Source: Rhizobiaceae bacterium
GTDB taxonomy: Bacteria; Pseudomonadota; Alphaproteobacteria; Rhizobiales; Rhizobiaceae
DNA: 49,849 nucleotides
Reading direction: 5' to 3'
NCBI GenBank assembly: GCA_029212415.1
Contig: JARGOF010000037.1
Coordinates: 1 to 49,849, forward strand
Notes under the pieces: model-generated
Told to the model about the DNA's origin: nothing
What the model saw: the letters and a program-made list of their open reading frames with translations, nothing else
Database searches by the model: none
Part shown: piece by piece, positions 1 through 49,849 of the stretch
How positions within the stretch are numbered: position 1 is the stretch's first letter
Layout of the letters: each line of letters starts with the position of its first letter
Program-made: the position numbers and the translations under genes

Positions 1-234
1 AATGAAACAGATCCCAATTTCAGGCGTGCAAAGGATATCTTTGAGAAGAATTCATTGTCTTGACGTGGAACTCAAACGTTTACCGTGAAAGTGAGGAAAT
101 TCGCTGAAGGAGATCAGATCCGAGGCAATGATTTACACGTCACATAGGGCGGTGAACAACCATTTACATCAGGAAAAGATAATCATTATCGTGACGAAGG
201 TACGGGCGCGTTCCCGGTTGGTGTTGGGACAAAC

Positions 235-480
235 ATGTCCTTCATGGACGCCTATCTCTCGGTCATCCTTGATTTTGAGACCTTTCATGATGGCAAACTG
301 CTCTCGACAATCACGCCAGCGGACGCCAGCCGCGATCACGAGAATCTAATCAATTCCGGTCAGTTTGGCCTGAGGCGGAGCACTGTGCGGCACCGGGTGT
401 CGTTTCTTGCCGATTTCTATGACTGGCTGGGCCAGCAGGACCACTTCAGTCGATCACGCCCTTTGACCGGGACAGCCATT
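235..480 (+). pseudogene. possible tyrosine recombinase N-terminal remnant
   Basis: A reading frame from ATG 235 encodes a stretch that resembles the SAM-like core-binding domain of XerC/phage-type integrases: ITPADASRD, then a helix ending RRSTVRHRVSFLADFYDWLG, the usual layout of 'TPADxRxF ... S.xTVxRRLSxLRxFYxWL'. After about residue 78 the frame turns into low-complexity sequence with no catalytic domain (no R..HxxR..Y), so at most a 5' fragment remains. A short palindrome (GATAATCATTATC, 178-190) lies upstream. I see nothing else in 1-532. Recognition is by pattern only and could be wrong. Confidence 0.3.
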
Positions 481-532
481 TTCATTTGGTCAGCTTCGCC
501 TCAACGTTGTTGGGTGCGCTGTGGACAAACTT

Positions 533-2133
<1,601 letters not shown>

Positions 2134-2178
2134 GTTTTTTTCCTTTTGGCTGTGACAATCCGCACCGGCTGTTTCACG

Positions 2179-3414
2179 TCACGGCGCTTTGAGAGTGCTA
2201 TTTAAATAATCCGTCAGGCGATACTCATGCATCTCCAGGTCGCTTCTTGTAACAGGCAACCCGGATGCCAGCAGCCTGCGTGCGGCCATGTGTTCGCCTG
2301 CTGCGTTTACGGTTTCGGCGCAAGTCAGGATCCCGTCGCTGAACCACAGGGCGGTTGCGGTGTTGTGGTTGCGTCTGATCAAATGGGTTTCGCCGTTCTC
2401 TTTTGGCAGTCCGGCAATCTGTAACTTCCAGTCGGCCTGGTCGCTCCAGAACCAGGCAATAGCGTCATAGGCTGCAGGGTTGCCGGTCAAATTCCTGGCT
2501 ATGGCGCGCGCCTGATCTGTGGCCGCCTGAACCGACTCCAGCCGGATGCGCTTGCCCGAGCAAAATTCGGGGAAAGCTGCGCAATCGCCCAAGGCGAAGA
2601 TCGCCGGATCGGCGGTTTGCAGCATATGATCCACGACAATCCCGTTGTCGATTTCCAGGCCTGCCGCGGCAGCAAGTCCGGTATTCGGTTGAACGCCTGA
2701 GGCCAGCAGCACCATGTCGCCTTCCAGTTCGGTTCCATCCGCCAAAAGCACGCCGCTTGCAACACCGTTGTTAGTGGACAGGATTTCGACGGCTGGCTGG
2801 CCGAAAACCAGTTGCGTCCCCATTGCAAGATGCATATCTGCGAACAGGTGTGATATCCCGGGGCTGACAACCCGCGCCATGAGACGGGGGGCCATTTCGA
2901 CAACGGTCACTTCAATTCCTGCTGCACGGGCTTGGGCGGCGAATTCCAGCCCGATGAAGCCGCCCCCGATTACCACGGCATGACGAGCGGAGCCGACAGC
3001 AGAACGCATCGCGGTGGCATCGGCGAGGGTCCGGAGATCGTGTAATCCATGGGCCTCAACATTACGGATCGGCGGTTTTGTATTGCGAGCACCTGTAGCC
3101 AAAATCAGATGGTCATAAGGAAACCTGAGTCCGGATTTGGTCTCCACTTCCTTTATGGCCCGGTCGATGAACGACACGCGGGACTTCTCCACCAGGTTAA
3201 TTTGGTTCTTTTCGAAGAATGTTTTAGGTCGCAGCAGAAGCCTGGCCGGGTCGCCATCCTTCATAAAAGACTTGGACAGGGGTGGTCTTTGGTAAGGTAG
3301 GCCGGGTTCCTCCCCGATCAAGGTTATCCGGGCGTTACTGTCGTTTTGGCGCAGACTTGCCGCGGCCTGAAAGCCTCCCTGACCGGCCCCAACAATAACG
3401 ATTTGTTCCGGCAT
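2179..3414 (-). CDS. FAD-dependent ferredoxin reductase (putidaredoxin reductase-like)
   Basis: A 411-residue NADH:ferredoxin oxidoreductase of the rubredoxin/putidaredoxin reductase family. It has an N-terminal FAD Rossmann motif VGAGQGG (residues 8-14), the conserved LPYQRPPLSK segment typical of this family, a central NAD-binding VIGGGFIGLE motif, and the FAD-contacting ALGDCA motif near residue 270, followed by a C-terminal interface domain. Its ribosome site is GAGGAC before the ATG. It follows the substrate-binding-protein gene of the liv operon with a strong hairpin in between, and precedes thiolase and ferredoxin. Expected role: feed electrons from NADH through the ferredoxin at 533-856 to an oxygenase. 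Confidence 0.92.
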   Translation of the reverse strand: MPEQIVIVGAGQGGFQAAASLRQNDSNARITLIGEEPGLPYQRPPLSKSFMKDGDPARLLLRPKTFFEKNQINLVEKSRVSFIDRAIKEVETKSGLRFPYDHLILATGARNTKPPIRNVEAHGLHDLRTLADATAMRSAVGSARHAVVIGGGFIGLEFAAQARAAGIEVTVVEMAPRLMARVVSPGISHLFADMHLAMGTQLVFGQPAVEILSTNNGVASGVLLADGTELEGDMVLLASGVQPNTGLAAAAGLEIDNGIVVDHMLQTADPAIFALGDCAAFPEFCSGKRIRLESVQAATDQARAIARNLTGNPAAYDAIAWFWSDQADWKLQIAGLPKENGETHLIRRNHNTATALWFSDGILTCAETVNAAGEHMAARRLLASGLPVTRSDLEMHEYRLTDYLNSTLKAP

Positions 3415-3443
3415 GGACGTCCTCGAATTATCTGAAGAGTAGG

Positions 3444-3471
3444 TGCTGCCACCGAAACCCCGGTGGCAGCA
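3444..3471 (-). terminator. perfect stem-loop after the substrate-binding-protein gene
   Basis: An 11-bp perfect inverted repeat (TGCTGCCACCG / CGGTGGCAGCA) with a 6-base loop sits between the SBP stop codon and the reductase start. No T-run follows on the minus strand, so it is more likely an attenuator or a 3' stabiliser of the SBP message than a full terminator (inference). Confidence 0.7.
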
Positions 3472-3477
3472 TAGTGT

Positions 3478-4632
3478 TTAGTCTTTGACAGGCGAGTAGC
3501 TGAGCGTCTCGAAATCCGCTCTCATGATGGTGACAGGTGAATTTGAGAAACGGTTGTCTTCACCGAAACGGACCGGCGCCATGACCCCGGTTTCCACCGG
3601 TGGATTGCTCTGCATCTTTTCGATAGTGCAGGCCCATGTAAGGTCGGTCTCACAGGCTTTGATCGCCGTGAGAAGAACTTTTGTCGAAGCGTAACCGGTC
3701 ATTGTATAGCGGTTGATCCGTGGCACTTCTTCTTCACTGAGATAGTTCTTGGCGAGTTCGACGAAAGCCTGACCGGCTTCTGACTGGATCGGCGTGACAT
3801 AGTCGACACCTATCAGGCCGTCACTTGCCGGACCAATTGCCTTGAGAACTTCCGGCACACGGCCTGGCCAGAACGCGGCAATCGTCGGTGTGATGCTGAG
3901 CTTTTCTGCCTCTTTCACAATTCCGATGTTTTCCGATATGATGCCACCGGCAATCAAAACGTCGACGTTGGCGGCCTTGACGCGTAGCATCTCAGAGGCA
4001 AAGTCCTTTTGACCCCGGGCGTATTTGGTTTCGAACACGATATTGATTTCGGCGTCAGCTTGAGCTTGCTCGAGGCCATCGGCGAGCGCTTTTCCGTAGT
4101 CATCATCCTGCAGAATGACACCCCATTTCGCACCCGGATGGGTTTTAGCCAGATAGAGTGCCAGTTGGCGCATGCCCTCTGTGTATGTCTGTCCCACCAC
4201 GAAAACGTTGTTGATTGGCGGTTCATACATCGCTGGAAGTTGCCCGATCGGGACCATGGCTGGAATGCCCGCTTGTTTGACAATGGGCATTGATGCCATT
4301 GCCTGCCCTGTTCCGGACATTGCCGTTAGAGCGAAGACCTTGTCCACACCAATCAGTTTGCGGATTGATTGGATGGTCCGCGAGGTGACGTAGCCGTCAT
4401 CTTCGGAAACGAGTTTTACCTGACGACCTGCAATGCCTCCTGCCGCATTGACCTCGGCGATAGCCAGTTTGACACCCACATTGTGCGCAATGCCCAGAAG
4501 GCCTGGAGGCCCGGTGAACGGAGCGACATCGCCCAATAGAATTTCGGTATCGGTGATACCTTGTTCAGCCGCTGCCCCTCCGGCGGAAAGCGCGAGCAGT
4601 ACCGCTGCCGTTAGTCCTGTGATCAGTTTCAT
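3478..4632 (-). CDS. ABC transporter periplasmic substrate-binding protein, LivK/amide-binding family
   Basis: A 384-residue periplasmic type-I binding protein. A signal peptide (MKL, hydrophobic core, AAA-EQ cleavage near residue 22) is followed by the family start GITDTEILLGDVAPFTGPPG. The ATG at 4632 is preferred over one five codons upstream because GGAGGA lies 7 bases before it. The gene follows livM and ends the transporter half of the operon. Neighbouring CoA ligase and catabolic genes suggest the ligand is an organic or aromatic/alicyclic acid and not an amino acid (inference; such Liv-type systems with acid ligands are known). Confidence 0.92.
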   Translation of the reverse strand: MKLITGLTAAVLLALSAGGAAAEQGITDTEILLGDVAPFTGPPGLLGIAHNVGVKLAIAEVNAAGGIAGRQVKLVSEDDGYVTSRTIQSIRKLIGVDKVFALTAMSGTGQAMASMPIVKQAGIPAMVPIGQLPAMYEPPINNVFVVGQTYTEGMRQLALYLAKTHPGAKWGVILQDDDYGKALADGLEQAQADAEINIVFETKYARGQKDFASEMLRVKAANVDVLIAGGIISENIGIVKEAEKLSITPTIAAFWPGRVPEVLKAIGPASDGLIGVDYVTPIQSEAGQAFVELAKNYLSEEEVPRINRYTMTGYASTKVLLTAIKACETDLTWACTIEKMQSNPPVETGVMAPVRFGEDNRFSNSPVTIMRADFETLSYSPVKD

Positions 4633-4656
4633 GAATAGTTCCTCCATTGGTTTTGA

Positions 4657-5703
4657 TTAATACCGAAGTGGCCATAGCGTCCATGCACGCTTGGCGTCCT
4701 GCCAAAGGCCCATGAGCCCATGCGGTTGCAGCCTTAAGAAGAGAATGATCACGAGCCCGTAGAGCAGCCCTTTGATCTCATGCGCACCTGTCGACAGGAA
4801 TTGCTTGGCTGTTTCGCCAAACATACCGAAAATGGCCGAGGTGATTTCGGGCAGCCCAACAAGAAAGATGGCACCCAGAATTGCACCTGCAATGCTGCCC
4901 ATGCCACCGACAATCAGGATGGCCAGAGCCTCGATTGCCAGCAACAATGGGAATCCGTCGATGGTTACAAAGCTCAAGAATATGCCATAGAGCGCACCGG
5001 AAATGCCGACGATGAAGGAGCTGGCCATAAACGCGTAGAGTTTGTAGGCGCGCAGATCAATTCCCATCACCCGGGCGGCGTTGTCATTGTCGCGGATTGC
5101 AATGAAGGCCCTTCCGATGCGCGAACGGCGTAGATTCAGGCAGGCCAATACGGTTAACAAGCCAATAAATGCGACGAGGTAAAAGAGCTTGGCGTCGGTG
5201 TCGAAGGCATAACCGAAGATTGTCGGGCGGTTCACAAAGATGCCCGAAGCACCGTTGGTCAGTCCGTCAAATTCCAGTACCAGTTGGTTTACGATAAAGG
5301 CTGATGCCAGCGTGGTTATGGCCAGATACAGGCCTTTGAGCCGCAAAGAGGGGACGCCAACGAGTACACTGGCAAATGCCGGTACAATGCCGGCCAATGC
5401 AAAACCGATAATCGGAGGCCAGCCCCAGGATTCGACGCTGATTGCATAGGCATAGGCGCCGAGCACCATAAAGGCAGTCTGTCCCAACGAGATTTGGCCG
5501 GTCCAGCCGGTGAGGATGTTGAGCCCCATTGCACCGATTGCCGAGATTGCCATCAGGGTAATCAGGGAAATCCCGTACAAGCCGAAATAGAAGGGAAGGG
5601 CGACGACGAAAATAAGACCAATCAGGATCCAGATACGCTGGAGAGTCGAATCTGTCAGATTGATGTGTTCGGCAACTGTTTCTTTGAAATAACCGCTACG
5701 CAT
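4657..5703 (-). CDS. livM: branched-chain-type ABC transporter permease, LivM family
   Basis: A 348-residue inner-membrane permease with about nine hydrophobic segments and the LivM signature GLNILTGWTGQISLGQTAFMVLGAY, as well as the later EAL-type contact region (MGIDLRAYKLYAFMASSFIVGISGALYG). The start overlaps the livH stop by one base (TAATG), so translation is probably coupled. It forms the transport channel with LivH and is driven by LivG/LivF. It has a 24-base gap to the binding-protein gene. The gene name reflects family only; the ligand is unlikely to be leucine. Confidence 0.93.
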   Translation of the reverse strand: MRSGYFKETVAEHINLTDSTLQRIWILIGLIFVVALPFYFGLYGISLITLMAISAIGAMGLNILTGWTGQISLGQTAFMVLGAYAYAISVESWGWPPIIGFALAGIVPAFASVLVGVPSLRLKGLYLAITTLASAFIVNQLVLEFDGLTNGASGIFVNRPTIFGYAFDTDAKLFYLVAFIGLLTVLACLNLRRSRIGRAFIAIRDNDNAARVMGIDLRAYKLYAFMASSFIVGISGALYGIFLSFVTIDGFPLLLAIEALAILIVGGMGSIAGAILGAIFLVGLPEITSAIFGMFGETAKQFLSTGAHEIKGLLYGLVIILFLRLQPHGLMGLWQDAKRAWTLWPLRY

Positions 5704-6575
5704 TAGAGCCTCTCAATACGTTTTTCGCCAAACAAGCCGTAAGGACGGATCATGAGGATCAGAATAATGATAACGAAACCGGCAATTTCCTTGAGGCTTG
5801 AACTGATGTAGCCACCCACAAGGTTTTCAGCGACGCCGATGATAAGCCCACCGAAGGCGGAGCCGATGACGGAATCAAGTCCACCAAGAATCGTTGCCGG
5901 GAATGCTTTGAGGCCAAGCCCATAGAGGCTGGGGGACAATTCGAAGGCGATAGCAAACAGCACACCGGCCGTGCCGGACATGACTGCTGATGCAGCCCAG
6001 GCCGCCATCTGTACCCGACCCGTTTTGACGCCCATCAATTGTGCGGTTCCGTCGTCAGAAGCAACGGCGCGCATCGCCAGTCCAAACCGGGAGTAGCGGA
6101 AGAAGGTCCACATTCCCGCAATGGCTACGAAGAGCATCACCACCACAGCGATTTGTGCCACCCGTACCTGAATGCCGCCAAAATCAACAAGCGCGTTGCC
6201 TGCTGCGAGCTCCATGTTGTGTGGCAGGCCGTCCCAAAGCAGCGTGACGAGTGCTCGAAAGATAACCGAAAGTCCAATCGTCACCATAATCTGCGACAAG
6301 ATTGGCTCGCCCATCATCGGTCGGATAGCGATGCGTTCAACAGCCAATGCAAAAAGGATGGCGAAGCCAATTGAGCCGATCGCGACGATAAACGGATTGC
6401 CATCTGTCCCGGTAGAGATTGACCAGGCGACATAGGCAATGATCATGCTCATTTCACCCTGTGAGAAATTCAAAAGGCCCGTGGATTTGTAGATGATCGC
6501 AAAACTCATCGCGATCAGCCCATAAACGGCACCTATGGCCAAACCCGAGGAAAGTAACTCCAGGAGGTATGTCAT
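5703..6575 (-). CDS. livH: branched-chain-type ABC transporter permease, LivH family
   Basis: A 290-residue inner-membrane permease with the LivH hallmarks GAVYGLIAMSFAIIYKSTGLLNFSQGEM near the N-terminus and GLDSVIGSAFGGLIIG near residue 230. Its ATG overlaps the stop of the preceding acyl-CoA ligase (ATGA, 6572-6575), and its own stop overlaps the livM start, so livH is locked into a translationally coupled chain. Paired with LivM as the heterodimeric channel. Confidence 0.94.
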   Translation of the reverse strand: MTYLLELLSSGLAIGAVYGLIAMSFAIIYKSTGLLNFSQGEMSMIIAYVAWSISTGTDGNPFIVAIGSIGFAILFALAVERIAIRPMMGEPILSQIMVTIGLSVIFRALVTLLWDGLPHNMELAAGNALVDFGGIQVRVAQIAVVVMLFVAIAGMWTFFRYSRFGLAMRAVASDDGTAQLMGVKTGRVQMAAWAASAVMSGTAGVLFAIAFELSPSLYGLGLKAFPATILGGLDSVIGSAFGGLIIGVAENLVGGYISSSLKEIAGFVIIILILMIRPYGLFGEKRIERL

Positions 6576-8515
6576 TTCTCGCTCCCTCCGTAGATAATTT
6601 CGAGTTCGCGTGCGAACTTGGTGTCAATGATCGACCGCCGCACCTTCTGTGTCGCCGTCAATTCGCCATCGTCGTGGTCGAGTTCTTTTTCGAGGATTAC
6701 GAATTTGCGGATGTTTTCGACTCGCGCAAATCGGGCATTGGCACCGTCAACAACGGTTTGCACAAGTTCGCGCACCTCGGGGCGTTGCGACAAGGATTTG
6801 TAATTGGTATAGGACAGATCCTGCTCGCTGGCCCAAAGCCCGACATTGTCGAAATCAATCTGGATCAGAGCGCCGAGAAACTTCCTCCCTTCACCGGTAA
6901 CGATCACCTCTTTGATAAAGGGGCTATCCTTAATGGTGTTTTCGATTTCAGAAGGCGCGATATTCTTGCCGCCGGCAGTGATGATGATGGCTTTCTTGCG
7001 ATCAACGACAGAGATTTCACCGTTGTCGAATTGGCTGACTATATCGCCGGTCTTAAGCAAGTCGCCCTGCATCGTGTCGCTGGTTGCAGCAGGGTCCCGA
7101 AAATAGCCTTTGAAAATCGCCGGACCACCGATAAGAATTTCCCCATCATCGGCAATTTCATATTTGGTACCCTCGACCGCTACGCCCGCTCCACCGAGGC
7201 TGAAGTAGCCGGGTTTTTGTACGAATACACAACCGGCGACTTCGGTCATGCCATAGCCCTGGCTCAGCGGGACCCCGATCATGGAAAAGAATTTCAGGGT
7301 CTCTGGCGATACCGATGCGCCACCGCAAAGACGGTGATACGTGCGGTCGAGGCCAAGGTATTTCTGGATGTTCCGAAACAGGAGCCAGTGCAAAAGCCGG
7401 GCTTGAAACCGCTGGCCTGTCGTAAGATTACCGCCGTTTTCGTGCCGTATTGCGTCAAGGCGGCGCCCATGCTTGAGAAGCCAATTGGCCGCATTTCGCT
7501 GCAAAGCGCCACTTTCCTTTAGACGGAACTCAAAGCTCTCTTTCATTTTTTCCCAGATGCGGGGAACGCCGACCATGAAGCTGGGCGCGATTTCGCGCAC
7601 ATTCTCGTTCACGGTGTCGATGCTTTCAGCAAAGTTCACAGTGCCGCCGACGCACAGCAGCATCGCCATCGAATAACAGCGCTCCGCGGCATGGCAGAGG
7701 GGCAGGTAACCCACAGCTTCGATTCCACGCGTATCGGCGCCGACAGACCGCGCATAGTTGTAGGTCGAATAGATGATGTTCCGGTGTGTCAGCATGGCGC
7801 CCTTGGGCGGACCTGTCGTGCCCGAGGTATAAACCATCAGCGCTACATCGTCGGGCGAAGTATCGTCGATCATCGCATCGAGCTTGGCGTCGACATCCGG
7901 GTTTTCCGCCAGATAGGCATCACCCAGTGACAGCAGCGCTTCGAACGACTTCAGGTAGGGTTGTTCATAATGGCGCAACCCTTTGGTGTCGACGCAAACG
8001 ACGTATTCCAGATCTGCCAGCCCGCCTTCGCTTACCTGAGCTTCGAGCACTTTGTCGGTCTGCTCCTGATCACCACAAACCGCCAATTTCGCCGCGGAAT
8101 GGCGCGCGATATGTTGCAGTTCAGGCCAGGGGTTGGTCGGGTAGATGCCAATTGGTATTGCGCCGATCAGCTCTGCGCCGAGATCAGAATAATACCATTC
8201 TGGGGTATTCTCGCTGGCGATGATGATACGATCGCCGCGGGTGAACCCCAAGGACAGCAACGCCAGAGCAAAGCGTCTGGCCTGTGAATAATAGTGGTTC
8301 CAGTCATATTTGCGCCAGACCCCCATTTCCTTTTCGCGCAAGGCAAGCTCAGTGCCTCTGCGGCGAGCATGTTCACGCAAGAGGCGAGGCAAGGTGCCGG
8401 TGCCCGCGGTCAGGTTTTGCAAATCAAAGGGATCAAAGTCCTTTGGCAAGCAGGCCTGGTTCTGGTCCAGAAGCTGTCCGATATCGATCAGGTCAGGAGG
8501 CGATTGGTCGTTCAT
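6572..8515 (-). CDS. long-chain-type acyl-CoA synthetase (AMP-forming), embedded in the liv operon
   Basis: A 647-residue ATP-dependent acid:CoA ligase of the large FadD15/ACSL-like class. Visible motifs: the phosphate loop VYTSGTTGPPKGAMLTH (near residue 230), YGMTEVAG (A4/A5 region), KTGDIV and the hinge DRKKAIIITAGGKNIAPSEIE, followed by the C-terminal lid. It overlaps livH and livG by four bases on each side (ATGA at 6572 and 8512), so it is expressed with the transporter. This places activation of the imported acid to its CoA ester at the point of entry. The family usually acts on long or bulky acids; the real substrate is unknown. Confidence 0.93.
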   Translation of the reverse strand: MNDQSPPDLIDIGQLLDQNQACLPKDFDPFDLQNLTAGTGTLPRLLREHARRRGTELALREKEMGVWRKYDWNHYYSQARRFALALLSLGFTRGDRIIIASENTPEWYYSDLGAELIGAIPIGIYPTNPWPELQHIARHSAAKLAVCGDQEQTDKVLEAQVSEGGLADLEYVVCVDTKGLRHYEQPYLKSFEALLSLGDAYLAENPDVDAKLDAMIDDTSPDDVALMVYTSGTTGPPKGAMLTHRNIIYSTYNYARSVGADTRGIEAVGYLPLCHAAERCYSMAMLLCVGGTVNFAESIDTVNENVREIAPSFMVGVPRIWEKMKESFEFRLKESGALQRNAANWLLKHGRRLDAIRHENGGNLTTGQRFQARLLHWLLFRNIQKYLGLDRTYHRLCGGASVSPETLKFFSMIGVPLSQGYGMTEVAGCVFVQKPGYFSLGGAGVAVEGTKYEIADDGEILIGGPAIFKGYFRDPAATSDTMQGDLLKTGDIVSQFDNGEISVVDRKKAIIITAGGKNIAPSEIENTIKDSPFIKEVIVTGEGRKFLGALIQIDFDNVGLWASEQDLSYTNYKSLSQRPEVRELVQTVVDGANARFARVENIRKFVILEKELDHDDGELTATQKVRRSIIDTKFARELEIIYGGSEK

Positions 8516-9330
8516 AGTGCTGCCTCTGTGGCTTTCGCATGGTCGGGGCCTGCTTGCTGCTCGGCACCGCCGCTTCCCAGATAGGCCTCGATCACGCCAG
8601 GATGACTGCGCACGTCCTCAGGTTGGCCTTCGGTAATCGTTCTGCCGAAGTTGAGCGCGTGAACACGATCAGAAATATCCATGACCAGATGCATGTCGTG
8701 CTCAATCAACAGAATTGCCACACCCAACTCTTCTCGAATATCCAGGATAAAGCGGGCAATATCTTCGGTTTCTTCCTGATTCATGCCAGCGACGATTTCG
8801 TCCAGCAGAAGAACCTTTGGATTGGTTGCAAGCGCACGCCCTAGTTCGACGCGTTTTTGTTGCCCGTAGGAAAGTGTGCCCACGACCTTGTCACGCACAT
8901 GTTCGATTTCGAGAAACTCAATGATTTCCTCTACCCGTTCACGCGCTGCGATCTCTTCGCGGCGAGAGCGTCCAAAATGCAGGGCGGCCTCGATCACGCT
9001 GGTCTTCATCTGCCAGTGTCGTCCTACGAGTATATTGTCGACAACAGTGCCGTGTTTGAAAAGTGCCAGGTTCTGAAACGTTCGCCCGATTCCAAGTTGG
9101 ACGTATTTATGGGCAGGCACTTGCGCCAGATCGCGCCCCTCGACAGAGATACTGCCGGTTGTGACGGGCAAGAAACCCGAGATCAGATTAAACAGTGTCG
9201 TTTTGCCCGCCCCGTTAGGGCCTATCACCGAAACGATCTCGCCCTTTTCGATACTCAGCGAAACGCCATTGACTGCATTGATGCCGCCAAATTTCCTGGT
9301 GACGTCCTTGAGGCGCAGAAGTGCAGTCAT
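8512..9330 (-). CDS. livG: ABC transporter ATP-binding protein, LivG family
   Basis: A 272-residue cytoplasmic ATPase: Walker A GPNGAGKTT (near residue 40), signature LSYGQQKRVELGRAL, Walker B VLLLDEIVAGM and a switch His in LLIEHDM, followed by the LivG/BCA-type C-terminal tail (VRSHPGVIEAYLG). The Walker B glutamate is kept, but the usual following Pro is Ile. I chose ATG 9330, which overlaps the livF stop as ATGA; a GTG at 9339 is also possible. One of two ATPases driving LivHM. Confidence 0.94.
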   Translation of the reverse strand: MTALLRLKDVTRKFGGINAVNGVSLSIEKGEIVSVIGPNGAGKTTLFNLISGFLPVTTGSISVEGRDLAQVPAHKYVQLGIGRTFQNLALFKHGTVVDNILVGRHWQMKTSVIEAALHFGRSRREEIAARERVEEIIEFLEIEHVRDKVVGTLSYGQQKRVELGRALATNPKVLLLDEIVAGMNQEETEDIARFILDIREELGVAILLIEHDMHLVMDISDRVHALNFGRTITEGQPEDVRSHPGVIEAYLGSGGAEQQAGPDHAKATEAAL

Positions 9331-10160
9331 GACAGCCACCTTTTGCGACGTTTGTAATGCTTAATATCACGGAAGCTCTTGCGCTCTTCGCCGCCACTGG
9401 AAAATCCGAGATAATACTCTTGGACATCCAGATTTGTGCGCATTTTTTCCGCCGGACCATCCAGGACGATGCGGCCATTTTCCATGATGTAGACATAGTC
9501 GGCCAAGTTCATCGCCTGGGTCGCATTCTGCTCGACAAGAAAAACAGTCATGTTGAGCTCACGTCGCATGAGTGCGATGGTTTCATAGATTGCATCGATG
9601 ATAAGCGGTGCAAGGCCAAGCGAGGGCTCGTCCAACACCAAGAGGCGCGGCTCTGCCATAAGCGCTCGACCAACTGCAACCATTTGCTGCTCGCCCCCAG
9701 ATAGATAACCGGCGGTTTGGCTTCGGCGCTCCTTGAGTTTCGGGAAGAGTTCGAACACGGTTTGCTTAAGGCGGCGAAGCTCCGAGGCTGATTTCAAATG
9801 CGCGCCCATGGTCAGGTTCTCTTCGACCGTCATATTAGCAAAAAGCTTGCGGCCTTCTGGCACCAGAACGAGGCCATCACGTACAATTGCGTCCGTTTTG
9901 CTGCGAGCAAGGTCGCGTCCGGCAAAATGGATTGACCCTTTTTCCAGATCACCATCTTCAAGGTGGAGGGTTCCGGTCACGGCCTTAAGCAGTGTCGATT
10001 TGCCGGCCCCGTTGGAGCCAAGCAAGGCAACAACGGTGCCTTCTGCCACCGAAAGAGATACGTCGCGCACCGCTTCAATCGCATTGTCATAGATGATTTG
10101 CGCGTTCTTTATCTCGAGAAATGGGGCGACGAGATCCGATTGGGTTGACAGCTGACTCAT
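9327..10160 (-). CDS. livF: ABC transporter ATP-binding protein, LivF family
   Basis: A 277-residue ATPase with Walker A GSNGAGKST, signature LSGGEQQMVAVGRAL, Walker B LLVLDEPSLGL and the LivF-typical tail (GRIVLDGPAEKM, then VQEYYLG). It is the first gene of the nine-gene minus-strand operon. The start is uncertain: ATG 10160 gives MSQLSTQ and a GTG at 10193 would add 11 residues; neither has a clear ribosome site. The upstream region shared with the divergent gene at 10550 carries one of the ATTAGAAAA inverted repeats. Confidence 0.92.
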   Translation of the reverse strand: MSQLSTQSDLVAPFLEIKNAQIIYDNAIEAVRDVSLSVAEGTVVALLGSNGAGKSTLLKAVTGTLHLEDGDLEKGSIHFAGRDLARSKTDAIVRDGLVLVPEGRKLFANMTVEENLTMGAHLKSASELRRLKQTVFELFPKLKERRSQTAGYLSGGEQQMVAVGRALMAEPRLLVLDEPSLGLAPLIIDAIYETIALMRRELNMTVFLVEQNATQAMNLADYVYIMENGRIVLDGPAEKMRTNLDVQEYYLGFSSGGEERKSFRDIKHYKRRKRWLS

Positions 10161-10549
10161 CGACTGACAGCGCGCATTTCTGCAGTCGGGCACCGCAATT
10201 GTTTCTTGTCCATATCTACCCCCCCCAAACGAGCCTTCTCATGCTCCACCATTATCGCAGATTCGACGATCGAGAAGGCAATAATTCCTAGTCCGATTGT
10301 ACGGATTATGATAAATTAGCATAGATGATTTCAAAAGAAAATTAGAAAAATGGAGTTTTCAAAAATAAACCGGCAGTCCGGCTTGTTATTTGCGTGCGTG
10401 ATCTTGACCTGCCTGCTCGGTACTCATTAGTGTCCGGCGATACTGCGTTCGAATCGCGTCTTGGCTGTGGTGTCCCGCAGTCCAGCAAGGTTTTGAAGCT
10501 TCTTTCTTTGTCAGGTGATCCTTTTTTCAAAATCTGGAAGGTTATTTTG
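10161..10549. promoter_or_regulatory. divergent intergenic region between livF and the MBL hydrolase gene
   Basis: About 390 bases without a convincing gene. An open frame runs through 10394-10549 in phase with the downstream gene, but its translation has no family resemblance. The region is AT-rich at 10280-10375 and holds the inverted repeat at 10328-10349. It should contain the promoters of both the liv operon and the rightward gene. Confidence 0.6.
10328..10349. promoter_or_regulatory. ATTAGAAAA inverted repeat, site 1
   Basis: Arms ATTTCAAAA and ATTAGAAAA are separated by GAAA. The right arm is identical to those of three other intergenic sites (29778, 33195, 37553). The left arm matches the TTTTCTAAT complement at 6 of 9 positions. 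It lies about 170 bases upstream of livF and 200 upstream of the MBL gene. Candidate operator for an unknown regulator. Confidence 0.5.
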
Positions 10550-11620
10550 GTGCCGCAAACTGTCTTGACCTCACCTCGTACTGTTCTCGAGTTTCCGTTC
10601 GAGTCTGGGCCAGCTTATGGTGATGTGACAGAGGTTGCCGAGGGACTGCTCTGGCTCAGGATTCCACTGCCTTATCTTCTGGATCATGTGAATATCTATC
10701 TTGTCCAGGACGGCGACAGTTGGGTAGTGATTGACACCGGAATTCAGACCGACGAAGCAATCGCAGTGTGGCAACAGTTGTTCGTTGGCCCTCTCAAGGG
10801 GTTTTGCATCAGTCGCGTAATCGCTACGCATTTTCACCCTGACCACATTGGACTGGCAGGGTGGATGTGTGAACGTTTCAACGCGCCGTTATTGACGAGT
10901 TTCTCGACCTATATGGGCAGTCAGGTCATCTCGTTGGCACCGGAAAAAAATAGTCTGCGTCAGTTTTTCGACTTTTACATCAGCCACGGCATGACGGAGG
11001 AAGGGGCTGGAATTGTTGCCATACAGGGCAATGAATATTTACAGTGTGTGTCTGACCTGCCCAGCACATTCCTCAGGTTGATGATGCCCGATACACTGGT
11101 CATTGGAAACCGTTCATTCCGAGTGTTGAGCGGCGATGGGCACGCGCCCGAACAGATCATGCTTTATTGTGCAGAAGAGAAACTCCTGTTCGCAGCGGAT
11201 CAGGTCATTGAGAAGATTTCACCGAATGTGAGCGTTTATGCCGGAGAACCGAAGGGCGATCCGTTAGGTCATTTTTTGCGTTCTCTGCGGCTATTGCGGA
11301 ACGAGATTCCGGACGATGTGCTCGTGCTTCCGGGGCATAGGCGTCCGTTTTATGGGCTGCAATTGCGTTGCGATGAACTTGAAGCCCATCACGAAATTCG
11401 CTGCGACGCAATCCGTTCGGCCTGTGCAGAAGCTCCGCAGTCTGTGGCGGATTTGGTGCCTGTGCTGTTCCCCAGACAACTGGATCCGCACCAGATGAGT
11501 TTCGCATTCACAGAGACACTTGCACATGTAAATCGTCTGGTTCGGCGGGGCGAAATTGAAACCGTGAAGCAAGGCAACAGGCTCGTGAATCAGGTGACAT
11601 CGCAGAATTCAGAAACCTGA
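10550..11620 (+). CDS. metallo-beta-lactamase-fold hydrolase
   Basis: A 356-residue enzyme of the MBL superfamily. The zinc-binding motif HFHPDH is at residues 94-99, with later ligands in SGDGHAPEQ, AADQ and LPGHRRPF, so the dinuclear site appears complete. A C-terminal region of about 100 residues (ELEAHHEIRCDAIRSAC, winged-helix-like) matches the MBL plus helical-tail layout of LACTB2-type proteins. GTG 10550 was chosen because GGAAGG lies 8 bases upstream and upstream codons have no family character. The gene is monocistronic, divergent from the liv operon. Such proteins hydrolyse thioesters, lactones or phosphodiesters; a CoA-thioesterase or lactonase role would fit the context but is inference. 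Confidence 0.85.
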   Translation: MPQTVLTSPRTVLEFPFESGPAYGDVTEVAEGLLWLRIPLPYLLDHVNIYLVQDGDSWVVIDTGIQTDEAIAVWQQLFVGPLKGFCISRVIATHFHPDHIGLAGWMCERFNAPLLTSFSTYMGSQVISLAPEKNSLRQFFDFYISHGMTEEGAGIVAIQGNEYLQCVSDLPSTFLRLMMPDTLVIGNRSFRVLSGDGHAPEQIMLYCAEEKLLFAADQVIEKISPNVSVYAGEPKGDPLGHFLRSLRLLRNEIPDDVLVLPGHRRPFYGLQLRCDELEAHHEIRCDAIRSACAEAPQSVADLVPVLFPRQLDPHQMSFAFTETLAHVNRLVRRGEIETVKQGNRLVNQVTSQNSET

Positions 11621-11839
11621 CGGTGCGGTCTTGCAGGTCACATTCGTCATTCATCCAACAACAGAACGACCGGGTTATCGTGGAAGTGTTCACGTCCTAT
11701 GCGGATGGCTTCCCAACTGGTGTACCCCAATCTTGGCTCGGTGCCGGAACCAACGGTCGGACTATTGGTATACCCAAGCGTACATAATTCAGCAAAGTCC
11801 GCCATTGATTTGGGGCCTGCCTGACCAAAGGAGATTTTC
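11621..11839. other. intergenic spacer
   Basis: 219 bases with no convincing gene, hairpin or repeat. A 52-codon minus-strand frame (11647-11805) is open but resembles nothing I know. Confidence 0.5.
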
Positions 11840-12973
11840 ATGATCAAGTCCGGACCGCTCTCACATCTGCGTATTGTTGAAATGGCCGGGCTTGGCCCCT
11901 GCCCGCTTGCGGGGCAGTTACTCGCCGACTTGGGGGCAGAGGTTATTGTGATTGACCGCAAATCGGGCCGCGGCGACCCGGCGAATATCAACCGGCGGAA
12001 CAAGCAATCGGTTGCGCTTAACCTCAAATCCGACTCCGGTCGCGACGCTGCGATGCGTTTGATCGCACGGGCAGATGCTGTTATCGAGGGGTTCCGGCCC
12101 GGCGTGATGGAGAAATTGGGCCTTGGTCCTGAACCATGCCTCGCACAAAATCCAGGGCTGGTGTTTGGCCGCATGACCGGTTGGGGGCAAACGGGACCAT
12201 TGGCGCATCTGGCGGGGCATGACATCAACTATATGTCTCTTTCCGGGTCGCTGGGCGCCATTGGCGCGGCTGACCGGCCACCGGTGCCACCACTGAACCT
12301 GGTGGCAGATTACGGCGGCGGGACAATGTTCCTGGTTTTCGGTGTACTCGCCGCGCTTTTGGAGCGACAGGTGTCAGGAAAAGGGCAGGTTGTGGACGCG
12401 GCGATTGTCGATGGTGTTCCCGCGATGATGGGCGTGTTCCATTGGATGTTGCACAACGGAGTCTGGGACACGCAACGCGAACACAACATGCTGGACGGTG
12501 GAGCGCCCTATTATCGATGTTACGAGACGAGCGACGGTAAGGCCATATCGGTTGGACCGATCGAACCAAAGTTTTTTGCGGAAATGTGCGAGAAAGCCGG
12601 GTTGGAACATGTTGCGCCAGTTGAGCAGGTGAACAAGCAAAATTGGTCGCGTTTAAGCGCCGACTACGCAAAGGTGTTCCGAACAAAGACGCGCGATGAG
12701 TGGGCTGGGATTTTCGCTGATTGCGACGCCTGTGTGGCGCCAGTTCTGACCTTCGATGAGGTCGAGGCGCATCCGCATAATGCCGAGCGCGGCATCTTTT
12801 TCCGACAGGATGGGGTGATGCAGGCGGCCCCGGCCCCGCGTTTTGATCGCACTCCGGCTGGTCCTGTCCTGTCACCACGCGCGCCGGGTGCGGATTCGGC
12901 TGAAGTTCTTGCCCTTGCAGGGTATGCACCAGAGGAGATCGCGGCGATGAAGGCGGATGGCTCAATCACCTGA
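11840..12973 (+). CDS. CaiB/BaiF family, alpha-methylacyl-CoA racemase-like
   Basis: A 377-residue family III CoA enzyme close to alpha-methylacyl-CoA racemase (AMACR/MCR). Diagnostic residues are His127 and Asp157, in GHDINYMSLSG and ADYGGGT, equal to the His/Asp pair of mycobacterial MCR, and the Glu in YYRCYETSDGK. The presence of GHDINY argues for racemase over formyl-/succinyl-CoA transferase, which use a catalytic Asp near residue 170. Racemases invert the 2-methyl centre of branched acyl-CoAs so that S-specific acyl-CoA dehydrogenases can act, which fits a cluster for isoprenoid-like or alpha-methyl-branched substrates. AAAGGAG precedes the ATG. It converges with the acyl-CoA dehydrogenase at 13009. 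Confidence 0.9.
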   Translation: MIKSGPLSHLRIVEMAGLGPCPLAGQLLADLGAEVIVIDRKSGRGDPANINRRNKQSVALNLKSDSGRDAAMRLIARADAVIEGFRPGVMEKLGLGPEPCLAQNPGLVFGRMTGWGQTGPLAHLAGHDINYMSLSGSLGAIGAADRPPVPPLNLVADYGGGTMFLVFGVLAALLERQVSGKGQVVDAAIVDGVPAMMGVFHWMLHNGVWDTQREHNMLDGGAPYYRCYETSDGKAISVGPIEPKFFAEMCEKAGLEHVAPVEQVNKQNWSRLSADYAKVFRTKTRDEWAGIFADCDACVAPVLTFDEVEAHPHNAERGIFFRQDGVMQAAPAPRFDRTPAGPVLSPRAPGADSAEVLALAGYAPEEIAAMKADGSIT

Positions 12974-13008
12974 CAAGGCGCAGGACAACCCAAGCCCCGT
13001 CGCCAGCA

Positions 13009-14205
13009 TCACATCCGTTTGGCGACCTCCTCAAGCATGACTTCGGTGGCGCCGCCGCCGATTCTCAGAATGCGAGCATCGCGTACCATACGCTCGATGG
13101 GAGTGCCGCGCATATAACCGGTTCCACCGTGCAGTTGCAGGCAGCCATGCACGACTTCGTGCAGAATTTCCGGCCCCACGGATTTGATCATCGCCGTATC
13201 ACGAATGACGGGCTGGCCGGAATCCTTGGCTGCGGCCGTCTGATAGGTCAGCGCTCGGATCATCGCCACTTTTGATGCGAGATCGGCCAAACGTTGGCGC
13301 GTTGCCTGCTGTTCCCACAGTGTTTTGCCAAATGCCTTGCGGGTGCGCACATAGTCCAGGGTCAGTTCAATCGCTTTTGCACCTTCTCCTGCGCAGAACG
13401 CGCCGATCATCAGCCGTTCCTGTTCAAAACCTTGCATGATCGCATAGAAACCGCGGTTTTCAGCTCCGAGCAGGTTTTCATTGGGCACGCGCATGTCCTC
13501 GAATACGAGTTCGGCAGTGTCCGAGCAGAGCCAGCCATGTTTTTCAAGCTTGCTTGCGACTTTGAAACCTGGCGTGTCGGTGGGCACAATGAACAGTGAT
13601 ATACCCCGAGCGCCACTTTCCGGCCCGTCCGTGCGAGCGGCCAATATGACAATATCCCCATAGACGGCATTGGTTATGAACATCTTGGTGCCGTTGATGA
13701 TCCAGTCGTCGCCGTCACGCACCGCTCTGGTTCTTATGCTGGCCACGTCCGATCCTGCTCCAGCTTCGGTGACGCCAACGGCACAGACCTTTTTTCCGGC
13801 AATCAGGTCAGGAAGAAATCTGGTCTTTTGTTCTGGGGTGCCGACGCGGGTGATATGGGACGCTGACATGTCCGTATGCACCGTGACCGATGATGTGAAG
13901 CCGCCAAAAGAGGAACGAGACAATTCTTCGCCAAAGACGACCGAGGCAAGCGCGCCCATTTGGGTGCCGCCGAATTCCTCCTCATGCTGCATGCCCAGCA
14001 GACCCATATCGCCGAGTATGCGGAACATGCCGCGCGGAATCTTGCCTTCACGCTCCCAAACGTCAGCGTTGGGGATCACCTCTTTGTTGACAAAGCGGCG
14101 GACTTGTTCCCGCAGCATACGCAAGTCTTCATCGACGAAAACCGGATCGTCCAGGCGGAAGCCGCTTTCCGAACCGGCCGCACTAAGTGTTTCGCTCATA
14201 TTCAT
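13009..14205 (-). CDS. acyl-CoA dehydrogenase (LCAD/IVD-like active site)
   Basis: A 398-residue FAD enzyme that introduces an alpha,beta double bond into an acyl-CoA. Seen: GVTEAGAGSDVASIRT (substrate/flavin loop), FITNAVYG, the FAD contact RKAFGKTLWEQQATRQ, HGGTGYMRGTPIER, and the C-terminus IGGGATEVMLEEVAKRM. The MCAD catalytic Glu position is Gly here; the Glu in EQERLMIG matches the base of long-chain and isovaleryl-CoA dehydrogenases. Start ATG 14205 has GGTGGA just upstream. Close paralogue of the genes at 42580, 44535 and 45786. Divergent from the Rieske operon, with candidate operators between. Confidence 0.93.
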   Translation of the reverse strand: MNMSETLSAAGSESGFRLDDPVFVDEDLRMLREQVRRFVNKEVIPNADVWEREGKIPRGMFRILGDMGLLGMQHEEEFGGTQMGALASVVFGEELSRSSFGGFTSSVTVHTDMSASHITRVGTPEQKTRFLPDLIAGKKVCAVGVTEAGAGSDVASIRTRAVRDGDDWIINGTKMFITNAVYGDIVILAARTDGPESGARGISLFIVPTDTPGFKVASKLEKHGWLCSDTAELVFEDMRVPNENLLGAENRGFYAIMQGFEQERLMIGAFCAGEGAKAIELTLDYVRTRKAFGKTLWEQQATRQRLADLASKVAMIRALTYQTAAAKDSGQPVIRDTAMIKSVGPEILHEVVHGCLQLHGGTGYMRGTPIERMVRDARILRIGGGATEVMLEEVAKRM

Positions 14206-14602
14206 TTTGGTCCACCGTATAAAGCTCTTTTGACAATAAAGCTCAGTGGGCAATTGTTCGCACAATGTTGTGGATGAGTCCATATAAGAATACGGTCAGA
14301 CGGGTTATTTAAATCTAAAAATGCCGCGGATTCGAGGTTGGAAACGGGTATTTCGAATGTGTTGGGAAAGTCCGAGGCGCATTCTGTTCGTGATTTGAAG
14401 GCATTTTGTGAGGCTGGTAGTAGCAGGTTCAGGCCATGCGCCTGGATTGCATAGGGCTGATTGATTGTCCGATTGAACCATCGCGTCAATCTAGATTGAC
14501 TTCAAGCAAACCTCTATATAAAAATGATGGGCGTCCGGTTTATTTTATCGAGACCTGCTGTAATGGTGTGTCAGTTCAGCCTGCATGAAGGGGGGAACGA
14601 AT
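14206..14602. promoter_or_regulatory. divergent control region of acyl-CoA dehydrogenase and Rieske operon
   Basis: A 397-base AT-rich region with no gene. From left to right it holds ATACGGTCAGACGGGTTATT (14290-14309), similar to a site at 19651; a perfect 16-bp palindrome GTCAATCTAGATTGAC (14485-14500) whose right end forms a TTGACT -35-like box; a TATAAA box about 15 bases further on; and GGCGTCCGGTTT (14530-14541), similar to the palindrome at 27225. Confidence 0.55.
14485..14500. promoter_or_regulatory. perfect 16-bp palindrome, candidate operator
   Basis: GTCAATCTAGATTGAC reads the same on both strands and overlaps a -35-like TTGACT in front of the Rieske dioxygenase operon, a position suited to repression or activation. 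The regulator is not known. Confidence 0.5.
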
Positions 14603-15859
14603 ATGGATGGAAATCAAATATCCAGGTGGGATGAGCTTATCCGGCCAGGTATGGTGCATGGATCGCTCTACAGCGATGAGGCTATCTTCAAAGAAGAAAT
14701 GGAAAAAATCTGGTTCACGACATGGGTCTATATTGGGCATGAAAGCGAAGTGCCCGAGAAGAACGACTTTGTGACCAAATCCCTTGGGCCAATGCCAGTA
14801 CTGATGGTTCGCGACTCGAACGGTAAAATCCAGTTGTTGCTGAACAGGTGTCCGCATCGCGGCAATGCTGTATGTGTTCAGGAACAGGGAAATCGCGCTC
14901 GGTTCACTTGTCCTTACCATTCGTGGACGTTTTCGAACACCGGTGATCTGATCAACTATGCTTTCCCGGAAGGTTATGAGGGGGTCGACAAGTCCAAGCT
15001 TGGCCTTGGCAAGGTTGCGCGGGTTGCCAGCTATCGGGGTTTTGTATTTGGCTCCATGGCGGCTGAAGGTCCGACATTGGAAGAGCATCTGGGCGGGGCG
15101 ATCCGCACCATTGACCAGCTGTGTGATAATTCTCCGACAGGCGAAATCGAAATCAACGCGGGTTATCTCAAGCACCGGACCCGTGCCAACTGGAAGTTCA
15201 TTTTGGAAAACGAATGTGACGGTTATCACCCGGCGTTCGTACATTCTTCGATTTTCTCGGTCTCCAGCAGCGCCATTGGCGATCTGTATGGTGACAAGGC
15301 GGTCGCTGTGACACGCGCGTTTGGCAATGGGCATACTGAAGTCGATCCACGCCCCGAGTTCCGCCGCCGGGACGCCCCGATGAGTTGGTTCGGGACCACA
15401 TCCGAAAGGCTGCCAGAATACACCAAGCAGATGAATGAAGCCTATGGTGACAGGCGTGCTCGGGAAATCATGATTGATGGCACGCCGCATGTCATGATCT
15501 TTCCCAACCTTTTCATCGCTGAGATTCAACTCTTTGTGATTCAACCGATTTCAGTCAATGAATCAATTCAGCATTCGACTGCGATCCAGTTCAAGGGTGC
15601 CCCTGACATCAATCGCCGCCTGCGTCAGCAGACAATGGGGTCGGTTGGTCCGGCAGGCTTTCTATTGGCCGATGATACCGAGATGTACGAACGCAATCAG
15701 CGTGGATTGGAAATTCGTGAGCCGGAATACTTGTTTCTCAAGCGTGGCGAACATCGCGAACGGCGCGACGAAGATGGGTATCTGATCGGCCACTCGACCG
15801 ATGATCTGCCCTCCCGGGAAATCTGGAAGCATTACCGCAGCATGATGGAGGCCACATGA
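14603..15859 (+). CDS. Rieske non-haem iron dioxygenase, large (alpha) subunit
   Basis: A 418-residue terminal oxygenase subunit. The Rieske [2Fe-2S] ligands are Cys83, His85, Cys103 and His106 (CPHRG...CPYHSW). The bridging Asp206 and iron ligands His209 and His214 are in CDGYHPAFVH, and the third iron ligand is probably the first Asp of LLADDTEMYER. ATG 14603 follows GGGGGGAACGAAT; an ATG 18 bases earlier lacks a site. It overlaps the beta-subunit gene by four bases. The family adds both atoms of O2 to an aromatic ring. No reductase or ferredoxin is in this operon; those at 533 and 2179 are the candidates. Confidence 0.95.
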   Translation: MDGNQISRWDELIRPGMVHGSLYSDEAIFKEEMEKIWFTTWVYIGHESEVPEKNDFVTKSLGPMPVLMVRDSNGKIQLLLNRCPHRGNAVCVQEQGNRARFTCPYHSWTFSNTGDLINYAFPEGYEGVDKSKLGLGKVARVASYRGFVFGSMAAEGPTLEEHLGGAIRTIDQLCDNSPTGEIEINAGYLKHRTRANWKFILENECDGYHPAFVHSSIFSVSSSAIGDLYGDKAVAVTRAFGNGHTEVDPRPEFRRRDAPMSWFGTTSERLPEYTKQMNEAYGDRRAREIMIDGTPHVMIFPNLFIAEIQLFVIQPISVNESIQHSTAIQFKGAPDINRRLRQQTMGSVGPAGFLLADDTEMYERNQRGLEIREPEYLFLKRGEHRERRDEDGYLIGHSTDDLPSREIWKHYRSMMEAT

Positions 15860-16413
15860 CCACTGACATACAAGAGAATGAAGGCCCCGACATTCTGAAG
15901 GAATGGGTCGGGAAGGGCCGGGTTTATGAAAAGACATTCAACCCTGAACTTTACCACGAAGTTCAGCAATTCATTTTTCGCGAAGCGCGGTTGCAGGACA
16001 TCCACGACTATGACGCGTGGGAAGCGCTTTGGACCGATAATGCATTGTATTGGGTGCCTGCAAATGGCACCGACACGGATCCTGAGCGACAGATGTCGTT
16101 GATCTACGACAACCGCTCCCGGATTGCTCTGCGCATACGTCAACTCAAGACCGGGCGGCGGCATTCGCAGACCCCGCCGTCGCAACTTGCCCGCGTGATT
16201 TCGAATTTCGAATTTCTGACGTCATCGAATGACGATATCAAAGTCATGTGCAATGTTCAGATATTCGAGACCAATCTGAGAGGCGATACCATGTGGGCCG
16301 CGCGCAACGAATATACATTGCGTCGGATAGATGGGGTACTCAAGATGGCCTATAAGAAGGTCGTTTTGATCAACAACAATAAAGCGATTTACACGCTGTC
16401 CTTCCTCGTTTGA
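15856..16413 (+). CDS. aromatic-ring-hydroxylating dioxygenase, small (beta) subunit
   Basis: A 185-residue structural subunit with the SnoaL/NTF2-like fold: an N-terminal helix (FIFREARLQDIHDYDAWEALWTDNALYWVP), the DPERQMSLIYDNRSRIALRIRQL segment and the C-terminal strands ending RIDGVLKMAYKKVVLINNN. It supports an alpha3beta3 assembly with the subunit at 14603. The ATGA overlap with the alpha gene means coupled translation. It is followed after 20 bases by a crotonase gene. Confidence 0.94.
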   Translation: MTTDIQENEGPDILKEWVGKGRVYEKTFNPELYHEVQQFIFREARLQDIHDYDAWEALWTDNALYWVPANGTDTDPERQMSLIYDNRSRIALRIRQLKTGRRHSQTPPSQLARVISNFEFLTSSNDDIKVMCNVQIFETNLRGDTMWAARNEYTLRRIDGVLKMAYKKVVLINNNKAIYTLSFLV

Positions 16414-16433
16414 GGTAGGAGAGGGAGGCAAAA

Positions 16434-17249
16434 GTGTTTGAAGGTGAAGAGACTATCGTAAGCGAAGGTCCGGTTCTGCTGACTTATGGGGCCGGGATTG
16501 CCAATATACAGCTGAACCGTCCCGCAAGTGGCAACGGGTTCAACATAGAATTGATGCGGGCGTTACAGGACGTGATCATGAAGGTGCATGGTGACCGGCG
16601 TGTGCGGGCCGTCATTCTTTCGGGAAACGGCAAGATATTTTGTGGTGGCGGTGACGTGAAGGAATTTGCCTCCAAGGGGGCTGCCCTTCCCGATTATCTG
16701 CGTATGGCAACCGCTTATTTGCAAGTCTGCATGTCGGGTCTGGTGAATCTCGAAATGCCGGTGATCGCCAAGGTTCACGGGTATGCAACCGGCGGGGCTG
16801 GACTGGGTCTGGTATGTACTTCCGATCTCGTTATTTGCGGGGCAGGAGCCAAAATCATGGCTGGTGGGACCCGCGTAGGCATGGCACCTGACGCTGGCGC
16901 TACTGCGACGCTTTCCAAGATTGTCGGCTTCCGACGCGCGATGGACCTGGTATTGACCAACCGTTTTGTGGGCGCCGAAGAGGCTGAACGGATCGGTTTG
17001 GTGACGCGCGTTGTGTCCGATGAGGATCTGGACGCCGAAGTTCTGAAGGTCGCGCAGCAAATAGCGGCCGGCGCTCCAAAGTCACAAGCTGCGACCAAAC
17101 GGTTGATGTGGAACGGTTTGGGGCGCGGTTTTGAGGCCAGCCTGCCGGATGAAGCACGCGAAGTTGCGACCCTCTCGGGCACCAAAGATTCGCTTGAAGG
17201 GTTGATGGCGGTGATCGAGAAACGCGCACCGGTTTTCACCGGAGAGTGA
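16434..17249 (+). CDS. enoyl-CoA hydratase/isomerase family protein lacking hydratase glutamates
   Basis: A 271-residue crotonase-fold protein. The oxyanion-hole segments are present (FCGGGDVKEF and HGYATGGAGLG), but both catalytic glutamates of true enoyl-CoA hydratase are absent: the GGGxEL position is Gly and the PE position before GxxP is Gly. Asp153 in APDAG matches the catalytic Asp of PaaG-type isomerases. Isomerisation or ring-related chemistry is therefore more likely than hydration (inference). GTG start with GGGAGG 5 bases upstream. Third gene of the Rieske operon, overlapped or abutted by the SDR. Confidence 0.88.
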   Translation: MFEGEETIVSEGPVLLTYGAGIANIQLNRPASGNGFNIELMRALQDVIMKVHGDRRVRAVILSGNGKIFCGGGDVKEFASKGAALPDYLRMATAYLQVCMSGLVNLEMPVIAKVHGYATGGAGLGLVCTSDLVICGAGAKIMAGGTRVGMAPDAGATATLSKIVGFRRAMDLVLTNRFVGAEEAERIGLVTRVVSDEDLDAEVLKVAQQIAAGAPKSQAATKRLMWNGLGRGFEASLPDEAREVATLSGTKDSLEGLMAVIEKRAPVFTGE

Positions 17250-17251
17250 CA

Positions 17252-18007
17252 ATGGATTTTTTGACACGCCTTTCGGGCCTCTCCGCTTTGGTGACGGGCG
17301 GCTCCCAAGGTATTGGGGCTGCGGTTGTTCGTCGGCTTGCCGCAGAAGGCGCGCGCGTCGTTATCCTTGACCGTGATCGGGAGGGCGCAATCGCACTTGC
17401 CCAGGAATGTGGAAATGAAGTCACGCCTGCGATTGTTGACGTTACCGATTTCGACCGCGTGCGAGCACTGATCGGCGAGCATGGGCCTTTTGACATCGCG
17501 GTGAATAACGCCGGTGTCGATCAGCATGGGTTTTTTACCAGCACGACAGAAGAAGATTGGAGGTTCCTTTTAAGGGTCAATCTTGAGGCCGTTCTGGCCG
17601 TGACGCATGCTGTTCTTCCTGCGATGCAAGAGGCGGGCTTTGGCCGGATCGTCAACATCTCTTCGGAGGCGGGTCGTATTGGTTCGCGTGGCGGATCTGT
17701 CTATTCTGCTGCCAAAGGGGGCGTTATCGCCTTTACCAAGTCCATAGCGATTGAAAACGCCCGATACGGCATCACCGCCAACAATATCCTGCCTGGACCG
17801 ATCGACACGCCGATGTTGCGTAGTGCGCTCGAAACTGGAGCAGGCGATAAATTGCTGAAAGCGATGGAGGGGGCGACACTTCTGCGCCGTCTTGGGACAT
17901 CCGAAGAAGTTGCCTCTGCAGTTGCCTTTATCAGCTCACGCGAGGCCGGATACATTACTGGCGAGACTCTGGGTGTGTCAGGCGGCATGGGGATTACGCG
18001 GTCCTGA
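17252..18007 (+). CDS. short-chain dehydrogenase/reductase (possible cis-dihydrodiol or hydroxyacyl dehydrogenase)
   Basis: A 251-residue classical SDR: nucleotide motif TGGSQGIG, NNAG, Ser in NISSEAG and the YSAAK catalytic pair, and the C-terminal GITANNILPGPIDTPM. ATG 17252 sits 6 bases after GGAGAG; a GTG two codons before is less likely. As the last gene of a Rieske dioxygenase operon it could oxidise the cis-dihydrodiol made by the oxygenase, or act on a 3-hydroxyacyl-CoA; sequence alone does not decide. It converges with the esterase gene at 18011 with only 3 bases between. Confidence 0.9.
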   Translation: MDFLTRLSGLSALVTGGSQGIGAAVVRRLAAEGARVVILDRDREGAIALAQECGNEVTPAIVDVTDFDRVRALIGEHGPFDIAVNNAGVDQHGFFTSTTEEDWRFLLRVNLEAVLAVTHAVLPAMQEAGFGRIVNISSEAGRIGSRGGSVYSAAKGGVIAFTKSIAIENARYGITANNILPGPIDTPMLRSALETGAGDKLLKAMEGATLLRRLGTSEEVASAVAFISSREAGYITGETLGVSGGMGITRS

Positions 18008-18010
18008 AGA

Positions 18011-18889
18011 TCAGGCCAGTTTCTCTTTCAGGAATTCGCCGATCTGCTGAATTGATTTTTGGGCTTCCTCCAGTTCAGGGAAAACCTGAAAATGGTGTAT
18101 CATCTCATCCCAGACCACAATTTCCATTGCCGTGCCCGTAGCGCGGGCACGGGCGCGCAACAACTCGGAATCACCCAAAACTGTTTCATGATCGCCGACA
18201 TGAACGAGCATCGGCGGCAGTCCGGCAAGGTCGCCGTTGATGGGCGAGGCATATGGATGTGACGGATCGCCGTCGCGACCAAGATAGGTTTTTGCCATCA
18301 TCAGAACGGCTTGGCGTTGGGTCAACGGGTCGAGCGCGGCGCGGGTACGATAGGTGTCGCTATTCGCCTCCATGTCGAGCCAGGGCGACAGGAAAACGAT
18401 GGCGGCAGGCAATGGCAACCCTTCGTCGCGGGCTTTCAACAACGTTGCGAGCGCAAGTCCTGCACCAGCCGAATCACCGCCGATGGCAAGTTTGGCCGGT
18501 GCAATGCCTTGATCCAGAAGCCAACGATAAACCGTAATCGAATCGTCAAGAGCAGCCGGAAAGCGGTGTTCGGGTGCAAGACGATAATCAAATCCCAACA
18601 CGCGCGCTCCGCTGGAAGTGGCCAGATCGGCCATCAATGCGCCATGTGAGGCGATAGAACCCATCTGATATCCGCCGCCGTGGCAATACATCAGCACGCT
18701 GTCGCCTTGCCCACCAATCCAGGCGGCTGGTACACCATTCGCATCGATTTCAGTTAACGGCGGGCGAACTCCATCAGAAACGAGTTGTGCAAAACCGGAG
18801 CGCATCTCTTCCAGACTCGTGCCGCGACCCCATTGGCCGAGCGCACTGGAAATACGTTCGAAAACAACATCAATCGGTTTTTGAACCAT
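18011..18889 (-). CDS. alpha/beta hydrolase, HSL-type esterase
   Basis: A 292-residue carboxylesterase of the hormone-sensitive lipase (family IV) group. Oxyanion motif HGGG at residues 70-73, nucleophile Ser140 in GGDSAGAG, acid in the VGDHETVLGDSE segment and His in the MIHHFQVF segment. No signal peptide, so cytoplasmic. It follows the tetR gene by 23 bases on the same strand and is probably co-transcribed. An esterase would be needed downstream of a Baeyer-Villiger monooxygenase to open the ester or lactone product, a possible link to the BVMO at 37591 (inference). Confidence 0.92.
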   Translation of the reverse strand: MVQKPIDVVFERISSALGQWGRGTSLEEMRSGFAQLVSDGVRPPLTEIDANGVPAAWIGGQGDSVLMYCHGGGYQMGSIASHGALMADLATSSGARVLGFDYRLAPEHRFPAALDDSITVYRWLLDQGIAPAKLAIGGDSAGAGLALATLLKARDEGLPLPAAIVFLSPWLDMEANSDTYRTRAALDPLTQRQAVLMMAKTYLGRDGDPSHPYASPINGDLAGLPPMLVHVGDHETVLGDSELLRARARATGTAMEIVVWDEMIHHFQVFPELEEAQKSIQQIGEFLKEKLA

Positions 18890-18912
18890 CAGGAAACGCC
18901 CAAACCAGCCTG

Positions 18913-19515
18913 CTATTCGCCATCGTGTTGCAAGAACCCGCTCAGGAAGACGTCGATCACTTGGTCTGCGTATTCCTGAGGAGTAACCGGTCCCTCGGGG
19001 TCATACCATACATAGGTGTAGTTCAGTGAACCAAGCAGAGACATTGCATAGGATGTGGCGAATTTCGGCGTCATCCGGTGTGACGCGTCAAGCCGGGCAA
19101 GTGCATCCTTCACGATTGAGATGATTTTTCGTTGTGCCGCTCCGATCTCGGTTTTTAGTGGCTGGTCCAATTGGTTCCAATCGTTGAGGAGCACAATTTG
19201 TTCAGCCTTGTTTGCAGCGTTCAACTCCATTATTCCCCGGGCAATTGCCCGCAGGTTCTCCTCTGGGTTCAGCCGCAATTCACCTACAGCTTGAAGTTCG
19301 GTCAGCATGGTTGAGACATGCTCTCCTACGATTTTACCAAGAATCTCTTCTTTTGAATCAAAGTAATGATAAAGCGCCCCACGCGACGATTGGCAGGCGT
19401 TTGCAAGATCTACGATTGTCGCTGTAGAGAAACCCTTTTCCGCGAAAAGTTTTGCCGCGGACCTCAGAATGTTCTCTCGGATTTCGGGATAGTCTTTCGA
19501 TTGTGTGCGGGCCAT
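18913..19515 (-). CDS. TetR/AcrR family transcriptional regulator
   Basis: A 200-residue one-component regulator. The N-terminal helix-turn-helix covers about residues 30-52 (ATIVDLANACQSSRGALYHYF), and the C-terminal ligand domain belongs to the type with ...TYVWYDPEGPVTPQEYADQVIDVFLSG, also seen in the regulator at 41619. This class often senses acyl-CoA esters (family knowledge). Divergent from the CrtI-like gene at 19713, with a candidate operator at 19651-19670, and probably co-transcribed with the esterase. Confidence 0.93.
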   Translation of the reverse strand: MARTQSKDYPEIRENILRSAAKLFAEKGFSTATIVDLANACQSSRGALYHYFDSKEEILGKIVGEHVSTMLTELQAVGELRLNPEENLRAIARGIMELNAANKAEQIVLLNDWNQLDQPLKTEIGAAQRKIISIVKDALARLDASHRMTPKFATSYAMSLLGSLNYTYVWYDPEGPVTPQEYADQVIDVFLSGFLQHDGE

Positions 19516-19650
19516 GATTTTCCGTTCGTTCGTTCTACTAATCTATGCGCGGGTCGCGCGCTACCAGACCAGTTCACCCTCAAAATCGCAAGAAAAAAGT
19601 AGTGGGTACAAAGGGCGCACTTGCAGCAAGGCATTGTTGATGAAATAATA

Positions 19651-19670
19651 ATACGAACAGACGGTTTTTT
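19651..19670. promoter_or_regulatory. candidate TetR operator upstream of the CrtI-like gene
   Basis: ATACGAACAGACGGTTTTTT lies between the divergent tetR and CrtI-like genes. It matches ATACGGTCAGACGGGTTATT at 14290 at 16 of 20 positions. The same motif at two divergent promoters of this cluster suggests both are targets of the TetR at 18913. Confidence 0.45.
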
Positions 19671-19712
19671 GCAATCGCTTTCGCGACAGAGCCGGTATTT
19701 TGGAGGAAATCA

Positions 19713-21026
19713 ATGGAAACCGTGGATACATTCGACGCTATCGTTGTCGGAGCAGGTGCGGGCGGCCTTTGTGCTGCTGCTCGGCTTGCCAGCGTCGGCA
19801 AGCGAACTCTGCTGATTGACGATCACGATTATCTGGGCGGGCGCGCGGGAACCGAGATCATCGACGGGCATAAAGTCAATATAGGTGCGATCGCTCTTGA
19901 GCTTGGCGGTGTATTCGAAGAGACTTTTGAAATGGCTGGGGCACCGCTCAATATCCGCGAACCCAAGCCCGCGACTGTTTTTTTTCTTGACCACAAAATT
20001 GTCGATGTATCTCGTGGTGGTATGGGAATGCTGATCGGTGGCTTAACCAGGAAAGCCTCAAAAATATTGGATGAATTTGCCAAGGCGCGCAGCGGCAGTT
20101 TGCCTGACGGTAGACAATCGACCGAAGATTGGTTGAACGGATACACAAAGAGTAAAACAGTACATGCGATCTTCCGCAATCTTTGTGCAGCGATCTTTGC
20201 GATGAACACATCCGAAATTCCAGCACGCGCGTTTCTGACGTATTTCACGTCCAAAGGCGCGTTCAAACGGTTCGGTTTTCATCCCGAAGGCACGATGGGG
20301 GCATGGCAGGCGCTTGCGGATTCGATTGAGCGCAACAATGGCGAAGTATGGTTGAATGCGCCGGCGGAGCAGATCGTGGTTGACAACGGTGCGGTGAAGG
20401 CGGTGGTCGTGCGCAAAGGTGACACCCTGGTGCGTGTCAAGGCAGATATTGTTATTACCAATTGCGGACCAAAGGCGACAGTGGCGTTGGCGGGGCCGGA
20501 ACACTTTACGGCTGATTATGTTGCCCAAACAACCGAGCGGCTGAAACCTGCCGCCAATATAGTTTATAATTTCGCCTCGCGTGAGGCGTTGATGACTGCA
20601 CCCGGAATTATGACCTTCGGCAAAACCCGGCGACTTTGTAATATCGCCAATCTGACGGCGACTTGCCCGGAACTGGCTCCTGAAGGCTGGCATCAATATG
20701 TGGCCTATGCTGTGCCTAAACCGGCAATGGGTGATTTCGATAGCGGCGCTGAAGTCGAAGAGGGCATGGCTGATCTGCGTGAACAGTTCCCGGGTTTTGA
20801 TGACAAAGTGAAGATGCTCTCGGTTCGCGTGATGCGCGACGATTGGCCTGCCCAACGAACCGGAGCGGGATATGACATGGATCAGGCTACCGGCATTGAC
20901 GGGCTTTGGTGCGTCGGTGACGCGGTAAAGGTTTATGGCAATGGTGGAACGCAGGCCTGCGCTGAAACCGCCAAGATCGTGGTTGAGAAGGTTCTTGCCG
21001 GGGCTCCAGAGGTGGCGACGGCATGA
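19713..21026 (+). CDS. CrtI/phytoene desaturase-like FAD oxidoreductase
   Basis: A 437-residue flavoprotein of the amine-oxidase/phytoene-desaturase superfamily. The FAD Rossmann motif VVGAGAGGLCAAARL is at residues 11-25, followed by a GGRAGT substrate-side motif, and near the C-terminus GLWCVGDAVKVYGNGGTQACAETAK, which binds the flavin. GGAGGAAATCA precedes the ATG. It overlaps the FAS1-like dehydratase gene by four bases. No carotenoid gene (crtB, crtE) is present, so a carotenoid role is unlikely; a desaturase or isomerase acting on a cluster intermediate is more plausible (inference). Confidence 0.85.
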   Translation: METVDTFDAIVVGAGAGGLCAAARLASVGKRTLLIDDHDYLGGRAGTEIIDGHKVNIGAIALELGGVFEETFEMAGAPLNIREPKPATVFFLDHKIVDVSRGGMGMLIGGLTRKASKILDEFAKARSGSLPDGRQSTEDWLNGYTKSKTVHAIFRNLCAAIFAMNTSEIPARAFLTYFTSKGAFKRFGFHPEGTMGAWQALADSIERNNGEVWLNAPAEQIVVDNGAVKAVVVRKGDTLVRVKADIVITNCGPKATVALAGPEHFTADYVAQTTERLKPAANIVYNFASREALMTAPGIMTFGKTRRLCNIANLTATCPELAPEGWHQYVAYAVPKPAMGDFDSGAEVEEGMADLREQFPGFDDKVKMLSVRVMRDDWPAQRTGAGYDMDQATGIDGLWCVGDAVKVYGNGGTQACAETAKIVVEKVLAGAPEVATA

Positions 21027-21865
21027 GAGTGGATATAGAACGGCTAAGGGGCTGGGTCGGACGGGAGGAACGCTCTGTTGATTTGATTGACTTCAAGACG
21101 CTGTCACATATCCGGGCATTCTTCGGGCTTGATCCGCAGATGAGCGAGGGAGACCCATTGCCTGAGCTATGGCACTGGTTCTTTTTTCATCCACTTGTTG
21201 CGCGTAACGGGTTTGGAGTGGACGGCCATCCTAAAGTGGGTGACTTTCTGCCGGCATTTGATTTGCCTCGGCGGATGTGGGGGGGCAGCAAACTGATGTT
21301 TCTGCAACCACTGCATATTGGTGCCAAGGTCGAGAAACTCTCGAAAATCATCTCGGTTGATCTCAAGCAAGGCAAGAGCGGGCAACTGGGACTTGTGCGG
21401 GTCCAGCACAGCATTACGCAGAGCGGGCGGCATTGCGTGACTGAATTTCAGGACATTGTCTACCGTGAGGCGGCGAACGGACCGCAGGGCATCGCATCGG
21501 CACTGGACTGTCCTGAAGGTGCCGTCGAAAGCCGTGTAATACTGCCGGATACGGTCACGCTCTTTCGCTATTCAGCACTTACGCGTAATGCGCATCGCAT
21601 TCACTATGACCGGGAGTATGCGCGCGCGGTCGAGGGATATCCGGGCCTTGTCGTACACGGCCCATTCACGGCAATGCAACTTGCGCTTTTCGCCAACAAC
21701 ATCCGCGGCGGAGCACCGATGAAAGCATTTTCGTTTCGTGGAACCAGCCCCCTTTTTGACGAGCAGCCATTTCAAATTCACGCGAAACCAGATCGGAATT
21801 CCGAAGTTCTTTGGGCCGAACGCCCGAGTGGCGGCATGGCGATGACTGCCCTTGCCGAGTATTGA
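21023..21865 (+). CDS. FAS1-like dehydratase / 3-methylfumaryl-CoA hydratase-like double hot-dog protein
   Basis: A 280-residue protein of the HTD2/FAS1-like dehydratase group (double hot-dog). The N-terminal half has HWFFFHP and GSKLMFLQPLHIGAKVE; the C-terminal half has the catalytic region FRYSALTRNAHRIHYDREYARAVEGYPGLVVHGPFTA, the hydratase-2-like pattern with conserved Asn-His...Asp and HG. Relatives hydrate 3-methylfumaryl-CoA (mesaconyl-C4-CoA) or similar enoyl-CoAs. It is translationally coupled to the CrtI-like flavoprotein, suggesting desaturation followed by hydration of one substrate. Converges with the nitroreductase gene. Confidence 0.86.
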   Translation: MRVDIERLRGWVGREERSVDLIDFKTLSHIRAFFGLDPQMSEGDPLPELWHWFFFHPLVARNGFGVDGHPKVGDFLPAFDLPRRMWGGSKLMFLQPLHIGAKVEKLSKIISVDLKQGKSGQLGLVRVQHSITQSGRHCVTEFQDIVYREAANGPQGIASALDCPEGAVESRVILPDTVTLFRYSALTRNAHRIHYDREYARAVEGYPGLVVHGPFTAMQLALFANNIRGGAPMKAFSFRGTSPLFDEQPFQIHAKPDRNSEVLWAERPSGGMAMTALAEY

Positions 21866-21882
21866 AGCAGCCGGCCCGGGAG

Positions 21883-22563
21883 CTATTCGATCATGGTTAC
21901 TGCCTGGCTCAAGCCAGCTCGGGTTGTCCGAAATCGGTTCACTGGCGCGCCAGTATTTTCATAGCCAAAAGATACGCCGCACAGGAACTGGTGGTTCTCT
22001 GGCCAGTCACATTGCGTGCGTATGAAATCTGCATGACTCGCCAGTGCCGCCTGTGGAATTGTTGCCAGCCCGAGGCTTTGCGCGGCGTTCAGTAAATTTC
22101 CCACATAGAGGCCGCAATCAAGCAAGGCATAGGGGCCAAGGCTTTTGTCGGTCGTGATCAGAGCGACGTGTGGCGCGCCAAACAGGCGAAAATTCTCCAA
22201 CATCTGGCGGGCGGATCCCTCTCGATCCTGCTTTTCAATGCCCACAGCATTGTATAGCTGCATCCCACATTCCCGTCGCCGCAAGGCAAATTCGCCCTGA
22301 TAGGTTTCCGGGAAAGGGATATCAGGGGTATGGCCACCCAAGTGGGCATGTTCGACCAACCCCGCCCGAAAGCGATCGATGGCAGCTCCGGAAAGCACAG
22401 TCACATGCCACGGTTGAACATTGCACCACGACGCAGATTTTTGCGCGAGCGTAAGCATGCGAGTGATGATGTCCGTTGGTACAGGCTTGTTTAGAAAGCG
22501 GCGGCAACTGTGCCGTTCGTTCAAAATTTGTTCAAAGGCTGTGGCCAGTTTTTCGGGTGTCAT
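21883..22563 (-). CDS. nitroreductase family FMN oxidoreductase
   Basis: A 226-residue NfnB/NfsB-like flavoprotein. FMN-binding N-terminal motif RHSCRRFLNKPVP, then SASWCNVQPWHVTVLSG, and a C-terminal GVSFGYENTGAPVNRFRTTR. ATG 22563 has AGGGAAAG upstream. It is the last gene of the leftward SDR-ACAD-thiolase-CoA-transferase operon. The family reduces nitro groups, quinones, enones or flavin; an enone or ene-reductase step would fit but is not shown by sequence. Confidence 0.9.
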   Translation of the reverse strand: MTPEKLATAFEQILNERHSCRRFLNKPVPTDIITRMLTLAQKSASWCNVQPWHVTVLSGAAIDRFRAGLVEHAHLGGHTPDIPFPETYQGEFALRRRECGMQLYNAVGIEKQDREGSARQMLENFRLFGAPHVALITTDKSLGPYALLDCGLYVGNLLNAAQSLGLATIPQAALASHADFIRTQCDWPENHQFLCGVSFGYENTGAPVNRFRTTRAGLSQAVTMIE

Positions 22564-22609
22564 TCGCTTTCCCTGAAATGTCAGTGCAGATTTTTGGTAT
22601 GCTATTGGG

Positions 22610-23866
22610 CTATTCGGCTTGCTTCGCAATAGCGTCTCTCAGGTCAGGATGTGTGATCCTGATCATTTGTTTTTTGCGTTCTTCAAGAGTAAGTCCACGC
22701 AAATCAGCCATGCCATATTCCGTCACCAAGATGCCAGCGTCAGCGCGAGCAATGCTGACCGGCCCTTTTAGGCTTGCGACGATAGAGGATATCAGTGATC
22801 CGTCGCGGGCCTTCCGGGCCGACGGCAAGGCGATAATAGGCAACCCATCGTGTGCCGCGGCCGCCCCGCGGGAAAAATCGGTGCCTCCGCCAACTGCGCC
22901 GATATAGCTTTGGCCCGCTCGTTCGGCGTTGGCCTGCCCTGTCAGATCGACCTCTAGTGCCGAATTTATTGATGTAAACCGGTCGATTTGCGCAAGCACT
23001 GGCAATGAGTGGGTGTACGTCGCAGGCGCCAGCCGCACCAATTCGGTATCGCGGCACATCCTGTGGGTCACTTCGGTTCCCGCAATCAATCCGGCCACGG
23101 AGACGCCTTTATCAAATGGTTTTTGCGAATTGTCGATAACACCGCTTTCGATCAACCGGGCCAGACCATCCACGAACAGGCCGGTATGGACGCCGAGCTG
23201 GCGATGCCCGTCCAGGGACTCGAGGATCGCCGCAGGCAACGTGCCAAGTCCGATCTGTAGGCACGCGCCATCCGGGACAATTTCAGCGATATAGCTGGCG
23301 ATGGCCCGATGAATATCAGTTGCGGGGGCATCGGCGGGCGCTGGAACCGGACGTGACGTTGGGACAATGATGTCGATATCGCCAGGCCTGACCTCAACGC
23401 TGGCGGGCGTAGGGGGCACTTGGTCATTCACCTCTGCAATCACCAGACGCGCGGATCGGATCAAAGGCCAAAGATATTCACAGGCCAGACCAAAGCTGAA
23501 CGTGCCCGGGGTTCGTCCGGGAGCCAGTTGTAAAAACAGAACATCAACGCGTCCGGCCAACGATGTCTCGAATTGGGAGTAGTGGATTGGCAGGATATCA
23601 AGCTGTCCGGTGCGGTGCAAAAGGCGGTTTCGGCCAGTACCGCAATAGGACATGAATTGGATTGCGTCGGCATGGGCCGGGTCCGTGGTTTCACTCCAGC
23701 TGATCCCGACAAATGCCTTCACGCCACCCAGTTCCTGCCGCTGGCGCATGAGTGTTTCAGTCAAGGTCAGCGGTTCTGCCGCCGCCTGTCCCCAGCAAAG
23801 TGTCTCGCCAGGTCGGATGTGATCAGCAAGCACCAGGTTCTGAACGGCAATGGTTTGAGGCTTCAT
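22610..23866 (-). CDS. acetyl-CoA hydrolase/transferase family (Cat1/4-hydroxybutyrate CoA-transferase-like)
   Basis: A 418-residue family I CoA-transferase. The N-terminal domain has the GETLCWGQAAAEP loop; the C-terminal domain has LQIGLGTLPAAIL and FVDGLARLIESG, then IGAVGGGTDFSRGA and the end YGMADLRGLTLEERKKQMIRI. In the part where well-studied members carry the catalytic Glu (HTE or HSE), this protein has Gly229 (GVHTGLFVDG), so the covalent glutamyl-CoA mechanism is doubtful. Its relatives include itaconate CoA-transferases (RipA/Ict). ATGA overlap with the thiolase gene gives coupled translation. Confidence 0.88.
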   Translation of the reverse strand: MKPQTIAVQNLVLADHIRPGETLCWGQAAAEPLTLTETLMRQRQELGGVKAFVGISWSETTDPAHADAIQFMSYCGTGRNRLLHRTGQLDILPIHYSQFETSLAGRVDVLFLQLAPGRTPGTFSFGLACEYLWPLIRSARLVIAEVNDQVPPTPASVEVRPGDIDIIVPTSRPVPAPADAPATDIHRAIASYIAEIVPDGACLQIGLGTLPAAILESLDGHRQLGVHTGLFVDGLARLIESGVIDNSQKPFDKGVSVAGLIAGTEVTHRMCRDTELVRLAPATYTHSLPVLAQIDRFTSINSALEVDLTGQANAERAGQSYIGAVGGGTDFSRGAAAAHDGLPIIALPSARKARDGSLISSIVASLKGPVSIARADAGILVTEYGMADLRGLTLEERKKQMIRITHPDLRDAIAKQAE

Positions 23867-25065
23867 GCCAGTTCGAAGACAGCGGCCATGCCCTGACCAC
23901 CACCAATGCACATGGTTTCCAGGCCGTATCGCGCACCCCGTCGCTTCATTTCATGCAGCAGCGTTGTCATGATCCGCGTGCCGGTCGCCCCGATCGGATG
24001 CCCCAGCGAGATGCCCGATCCGTTCACGTTAAGGCGGGGGTCGTCACCCTCAACGCCCCATTCTTTCAATACTGACAACACTTGGCATGCAAAGGCTTCG
24101 TTCACTTCGATCAGGTCCATTTGGTCGACCGTAAAACCGGTTTTGGCCATGACCCGCGCCGTGGCAGGCACGGGGCCTATCCCCATATGTGATGGTTCGC
24201 ACCCAGCGGCGGCCCATCCGTTGAGGAAGGCGATGGGTTCAAGCCCCAATTCGGCCAATTTGTCTTCAGCCACAATCAGGCAGGCGGCGGCGGCGTCGTT
24301 TTGCTGGCTGGCATTGCCGGCTGTGACGACACCGCCTTTCATGATTGCGCGCAGCTTGCCGAGGCCTTCGGGCGTGCTGTCGGCGCGAATACCCTCGTCT
24401 TCGGTCACGATGACAGGATCGCCCCGGCGCTGAGGCACTGCAATCGGCACGACCTCCTGGGCGAAGCGGCCGTCTGCCCATGCGGAGGCGGCTTTGCTAT
24501 GGCTGGCCGCGGCAAAGGTGTCACAGGCCTCGCGGCTGATTTCATAATCACGAGCGAGATTTTCGGCGGTTTCCACCATGCCGGAAATCACGCCAAACCG
24601 ATCAACCGGTTGTGAGCGTTCGCGGCCGCGGTCAAGCCGGTCATGGAACGTGGTTGAGCCGGCGCGTTTGCCCCATCGCATGTCAGTTGTGTAATATTCG
24701 ATACGGCTCATGCTTTCGATGCCGCCTGCCAATACCACATCGCAAGCACCGCTTTGCACCATCATGGCGGCCGTGGCGATGGATTGCAGCCCGCCGCCGC
24801 AGCGCCGGTCCAGTTGCATGCCCGGCACCTCAATCGGCAGGCCCGATGACAGCGCAAGCCAGCGCCCGATGCAAGGGGTTTCGCCACTTGCATAGGACTG
24901 GGCAAAAACCGCATCTTCGATCTGCGCGGGGTCGATGCCGGTTTTCTCAAGAATCGCCTTGATGACGACGGCCCCCAAATCCTCGATCGGCAAATCCTTG
25001 AAGGCGCCGCCAAAGCGCCCGATCGGGCTTCGCATGGGGGCGACAATAGCAGCGCGACGGATCAT
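23863..25065 (-). CDS. thiolase (acetyl-CoA acetyltransferase)
   Basis: A 400-residue FadA/PhaA-like thiolase. Catalytic Cys89 is in DRRCGGGLQS, with VNEAFACQ, His356 in GHPIGATGT and Cys386 in CIGGGQG, so it is complete. Ribosome site AGAGGA 7 bases before ATG. It lies between acyl-CoA dehydrogenase and CoA-transferase genes and would perform the last step of the beta-oxidation turn encoded by the two divergent operons around 27.2 kb. Confidence 0.95.
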   Translation of the reverse strand: MIRRAAIVAPMRSPIGRFGGAFKDLPIEDLGAVVIKAILEKTGIDPAQIEDAVFAQSYASGETPCIGRWLALSSGLPIEVPGMQLDRRCGGGLQSIATAAMMVQSGACDVVLAGGIESMSRIEYYTTDMRWGKRAGSTTFHDRLDRGRERSQPVDRFGVISGMVETAENLARDYEISREACDTFAAASHSKAASAWADGRFAQEVVPIAVPQRRGDPVIVTEDEGIRADSTPEGLGKLRAIMKGGVVTAGNASQQNDAAAACLIVAEDKLAELGLEPIAFLNGWAAAGCEPSHMGIGPVPATARVMAKTGFTVDQMDLIEVNEAFACQVLSVLKEWGVEGDDPRLNVNGSGISLGHPIGATGTRIMTTLLHEMKRRGARYGLETMCIGGGQGMAAVFELA

Positions 25066-25077
25066 TGGATATTCCTC

Positions 25078-26235
25078 TTAGTAGCTTCTGGGCAGATCCA
25101 GAATATGTTCGGCAATGAAGGACAGGATGAGGTTGGTTGAAATTGGGGCCACTTGATACAGCCGTGTTTCGCGGAATTTGCGTTCAATGTCATATTCTTC
25201 AGCAAACCCAAATCCACCATGGGTCTGGATGCAGGCATTGGCCGCTTCCCACGATGCATCCGCCGCCAGCATTTTAGCCATATTCGCCTCGCCGCCGCAG
25301 TTCTCGCCCGCCTCGTATTTGCGCACGCCTTCGCGCACCATCAATTCGGCGGCACGCATCGAGGCATAGGATTTGGCAATAGGAAACTGGATGCCTTGAT
25401 TCTGGCCAATGGCACGACCAAAAACCTGCCGATCCTTGGCATAATTCACACCGCGTTCGATGAACCATTTGGCATCACCCACGCATTCCGAAGCGATCAA
25501 CAGCCGTTCTGCGTTCATGCCCGTCAGGATATATTTGAACCCTTTGCCTTCTTCGCCGATCAACGCATCCGCAGGGATCCGCATGTTTTCGAAGAATATC
25601 TCGGTTGAATTGTGGTTCATCATCGAACGGATGGGCGTGATCTTCATCTGATCCGCGGGGATCTTGCGCATATCAATGATGAAGGTTGAAATTCCGTCCG
25701 TCTTTTTGGTCACTTCCTCCCTTTTGCTGGTTCGGGCCAGCAGAATCATCAGGTCGGAATATTCGGCTCTGCTGGTCCATACTTTTTGCCCGTTCACCAC
25801 ATATTCGTCACCCTCGCGTTTGGCGAAGGTGCGGATAGACGTGGTGTCGGTTCCGCTGGTCGGTTCGGTCACACCGAAGGCCTGAAGACGCAATTCGCCA
25901 GCAGCAATGCCGGGAAGGTAGGTTTCTTTTTGCTCCTGAGAACCATGGCGCAGGATGGTCCCCATGACATAAAGCTGGGCGTGACAGGCGGCCCCGTTGC
26001 AGCCCATTTCCTGAATGGTCTCAAGGATCGCCGCCGCAGCACTGAGGCCAAGCCCTGTTCCGCCGAATTCTTCGGGGATCAGCACCGAGAGGTATCCGGC
26101 TTTTGTCAAGGCATCGACGAATTCGGAAGGGTATTTCCGCGCGACGTCCAACTTGCGCCAATATTCGTCAGGGTATCTTGAGCAAAGCTTGCGAACCTCG
26201 TCACGGATCATGTCATATTCGTCGATTGTACTCAT
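25078..26235 (-). CDS. acyl-CoA dehydrogenase (divergent type)
   Basis: A 385-residue FAD enzyme with AFGVTEPTSGTDTTSIRTFA, WTSRAEYSDLMILLART, the FAD-contact loop DRQVFGRAIGQNQGIQFPIA and HGGFGFAEEYDIER. The C-terminal YEGTSEI catalytic Glu is absent (YQVAPISTNLILSFIAEHI); the Glu in MNAERLLIASE could be the base, as in LCAD/IVD. The motif FPIA after the Q marks it as a separate lineage from the four GGGATEVM-type paralogues. It follows the SDR after 52 bases, and the thiolase follows after 12. Confidence 0.92.
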   Translation of the reverse strand: MSTIDEYDMIRDEVRKLCSRYPDEYWRKLDVARKYPSEFVDALTKAGYLSVLIPEEFGGTGLGLSAAAAILETIQEMGCNGAACHAQLYVMGTILRHGSQEQKETYLPGIAAGELRLQAFGVTEPTSGTDTTSIRTFAKREGDEYVVNGQKVWTSRAEYSDLMILLARTSKREEVTKKTDGISTFIIDMRKIPADQMKITPIRSMMNHNSTEIFFENMRIPADALIGEEGKGFKYILTGMNAERLLIASECVGDAKWFIERGVNYAKDRQVFGRAIGQNQGIQFPIAKSYASMRAAELMVREGVRKYEAGENCGGEANMAKMLAADASWEAANACIQTHGGFGFAEEYDIERKFRETRLYQVAPISTNLILSFIAEHILDLPRSY

Positions 26236-26287
26236 CCATCAAATTCCAATAATTGGTGTAATCGAACCTATCCCCGTGAGGCCGGGC

Positions 26288-27193
26288 TCAGATCGGATCC
26301 CAGGTAAAGACATGCTCGGAGCGCTCCAACGGATAGAACTGCGCCGCCATGGCAGGCAGGGCATGGTCCAACACCGTTTCCGCTGTCCAGCCTTCGGACC
26401 TGTGAACGGAACGCACAGGGCGCGGCTGGCTCATCAGCATGATTTCATTGTTACGCACTGTGAAAATCTGCCCCGATGGCGCGCGGTCATCACCTGAAAG
26501 AAGGGATATCGCCAGCGGGGCAATCTTTTCGGGAACCATTTGTTTGAATTTTTCGACGCGTGCGATCTGCTCGGGCGTATCTGTTGGCAGGGAACTGGTC
26601 ATTCGGCTCCAGGCGAATGGGGCAATACAGTTGGATTTGACACCGAAGCGCTCCATGTCGAGTGCGATGGATTTCGACAAGGCCGCAATGCCCATTTTCG
26701 CCGCCATATAGTTGGCTTGACCAAAATTACCGATCAGGGCCGAGGTCGACGTCATATGCACAAATGCGCCGCTGCCTTGCTCTTTGAACAGTTGCGCCGC
26801 CGCGCGGCTGACATTGAACGAACCGTAAAGATGTACCTTCAAAACAGAGTCGAAATTTTCGTAGCTCATCTTGTGAAAAAACGTGTCGCGCAGGATGCCC
26901 GCATTATTGATGACACCGTCGAGCCTTCCGAAAGCTTCACTCGCGGTCTGAATGATCTTCTGGGCCTCGCCCGGTTCCGCCACGCTGTGGGTCGAAGCGA
27001 TTGCCCGCCCGCCTGCCGCTTCAATCTCGTGCACGACCTTGTCGGCTGCATTGAGATCATCGGACTCGCCGCTTAACGATACTCCAATGTCGTTCACAAC
27101 GACACAGGCCCCGGCCATGGCTGCCTGAACAGCCAGAGCTTTGCCAATTCCGCCACCGGCACCGGTAACAATTACAACTTTATTTTTTAACAC
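26288..27193 (-). CDS. SDR, 3-hydroxyacyl-CoA dehydrogenase type (MFE-2-like)
   Basis: A 301-residue dehydrogenase like the N-terminal domain of peroxisomal multifunctional enzyme 2. TGAGGGIGKALA motif, NNAGILRD, Ser in HMTSTSALIG, Tyr-Lys in NYMAAK, and an extended C-terminus after SGQIF (about 60 residues) typical of this group. GTG 27193 follows AGAGGG; upstream codons are not conserved-looking. First gene of the leftward operon. With the MaoC proteins across the promoter it would complete R-specific hydration and oxidation. Confidence 0.9.
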   Translation of the reverse strand: MLKNKVVIVTGAGGGIGKALAVQAAMAGACVVVNDIGVSLSGESDDLNAADKVVHEIEAAGGRAIASTHSVAEPGEAQKIIQTASEAFGRLDGVINNAGILRDTFFHKMSYENFDSVLKVHLYGSFNVSRAAAQLFKEQGSGAFVHMTSTSALIGNFGQANYMAAKMGIAALSKSIALDMERFGVKSNCIAPFAWSRMTSSLPTDTPEQIARVEKFKQMVPEKIAPLAISLLSGDDRAPSGQIFTVRNNEIMLMSQPRPVRSVHRSEGWTAETVLDHALPAMAAQFYPLERSEHVFTWDPI

Positions 27194-27224
27194 TGGAATC
27201 CCTCTTCGTTGAAGCTTATATAAA

Positions 27225-27238
27225 ACCGGACGACCGGT
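27225..27238. promoter_or_regulatory. palindromic operator candidate between divergent operons
   Basis: ACCGG-ACGA-CCGGT is a 5-4-5 inverted repeat. On the minus strand, CGTCCGGTTTTAT resembles GCGTCCGGTTTATT at 14531. It lies about 30 bases upstream of the SDR start and 110 upstream of the MaoC-like gene, so it could control both directions. The form is typical of TetR operators. Confidence 0.5.
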
Positions 27239-27350
27239 ATATGCAACATTCTTTTGCGTCCCAACCAAGGAGATGGGGCAGAAAGTCGAAACTGCAGTGC
27301 TTTAGTCATCGAACAGGCCAGTACAGATGGCAGGATAAAGGGGGGGAAAG

Positions 27351-27746
27351 GTGGAAGAACAAACGTTGTGGACGTTCGACAGGTTCGAGCCGGGACAATT
27401 ATTTGGCACTATTGATGTGGCGATGGATGCGAAAAAACGCGCAGACTGGGTCTCCATTTACGGGAAGACTGACAGTGATCTTCTGCCGCGTGGTATGGTG
27501 GTTGCCGCTATGATGGAATCTTATGTCAGAGCCATTCAGCCGCGTCCCTCGGGCAATGTTCATGCTTCTCAGGTTTTGAATTTCTCCGACGTTCGTCCGA
27601 GGTGGGGCACGACCCTTTCGACGATGGTGTCCTGTACAGCAAAAGCAGAAAAGAATGGCCGCTTCTGGGTGGATTTCGGGATATTGGTCTCGGCTGACGC
27701 TTCCGAAGTTCTATCCGGTACAATTCGCTCGATCTGGGCCAAATGA
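27351..27746 (+). CDS. hot-dog-fold protein, MaoC-like partner without visible catalytic motif
   Basis: A 131-residue single hot-dog domain (WTFDRFEPGQLFGTIDVAMDAKKRADWVSIYG ... GMVVAAMMESYVRAI). It resembles the N-terminal, substrate-binding half of double-hot-dog hydratases: the D-x-N-P-x-H motif and the HG motif are absent. GTG start after GGGGGGAAAG. It overlaps or abuts the next gene, which has the catalytic motif, so the two probably form a heteromeric hydratase as described for ChsH1/ChsH2-type enzymes (family analogy). Confidence 0.78.
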   Translation: MEEQTLWTFDRFEPGQLFGTIDVAMDAKKRADWVSIYGKTDSDLLPRGMVVAAMMESYVRAIQPRPSGNVHASQVLNFSDVRPRWGTTLSTMVSCTAKAEKNGRFWVDFGILVSADASEVLSGTIRSIWAK

Positions 27747-27757
27747 GGAGAGGCAGG

Positions 27758-28126
27758 ATGCTTCCTGAAAAGATATCAGACCTTAGCTTGCAAACCTCAC
27801 ACGAATTGGCGACGACTTATGCGGCGTTGAGTTTTGATTATAACCCCTTGCATCTGGATGAAGAATTCGCTGCCAAGACTGCGTTCGGTGCGCCTATCGC
27901 CCATGGCACAATGGCGTTGAATCTTTTACTTCAGGCCATTGAAAACGCATTTGGATCAAAATTGGACCATGAACACTTGGAGATTCGGTTTTCGGCTCCG
28001 GTAAAGGTAGGTGAGAAGATCACGGCCGGTGGGGTCCGCGCGGATGATGGATACTCGGTCTGGGTCAAAACCGAAGCGGGCGTAACAGTGATATCCGGCC
28101 TGCTGCGGTTCGGGCGCCAGCCATGA
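27758..28126 (+). CDS. MaoC-like (R)-specific enoyl-CoA hydratase subunit
   Basis: A 122-residue hot-dog protein with the hydratase-2 motif SFDYNPLHLDEEFA (Asp27, Asn29, His32) and GAPIAHGTMALNLL (His49, Gly50). ATG 27758 has GGAGAGG just upstream; an earlier ATG at 27743 would overlap the previous gene as ATGA. Likely the catalytic half of a two-chain hydratase with the protein at 27351. It overlaps the CitE-like gene by four bases. Confidence 0.9.
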   Translation: MLPEKISDLSLQTSHELATTYAALSFDYNPLHLDEEFAAKTAFGAPIAHGTMALNLLLQAIENAFGSKLDHEHLEIRFSAPVKVGEKITAGGVRADDGYSVWVKTEAGVTVISGLLRFGRQP

Positions 28127-28974
28127 CCGCAAACCCCTCTGCGGTGCGATATGATCTGCCGCTATTTGTACCTGCCAACAAACCTGAACGGTTGCCAAAG
28201 GCACTGGCGGCGGCCCATGACGCAGTGATCATAGACCTTGAGGACGCGGTTGCCGCTGCTGACAAGGAAGCGGCCCGGAATGCGTTATTTCACGCACGGT
28301 CAGCGTTGCAGAAAACGGATGTGGCCGTGTTTGTTCGTGTCAATGCGATAGAAACGCAATGGCACGCAGTTGACATCGGTCTTTGCGCTGAACTGCCGCT
28401 GGCGGGCATCATGCTACCGAAATCTGAATCGGGCGCGCAGATAGATCGGCTCCGGTCGGCGATTCCCGAGCGATTGATTTGTCTGGCCCTGGTCGAGACC
28501 GCTAAAGGTATCGATAATCTGCAAGAGATTGCGACGCGTGCTGATAGGCTGGCTTTTGGCTCAATTGACTACTGCGTCGACCTCGGGTGCGGTCACGACC
28601 GGTTGGCTCTTCTAGGACCACGACAAGCCTGTGTGACTGCCTCGAAACTCGCTGGTCTTCCCGCACCATTAGATGGGGTGACCACGACATTTCGAGATGT
28701 TGAAACGGTTCGCGACGATGCGGCCCATGCAGCAATGCTTGGATTTGGCGGCAAGATGCTGATTCATCCGGCACAGATCGAGCCCGCCCGCACCGGATTG
28801 GCGCCATCGCCTGAGATGGTCGCATGGGCCAATCGGATTCTGGCTGCCGGCACCAATGGTGCCACTGCGCTTGATGGCATGATGATTGACGAACCGGTCC
28901 TTCTCCGTGCGCAGGGCATTCGGGCTCGCGCGAAACGCACTGACACTCAACTTTGGAGGCGCCAACATGGGTGA
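28123..28974 (+). CDS. CitE-like CoA-ester lyase (HpcH/HpaI aldolase family)
   Basis: A 283-residue TIM-barrel lyase that makes or cleaves a 2-hydroxy or 3-hydroxy C-C bond in CoA esters such as malyl-, methylmalyl- or citramalyl-CoA. Visible: RYDLPLFVPANKPERLPKAL, DLEDAV, Arg72 in VFVRVNAIET, metal ligands Glu125 (LVETAKGI) and Asp149 (FGSIDYCVDLG), and GKMLIHPAQI. ATGA overlap with the MaoC gene. A MaoC hydratase next to a CitE lyase is the layout of itaconyl-CoA/mesaconyl-CoA degradation, with the CoA-transferase at 22610 as a possible third partner. Confidence 0.9.
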   Translation: MTANPSAVRYDLPLFVPANKPERLPKALAAAHDAVIIDLEDAVAAADKEAARNALFHARSALQKTDVAVFVRVNAIETQWHAVDIGLCAELPLAGIMLPKSESGAQIDRLRSAIPERLICLALVETAKGIDNLQEIATRADRLAFGSIDYCVDLGCGHDRLALLGPRQACVTASKLAGLPAPLDGVTTTFRDVETVRDDAAHAAMLGFGGKMLIHPAQIEPARTGLAPSPEMVAWANRILAAGTNGATALDGMMIDEPVLLRAQGIRARAKRTDTQLWRRQHG

Positions 28975-29710
28975 ACTGGTAAGCAGCTTTGAAGAGGGCA
29001 TCCTTCATCTCTTGTTGAATGTGCCAAAAAAGAAAAATGCACTGACTGATATTCTCCGAACTGAACTGCGCGATACGCTTGCCGCGTCACAAGGCGATGC
29101 AAAGGTTCGGGCCATTGTCATTTCAGGTGCAGGCGGCAGCTTTTGTTCAGGTGGCGACATCTCGGCGATGACCGGTGACCCTGAGGTTGCGCGCAAACGT
29201 ATGGCCATTCTTCATGAGGCGGTGCATTATCTGATGGCGGGTACAAAGCCAGTGGTGGCGGCGGTGAATGGTGCGGCATTCGGGGCTGGATTTTCTCTGG
29301 CACTGTGTTGTGATCAGGTTGTTGCCGATGATACTGCCCGATTCAGTGCTTCATTCGGACGGGTTGGATTGCCGCCCGATCTGGCGCTGTCGTGGAACCT
29401 GCCGCGGCGCGTCGGTGACGCAACCGCGCGATATATTCTGTTGTCCTGTGGAATTGTTTCCTCGCAGGAGGCTTCCGAAATCGGGATTGTGGATAAGCTG
29501 GTAGCGCCTGAGAGCCTTCTTGACGAGGCTAAGGCGCGCGCCAGGGAAATGGCCAGTTTCACACAGGAGTCCAAAGGCCATGTAAAATCTCTGGTGACCG
29601 CTGCGGCCGGATCGCTCGATGATCTTCTGAGCCGTGAAATGGATTCCTATATCGAACTGCTAAATTCAAAAGAGCACCGTGCGGCCCGTGAGGCCTTCCT
29701 GGCGAAGTAA
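28967..29710 (+). CDS. enoyl-CoA hydratase/isomerase family protein (PaaG-like)
   Basis: A 247-residue crotonase. Oxyanion loops FCSGGDISAM and NGAAFGAGFSLAL are present. The hydratase Glu in GGGxEL is replaced (FGAGFSL) and the PE Glu is Ser-Phe; Asp138 in LPPDLALSWNLPRRVG matches the Asp of PaaG/Eci-type isomerases. ATG 28967 follows GGAGG and overlaps the CitE gene by 8 bases. Last gene of this operon. Probably an enoyl-CoA isomerase and not a hydratase (inference). Confidence 0.88.
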   Translation: MGELVSSFEEGILHLLLNVPKKKNALTDILRTELRDTLAASQGDAKVRAIVISGAGGSFCSGGDISAMTGDPEVARKRMAILHEAVHYLMAGTKPVVAAVNGAAFGAGFSLALCCDQVVADDTARFSASFGRVGLPPDLALSWNLPRRVGDATARYILLSCGIVSSQEASEIGIVDKLVAPESLLDEAKARAREMASFTQESKGHVKSLVTAAAGSLDDLLSREMDSYIELLNSKEHRAAREAFLAK

Positions 29711-29931
29711 AATCAGATCCCCCGTGGAATATTTGCTTCAAAGGCTGCCGGTCCTCGGCCATCTAGGTCTTGCCACATTATCTAATATGAATTAGAAAAA
29801 ATGAGAGCAGGGAAAAACTGAAATTCGGATGAGCGAAATTTCCATTGATTTCCTTCATCATTTACTAAACGGAGTGGACGGGAAATGGTGCTTTTCAAAA
29901 GCTTCTTCGAAAAATGGAAAGGCCATACAGG
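29711..29931. promoter_or_regulatory. intergenic region upstream of the acyl-CoA ligase
   Basis: 221 bases, AT-rich, containing the best-formed ATTAGAAAA inverted repeat at 29778-29799. No terminator hairpin with a T-run is obvious after the crotonase gene. Confidence 0.55.
29778..29799. promoter_or_regulatory. ATTAGAAAA inverted repeat, site 2
   Basis: Arms TTATCTAAT and ATTAGAAAA around ATGA; 8 of 9 positions pair. About 130 bases before the ligase start at 29932. Same arm length and 4-base spacer as sites at 10328, 33195 and 37553. Confidence 0.6.
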
Positions 29932-31557
29932 ATGATACTTCCAAAGAAATCAACCTATGAAGATATCCGAGACAGTTTTTCGTGGGATCTGCCGGAAATC
30001 TATAATGCCGCTGGGGATCTCTGCGACCGTCATGTTGGACGAGCCAATCCTGCATTGGTTTTTGACACCGACGCAGGTGTCGAAACCTATAGCTTTGCCG
30101 AACTGCAAAGCGATGCCAATCGGTTCGCGGGTTTCCTGACCTCTTGCGGCATAACCAAGGGCGCGATCATTGGAATTGTCGCCCAGCCAGCCTATGCCGT
30201 GGCTGTGACGCATATCGGCGCGTGGAAATCTGGTGTGATCACAAGCCCAATCGCGACGCTTTTTGCAGAGGACGCCCTGGTTTATCGTTTCAAAAGCGGC
30301 GATATCAGGCTCGTTATTACGGACCCCGAAAACGAGGGCAAGGTAAAGGCCGCAGCCGCACAATGCCCGTCGGTCGATCAGGTGTTGGTCTTTTCCCGTG
30401 ATATGCCAAAAGGTGGGCCGCTCTGGGATGCTTTGCTGGATATGCCCACGAGTTTTGAAAATGTCCAGACCCGCAGCAACGATCCAATTTCGCTTAACTT
30501 TACTTCCGGGACGACGGGAATGCCAAAGGGCGTGTTGGCGCCGCATTCGCATGTACTGGGACAGGGTGCGGCGATGGAGTTTCTCTATGACTTTCCCGAA
30601 CCGGGCGATGTCATGTGGTCCCCTGCTGATTGGGCGTGGTTGGCGGGTCAGATGTGCACGCTCGCAGCTGGTCTTTTCATGGGTATGACAGTGGTTGCGC
30701 GCCCACGCGCCGGTTTCGATGCTGCTGACGCATTCAGGATTCTTGCACAACATAAAGTTACCCATACATTGTTGATCCCGACCATGATGAAACTGATGCG
30801 TCAGATTCCCATTGCGGATCAGCGGCGGGAGGACCTGAAAATCAAGGTGGTATCGACTGGCGGAGAGCCCTGTGGAGCCGAGTTGTATCGGTGGGTGGCA
30901 GACGTTTTCGAGGCGCCTTTGAACGAAACCTTTGGGCAGACCGAATGCGCTACCATGATCTGCAACAATAGATCGGTGATGGATGCCCCGTTTGGATGTT
31001 TGGGAAAGCCGACGCCTGGCCTGCATGCCGTCGTCTTGGGCTCTGACGGGCAGGAAGCGCCACGGGGTGAGATCGGAGAGATTGCTGCACACTTGCCGCA
31101 CCCGATCATTTTTACCAAATATCATGGTGATCCGACAGCAACGGCAGACAAGAAGTTGGGCAATTGGCTGATGACGGGCGATCTGGCGCGCTGTGACAAG
31201 GACGGGTACTTTTGGTATGTCGGTCGTGCAGATGATGTAATCACCAGTTCAGGTTACAGAATTGGGCCGAGTGAAGTCGAAGATGCCCTGCTCGGGCATC
31301 CGTTAGTCGCCATTGCCGCCGTCATTGGCTTGCCGGATCCTGAGCGAACAGAGCTTGTTTCGGCATATATTCAGCTTGTCGACGCGGAAGCCGGTTCTGA
31401 TGCTCTCAAGGAAGAGTTGAAGCTTTTTGTGCGGGATCGACTGGCCCGGCATGAAATTCCGCGGATCATTGAATTTGTTGACAAACTCCCGATGACGGCA
31501 ACCGGCAAGGTGATGCGCAAATCCCTGCGCACTCAGGTCCTGGCGGAAATAACCTGA
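29932..31557 (+). CDS. acyl-CoA synthetase (AMP-forming; acetyl/medium-chain type)
   Basis: A 541-residue adenylate-forming ligase closer to the AcsA/ACSM branch than to FadD. Motifs: FTSGTTGMPKGVLAPH (about residue 195), WSPADWAWLAG, NETFGQTEC, TGDLARCDKDGYFWYVGRADDVITSSGYRIGP and the catalytic Lys in TATGKVMRKSL near the end. ATG 29932 has GGAAAGG upstream. Monocistronic; its stop is 12 bases from the converging tetR stop. Likely activates a short or medium acid before beta-oxidation. Confidence 0.93.
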   Translation: MILPKKSTYEDIRDSFSWDLPEIYNAAGDLCDRHVGRANPALVFDTDAGVETYSFAELQSDANRFAGFLTSCGITKGAIIGIVAQPAYAVAVTHIGAWKSGVITSPIATLFAEDALVYRFKSGDIRLVITDPENEGKVKAAAAQCPSVDQVLVFSRDMPKGGPLWDALLDMPTSFENVQTRSNDPISLNFTSGTTGMPKGVLAPHSHVLGQGAAMEFLYDFPEPGDVMWSPADWAWLAGQMCTLAAGLFMGMTVVARPRAGFDAADAFRILAQHKVTHTLLIPTMMKLMRQIPIADQRREDLKIKVVSTGGEPCGAELYRWVADVFEAPLNETFGQTECATMICNNRSVMDAPFGCLGKPTPGLHAVVLGSDGQEAPRGEIGEIAAHLPHPIIFTKYHGDPTATADKKLGNWLMTGDLARCDKDGYFWYVGRADDVITSSGYRIGPSEVEDALLGHPLVAIAAVIGLPDPERTELVSAYIQLVDAEAGSDALKEELKLFVRDRLARHEIPRIIEFVDKLPMTATGKVMRKSLRTQVLAEIT

Positions 31558-31569
31558 TGTTTGCCTGCG

Positions 31570-32229
31570 TCAGGTGGCGGGGGGCGGTGCAATCAGCCCG
31601 TTAAGGATCATTTCGGTAAAATCATGCGCAACGCTTGCGGCAGGACCGTTTTCCGGCTTGTACCACTCTACAGACCAACTCATGGCGCCAAGAATGAACA
31701 TACGGATCGCCGAAAGGTTCAGGTCTTGACGCAACTGGCCGTTTGCGGCGGCATCACGCAGTAATTTGCGCCAGACCTCGCCGTATTTTGCTTCGTTTGA
31801 ACTATGCAACGCCTGAATATGTTTCGGTACCTGGCCATTCAGCTTTGTATTGGCTCGCGCATATTCACTACGTTCAATCAGGCACCGCAAATGAACATCG
31901 ATGGCTGTTTTCAAGCGGGTCAGGTTGTCGGTGCCCTCGGGCAATTCATCCAAACGGGCCATGACAGTCCTGTAGGTATAGCTTACACCCCGCGCCATTA
32001 CCTCAGCGGTCAGTTCCTCTCGTGAGGAAAAATGATAGTAGATACTGCCCGTTTTGATCTCGGCAACCTTGGCGATATCGGACAGGCGGGTACGCGAAAA
32101 CCCCTTGCGGCTGAATACAAAAGCTGCCGCATCCAGGATACGCTCACGCGTTTTTGCTGATTTGTTGCCTGGGATATCTGTAGGTTCCCCTTTCTCTTCC
32201 TCGTCGAGCGGCGTACCTGTGTTATCCAT
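31570..32229 (-). CDS. TetR/AcrR family transcriptional regulator
   Basis: A 219-residue regulator with helix-turn-helix TRLSDIAKVAEIKTGSIYYHFSSREELTAEVM after a longer, charged N-terminus (LDEEEKGEPTDIPGNKSAKTRERILDAA). ATG 32229 has AGAAGGG upstream; an ATG ten codons before lacks a site. It follows the SDR gene by 50 bases on the same strand, so it is probably autoregulated through the 33.0-33.27 kb divergent promoter, opposite the TRAP operon. Confidence 0.92.
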   Translation of the reverse strand: MDNTGTPLDEEEKGEPTDIPGNKSAKTRERILDAAAFVFSRKGFSRTRLSDIAKVAEIKTGSIYYHFSSREELTAEVMARGVSYTYRTVMARLDELPEGTDNLTRLKTAIDVHLRCLIERSEYARANTKLNGQVPKHIQALHSSNEAKYGEVWRKLLRDAAANGQLRQDLNLSAIRMFILGAMSWSVEWYKPENGPAASVAHDFTEMILNGLIAPPPAT

Positions 32230-32279
32230 TTGGACCGTTATCCCTTCTGTGCATTCCATGCGCGCATCGCGGTATCGGA

Positions 32280-33041
32280 TCAGACCGCATATCCCCCGTC
32301 TGCCATAATATGTTGTCCGGTCACAAATGACGAGTCCTCCGAGAGCAAAAACCCGACCAATTTGGCCACCTCTGTCGACGTGCCAAACCGGCGCAGGGCA
32401 ATATTTTCGCGGGATTTTTCAAGGAATTTCTGATTGAATGATCCGGCATCAACCAGCGGTCCGAACATGCCGTCTTCAAGCAATCCAACACCAACGGCAT
32501 TGGCGCGAACCCCGAACTTACCCTCCTCAACTGCGACCCCTCTGGCAAAAGTCTCGATCGCGGATTTTGGCCCGACCGACAGAATGTCCGTGGACGCATA
32601 TCGTCCCAGTGCGGCGGTCGTTATCGCCACCATTGCGCCTTTGGTTTTGCGGAGATGCGGGATGGCTGCATGGATCACGTTATATGCAGCAAAAGTATCA
32701 GACTCAAAGGTCTTGCGCAGCAATTTTGGTGTCAGGTTGCTCATATGGACCATTTCAATAAATGGACCGTGGGCGGTGACAAGTGAGTGGATACCATCAT
32801 GGTCCTTGGCCAATTGGTCCACGGTTGTGCTCACGGCTTCATCATCACGCAGGTCGAGTTCAATTGCGATAGCCACACCCCCGGCTTTGCTCAATTCCTC
32901 TGCCAAAGCTTCGGCTTTTTCGCGGTTGCGTAGATAGGTAAAAGCCACTCCCTTGCCGCGTTCAGAAAGCTCCCTTGCAATTGCGGCGCCGATCCCGCCG
33001 CTGCCGCCAGTTATCAGTGCGATGCCGTTGTGATCTGTCAT
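32280..33041 (-). CDS. SDR-family protein lacking the catalytic tyrosine
   Basis: A 253-residue protein with a clear SDR cofactor motif (TGGSGGIGAAIA) and Rossmann strands, and the C-terminal end TGQHIMADGGYAV. In the active-site region, GRYASTDILSVGPKSAIETFA, the Lys is kept (Lys159) but the YxxxK Tyr is Ser155, the YX6K position is Ile, and the catalytic Ser position reads Thr-Thr. Tyr148 is nearby but out of register. It may be an atypical reductase (FabI/FabL-like shift) or a non-catalytic protein. AAGGA precedes ATG 33041. Divergent from dctP and upstream of tetR. Confidence 0.85.
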   Translation of the reverse strand: MTDHNGIALITGGSGGIGAAIARELSERGKGVAFTYLRNREKAEALAEELSKAGGVAIAIELDLRDDEAVSTTVDQLAKDHDGIHSLVTAHGPFIEMVHMSNLTPKLLRKTFESDTFAAYNVIHAAIPHLRKTKGAMVAITTAALGRYASTDILSVGPKSAIETFARGVAVEEGKFGVRANAVGVGLLEDGMFGPLVDAGSFNQKFLEKSRENIALRRFGTSTEVAKLVGFLLSEDSSFVTGQHIMADGGYAV

Positions 33042-33194
33042 GTCGTCCTTTATCCACCACCTGTTTCGGGGTATGCAAAAATGCAAACCATTTTTCGAAT
33101 CATAAATCGAATTTCTGAACCCCTATGCTTGAAGCTGATATCCCGGAGCCATTTATAGGGTAGTTGTTTCACGTTGCCTCTTGCAGGTCAAAGT

Positions 33195-33216
33195 TTTTCT
33201 TATTAAGATTAGAAAA
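33195..33216. promoter_or_regulatory. ATTAGAAAA inverted repeat, site 3
   Basis: Arms TTTTCTTAT and ATTAGAAAA around TAAG; 8 of 9 positions pair. It lies 50 bases before the dctP start and about 155 before the divergent SDR start. Confidence 0.6.
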
Positions 33217-33266
33217 TAGCGGCTCGCAGAAAGTGCCGATAACGCATTCGTAATGGGAGGAATACT

Positions 33267-34292
33267 ATGAGTTTTTCAATGAAATTAGCCGGGGTTGTCG
33301 CGGGGCTTACGTTGCTGGCAGGGCAGGCGAGCGCCGAAACGACACTTCGCTATTCCAACTGGTTGCCACAGGGGCATGTCATTCTCGAGAATGCCATCAA
33401 CCCCTTTATCGAGGAAGTGCAGGAAAAAACTGAAGGCCGCATTTCTATTGAGACTCTACCAAAAGTTATCGGTACGGTGCCTGGGCAATATGATGTTGCG
33501 GTGGATGGTCTGGCTGATATTGCCTTTATCATCATGGGCTACACACCCGGTCGTTTCCCGCTAAGCGAGGTGGTGGAATTGCCATTCGTCGGCAACGATC
33601 CTGAGGCAATCAGTATCGCATACTGGCGTGTCTATCATGAGCAGCTTGAAAAATACGGTGAGTTCAAGGGTGTCAAGTTGCTCAGCCTGTCGGTTGCCGC
33701 ACCGTCGCATATTGTAACACGCAATGCCCCTGTCGAGGAATTCAGCGACCTGGCCGGCCTGAAAATGCGCAATCCAATTGCCAGTTTCATTCCAGCAGCC
33801 GAGGCCATGGGCACTGTACCGATCAACAAGCCTATCTCTGAAGTTTATGAACTTGCTTCCAGCGGCGTCGTCGACGGAGCCTTTGCCCCTTTGGACTCGC
33901 AGAAAAGCTTCAAGCTCATGGATGTGTTGCCTTATATGACCATTGTTGAGGGTGGTTTGTTCAGCCCCGGTTTGGCCTTGGTGATGAATCTGGAGAGCTG
34001 GAATGCTCTTAGCCCCGAAGATCAGCAGATCGTCATGATGGCGGCCGGCGAAAAAATGGGCGGACGGATTGGTGCTGGATACGCTGCCGCGGATAAAGTT
34101 GCGCGGACCGAAATGGAAGCAAAAGATGGGGCAATTGTACAAATGGCCAGTCCTGAGTTGATGGCCGCATTGCATGAAAAACTCGACTTTGTTCGCCAAG
34201 CATGGATTGAAAAGGCTAGGGAGGCCGGCGTTGAAAATCCAGGGGCCATTGCAGATGCGCTGCGCGATACCGTTGGTTTGTTGCAGGAATGA
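33267..34292 (+). CDS. dctP: TRAP transporter periplasmic solute-binding protein (DctP family)
   Basis: A 341-residue periplasmic binding protein. Signal peptide MSFSMKLAGVVAGLTLLAGQASA with cleavage before ETTLRYSNW. The DctP fold shows in the KIRN-type core GLKMRNPIASFIPAAEAMGTVPINKPISEVYELASSGVVDGAF, whose Arg normally binds the ligand carboxylate. GGGAGG 6 bases before ATG. First gene of dctPQM. Substrate is probably an organic acid; identity unknown. Confidence 0.94.
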   Translation: MSFSMKLAGVVAGLTLLAGQASAETTLRYSNWLPQGHVILENAINPFIEEVQEKTEGRISIETLPKVIGTVPGQYDVAVDGLADIAFIIMGYTPGRFPLSEVVELPFVGNDPEAISIAYWRVYHEQLEKYGEFKGVKLLSLSVAAPSHIVTRNAPVEEFSDLAGLKMRNPIASFIPAAEAMGTVPINKPISEVYELASSGVVDGAFAPLDSQKSFKLMDVLPYMTIVEGGLFSPGLALVMNLESWNALSPEDQQIVMMAAGEKMGGRIGAGYAAADKVARTEMEAKDGAIVQMASPELMAALHEKLDFVRQAWIEKAREAGVENPGAIADALRDTVGLLQE

Positions 34293-34810
34293 GTGAAGAT
34301 AATCGCTCTGTCAGACCGGCCCGAGGAAAACCTCGGGCCGGTTTGCTGCGTGTGTTGAACTGGCTGTCGGGCGCTGCCTTGCTGAGCATGATGGTCCTCA
34401 TGACGCTGGACGTTATGGGCAGGGAACTGCTGGGTCGCCCGCTGGTTGGCGCGCTTGAGCTGATAGAACTGACGCTTGTCGTTGCAGTATTTGCCGCCCT
34501 CCCGATGGCCTCCTGGCGAGAGGACCACATTGTTGCTGATCTGTTCGATCCGATCCTCAGCCCCTTTGTGAAGCGGATATTGCGTGCTTTCGGCTGTTTG
34601 TTGGCCGCGATTGTGTTCGCGATTGTTTTGCCCACGCTCTGGAAGCTGGCCAAGCGAAGCGAATCTTTTGGCGATACAACCCCGCAACTCGGTCTTCCGC
34701 TATCCTGGGTCATATTTGTAATCTGCGCCTTGTGCGCAATAACGTCACTGACGTTTCTCGTGCGAGCGGTGGTTGTGCTGCGTGATGCGCCGGAAAAAAA
34801 TTGGGTTTGA
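34289..34810 (+). CDS. dctQ: TRAP transporter small permease (DctQ family)
   Basis: A 173-residue membrane protein with four transmembrane helices and the DctQ signature MTLDVMGRELLGRPLVGALELIE. The ATG at 34289 overlaps the dctP stop (ATGA). A strong hairpin (34315-34342) lies in what would be codons 9-18, a charged Arg/Pro stretch without family resemblance, so an internal start near GTG 34352 is an alternative. Confidence 0.9.
   Translation: MSEDNRSVRPARGKPRAGLLRVLNWLSGAALLSMMVLMTLDVMGRELLGRPLVGALELIELTLVVAVFAALPMASWREDHIVADLFDPILSPFVKRILRAFGCLLAAIVFAIVLPTLWKLAKRSESFGDTTPQLGLPLSWVIFVICALCAITSLTFLVRAVVVLRDAPEKNWV
34315..34342 (+). terminator. strong stem-loop between dctP and dctQ
   Basis: A perfect 12-bp stem (ACCGGCCCGAGG / CCTCGGGCCGGT) with AAAA loop, followed by TTTG. 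It is GC-rich and just after the dctP stop, so it probably protects the dctP message or partly terminates, giving more binding protein than permease. The short T-run argues against full termination. Confidence 0.75.
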
Positions 34811-34814
34811 CCAA

Positions 34815-36107
34815 ATGACTTTGGCCGCGATCGGTTTTCTGTTTGTATTTGCCTTGATATTTGCCCGTGTTCCGGTAGCGATTGCTCTCATAACCGTCGG
34901 AACTGCGGGCATGGCCTGGACTCTTGGCAGCAAGCTGGCGCTGGCTTCCTTGGCGCTGACGTTCAAGGAAACAACACTGACCTACACGCTGTCAGTCATT
35001 CCGCTTTTCATCCTGATGGGCAATATTGTGGGGCGTAGCGGGCTTGCCGAGGAATTATACGACGCAGCGCGTGCGGTTGTCGGTCGCTTTCGGGGCGGGT
35101 TGGCCTTTGCAACGATCCTGTCCTGCGGTGGGTTCGCTGCAGTGTCTGGGTCCAGTGTCGCCACGGCTGTCACCATGTCACAGGTGGCCGTGCCGGAGAT
35201 GCGAAAACGCGGGTATTCTGACCGACTGGCAACCGGTGCTGTCGCTGCAGGGGGGACTTTGGGTATTCTGATTCCGCCGAGTGTCATTATGGTTATCTAT
35301 GGCGTCGCGACGGAAACCCATATTGGCAAGCTGTTTTCCGCTGGCCTGATTCCGGGCTTGTTGGGGGTTGTCGGCTATTGTCTGGCGATTGCATGGACGG
35401 TTTGGCGAGATCCCGTATCTGCACCTGCTGGCGTTCGCGTTCCGCTGGAGGAGGCGCTGCGTGCATTCGTCAAGGTCTGGGCCGTATTGTTGTTGTTCGT
35501 GGTCGTGGTTGGCGGCATTTATGGCGGCATCTTCACGCCGACTGAAGCCGCGGGTATCGGGGCCTCGTGCAGCTTGCTGATCTCGATCCTGAGGCGAAAG
35601 CTGTCATGGTCCATCTTCGGCCGCATTATTGTTGAGAGCACAACAACCACCGCCAGTATCTTTGTCATTCTTATCGGCGCAACCGTCTTTGCCGAATTCT
35701 TGAATTTCACCGGCGCCCACGAGAGCGTGCTCGCCGTGGTGCGCGACGGAGAATTGGCGCCGTGGATGGTTATTGCGATAATTCTTGCGATCTATCTGGT
35801 GCTTGGTTGTGTGCTGGAAAGCCTGTCTATGATGCTGCTGACCATTCCATTGTTTTTCCCGGTCGTCATGGGGCTGGGATACGATCCCGTTTGGTTTGGG
35901 ATCATAGTCGTGATGGTGGTCGAGATCGGGCTGATCACGCCACCATTCGGCATGAACCTGTTTGTTCTGCGATCTGTGGTGACAGATGTTTCGTTGATGA
36001 CGCTCTATCGTGGCGCGGTTCCCTTTGTTGTGGCGGATTTGGTTCGTCTTGTGTTGATCGCGGCCTTTCCAGTGCTGGCGCTGTTCCTGCCGGACCTGCT
36101 GTTTTGA
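34815..36107 (+). CDS. dctM: TRAP transporter large permease (DctM family)
   Basis: A 430-residue, about 12-helix membrane protein that carries the substrate path. Features: FARVPVAIALITVG at the N-terminus, GIYGGIFTPTEAAGIGA in the middle, LGCVLESLSMMLLTIPLFFPVV and ITPPFGMNLFVLRSV near the C-terminus, all DctM hallmarks. It begins 4 bases after the dctQ stop. Its 3' end converges with the acyl-CoA dehydrogenase, separated by a bidirectional hairpin. Confidence 0.95.
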   Translation: MTLAAIGFLFVFALIFARVPVAIALITVGTAGMAWTLGSKLALASLALTFKETTLTYTLSVIPLFILMGNIVGRSGLAEELYDAARAVVGRFRGGLAFATILSCGGFAAVSGSSVATAVTMSQVAVPEMRKRGYSDRLATGAVAAGGTLGILIPPSVIMVIYGVATETHIGKLFSAGLIPGLLGVVGYCLAIAWTVWRDPVSAPAGVRVPLEEALRAFVKVWAVLLLFVVVVGGIYGGIFTPTEAAGIGASCSLLISILRRKLSWSIFGRIIVESTTTTASIFVILIGATVFAEFLNFTGAHESVLAVVRDGELAPWMVIAIILAIYLVLGCVLESLSMMLLTIPLFFPVVMGLGYDPVWFGIIVVMVVEIGLITPPFGMNLFVLRSVVTDVSLMTLYRGAVPFVVADLVRLVLIAAFPVLALFLPDLLF

Positions 36108-36130
36108 TCACCAAAGGCGATTGTTTTGGG

Positions 36131-36153
36131 AAAGCCGCTTAGGTGCGGCTTTT
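36131..36153. terminator. bidirectional terminator between dctM and acyl-CoA dehydrogenase
   Basis: An 8-bp stem, AAAGCCGC / GCGGCTTT, with loop TTAGGT. It has a T-run on both strands (CTTTT on plus, GCTTTC on minus). It overlaps the last codons of the leftward gene and ends both convergent units. Confidence 0.75.
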
Positions 36154-37338
36154 GATCATTTCGCGGGCGATAACGATCTGTTGGATCTGGCTTGTTCCCT
36201 CATAGATTCGCAGCAAACGCACATCGCGATAGAATCGCTCGATCTGACTGTCGGCCATGTATCCGGCTCCGCCAAAAACTTGCACAGCTCTATCCGCAAC
36301 CCGGCCCGCCATTTCGGTGGCAAAGTACTTTGAAATTGCGGCGTCCATCACCGCCTTGCCTTGTTGATCGTTCAGTTGTGCGGTTGCGCGCGTCAGGGCA
36401 CGTGCTGCCGCAATCTCGGTCTGGCTGTCAGCAAGCAGCGCCTGGACCAACTGGTGTTCGCAGATCGGTTTGCCAAATTGATGGCGTTCCATTGCATAGG
36501 CGGTTGCCATGTCAAGCATGCGTTGAGCCGTCCCTACTGCCATGGCGGAAATGTGGATACGGCCCCTGTCGAGCACCTTCATCGCGGTGCGGAAGCCCTG
36601 GTTGACCCTTTCTGGCCCGCCGATGATCGCCGAAGCGGGCAGGCGCACATTGTCCAGAATGACATCGCAGGTTTTGGTGCCGCGCTGACCCATTTTACGG
36701 TCAACCGGCCCCAGGTGGATGCCGGGTGTGTCCGCAGGCAGAATAAAGGCCGTCACGCCGCGCGCGCCGTCTTCAATATTTCCGGTTCGCGCCAGCAGCG
36801 TAAAGATATTTGCGCGGGTGGCATTGGTAATGAACCTCTTCGTGCCGCTGATAACATAGTCATCACCATCGCGGACCGCGCGAGTGCGGATATGTGCAGC
36901 ATCCGATCCGTTGTCTGGCTCGGTCAGGGCGAAAGAGGCGATCAGTTCACCTGATGCAAGGCCGGGCAGATATGTCTCTTTCTGTTCGGCGGTACCATCG
37001 AAAAATATGCCCTTTGCTCCAATGCCAACATTGGTGCCAAGCAGCGAACGAAATGCCAGGGAGGCATAGCAAAGCCTTTCGACCAGGCGTGCTTCTTGCG
37101 CCGTGTTCAGTCCCAACCCGCCATATTCGGGCGGTGTACTGAGGCCGAATAGCCCCATATCGCGCAGTTCCTCAATGATCTCGGCGGGGATGTCGTCCTC
37201 TTCCTCGACGCGGGTTTCGTTGGGGATCAGCCGTTCGGCAACAAATCGGTCCACGGCGTCAAGAAGCTGCAGGAATGTTTCTTCGTCAACCGCGTCTGTG
37301 GCAGAGATAATTGGCTTCTGGTCATCATGTGTGGGCAT
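36139..37338 (-). CDS. acyl-CoA dehydrogenase (short/medium-chain type)
   Basis: A 399-residue FAD enzyme of the classical SCAD/MCAD type: FALTEPDNGSDAAHIRTRA, FITNATRANIFTLLART, the FAD contact RHQFGKPICEHQLVQ, VFGGAGYMADSQIERFYRDVRLLRIYEGTSQIQQ. The catalytic Glu of YEGTS is present, unlike the five other acyl-CoA dehydrogenases in the window. AAGGACAG precedes the ATG. Monocistronic, divergent from the BVMO operon. Confidence 0.94.
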   Translation of the reverse strand: MPTHDDQKPIISATDAVDEETFLQLLDAVDRFVAERLIPNETRVEEEDDIPAEIIEELRDMGLFGLSTPPEYGGLGLNTAQEARLVERLCYASLAFRSLLGTNVGIGAKGIFFDGTAEQKETYLPGLASGELIASFALTEPDNGSDAAHIRTRAVRDGDDYVISGTKRFITNATRANIFTLLARTGNIEDGARGVTAFILPADTPGIHLGPVDRKMGQRGTKTCDVILDNVRLPASAIIGGPERVNQGFRTAMKVLDRGRIHISAMAVGTAQRMLDMATAYAMERHQFGKPICEHQLVQALLADSQTEIAAARALTRATAQLNDQQGKAVMDAAISKYFATEMAGRVADRAVQVFGGAGYMADSQIERFYRDVRLLRIYEGTSQIQQIVIAREMIKSRT

Positions 37339-37590
37339 TCGATCTGTCCTTGCTGTTGCAGCGCTGTCGCTTTTGATAACAAGCGCCGCAAAAAATTGAA
37401 AGTAATTTAGAAAAAATCATATGCAATGCATTACCCAAGTTGGATATATCTCTAAATGCAGTCAAAATTTGCGGCCTATATGCAGCGAATTGACGATAAA
37501 TCTGAGAATCTGCAAAAATCCTCCAAGATGCCTTGACCACGTAGGGTCTCGGTTTTAAAACCTTGATTAGAAAAATGGGACAGGCTAAAT
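37339..37590. promoter_or_regulatory. divergent control region of acyl-CoA dehydrogenase and BVMO operon
   Basis: 252 AT-rich bases with no gene. They hold ATTAGAAAA at 37566-37574 and a second near-match TTTAGAAAA at 37406-37414. Confidence 0.5.
37553..37574. promoter_or_regulatory. ATTAGAAAA inverted repeat, site 4
   Basis: Arms TTTTAAAAC and ATTAGAAAA around CTTG; 6 of 9 positions pair. It ends 16 bases before the BVMO start, close enough to block initiation or to be an operator inside the transcript start region. Confidence 0.45.
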
Positions 37591-39033
37591 ATGCGCATTG
37601 CGGTGATAGGGGCGGGGGCATCAGGTATTGCAGCGGGTGTGAATCTGCTCAATGCCGGGTATCGGGACTTCGAGATTTTTGAAAAGGCCGAGGATGTCGG
37701 GGGAACTTGGCGCGACAATGTCTATCCTGGTGTTGCCTGCGATGTGCCATCGCATCTTTACCGGTTTTCCTTTGCGCCAAAGGCAGACTGGACCATGGAG
37801 TATGCGCCGGGAGCGGAGATCCATAGCTATATGAGCCAGGTCGCTGCTGACAAGGGACTGGCGTCGCATATTCATTTTGGCGTCGAGATCTTGCGGTTGG
37901 AATTTGACGGCGCAGGATGGATTGTCACGACCAGCCGTGGCGGTGAGGGCCGTTTCGACGCGGTAATTTCGGCCATGGGTGTGCTTCACAAGGAGGTCTA
38001 TCCCGACATTCCCGGGCGCGATACGTTTGTCGGCCAGAGTTTCCACAGTTCAAAGTGGCCCGTAAAGGCGTCGCTTGACGGCAAACGTGTGGCGATTATC
38101 GGCACTGGTTCGACCGCGGTGCAGATCTTGCCAGCCATTTTGGACCAGGTGAAAAGCGCCGCAATGTTCATGCGCACACCACAATGGGTTTTCCCTTTGG
38201 TCAACAAACCCATACCCGAAGAAAAGAAGGCTGCATTCACGAGAGAGCCCAAGCGCCTGAGTAACCTCTATGCCTTTCTCGGTGAGCGGCTTAATCGGGG
38301 GCTTGCCGCATCTGTGGTCGGGCTCAACGAAGAGGGGCTGCGTGAGATCCGCGAGGCTTGCGAGCGTAATCTGCAGGAAAATGTCGCCGACCTGGAGCTT
38401 CGCGAAAAACTGACTCCGGATTATCAGGTCGGGTGCAAACGCCTGGTTGTCTCAAGCGCGTTCTACCCGGCAATTCAGCGTGAGAACGCAGAGTTGATCA
38501 CTGACGGGATCGCCGCGATTGAGCCCACCGGCATTCGCACCGAAGATGGAAGGTTGCACGCTTTTGATGTGATCGTTTATGCCACAGGGTTCGACCCGTT
38601 CAATTTCCACCGTCCGATGAAAATTATTGGTCGTGATGGTCTTGATTTGGACGAGGTCTGGTCGGAGTCGGCTCAGGCATTGCGATCGGTGATGGCGCCG
38701 GGGTTTCCCAATCTGTTTTTTATCGGGGGTCCGAACAGTCCCATCGGCAATTTTTCGTTCTTGCTGACTGCGGAAACGCAGATTGGCTATATCATGGGGC
38801 TTCTGGCCGAGATTGGCCGCGAAAGTCCGGGCAAAATAGAACCTAGGGCGGACGTGACCGAAGCATACAACCGCGCAATCGAGGTCTCGATCAAGAATAC
38901 GATCTGGGTCACTGGCGGATGTAACAGTTGGTATTTCGACCCAAGCGGCAAGGTGGCGTCGTGGCCATGGTCCTACGAACGTTTTGAGGCTGACCTGCGC
39001 AAACCAGACAAGTCGGAATACATTTTATCATGA
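37591..39033 (+). CDS. Baeyer-Villiger type flavin monooxygenase
   Basis: A 480-residue class B flavoprotein monooxygenase. FAD motif GAGASG (residues 7-12), GGTWRDNVYPGVACD, the BVMO fingerprint FxGxxxHxxxWP at residues 146-157 (FVGQSFHSSKWP), the NADPH motif GTGSTAVQILPA, and the ATGFDPF motif near residue 330. It converts a ketone to an ester or lactone using NADPH and O2. First gene of an operon that continues with an SDR and two NIPSNAP genes. Its stop overlaps the ATG of a truncated permease gene. Ketone substrate unknown; cyclic ketones are usual for close relatives. Confidence 0.93.
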   Translation: MRIAVIGAGASGIAAGVNLLNAGYRDFEIFEKAEDVGGTWRDNVYPGVACDVPSHLYRFSFAPKADWTMEYAPGAEIHSYMSQVAADKGLASHIHFGVEILRLEFDGAGWIVTTSRGGEGRFDAVISAMGVLHKEVYPDIPGRDTFVGQSFHSSKWPVKASLDGKRVAIIGTGSTAVQILPAILDQVKSAAMFMRTPQWVFPLVNKPIPEEKKAAFTREPKRLSNLYAFLGERLNRGLAASVVGLNEEGLREIREACERNLQENVADLELREKLTPDYQVGCKRLVVSSAFYPAIQRENAELITDGIAAIEPTGIRTEDGRLHAFDVIVYATGFDPFNFHRPMKIIGRDGLDLDEVWSESAQALRSVMAPGFPNLFFIGGPNSPIGNFSFLLTAETQIGYIMGLLAEIGRESPGKIEPRADVTEAYNRAIEVSIKNTIWVTGGCNSWYFDPSGKVASWPWSYERFEADLRKPDKSEYILS

Positions 39034-39116
39034 CTGGTTCCGCGATCAAATCCCGTCTGCTGACGCAAGAGGGTATCGTGTTGGCCCTGGCGCATTTTGT
39101 TGGATTGTCTGTGTGA
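39030..39116 (+). pseudogene. 5' stub of a sugar-type ABC transporter permease
   Basis: An ATG overlapping the BVMO stop opens a 28-codon frame (SRLLTQEGIVLALAHFVGLSV then TGA) that looks like the cytoplasmic start and first helix of RbsC-type permeases (R-L-L-x-x-E-G-I-V-L-A). It breaks off where ATPase-like sequence begins in another frame. Probably the left flank of a deletion. Short, so recognition is tentative. Confidence 0.45.
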
Positions 39117-39490
39117 CCGAGGACCGCAAATTTGACGGGTTCTTCGAAACCGTGTCGATTGATGACAGCGCCACGGTGGTCGGGCTGTCAGGCGGCAATC
39201 AGCAAAAGGTGGCGATTGCCCGGTCGTTGCAACAGGGGCCAAGGGTTGCAATCCTGGATGAGCCCACACGGGGCGTAGACGTCGAAGCCATCGCGGAAAT
39301 CCACACTGCAATCCACATTTTTGCCGATGCGGGATACGCCGTCATTTTCATCTCGCCCCACCTGCCTGAAGTGATGGCCATGTCCGACCGCATTCTTGTC
39401 TCGCGCGCCGGCAAGATTGTCGAGGAACTTTCACCCCAAACCACAAGCGACGAACAAATCTTATATGCGGCGGTTCATGAGGACGCCCCC
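39107..39490 (+). pseudogene. 3' fragment of a ribose/sugar-type ABC transporter ATPase
   Basis: A frame beginning VTEDRKFDGFFETVSI carries only the second nucleotide-binding domain end of RbsA/MglA-type ATPases: signature LSGGNQQKVAIARSL, Walker B VAILDEPTRGVDVEA, then FISPHLPEVMAMSDRILVSRAGKIVEE and ILYAAVHED. The N-terminal domain, the first Walker A and the second Walker A are missing, and the frame runs on, without a stop, into the SDR gene. Not functional as a transporter ATPase. Confidence 0.88.
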
Positions 39491-39506
39491 CAAGAGGAGA
39501 ACAACC

Positions 39507-40283
39507 ATGTCAGAAACAACCGCTCACAGCATCAGCCTCCCGCCACAACTCAGCCTGCAAGGACGCCGCGTTCTGGTGACAGGGGCGGCAAACGGCATCG
39601 GTCGCGCAACCGCGCTTTGCCTTGGCACTTTGGGGGCAGATCTGGTGCTGGCCGACATTGCCCCGCTGGACGAAATTTGCCGGGATTTGAAGGCTGTTGG
39701 CGCGAGTGCGACACCGGTTCAGGGCGATTTGCTTAGTGCAGACTATTGCCGTGATCTCATTAATCGTGGCCCCTATTTTGCCTTTGCAAATGTCGCGGGT
39801 GTATTTCAGGGGCTACCGGACCAAACCCCGGACGAGGCCTTTGACTTTGTAATGCACGTTAACGTGCGCGCGCCTGTCGTGCTGGCATCCGGGATCATCG
39901 AGCAGATGGCCGAAGCGGGCGAAGGCTATGTCGTGATTGTCGGCTCGGCGGCAGGGCGCAATGGCGGGGCGTCGAACGAAGCATCGCTGTCTTATGCAGC
40001 CTATGCCGCCTCAAAGGGCGGCGCGCATACATTGGTGCGTTGGCTGTCGCGCCGTGCAGTTGGCAAGGGTGTTCTGGTCAACGGCGTTGCTCCGGGCGTT
40101 GTGCGAACACCACTGTTCGAGAAGGTGTCGCAGACCATCAACTTTGACGAGGCGGCCTTGCCCATAGGTCGACTGGCAGACCCTTCCGAGCTGGGCTGGC
40201 CCATTGCGATGATGTGTACGCCCATGGCCTCTTATATCTCGGGTGCAGTGCTCGATGTGAATGGTGGAACATTTGTGGGGTAG
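39507..40283 (+). CDS. short-chain dehydrogenase/reductase
   Basis: A 258-residue classical SDR: TGAANGIGRATA, Ser in IVGSAAGRNGG, Tyr-Lys in YAAYAASKGG, and C-terminal SYISGAVLDVNGGTFVG. ATG 39507 has AGAGGAG 6 bases upstream; the open frame before it covers the ATPase remnant. It lies after the BVMO in the same direction. A likely task is oxidation of an alcohol to the ketone used by the BVMO, or of the alcohol freed from the ester. Confidence 0.92.
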   Translation: MSETTAHSISLPPQLSLQGRRVLVTGAANGIGRATALCLGTLGADLVLADIAPLDEICRDLKAVGASATPVQGDLLSADYCRDLINRGPYFAFANVAGVFQGLPDQTPDEAFDFVMHVNVRAPVVLASGIIEQMAEAGEGYVVIVGSAAGRNGGASNEASLSYAAYAASKGGAHTLVRWLSRRAVGKGVLVNGVAPGVVRTPLFEKVSQTINFDEAALPIGRLADPSELGWPIAMMCTPMASYISGAVLDVNGGTFVG

Positions 40284-40285
40284 GC

Positions 40286-40918
40286 ATGTTGTTTGAGCTT
40301 TCGCAATATACCCCAGCCGCTGGATTGCCGGATAAGGCCGCGTTGGCCTTCAGCCGTGTCCGGGCGATAATCGACCCCCATGCGCTGGGGATCTGGCAGC
40401 CGGACGCGGGGTCAGGAATCGCGCCCTATGTTTCGCTCTCTGCCTGGCATGATTTTGAACACCGTGAAACAGTCCATCAGGCATTGCGCGAGGATCGTGA
40501 ATGGATCGAAAGCAGCGCGTCTTTGACGTCTTGCGAACACTGGATCGTCGCGCCCAGCAACGTTGCTCCGGAACAGATTGGTCCGACACAGACGGACGAG
40601 ATCTATGAATTTCGGATTCAAGAGGTTGCCAACGGGTCGCAGGCCGCAGCCGGGCAAAGTTTTTGGGATGTTATCAGCCGTGAGATCAAACGGACTGGGG
40701 GTAGGATCATTGGCCAGTTCGATATCGTGCTGGGCCCGAACAGACCCGTCTTTGTCACGATACTGGCCTGGAGCGATTATACTGCTCTGCATTCCGGCTG
40801 GCAGTATTTGGATCGTTCATCGGAATGTGCCGCGCAACGCGACAGTGAAATGGCGGAGCTGGGACGCTCCTACTTTGATCGTCCGGCGCAATGGTTGATG
40901 CGGAGCATGGTCAAATGA
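40286..40918 (+). CDS. NIPSNAP family protein
   Basis: A 210-residue ferredoxin-like alpha/beta protein with two dimeric barrel repeats: MLFELSQYTPAAGLPDKAALAFSRV and YEFRIQEVANGSQAAAGQSFWDVI, with SLSAWHDFEHRETVHQALREDREWI and ILAWSDYTALHSGWQYLDRSSECAAQRDSEM as helix segments. No enzyme activity is established for the family. Two bases separate it from the SDR, and it overlaps a second NIPSNAP gene by four bases. Confidence 0.82.
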   Translation: MLFELSQYTPAAGLPDKAALAFSRVRAIIDPHALGIWQPDAGSGIAPYVSLSAWHDFEHRETVHQALREDREWIESSASLTSCEHWIVAPSNVAPEQIGPTQTDEIYEFRIQEVANGSQAAAGQSFWDVISREIKRTGGRIIGQFDIVLGPNRPVFVTILAWSDYTALHSGWQYLDRSSECAAQRDSEMAELGRSYFDRPAQWLMRSMVK

Positions 40919-41628
40919 CACAGACAGTCAGCCGTTACTACGAATTGCGTCTGTATCGCATGTTACCGACACGCATGCCCGATTTTCACGAGTTATTGGG
41001 TCTGCAGGTTCCGCCATTGTTTGAGAAATGCGGTGTAACCCGGCCACTGGGTTTCTGGCAGTCCCATGCTGGTCCCTATGCGCCCTTGTTCGGGTACATC
41101 ATGCCGTGGAATTCGATCGACGACCGTATGGCGGCATGGAAGAAATTCTATGCCGATAAAGTCTGGCAAAAGAAGTTGGCGGCGAATTATGCTGGTTCCC
41201 AGCGGGTCGACAGGCCCAGTGTGTTGATTCTGCGCCCATCGGATCTGTGGCGCAACTATCGCGGACAGGGCGCTGTGGTCGATATGACTGGCGTTCACGA
41301 AATGCGCTTTTATCGGTACACTTCACATGTCGGTTCAGGGGAGTTGGATACGCGGATTGCGACGGCGGTTGACAACGGCGCAGAGGTGCTTGGCCTCTTC
41401 GACGCCGAAATAGGGCTACCCACCAATACATGTGTCGCGATGCTCGCGTGGCCGGACGAGGCGCAACGGCTAATGACGCGGACCGCTGAAGCGGCGGCGC
41501 ATCCGCCCGCCGATTTGCAGACACAGGTGATGTACCCAATCCCCTATGGCTTTCCTCGAACAGGATTGTCCCCCCGGTTGGATGATCCGGCCGGGCAGGG
41601 GGCTGACATTGGTCAGATTCAGACCTGA
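40915..41628 (+). CDS. NIPSNAP family protein
   Basis: A 237-residue protein with the NIPSNAP pattern YYELRLYRMLPTRMPDFHELLGLQVPPLFEKCGVTRPLGFWQSHAGPYAPLFGYIMPWNSIDDRMAAWKKF, then a second half beginning MTGVHEMRFYRYTSHV. Start ATG 40915 overlaps the preceding NIPSNAP stop (ATGA), so the pair is translationally coupled and probably hetero-oligomeric. Its 3' end overlaps the convergent tetR by 10 bases. Role unknown; dimeric alpha-beta barrels can be small oxygenases or binding proteins. Confidence 0.88.
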   Translation: MTQTVSRYYELRLYRMLPTRMPDFHELLGLQVPPLFEKCGVTRPLGFWQSHAGPYAPLFGYIMPWNSIDDRMAAWKKFYADKVWQKKLAANYAGSQRVDRPSVLILRPSDLWRNYRGQGAVVDMTGVHEMRFYRYTSHVGSGELDTRIATAVDNGAEVLGLFDAEIGLPTNTCVAMLAWPDEAQRLMTRTAEAAAHPPADLQTQVMYPIPYGFPRTGLSPRLDDPAGQGADIGQIQT

Positions 41629-42236
41629 GGCGGTGCGCCTGCCGCCATCTCAGTGGTAAACAACCGCGCGATCCGCCGGCACAATTCCTTCGGGCTCACT
41701 TCTCCTGAAGGGCGATACCAGATATCTGTCCAGTTCAGCATACCAACAAGAAGCATGGCATAGAACCTCAAGGCTTCCCTGGGGTAGTCTTCGTTGAGCC
41801 GCCCAAGGCTTTCGGCGATCAGATCGACAACTTTCCGCTGGCGGTCGACCACGTCCTTTTGGGATTTTCCAGGGAGGAATTTCAGGTCGTTGATGCTGAC
41901 GAGATGCTGACGCCGGGATTGCGCGGACTTCATTGTGTAGGCTTCGAGGAGTGCAATAAACGCATCTTCCGGGGAATCCTTATGCGCCACGGCGTCTTCG
42001 AGACCGCGCAGAAGATTGTCCATATGTTCATCAATAATGGCGCGAAGGATGTCGTCCTTGGTGGCGAAATAGTGATAGAGCGTGGATTTTTTCAATTCGC
42101 ATTTCTTGGCAATGTCCTCCATTTTCACAAATGGATAGCCGGAATTTGCGAACAACGTTCCTGCGGCGTCCAGGATTCTTGCCTCTTTATTTGCATAGTT
42201 TCCTGTTCTTGGGGTGCGCAATTTGTGTAGTCCCAA
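41619..42236 (-). CDS. TetR/AcrR family transcriptional regulator
   Basis: A 205-residue regulator: helix-turn-helix VKMEDIAKKCELKKSTLYHYFATKDDIL, C-terminal domain with LLVGMLNWTDIWYRPSGEVSPKELCRRIARLF, the same layout as the regulator at 18913. No ATG is available before the DNA-binding domain; TTG 42236 is used here, and TTG 42221 is an alternative. Divergent from the acyl-CoA dehydrogenase operon at 42580, with an 18-bp palindrome between them. Confidence 0.9.
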   Translation of the reverse strand: MGLHKLRTPRTGNYANKEARILDAAGTLFANSGYPFVKMEDIAKKCELKKSTLYHYFATKDDILRAIIDEHMDNLLRGLEDAVAHKDSPEDAFIALLEAYTMKSAQSRRQHLVSINDLKFLPGKSQKDVVDRQRKVVDLIAESLGRLNEDYPREALRFYAMLLVGMLNWTDIWYRPSGEVSPKELCRRIARLFTTEMAAGAPPQV

Positions 42237-42579
42237 TCCTTTTTGATCAATGCGAACGCACCGGTATCCTCGGCAAGCAGGCGCTCACTTGCTTATCTGA
42301 TCCTCGCATGTCTCGTATCGCTATTCCGGGCGGCCTTTAAGAAAAGCGTTCCCGCTGAGGCGCAGATTCGATATCCGTAAACATAACATTTCCAATGGTC
42401 AAGTTGTGCAAGCCGGGCAGAAGGATACCTGTTGACAGGTTGAATTGCGCACGATATTTCCATTAAATACCGACCGACGCGTCGGTCGATAAATATTCGA
42501 AGAGCAGGTTTCAACAATTCCTCTGGTCCACAAAATTTCGGTTGCCAGGTGGTTCGCGAATCAAACATGGGGAAACAGA
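42237..42579. promoter_or_regulatory. divergent control region of tetR and the acyl-CoA dehydrogenase operon
   Basis: 343 bases without a gene. A promoter-like pair TTGACA (42432-42437) and TATTTC (42455-42460) with 17-base spacing points right; TTGACA sits inside ACCTGT-TG-ACAGGT (42427-42440). The palindrome at 42471 lies right after the presumed start point. Confidence 0.55.
42471..42488. promoter_or_regulatory. perfect 18-bp palindrome, probable TetR operator
   Basis: CGACCGACGCGTCGGTCG is a perfect inverted repeat located just downstream of the -10-like box, 92 bases before the ATG at 42580. Size, symmetry and position fit binding by the divergently encoded TetR (41619). Confidence 0.75.
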
Positions 42580-43731
42580 ATGATTGACTACGACGAAGAT
42601 TTTCTGACCAGCGACTACCGGGAATTCCGGGCGCAGTTGCGAAAGTTTGTTCAGAACGAAATCGTGCCAAATGCCGACAAATGGGAAGAAGCCGGCACGA
42701 CCCCGTTGGCGATTTACCAGCGGATGGGAGACCTTGGCTTTCTCGGGCTTTCTGTCCCGGCAGAATTCGGCGGTGCCGACCTGGATGCCATGGGAACCAT
42801 TGTTTTCGGCGAAGAACTCGGGCGGTCCGGGTATGGTGGGTTCGCATCTTCGGTCACTGACCATGCGGATATGGCGCTGCCGGTGATTGTGCATGCCGGG
42901 AACGACGAGCAGAAAAAGCGGTTCATTCCCGATATAGCAGCAGGGCGGCGCATCATGGGCTTTGCGGTTACCGAACCCAGCGGGGGTTCTGACCTCAGGC
43001 GCATGTCAACCACCGCCACGCGGGATGGTGAGGAATGGGTATTCAACGGGCAAAAGACCTTTATCACCAATGCCATTTCCGCCGACGTTTTCGTCACTGT
43101 TGCCAAGACCAACCCTGATGCCAAAGGAGCCGGTGCCTTTTCGCTGTTCGTCGTCGAAAAAGGAGGGCCGGGTTTTACCGCTGGCCAACCATTCAAGAAA
43201 ACAGGCTGGCGTTCCGGTGACATGAGCGAGCTTTTCTTTGAAGATTTTCGCGTGCCCGCCGCGAACCTGATTGGAGAGGAAGGCAAGGGGTTTTATACAT
43301 TGCTAAGCCGACTTGAGCGCGAACGGATGAGCCTTTCGGCGCAATGTATCGGCGCGATGGAACGGGCAATTGAAATTACGCTTGAACATTTGAAAACCCG
43401 TCAGGCCTATCGTGGAACGCTCTGGGATTTGCAATCGATCCGACATGAAATGGCCGAACATGTCAGTGATCTGGCAGCCAACAAGCTTTTGATCTATCAG
43501 GCCGCAAAAAAGAAAAACCGCGGCGAAGATGTCCGGCTGGAAACGTCTATCATCAAGGCGAGTGTACCGAAATTACTCAAGCGCGTGGTTGATGGCTGTG
43601 TTCAGATGCACGGTGCCTCGGGGTATATACAAGGCACCGAAATCGAACGGATTTGGCGCGATACACGTCCGCATTCGCTTGGCGGGGGTGCGACCGCAGT
43701 CATGCTGGACGAGATCGCGAAGCTGCTGTGA
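42580..43731 (+). CDS. acyl-CoA dehydrogenase, altered FAD/active-site motifs
   Basis: A 383-residue acyl-CoA dehydrogenase: FAVTEPSGGSDLRRMSTTA, FITNAISADVFVTVAKT and the end SLGGGATAVMLDEIAKLL. The MCAD Glu position is Gly; the Glu in LERERMSLSA is the probable base. Deviations from its paralogues: the FAD-contact RxxFG reads RQAYRG and HGGxGY reads HGASGY, so cofactor binding or pairing may differ. GGGGAAA precedes the ATG. First gene of a five-gene operon. Confidence 0.9.
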   Translation: MIDYDEDFLTSDYREFRAQLRKFVQNEIVPNADKWEEAGTTPLAIYQRMGDLGFLGLSVPAEFGGADLDAMGTIVFGEELGRSGYGGFASSVTDHADMALPVIVHAGNDEQKKRFIPDIAAGRRIMGFAVTEPSGGSDLRRMSTTATRDGEEWVFNGQKTFITNAISADVFVTVAKTNPDAKGAGAFSLFVVEKGGPGFTAGQPFKKTGWRSGDMSELFFEDFRVPAANLIGEEGKGFYTLLSRLERERMSLSAQCIGAMERAIEITLEHLKTRQAYRGTLWDLQSIRHEMAEHVSDLAANKLLIYQAAKKKNRGEDVRLETSIIKASVPKLLKRVVDGCVQMHGASGYIQGTEIERIWRDTRPHSLGGGATAVMLDEIAKLL

Positions 43732-43770
43732 TTCCGATATTTCCAGTGTTGTCGGCCATCGGGGGGTGCC

Positions 43771-44538
43771 ATGAAGGTTCTCATCGTTTGCGCGCATTTT
43801 GACGCCAAATCATTCAACGCGTCACTTCTTGAGACTGCAATCGATACGCTGACGGCTCAGGGTCACGAGGTTCGGGTTTCCGACCTCTATGCGATGGACT
43901 TTGATCCGGTCACGCGTCCCACTGATTTCTGCTCGCCGGAAAACCCCGATCATATCCGCTATGACACCGAGCAACGCCATGCCGTTGAAACCGGAACGCT
44001 GCCCGAAGACGTGAAAGCAGAGCTGGAAAAGCTTTTGTGGTGCGATTTTCTGATCCTTCAATTCCCATGGTACTGGTTCGGCCTACCGGCAATCATGAAA
44101 GGCTGGGTCGACAAGGTATTTGCGATGGGCGCGGTCTATGGCGGTGGTCAATGGTACAATCGCGGTGCGCTTGGCGGACGGCGTGCCATGCTTGCCTTTT
44201 CCACGGGCTGTTTTCCCAGCATGTGTGGGCCGGATGGCATTAACGGTGACATGGATATCATTCTGTGGCCGATTCATAACGGTATTCTGCGCTTTACCGG
44301 ATTCGATGTCCTGCATCCCCATGTCAGCTATTCGGTGAATTACAAGAGCGAAGATCAGCGGCGTCAGATGATCAAGGATTACGCAGTCCGGCTTCGCGGC
44401 CTGTCTGAGGAAGCCCCCATACCTTTCAACGATCGCGAGGATTTCACTCGGGATTGGCGATTAAAACCCGGCATCCCAGCCAAGTCTGTGGGACAAATCA
44501 AGACGGCCTTGAATGCGAGCGAGGCAAAAAAACCATGA
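43771..44538 (+). CDS. NAD(P)H:quinone oxidoreductase-like flavodoxin-fold protein
   Basis: A 255-residue protein of the NQO1/MdaB/KefF family: N-terminal MKVLIVCAHFDAKSFNASLLETAIDTL, FMN/FAD phosphate loop, LQFPWYWFGLPAIMKGWVDKVFAMGAVYGGGQWYNRGALGGRRAMLAFSTG. It performs two-electron reduction of quinones or similar acceptors. Starts after GGGGGG, 39 bases from the dehydrogenase, and overlaps the next dehydrogenase gene by four bases. Why it sits between acyl-CoA dehydrogenases is unclear; handling of a quinoid or enone intermediate is possible. Confidence 0.9.
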   Translation: MKVLIVCAHFDAKSFNASLLETAIDTLTAQGHEVRVSDLYAMDFDPVTRPTDFCSPENPDHIRYDTEQRHAVETGTLPEDVKAELEKLLWCDFLILQFPWYWFGLPAIMKGWVDKVFAMGAVYGGGQWYNRGALGGRRAMLAFSTGCFPSMCGPDGINGDMDIILWPIHNGILRFTGFDVLHPHVSYSVNYKSEDQRRQMIKDYAVRLRGLSEEAPIPFNDREDFTRDWRLKPGIPAKSVGQIKTALNASEAKKP

Positions 44539-45725
44539 CCACCACCACGCAATCAACAACCGATATGGGGTCTCAGGAAAATCTGCTTTCCTATTTTCAT
44601 CTGCCCGAAGCTATAGCCCTGCGCGACCGGGTCCGTGCCTGGGTGCGCGACAATGCAACCAATCAGGGCATGGCGTGGGAAGAACTGGGCACAACCCCAA
44701 AGGAGGTTTTTCAAAGCTTGGGAAGGGCCGGTCTGTTGGGGATGCGGCATGATCCGCATTGGGGCGGGACAAACCAGGGGCCGGTTGCATCGGTCATTCT
44801 GGCCGAAGAGCTTTGCCGATCGACATATTCGGGTATGGCAGAAGCGGTCATGATCCACGCGGATATGTCATCAACCCATCTGGCGCATGGCGGTTCTGAC
44901 GACATGCGTGCGCGGCATCTTCCAGCGATGATCCGAGGCGCTGAAATCTGTGGCATTGCTGTTACGGAGCCGGAGGCCGGGTCCGACTTAATCAATCTTG
45001 CAACACGCGCCGAAAAACGAGCGGGGGGCTATGTGCTTGACGGCACAAAGACTTATGTGACGAATGCGCTGCACGGCGATCTGATGGTGGTGGCGGCGCG
45101 CACCGATCCCGCGGCCAAACCAAGTCGTGGCATTTCACTTTTTGCCGTTTCGACGGACACCGAGGGCCTGTCGATCCGGTCTATGGCAAAAAAGCACGGG
45201 ATGCGTTCATCCGATATTGCGATCATGGAATTTCGCGGCGCGCATATACGCGACGAGGCGTTGCTATATCAGGAAAACTGCGGTTTCGGCGCCATCATGG
45301 CGCGGTTTGAGGATGAAAGGCTGGCTGTGGCGGCCATGAGCGTCGGGATGGCCGAGACGGCTATACAATTGTCCGTCGATCATGTGCGTGCACGGCAGGC
45401 ATTTGGCGGCACTCTTTGGGACTTGCAGGCCACGCGGCAACGCTTGGCCTGGCTAAAGACTCAAGCCAACGCCGCCCGTGCTTTGGTTCATGAAACCGCC
45501 ATCAGAATGGCGCGGGGCGAGAATTGCCAATCAGAGGTGCTAATGGCCAAGCCATTTGCCGGTGAGGCGCTTCTCGATATCGTACGTGGATGCCTCCAAC
45601 TGCATGGCGGGCAAGGGTATCTGGAAGGCGAGGCGATTGAACGCATCGGCCGCGATGCGCGCGTTATGACCATCGGCGGCGGCGCCACCGAAGTCCTGTT
45701 GGAAGAGGTCGCAAAAAGAATGTGA
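44535..45725 (+). CDS. acyl-CoA dehydrogenase (LCAD/IVD-like active site)
   Basis: A 396-residue FAD enzyme: IAVTEPEAGSDLINLATRA, YVTNALHGDLMVVAART, RQAFGGTLWDLQATRQRLA, LQLHGGQGYLEGEAIER and MTIGGGATEVLLEEVAKRM. The Glu in FEDERLAVAA is the likely base; the MCAD Glu position is Gly. ATG 44535 overlaps the upstream stop (ATGA). Next gene is a close paralogue. Confidence 0.93.
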   Translation: MTTTTQSTTDMGSQENLLSYFHLPEAIALRDRVRAWVRDNATNQGMAWEELGTTPKEVFQSLGRAGLLGMRHDPHWGGTNQGPVASVILAEELCRSTYSGMAEAVMIHADMSSTHLAHGGSDDMRARHLPAMIRGAEICGIAVTEPEAGSDLINLATRAEKRAGGYVLDGTKTYVTNALHGDLMVVAARTDPAAKPSRGISLFAVSTDTEGLSIRSMAKKHGMRSSDIAIMEFRGAHIRDEALLYQENCGFGAIMARFEDERLAVAAMSVGMAETAIQLSVDHVRARQAFGGTLWDLQATRQRLAWLKTQANAARALVHETAIRMARGENCQSEVLMAKPFAGEALLDIVRGCLQLHGGQGYLEGEAIERIGRDARVMTIGGGATEVLLEEVAKRM

Positions 45726-45785
45726 CGCGGTCCCGTCCAAATTGGTCTTTCACCTGTCAAAGCCGAATTCTCAAAGGAAAATGAA

Positions 45786-46946
45786 TTGACCCAACTCAAT
45801 TTTGCAGACCCTCTCGACCTGCCCGAAGAACTGCGCATGATGCGCGACCAGATCCGCCGTTTCGTCGAAAACGAAGTTGTCCCCAACGGTGATGCATGGG
45901 AAGAGGCCGGCAAAATCCCACGCTCGGTTTTTCGCAAGCTGGGCGAGATGGGAATGCTCGGCATGCGCCACCCGGTAGACTATGGCGGCACCGATCTGGG
46001 GCCGGTGGCTTCAGTGTTGTTTGCCGAAGAGTTGGGCCGTAGCACTTTCGGCGGTGTACCGGCATCGGTTGTGGTGCATACTGATATGTCGGCCACCCAT
46101 ATTAGCCGCCGCGGCAACGAGGCGCAAAAACAAAAATATCTTCCCGGCGCGATTGCCGGTGAAAAGATTGCCGCTATCGCCGTCACTGAACCGGGCGCCG
46201 GTTCTGATGTTGCGCGGCTCAAGACGAGGGCCGTGCGCGAGGGCGACGATTTCGTTATCAACGGGTCCAAGATCTATATCACCAACGGTATTTACGCGGA
46301 TTTCTATATCGTCGCTGCCCGGACCGATCCCGAAGCCAAAGGCAGTCGGGGAATATCGCTTTTCCTTGTCGACAAGGGCACGCCCGGCCTGGTCGTTGGA
46401 AAGAAACTTCGAAAACATGGCGACCTGTGTTCGGACACGGCTGAGCTCTTTTTTGAAGATTTGCGGGTGCCCGCTGAAAACCTGCTGGGCGATCTGCACA
46501 AGGGCTTTTACGCGATCATGGACAACTTCCAGAACGAACGCATGGTGATGGCCGGGTTTAGCATTGGCGCAAGTATGAAAGCACTTGAGATTACGCTCGA
46601 TCACGCGCGGTCACGTGAAGTATTCAACGGGACATTGTGGGATCTGCAGGCCACCCGACAAAAGCTCGCAATGTTGGCCACCAAAGTTTCGGCGGCGCGC
46701 GCGCTGAATTTTCACTGCGCCTATATGGAGGAGCGGGGCATGGACTGTATTGCCGAGATTTCCCAAACCAAAGTGTTGGCCTGCGAAGTGCATGTAGAAG
46801 TCGTGAACGCCTGCCTTCAGCTGCATGGCGGCATGGGGTATATGCACGGAACCACTATTGAGAGGATGGTTCGCGACGCGCGGCTTCAGACGATCGGCGG
46901 CGGCGCGACAGAAGTGATGCTCGAAGAAATTGCAAAGAGGATGTGA
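45786..46946 (+). CDS. acyl-CoA dehydrogenase (LCAD/IVD-like active site)
   Basis: A 386-residue FAD enzyme: IAVTEPGAGSDVARLKTRA, YITNGIYADFYIVAART, REVFNGTLWDLQATRQKLA, LQLHGGMGYMHGTTIER and QTIGGGATEVMLEEIAKRM. Probable base Glu in FQNERMVMAG. The FAD-contact FG is FN here. The start is TTG 45786 after AAAGGA; an ATG overlapping at 45781 is followed at once by a stop. With the gene at 44535 it could form a heteromeric dehydrogenase, as known for steroid acyl-CoA dehydrogenases (analogy). Confidence 0.92.
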   Translation: MTQLNFADPLDLPEELRMMRDQIRRFVENEVVPNGDAWEEAGKIPRSVFRKLGEMGMLGMRHPVDYGGTDLGPVASVLFAEELGRSTFGGVPASVVVHTDMSATHISRRGNEAQKQKYLPGAIAGEKIAAIAVTEPGAGSDVARLKTRAVREGDDFVINGSKIYITNGIYADFYIVAARTDPEAKGSRGISLFLVDKGTPGLVVGKKLRKHGDLCSDTAELFFEDLRVPAENLLGDLHKGFYAIMDNFQNERMVMAGFSIGASMKALEITLDHARSREVFNGTLWDLQATRQKLAMLATKVSAARALNFHCAYMEERGMDCIAEISQTKVLACEVHVEVVNACLQLHGGMGYMHGTTIERMVRDARLQTIGGGATEVMLEEIAKRM

Positions 46947-46950
46947 TGCC

Positions 46951-47751
46951 ATGACGATCAAGGAACGTGTCATCATCGACCGCGATAACCATGTGGCGCA
47001 TGTACGCATGGCACGCACAGATCGCGCTAACTCGCTTGACCTCCAGATGTTTCAGGCACTGATAGAGGCCGGAAAGGAGATTATTTCGGATACCTCAATT
47101 CGGGCCGTCATACTGTCGGGTGACGGTGAGGGCTTTTGCGCAGGCATCGATTTTGATGTTCTGAATGCAATGCAAGGCGGCAGTATTGGCGGAATCACGG
47201 ACCTTGCTGCGCCAACCCACGGTATCTGCAACATATTCCAGTATTCCGCTTTTGTCTGGCAAACGGTGCCAGTGCCGGTGATCGCTGCAGTTCATGGCTA
47301 TGCCCTTGGCGGTGGGCTCGAAATCGCACTTGGTGCAGACATCCGCTATGTGACGCCAGATACGAGATTTGCAGTCAAAGAGGTTGTGATGGGGCTTATT
47401 CCGGATGTGGGCGGAATCGTCTATATGCGCGATCTTGCCCGCGCTGACATTGTACGCGAATTGATGTTCACGGGCCGCGAATTTGATGGGAACGCGGCCG
47501 TTGAGTATGGTCTGGCGACCCGTACGATGGATGATCCTTTGGCCGGGGCATGGAGCACCGCCAAAGAAATTGCCTGCAAAAGCCCCGATGCCATCCGTGC
47601 CTTGAAACGCGTGGCAACACTGGGTAATGACGCGCGTTATCAACCTTTGTTTCTGGCCGAAGGAACCGAGCAACAGGCACTGGTGGGAACCGAAAATCAG
47701 ACTGAGGCGGTGCAGGCTTACTTCGAAAAGCGTCCAGCGAATTTCAAGTAA
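46951..47751 (+). CDS. enoyl-CoA hydratase/dienoyl-CoA isomerase-like crotonase
   Basis: A 266-residue crotonase that keeps the acidic residues: Glu124 in GGGLEIALGADIRY, Glu144 in FAVKEVVMGLIPD and Asp152. The KEVxxGLxxDVG pattern is that of delta3,5-delta2,4-dienoyl-CoA isomerase (ECH1), while Glu124 matches the hydratase glutamate, so hydratase or isomerase activity is possible. First oxyanion loop FCAGIDFDVL. ATG 46951 lies 4 bases after the dehydrogenase stop. Last gene of the operon and of the catabolic region. Confidence 0.9.
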   Translation: MTIKERVIIDRDNHVAHVRMARTDRANSLDLQMFQALIEAGKEIISDTSIRAVILSGDGEGFCAGIDFDVLNAMQGGSIGGITDLAAPTHGICNIFQYSAFVWQTVPVPVIAAVHGYALGGGLEIALGADIRYVTPDTRFAVKEVVMGLIPDVGGIVYMRDLARADIVRELMFTGREFDGNAAVEYGLATRTMDDPLAGAWSTAKEIACKSPDAIRALKRVATLGNDARYQPLFLAEGTEQQALVGTENQTEAVQAYFEKRPANFK

Positions 47752-47792
47752 CCCTGATACCAGAGATCGATGATTATGACCCATCTGATGAG

Positions 47793-47876
47793 CCCAACCT
47801 GCCCTTCGGTTAGCCCGCTGGTCAGCGCAATGCGAACCGGGTCTTTCCGAAATTCATCCGTCCGTGTTCGCCCCAT
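47793..47876 (-). mobile_element. IS3-family transposase OrfA 5' stub
   Basis: From ATG 47876, with AAAGGAG 9 bases upstream, the minus strand encodes MGRTRTDEFRKDPVRIALT and then SGLTEGQVG, the N-terminal helix-turn-helix start of IS3-type OrfA (usually ...SGLTRxQVADDLGVG). Homology stops after 28 codons, 42 bases from the end of the crotonase gene. The rest of the element is gone from this side. Confidence 0.75.
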
Positions 47877-47944
47877 AGTTCATCTCCTTTGCTGCAATTA
47901 TTGCTATCAAAGGAGCGGAATAAAACCGCGACAGGTCCACAAGT

Positions 47945-48033
47945 TCTCGGATCGTGCACGGGAGAAAGAACTTGCTGCACTGACCGACGAAGAAGCCCGC
48001 CGCATCGAAGACATCTATGACGAGATATTTTGA
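47945..48033 (+). pseudogene. possible 3' fragment of an unknown gene
   Basis: The plus strand encodes VHKFSDRAREKELAALTD and then EEARRIEDIYDEIF before TGA, a charged helical end with coding character, but with no start of its own (upstream lies the IS-type sequence). It may be the tail of a gene cut by the IS element. Not recognised. Confidence 0.3.
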
Positions 48034-48532
48034 GCGGCGGACTGATGAGCAATGCGTGGCGAAATGACGAGAGAGTTCAAGATGCGCAGAGTCAACCAAA
48101 GCAGTTGCGTGCCCCCGCAACCAATATTCCTGTAAAAATTTAGATATTTGCGCGGAATGGCCCTTGGTGGGCCTTCTGCCATTTGGGGTCCGTGCGCCAC
48201 CTTTGCGCCACAGGATCCGCAATAATAACGCTCCCGATCAGTGCCTAATGGACAGATTGATCTGATTTCCTAAGAAAGTAATTTTGCCTCATCATCGCTA
48301 TCAAGGAGCAAATGATGAGACGCAAGAACGAACGTTTTCCCGATGATGCAGATCGGGGGGTGAGTATAGTATTGCTTAACTGTGCTGCCATGTAGGAAAC
48401 ATGTTCGCAAAGTTGAAATACTGGCGGCGCATAGCAACCAGATATGACCGCTGTGCCGATACCTTTATATCGGCAATCTGAATCGCAGCAATTTTCATTT
48501 TATGGATCACTCAATGAGTCCTGAGCCTAAAG
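48034..48532. other. non-coding debris region
   Basis: About 500 bases with no convincing gene. It contains the tRNA-end-like sequence at 48110, a 5-bp GC hairpin (48159-48173) and a 27-codon frame at 48312 (MMRRKNERFPDDADRG...) behind AAGGAG, which resembles no family I know. Confidence 0.4.
48110..48123 (+). other. sequence equal to the 3' end of initiator tRNA; possible att core
   Basis: TGCCCCCGCAACCA matches the acceptor-stem end plus CCA of bacterial fMet tRNA (…GCCCCCGCAACCA). The T-arm upstream is absent, so this is not a tRNA gene. A tRNA 3'-end copy about 400 bases from an integrase remnant is the usual form of a genomic-island attachment site. Chance cannot be excluded for 14 bases. 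Confidence 0.4.
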
Positions 48533-49740
48533 TCACCAGATGTACTCAAACGTTCCTATCCCCCAATCTCTCAATAATTCTCTCTGCCACCATGCCGCCA
48601 TTTTGACCCTTTCGTCCCAATAGGCAGCACGGTGGTAAGCGCGCCGGACTCCGTTGCCACTGACATGAGCTAACTCCGCTTCGATCGCGTCGGCATTCTA
48701 CAAGCCACTTTCATTCCGCAACGTGGATGCTGTTGCGCGAAAACCGTGGGAAGTCGCTTCATGTTTTCCGAAACCCATCCGGCGCAAAGCCAGGTTCATT
48801 GTATTTTCGCTGATCGGCCGTTCGATCGATGTGCTGGAGGGGAATAGGAGGCGCATGTTACCAGTGTGGCGATTCTGCTCGCGCAAGATGTCAATTGCCA
48901 TGGGCGCTAGTGGTTTCTTGTGAGAACGGCGCATTTTTGCACGCTCTTCGGGTATCGTCCACGTTGCCTTATCCAGATCGAACTCCGCCCATTCAGCCTG
49001 CCTTAGTTCACCTGGGCGCGGATAGAGAAGGGCCATCAGCTTCATGGCTGCACGGGTTTCATTCGTCCCGGTGTAGGCCCAGATACTCCGGATCAGTTTG
49101 GCGAAAGCCCCCCAATCAGTCACAGCTGCTCGATGCGTGACCTTTGGAGCACTGATGGCGCCTTTCAAACCAAAGGTCGGATCATTGCTGACCCGGGCCG
49201 TCGCAATTCCATAGCGGAACACCTGACTGATCACGGCACGGAGCCGGCGCGCGGTCTCATAGTTTCCGAGCGCTTCAACACGACACAGAGGCACCAGAAT
49301 ATCTGCCGCGTTGATCTCGCCTATTGGCTTGTTTGCAGATCCTTGAGAGCCAGCCCGATCAACCAGCGCTTTTTACTCAGCGTCGCTTCCGATTTCCCCT
49401 CGCGGGTGTTCTTCTCCAGGAACTCATCGGCCAAAGCTGCGAACGTGTTGGTCTCGGCTTCTGCCTTGGCGATTTTGTCCTGCTTCTTTTTAAGAGACGG
49501 ATCGTTATTGTCTGCAGGCAGCTTTCTTGCAGCATCCCGGTGCGCACGCGCTTGGGCGAGGGAGACATCCGGCCAAGCACCAAAGGAGAGTTGCTTCTGC
49601 TTGCCACTGTAGCGATATACCATTCGCCAGAGCTTGCTGCCGCTTGGATTGACGACCAGCAACAACCCACCGCTGTCTCCGTGTTTGGTTGGCTTTTCGC
49701 CCGGTTTCAGGGCGCGTATTCGAGCATCATTTAGCGGCAT
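48533..49740 (-). pseudogene. P4-type tyrosine integrase, frameshifted and with an amber codon
   Basis: The N-terminal DUF4102-like arm-binding domain (49740-49324: MPLNDARIRALKPGEKPTKH ... GLLLVVNPSGSKLWRMVYRY, LSFGAWPDVSLAQARAHRDAA) ends at TAG 49321. One base out of frame it continues as GEINAADILVPLCRVEALGN, then the catalytic domain with Arg in YPRPGELRQAEW and HGFRATAST, to an amber codon at 48698-48700 where NESGL is normally followed by Trp. Beyond it NADAIEAELAHV and RRAYHRAAYWDERVKMAAWW still reads in frame to TGA 48533, including the catalytic Tyr. At least two lesions, so inactive. Confidence 0.93.
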
Positions 49741-49849
49741 ATGTTTGGTTTCTGACTCGCGAGTATTATGGCATGGGAGCAGAATGCCATCAATAATGCC
49801 ATCACATGTCGCTGGACGGTAAAGGACGTAAATTCGTCAAAATCCATAA
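49741..49849. promoter_or_regulatory. region upstream of the integrase remnant
   Basis: ATGCCATCA occurs twice, 12 bases apart (49784-49792 and 49796-49804), and ATGGCAT/ATGCCAT form an inverted repeat (49768-49790). These could be old integrase or promoter sites. No tRNA is visible up to the window end. Confidence 0.35.

What the first reader, a model, noticed from the sequence alone, without database searches (positions are those of the whole stretch)
10328..37574. A shared 9-4-9 inverted repeat (TTTTCTAAT-N4-ATTAGAAAA) in four promoters: a hidden regulon
Four intergenic regions contain the 9-mer ATTAGAAAA, each preceded at exactly 4 bases by a left arm related to its reverse complement: 10328-10349 (liv operon/MBL), 29778-29799 (acyl-CoA ligase), 33195-33216 (TRAP operon/SDR-tetR) and 37553-37574 (BVMO operon/acyl-CoA dehydrogenase). 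Arm pairing is 6/9, 8/9, 8/9 and 6/9. The four targets include both transporters, a ligase and the BVMO, i.e. the uptake and entry steps. The motif does not look like the GC-rich TetR palindromes here, and no non-TetR regulator is encoded in the window, so the controller probably lies elsewhere.
Basis: partly seen in the sequence, partly recalled or inferred. Interest (0 to 1): 0.75.

Follow-up and report, generated by a model that had tools for sequence, protein, structure and literature searches.

The report
Conserved operator of local TetR regulon
The repeated mirror-image DNA motif is real and marks the same promoters in three bacterial genera, most likely as the docking site of a repressor encoded in the same gene cluster: an ordinary kind of switch with an operator sequence for which we found no earlier report.

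Summary
In detail: ATTAGAAAA occurs exactly four times in the window (0.17 expected), at the stated coordinates with the stated arm pairing. It is not chance. In two other genera of the family (G105, G290) the palindrome stands before orthologues of the same genes: TRAP 3 of 3 genomes, BVMO 3 of 3, metallo-beta-lactamase (MBL) 3 of 3, acyl-CoA ligase 2 of 2 found. Genome-wide at up to 3 mismatches, 2 of 2 places in G105 and 2 of 2 in G290 are these promoters. All 11 sites share ATTAGAA in the gene-facing arm. Predicted sigma70 promoters facing these genes place their -10 box in the palindrome more strongly than any of 2000 flank shuffles, with no such signal on the opposite strand, so the site looks like a repressor operator. 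Binding by this TetR is inferred. Known kind (KstR2/EdcR-like), apparently new operator.

The parts
10328..10349 (+). Operator, MBL/liv intergenic region (ATTTCAAAAgaaaATTAGAAAA)
   Evidence: orthologous sites L060:11068 (G105) and L185:3468 (G290)
29778..29799 (+). Operator upstream of the acyl-CoA ligase (TTATCTAATatgaATTAGAAAA)
   Evidence: L060:5246 in G105
33195..33216 (+). Operator between SDR-tetR and TRAP operons (TTTTCTTATtaagATTAGAAAA)
   Evidence: L060:1505 and L186:1879
37553..37574 (+). Operator upstream of BVMO (TTTTAAAACcttgATTAGAAAA)
   Evidence: L059:17655 and L184:4284
29892..29913 (.). Weaker second site near the ligase start (TTTTCAAAAgcttCTTCGAAAA)
   Evidence: permuted-matrix p 1 of 1000; no counterpart found in G105
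33092..33113 (.). Weaker second site next to the SDR-tetR start
   Evidence: p 12 of 1000; counterparts L060:1626 (10 of 1000) and L186:1771 (13 of 1000)
37393..37414 (.). Possible second site on the acyl-CoA dehydrogenase side
   Evidence: p 94 of 1000 alone; aligned block in G290 (L184:4425, 2 of 1000)
31570..32259 (-). T2: TetR-family protein, proposed controller
   Evidence: PF00440 and PF17932 above cut-off; orthologues 69% in G105 and 72% in G290
32280..33086 (-). SDR, first gene of the SDR-tetR operon
   Evidence: 67% in G105 and 68% in G290
33267..36107 (+). TRAP transporter operon DctP-DctQ-DctM (target)
29914..31557 (+). Acyl-CoA ligase (target); the true start may be the ATG at 29932
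37591..39033 (+). Flavin monooxygenase of BVMO type (target, first gene of an operon)
   Evidence: PF00743; 69% in G105 and 71% in G290
10394..11620 (+). MBL-fold hydrolase (target)
   Evidence: PF00753; 61% and 66% orthologues
4657..10193 (-). liv-type ABC transporter genes with an acyl-CoA ligase; possible target on the other side of site 10328
   Evidence: next to the site in G290 too, not in G105

Best explanation
The four palindromes are operators of one dedicated, cluster-local regulon. The TetR-family protein encoded at 31570-32259 (T2) binds TTTTCTAAT-N4-ATTAGAAAA as a dimer or pair of dimers, covers the -10 box or start region of the TRAP, ligase, BVMO and probably MBL promoters, and represses them; it probably also damps its own SDR-tetR operon from the shared intergenic region, which carries a second, weaker site. 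An early pathway intermediate, most likely a CoA thioester, would release it and switch on uptake, CoA activation and the monooxygenase step together. Shown: the sites, their conservation in three genera, their concentration on this cluster, overlap with predicted promoters, co-occurrence of T2. Inferred: that T2 is the binder, repression, autoregulation and the ligand.
For: Orthologous promoters in G105 and G290 carry the palindrome. Genome-wide at up to 3 mismatches 2 of 2 places in G105 and 2 of 2 in G290 are these promoters, reversed control 0 and 0. A matrix from the window's sites alone puts four of these foreign sites first among 131,641 bases. Predicted promoters facing the genes have their -10 in the palindrome: 0 of 2000 flank shuffles reach the summed score, opposite strand 792 of 2000. 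T2 at over 40% identity occurs in exactly 3 of 394 family genomes, and the motif lies beside these 3 and none of 27 other fetched TetR relatives. The two other window TetRs have no match at E<=1e-15 in G105. No other regulator near the G105 sites in 40 of 49 ORFs scanned, apart from a GntR about 20 kb away.
Against: No binding or expression data. Three of the 11 sites (TRAP in G105 and G290, MBL in G105) have 4-5 mismatches and were found by looking in the orthologous promoters, not by the 3-mismatch scan. In G105 the ligase site is about 400 bp from the ligase and nearer the divergent abhydrolase. The promoter signal is absent for MBL in the window and G105 and weak for window TRAP. Only three genomes, one an incomplete draft. 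30 other family genomes have isolated 2-mismatch matches whose surroundings I did not inspect. A regulator outside the stretches held, present in all three genomes, is not excluded.
Confidence: 0.75

Rival explanations
1. Same regulon and operators, but the binder is a regulator encoded elsewhere in the genome, for example a MarR, IclR or GntR protein.
For: No direct proof that T2 binds; only part of each genome around the clusters was examined. The core motif also has 3 places outside the window in the own genome.
Against: The motif is concentrated on the cluster in all three genomes; in relatives without the cluster hits are near the reversed control, 99 against 87 over 60 genomes by my tally. 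T2 is the regulator that travels with the sites.
Confidence: 0.17
2. The binder is one of the other two TetR proteins of the window (18913-19515 or 41619-42236).
For: Same Pfam C-terminal family (TetR_C_24).
Against: No match to their joint profile in G105, which has all four sites; 41619-42236 has its own GC-rich palindrome; no ATTAG site in front of either.
Confidence: 0.03
3. The block is a core promoter element or site for an activator, not a repressor operator.
For: The -10 boxes lie inside it, and the gene-facing arm is better conserved than the distal arm.
Against: The predicted -10 lies at different places in the palindrome (position 4 at BVMO, 10 at TRAP, 11 or 16 at the ligase), and a dyad with 7-8 of 9 paired arms at 6 of 11 sites is not a feature of a plain promoter.
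Confidence: 0.04
4. Chance AT-rich matches in intergenic DNA.
For: Two of the four sites pair in only 6 of 9 positions.
Against:: orthologous promoters in two other genera, found genome-wide.
Confidence: 0.01

Closest known systems
KstR2 regulon of actinobacteria (PMC3068626, passages seen)
   Same: TetR repressor of a catabolic cluster for a CoA-activated cyclic substrate; palindromes in intergenic regions of its own cluster, including its own promoter; KstR2 is second by fold to the T2 model.
   Different: Operator AnCAAGnnCTTGnT (14 bp) against a 22-bp AT-rich 9-4-9 palindrome; T2 about 23% identical to KstR2 in the structural alignment.
EdcR of Caenibius tardaugens (PMC8700777, passages seen)
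   Same: Alphaproteobacterial TetR repressor in its catabolic cluster; palindrome over the -10 box of several operons, weaker at its own promoter, conserved in a second genus.
   Different: Palindrome TnnCnnTACnAnTnGTAnnGnnA; EdcR and T2 were not compared by sequence here.
PfmR, FadR and AibR (acyl-CoA related TetR proteins with solved structures)
   Same: Fold matches to the T2 model; FadR-stearoyl-CoA and AibR-isovaleryl-CoA complexes are among the hits.
   Different: 17-23% identity for these hits; ligand binding by T2 untested.

Membership tests
TetR family (T2 protein) | N-terminal TetR helix-turn-helix domain | tested here: met
   PF00440, 52.1 bits against cut-off 24
TetR family (T2 protein) | All-helical C-terminal regulatory domain and TetR fold | tested here: met
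   PF17932 56.4 bits against 26.4; model pLDDT 88, hits to TetR structures
KstR2/EdcR-like local TetR regulon | Shared palindrome at several operons of the cluster that encodes the regulator | tested here: met
KstR2/EdcR-like local TetR regulon | A copy at the regulator's own promoter region | tested here: met
   33195 and weaker 33092 in the SDR-tetR/TRAP intergenic region; same in G105 and G290
KstR2/EdcR-like local TetR regulon | Operator overlaps the core promoter | tested here: met
   (sum over 11 sites, by predicted promoters); not met singly for MBL in the window and G105
KstR2/EdcR-like local TetR regulon | The regulator binds the palindrome and represses | not testable with these tools
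   needs gel shift and reporter assays
KstR2 proper | Operator AnCAAGnnCTTGnT | tested here: not met
   none of the 11 sites listed has CAAGnnCTTG; motif from passages of PMC3068626
Named NCBIfam TetR equivalogs (FadR, KstR, PsrA, AcuR and others) | Score above the curated cut-off | tested here: not met
   all 20 listed matches of T2 are below their cut-offs; best ScbR_bind_reg 90.1 against 150
CoA-thioester-responsive TetR | CoA thioester releases the protein from DNA | not testable with these tools
   fold similarity only

The most novel reading that the evidence does not exclude
The regulator works through paired operators: a strong promoter-overlapping site plus a weaker one 103-160 bp away in the same intergenic region, seen at the TRAP/SDR-tetR region of all three genera (13 of 1000 or better each) and less firmly at BVMO (0.094, 0.106 and 0.002). 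It would bridge them by DNA looping, with the invariant ATTAGAA half-site always facing the strong promoter, so that repression is polar.
Probability: 0.15. Interest if true: 0.5.

Novelty: new member of a known kind. Interest (0 to 1): 0.38.

Why it matters
It gives a specific, testable operator and controller for a rare, uncharacterised catabolic cluster (BVMO, Rieske oxygenase, TRAP and ABC uptake, CoA ligases), says which operons act together, and offers a repressor-promoter pair; finding its inducer would point to the unknown substrate. It also shows that a motif spotted by eye in one window can be confirmed by genome-wide hits in other genera.

Tried and rejected
Chance: rejected. Global regulator: not supported. 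The other two window TetRs: rejected because G105 lacks them. Core promoter element only: disfavoured because the -10 sits at different places in the palindrome. A mobile repeat was considered and not tested; orthologous promoters make it unlikely.

Plasmid searches gave no close ligase (best about 43%) or T2 (best about 42%). A Pseudorhodobacter turbinis plasmid region holds relatives of three window genes at 63-68% (36139-37338, 25078-26235, 26288-27268) but no TRAP or BVMO hit at E<=1e-20, a 27% ligase relative, and no site at up to 4 mismatches. A class-wide ligase search found the own genome only (1 of 385). An alignment of the TetR 18913-19515 promoter with G290 showed no palindrome that I could name.

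Literature: the letter strings ATTAGAAAA, TTTTCTAAT and CTAATNNNNATTAG occur in 366 papers; the third string was in none of the 30 listed, none of the 30 looked by title like a report of this operator, and the other 336 were not seen. Searches for such a cluster or regulon gave 4 and 1 papers, none on it by title and start of abstract. Of, 12 of 117 papers were listed and passages of two were read.

Weak points: the secondary-site test gives 5 of 11 regions at 13 of 1000 or better, 2 near 0.1 and 4 with none; permuted matrices do not fully control for base order. Promoter hexamer frequencies were recalled, not fetched. I chose the 11 sites by similarity and wrote them in gene orientation, so the invariant ATTAGAA is in part a result of that choice.
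Full report
Observation. ATTAGAAAA occurs exactly four times in the window on both strands, 0.17 expected. In the own genome (5,840,053 bases; the window is all of contig C53) the full pattern at up to three mismatches has six places, four in the window; the reversed control has one. Of the other two, C33:2418 overlaps the start of an ORF and C73:27360 lies in a short gap between ORFs. With the core TCTAAT-N4-ATTAGA at one mismatch the own genome has five places, two in the window and three outside (the one on C21 was not looked at). Because the motif was read from the window, I turned to other genomes.

G105. The TRAP solute-binding protein has one close orthologue (77%) among 199 family genomes, in G105, another genus. 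Of its 146,706-base contig I read the last 54,707 bases. They carry orthologues of the TRAP, SDR, TetR, ligase, BVMO, MBL and further genes, with the palindrome before the BVMO (L059:17655), TRAP (L060:1505), ligase (L060:5246) and MBL (L060:11068). The TRAP and MBL sites have 5 and 4 mismatches. The ligase site is about 400 bp from the ligase, past a small ORF, and nearer a divergent abhydrolase. Genome-wide in G105 the full pattern at three mismatches gives two places and the core at one mismatch three, all on these promoters; the control has 0 and 1.

G290. This third genus (draft, 83% complete) was found through its 72% TetR orthologue. Its TRAP promoter has GAATCTTATTATGATTAGAAAA, 4 mismatches. 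A genome-wide search at three mismatches gave two places, control 0: one between a BVMO (71%) and relatives of window genes 26288-27268 (80%) and 36139-37338 (78% over 111 residues), the other between liv-type transporter genes and an MBL (66%). These came from a DNA pattern alone, and both landed on expected promoters. No ligase passed E<=1e-160 in G290.

Strength. A matrix from the window's four sites only, run over 131,641 bases of other loci, ranks G105 ligase, G290 BVMO, G105 BVMO and G290 MBL first to fourth; the own genome's C73 and C33 places come fifth and seventh, G290 TRAP sixth, G105 MBL eighth, G105 TRAP eleventh. On L059+L060, 0 of 200 column-permuted matrices reached the first to fourth scores; the fourth is a second site near the SDR, not the TRAP site. 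In the 11 sites, which I chose by similarity and wrote in gene orientation, positions 14-20 (ATTAGAA) and 8 (A) are invariant; arm pairing is 8, 4, 5, 6, 7, 7, 8, 8, 6, 7, 6 of 9. Alignments show the block CTTATTAnGATTAGAAAATRG in three genera at TRAP and CTAAT-N4-ATTAGAAAA at the ligase; the window and G105 MBL and BVMO sites were not brought into full register by the pairwise aligner.

Position. With a simple sigma70 model (recalled frequencies) the top promoter facing the gene has its -10 starting inside the palindrome at 9 of 11 sites; at G105 TRAP it ties with one elsewhere, at window MBL it lies outside. Examples: TTGTCA-17-TATGAT (G290 TRAP), TTGACC-17-TAAAAC (window BVMO). Keeping the palindrome and shuffling the 60 upstream bases, the summed score 108.7 exceeds all 2000 shuffles (mean 72.8, sd 6.5); on the opposite strand 792 of 2000 reach the observed sum. 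Singly, 6 of 11 sites have p<=0.025, window TRAP 0.173, window ligase 0.085, and MBL 0.462, 0.638 and 0.095. A protein on these sites would block RNA polymerase, so repression is the likely mode.

Second sites. With primary sites masked, the best remaining matches in the 11 intergenic regions sum to 88.3 against 19.9 (sd 14.9) for permuted matrices, 0 of 1000. Singly, 5 of 11 are at 13 of 1000 or better (window 29892 and 33092, L060:1626, L186:1771, L184:4425); window 37393 and L059:17812 are near 0.1; four show none. The TRAP/SDR-tetR region has one in all three genomes, 103-121 bp from the primary site, on the SDR side.

Controller. Pfam scans of 50 stretches of the window found three regulators, all TetR. 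T2 (31570-32259) is in an operon with the SDR, starting in the TRAP intergenic region. Among 394 family genomes 34 have a relative at E<=1e-20, and only the own genome, G290 (72%) and G105 (69%) exceed 40%. In the 30 loci fetched (best match of 30 of the 34 genomes) the motif is beside these three and none of the other 27. A joint profile of the other two TetRs finds nothing at E<=1e-15 in G105 and only an orthologue of 18913-19515 (62%) in G290; 41619-42236 has its own palindrome at 42469. Of 49 ORFs listed for the G105 stretch, 40 were scanned with Pfam: the only transcription-factor family was a GntR on L058, about 20 kb from the nearest site (a serine-recombinase fragment also lies on L058). 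The other nine are eight orthologues of window genes, T2 among them, and one ORF across a locus boundary. The T2 model (mean pLDDT 88) is nearest to PfmR and KstR2, with DarR, FadR and AibR further down; a CoA-thioester inducer is inference.

Contrary results. At two mismatches 33 of 394 family genomes have a match; 30 of them lack a close T2, some are small genomes with several hits, and I did not look at their surroundings. All five such hits in the three T2 genomes are on cluster promoters. In 61 relatives at three mismatches the hits are 105 against 88 for the reversed control by my tally, own genome included.

Comparison. KstR2 (passages of PMC3068626) and EdcR (passages of PMC8700777) are precedents for a local TetR repressor with palindromes at several operons, the latter over the -10 box. 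Their operators differ from this one, and I found no report of it in the searches made. Verdict: real regulon, known kind, apparently new operator; controller most likely T2.

Noticed in passing
42469-42490: Near-perfect GC-rich palindrome ACCGACCGACGCGTCGGTCGAT between TetR 41619-42236 and an acyl-CoA dehydrogenase; probably that TetR's own operator, single copy in the window.
   Followed up: partly
14485-14500: Perfect 16-bp palindrome GTCAATCTAGATTGAC between an acyl-CoA dehydrogenase and the Rieske oxygenase genes; no second copy within 3 mismatches in the window. Its binder is unknown.
   Followed up: partly
38984-39736: The BVMO operon holds a partial ABC ATPase match (PF00005 positions 80-136 only), while G105 has a full ABC transporter set in the same operon: looks like the remnant of a lost transporter.
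   Followed up: no
48698-49294: Phage-integrase-family gene near the contig end, with a phage-type central domain; with the patchy distribution of the cluster this suggests horizontal transfer.
   Followed up: no
L143 (NZ_CP039965.1 1297000-1343000): Pseudorhodobacter turbinis plasmid carries relatives (63-68%) of the acyl-CoA dehydrogenases 36139-37338 and 25078-26235 and the SDR 26288-27268 without TRAP, BVMO or the operator.
   Followed up: partly
L059:11927-14083: In G105's BVMO operon one 718-aa ORF joins an ABC permease domain to a strictosidine-synthase/SMP-30-like domain, an unusual fusion if the frame is right.
   Followed up: no
L213 (G290 C119): TetR 18913-19515, its neighbouring abhydrolase, SDR and amine-oxidase-like genes are also kept together in G290 (62-76% identity), so that part of the cluster is shared too.
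   Followed up: partly
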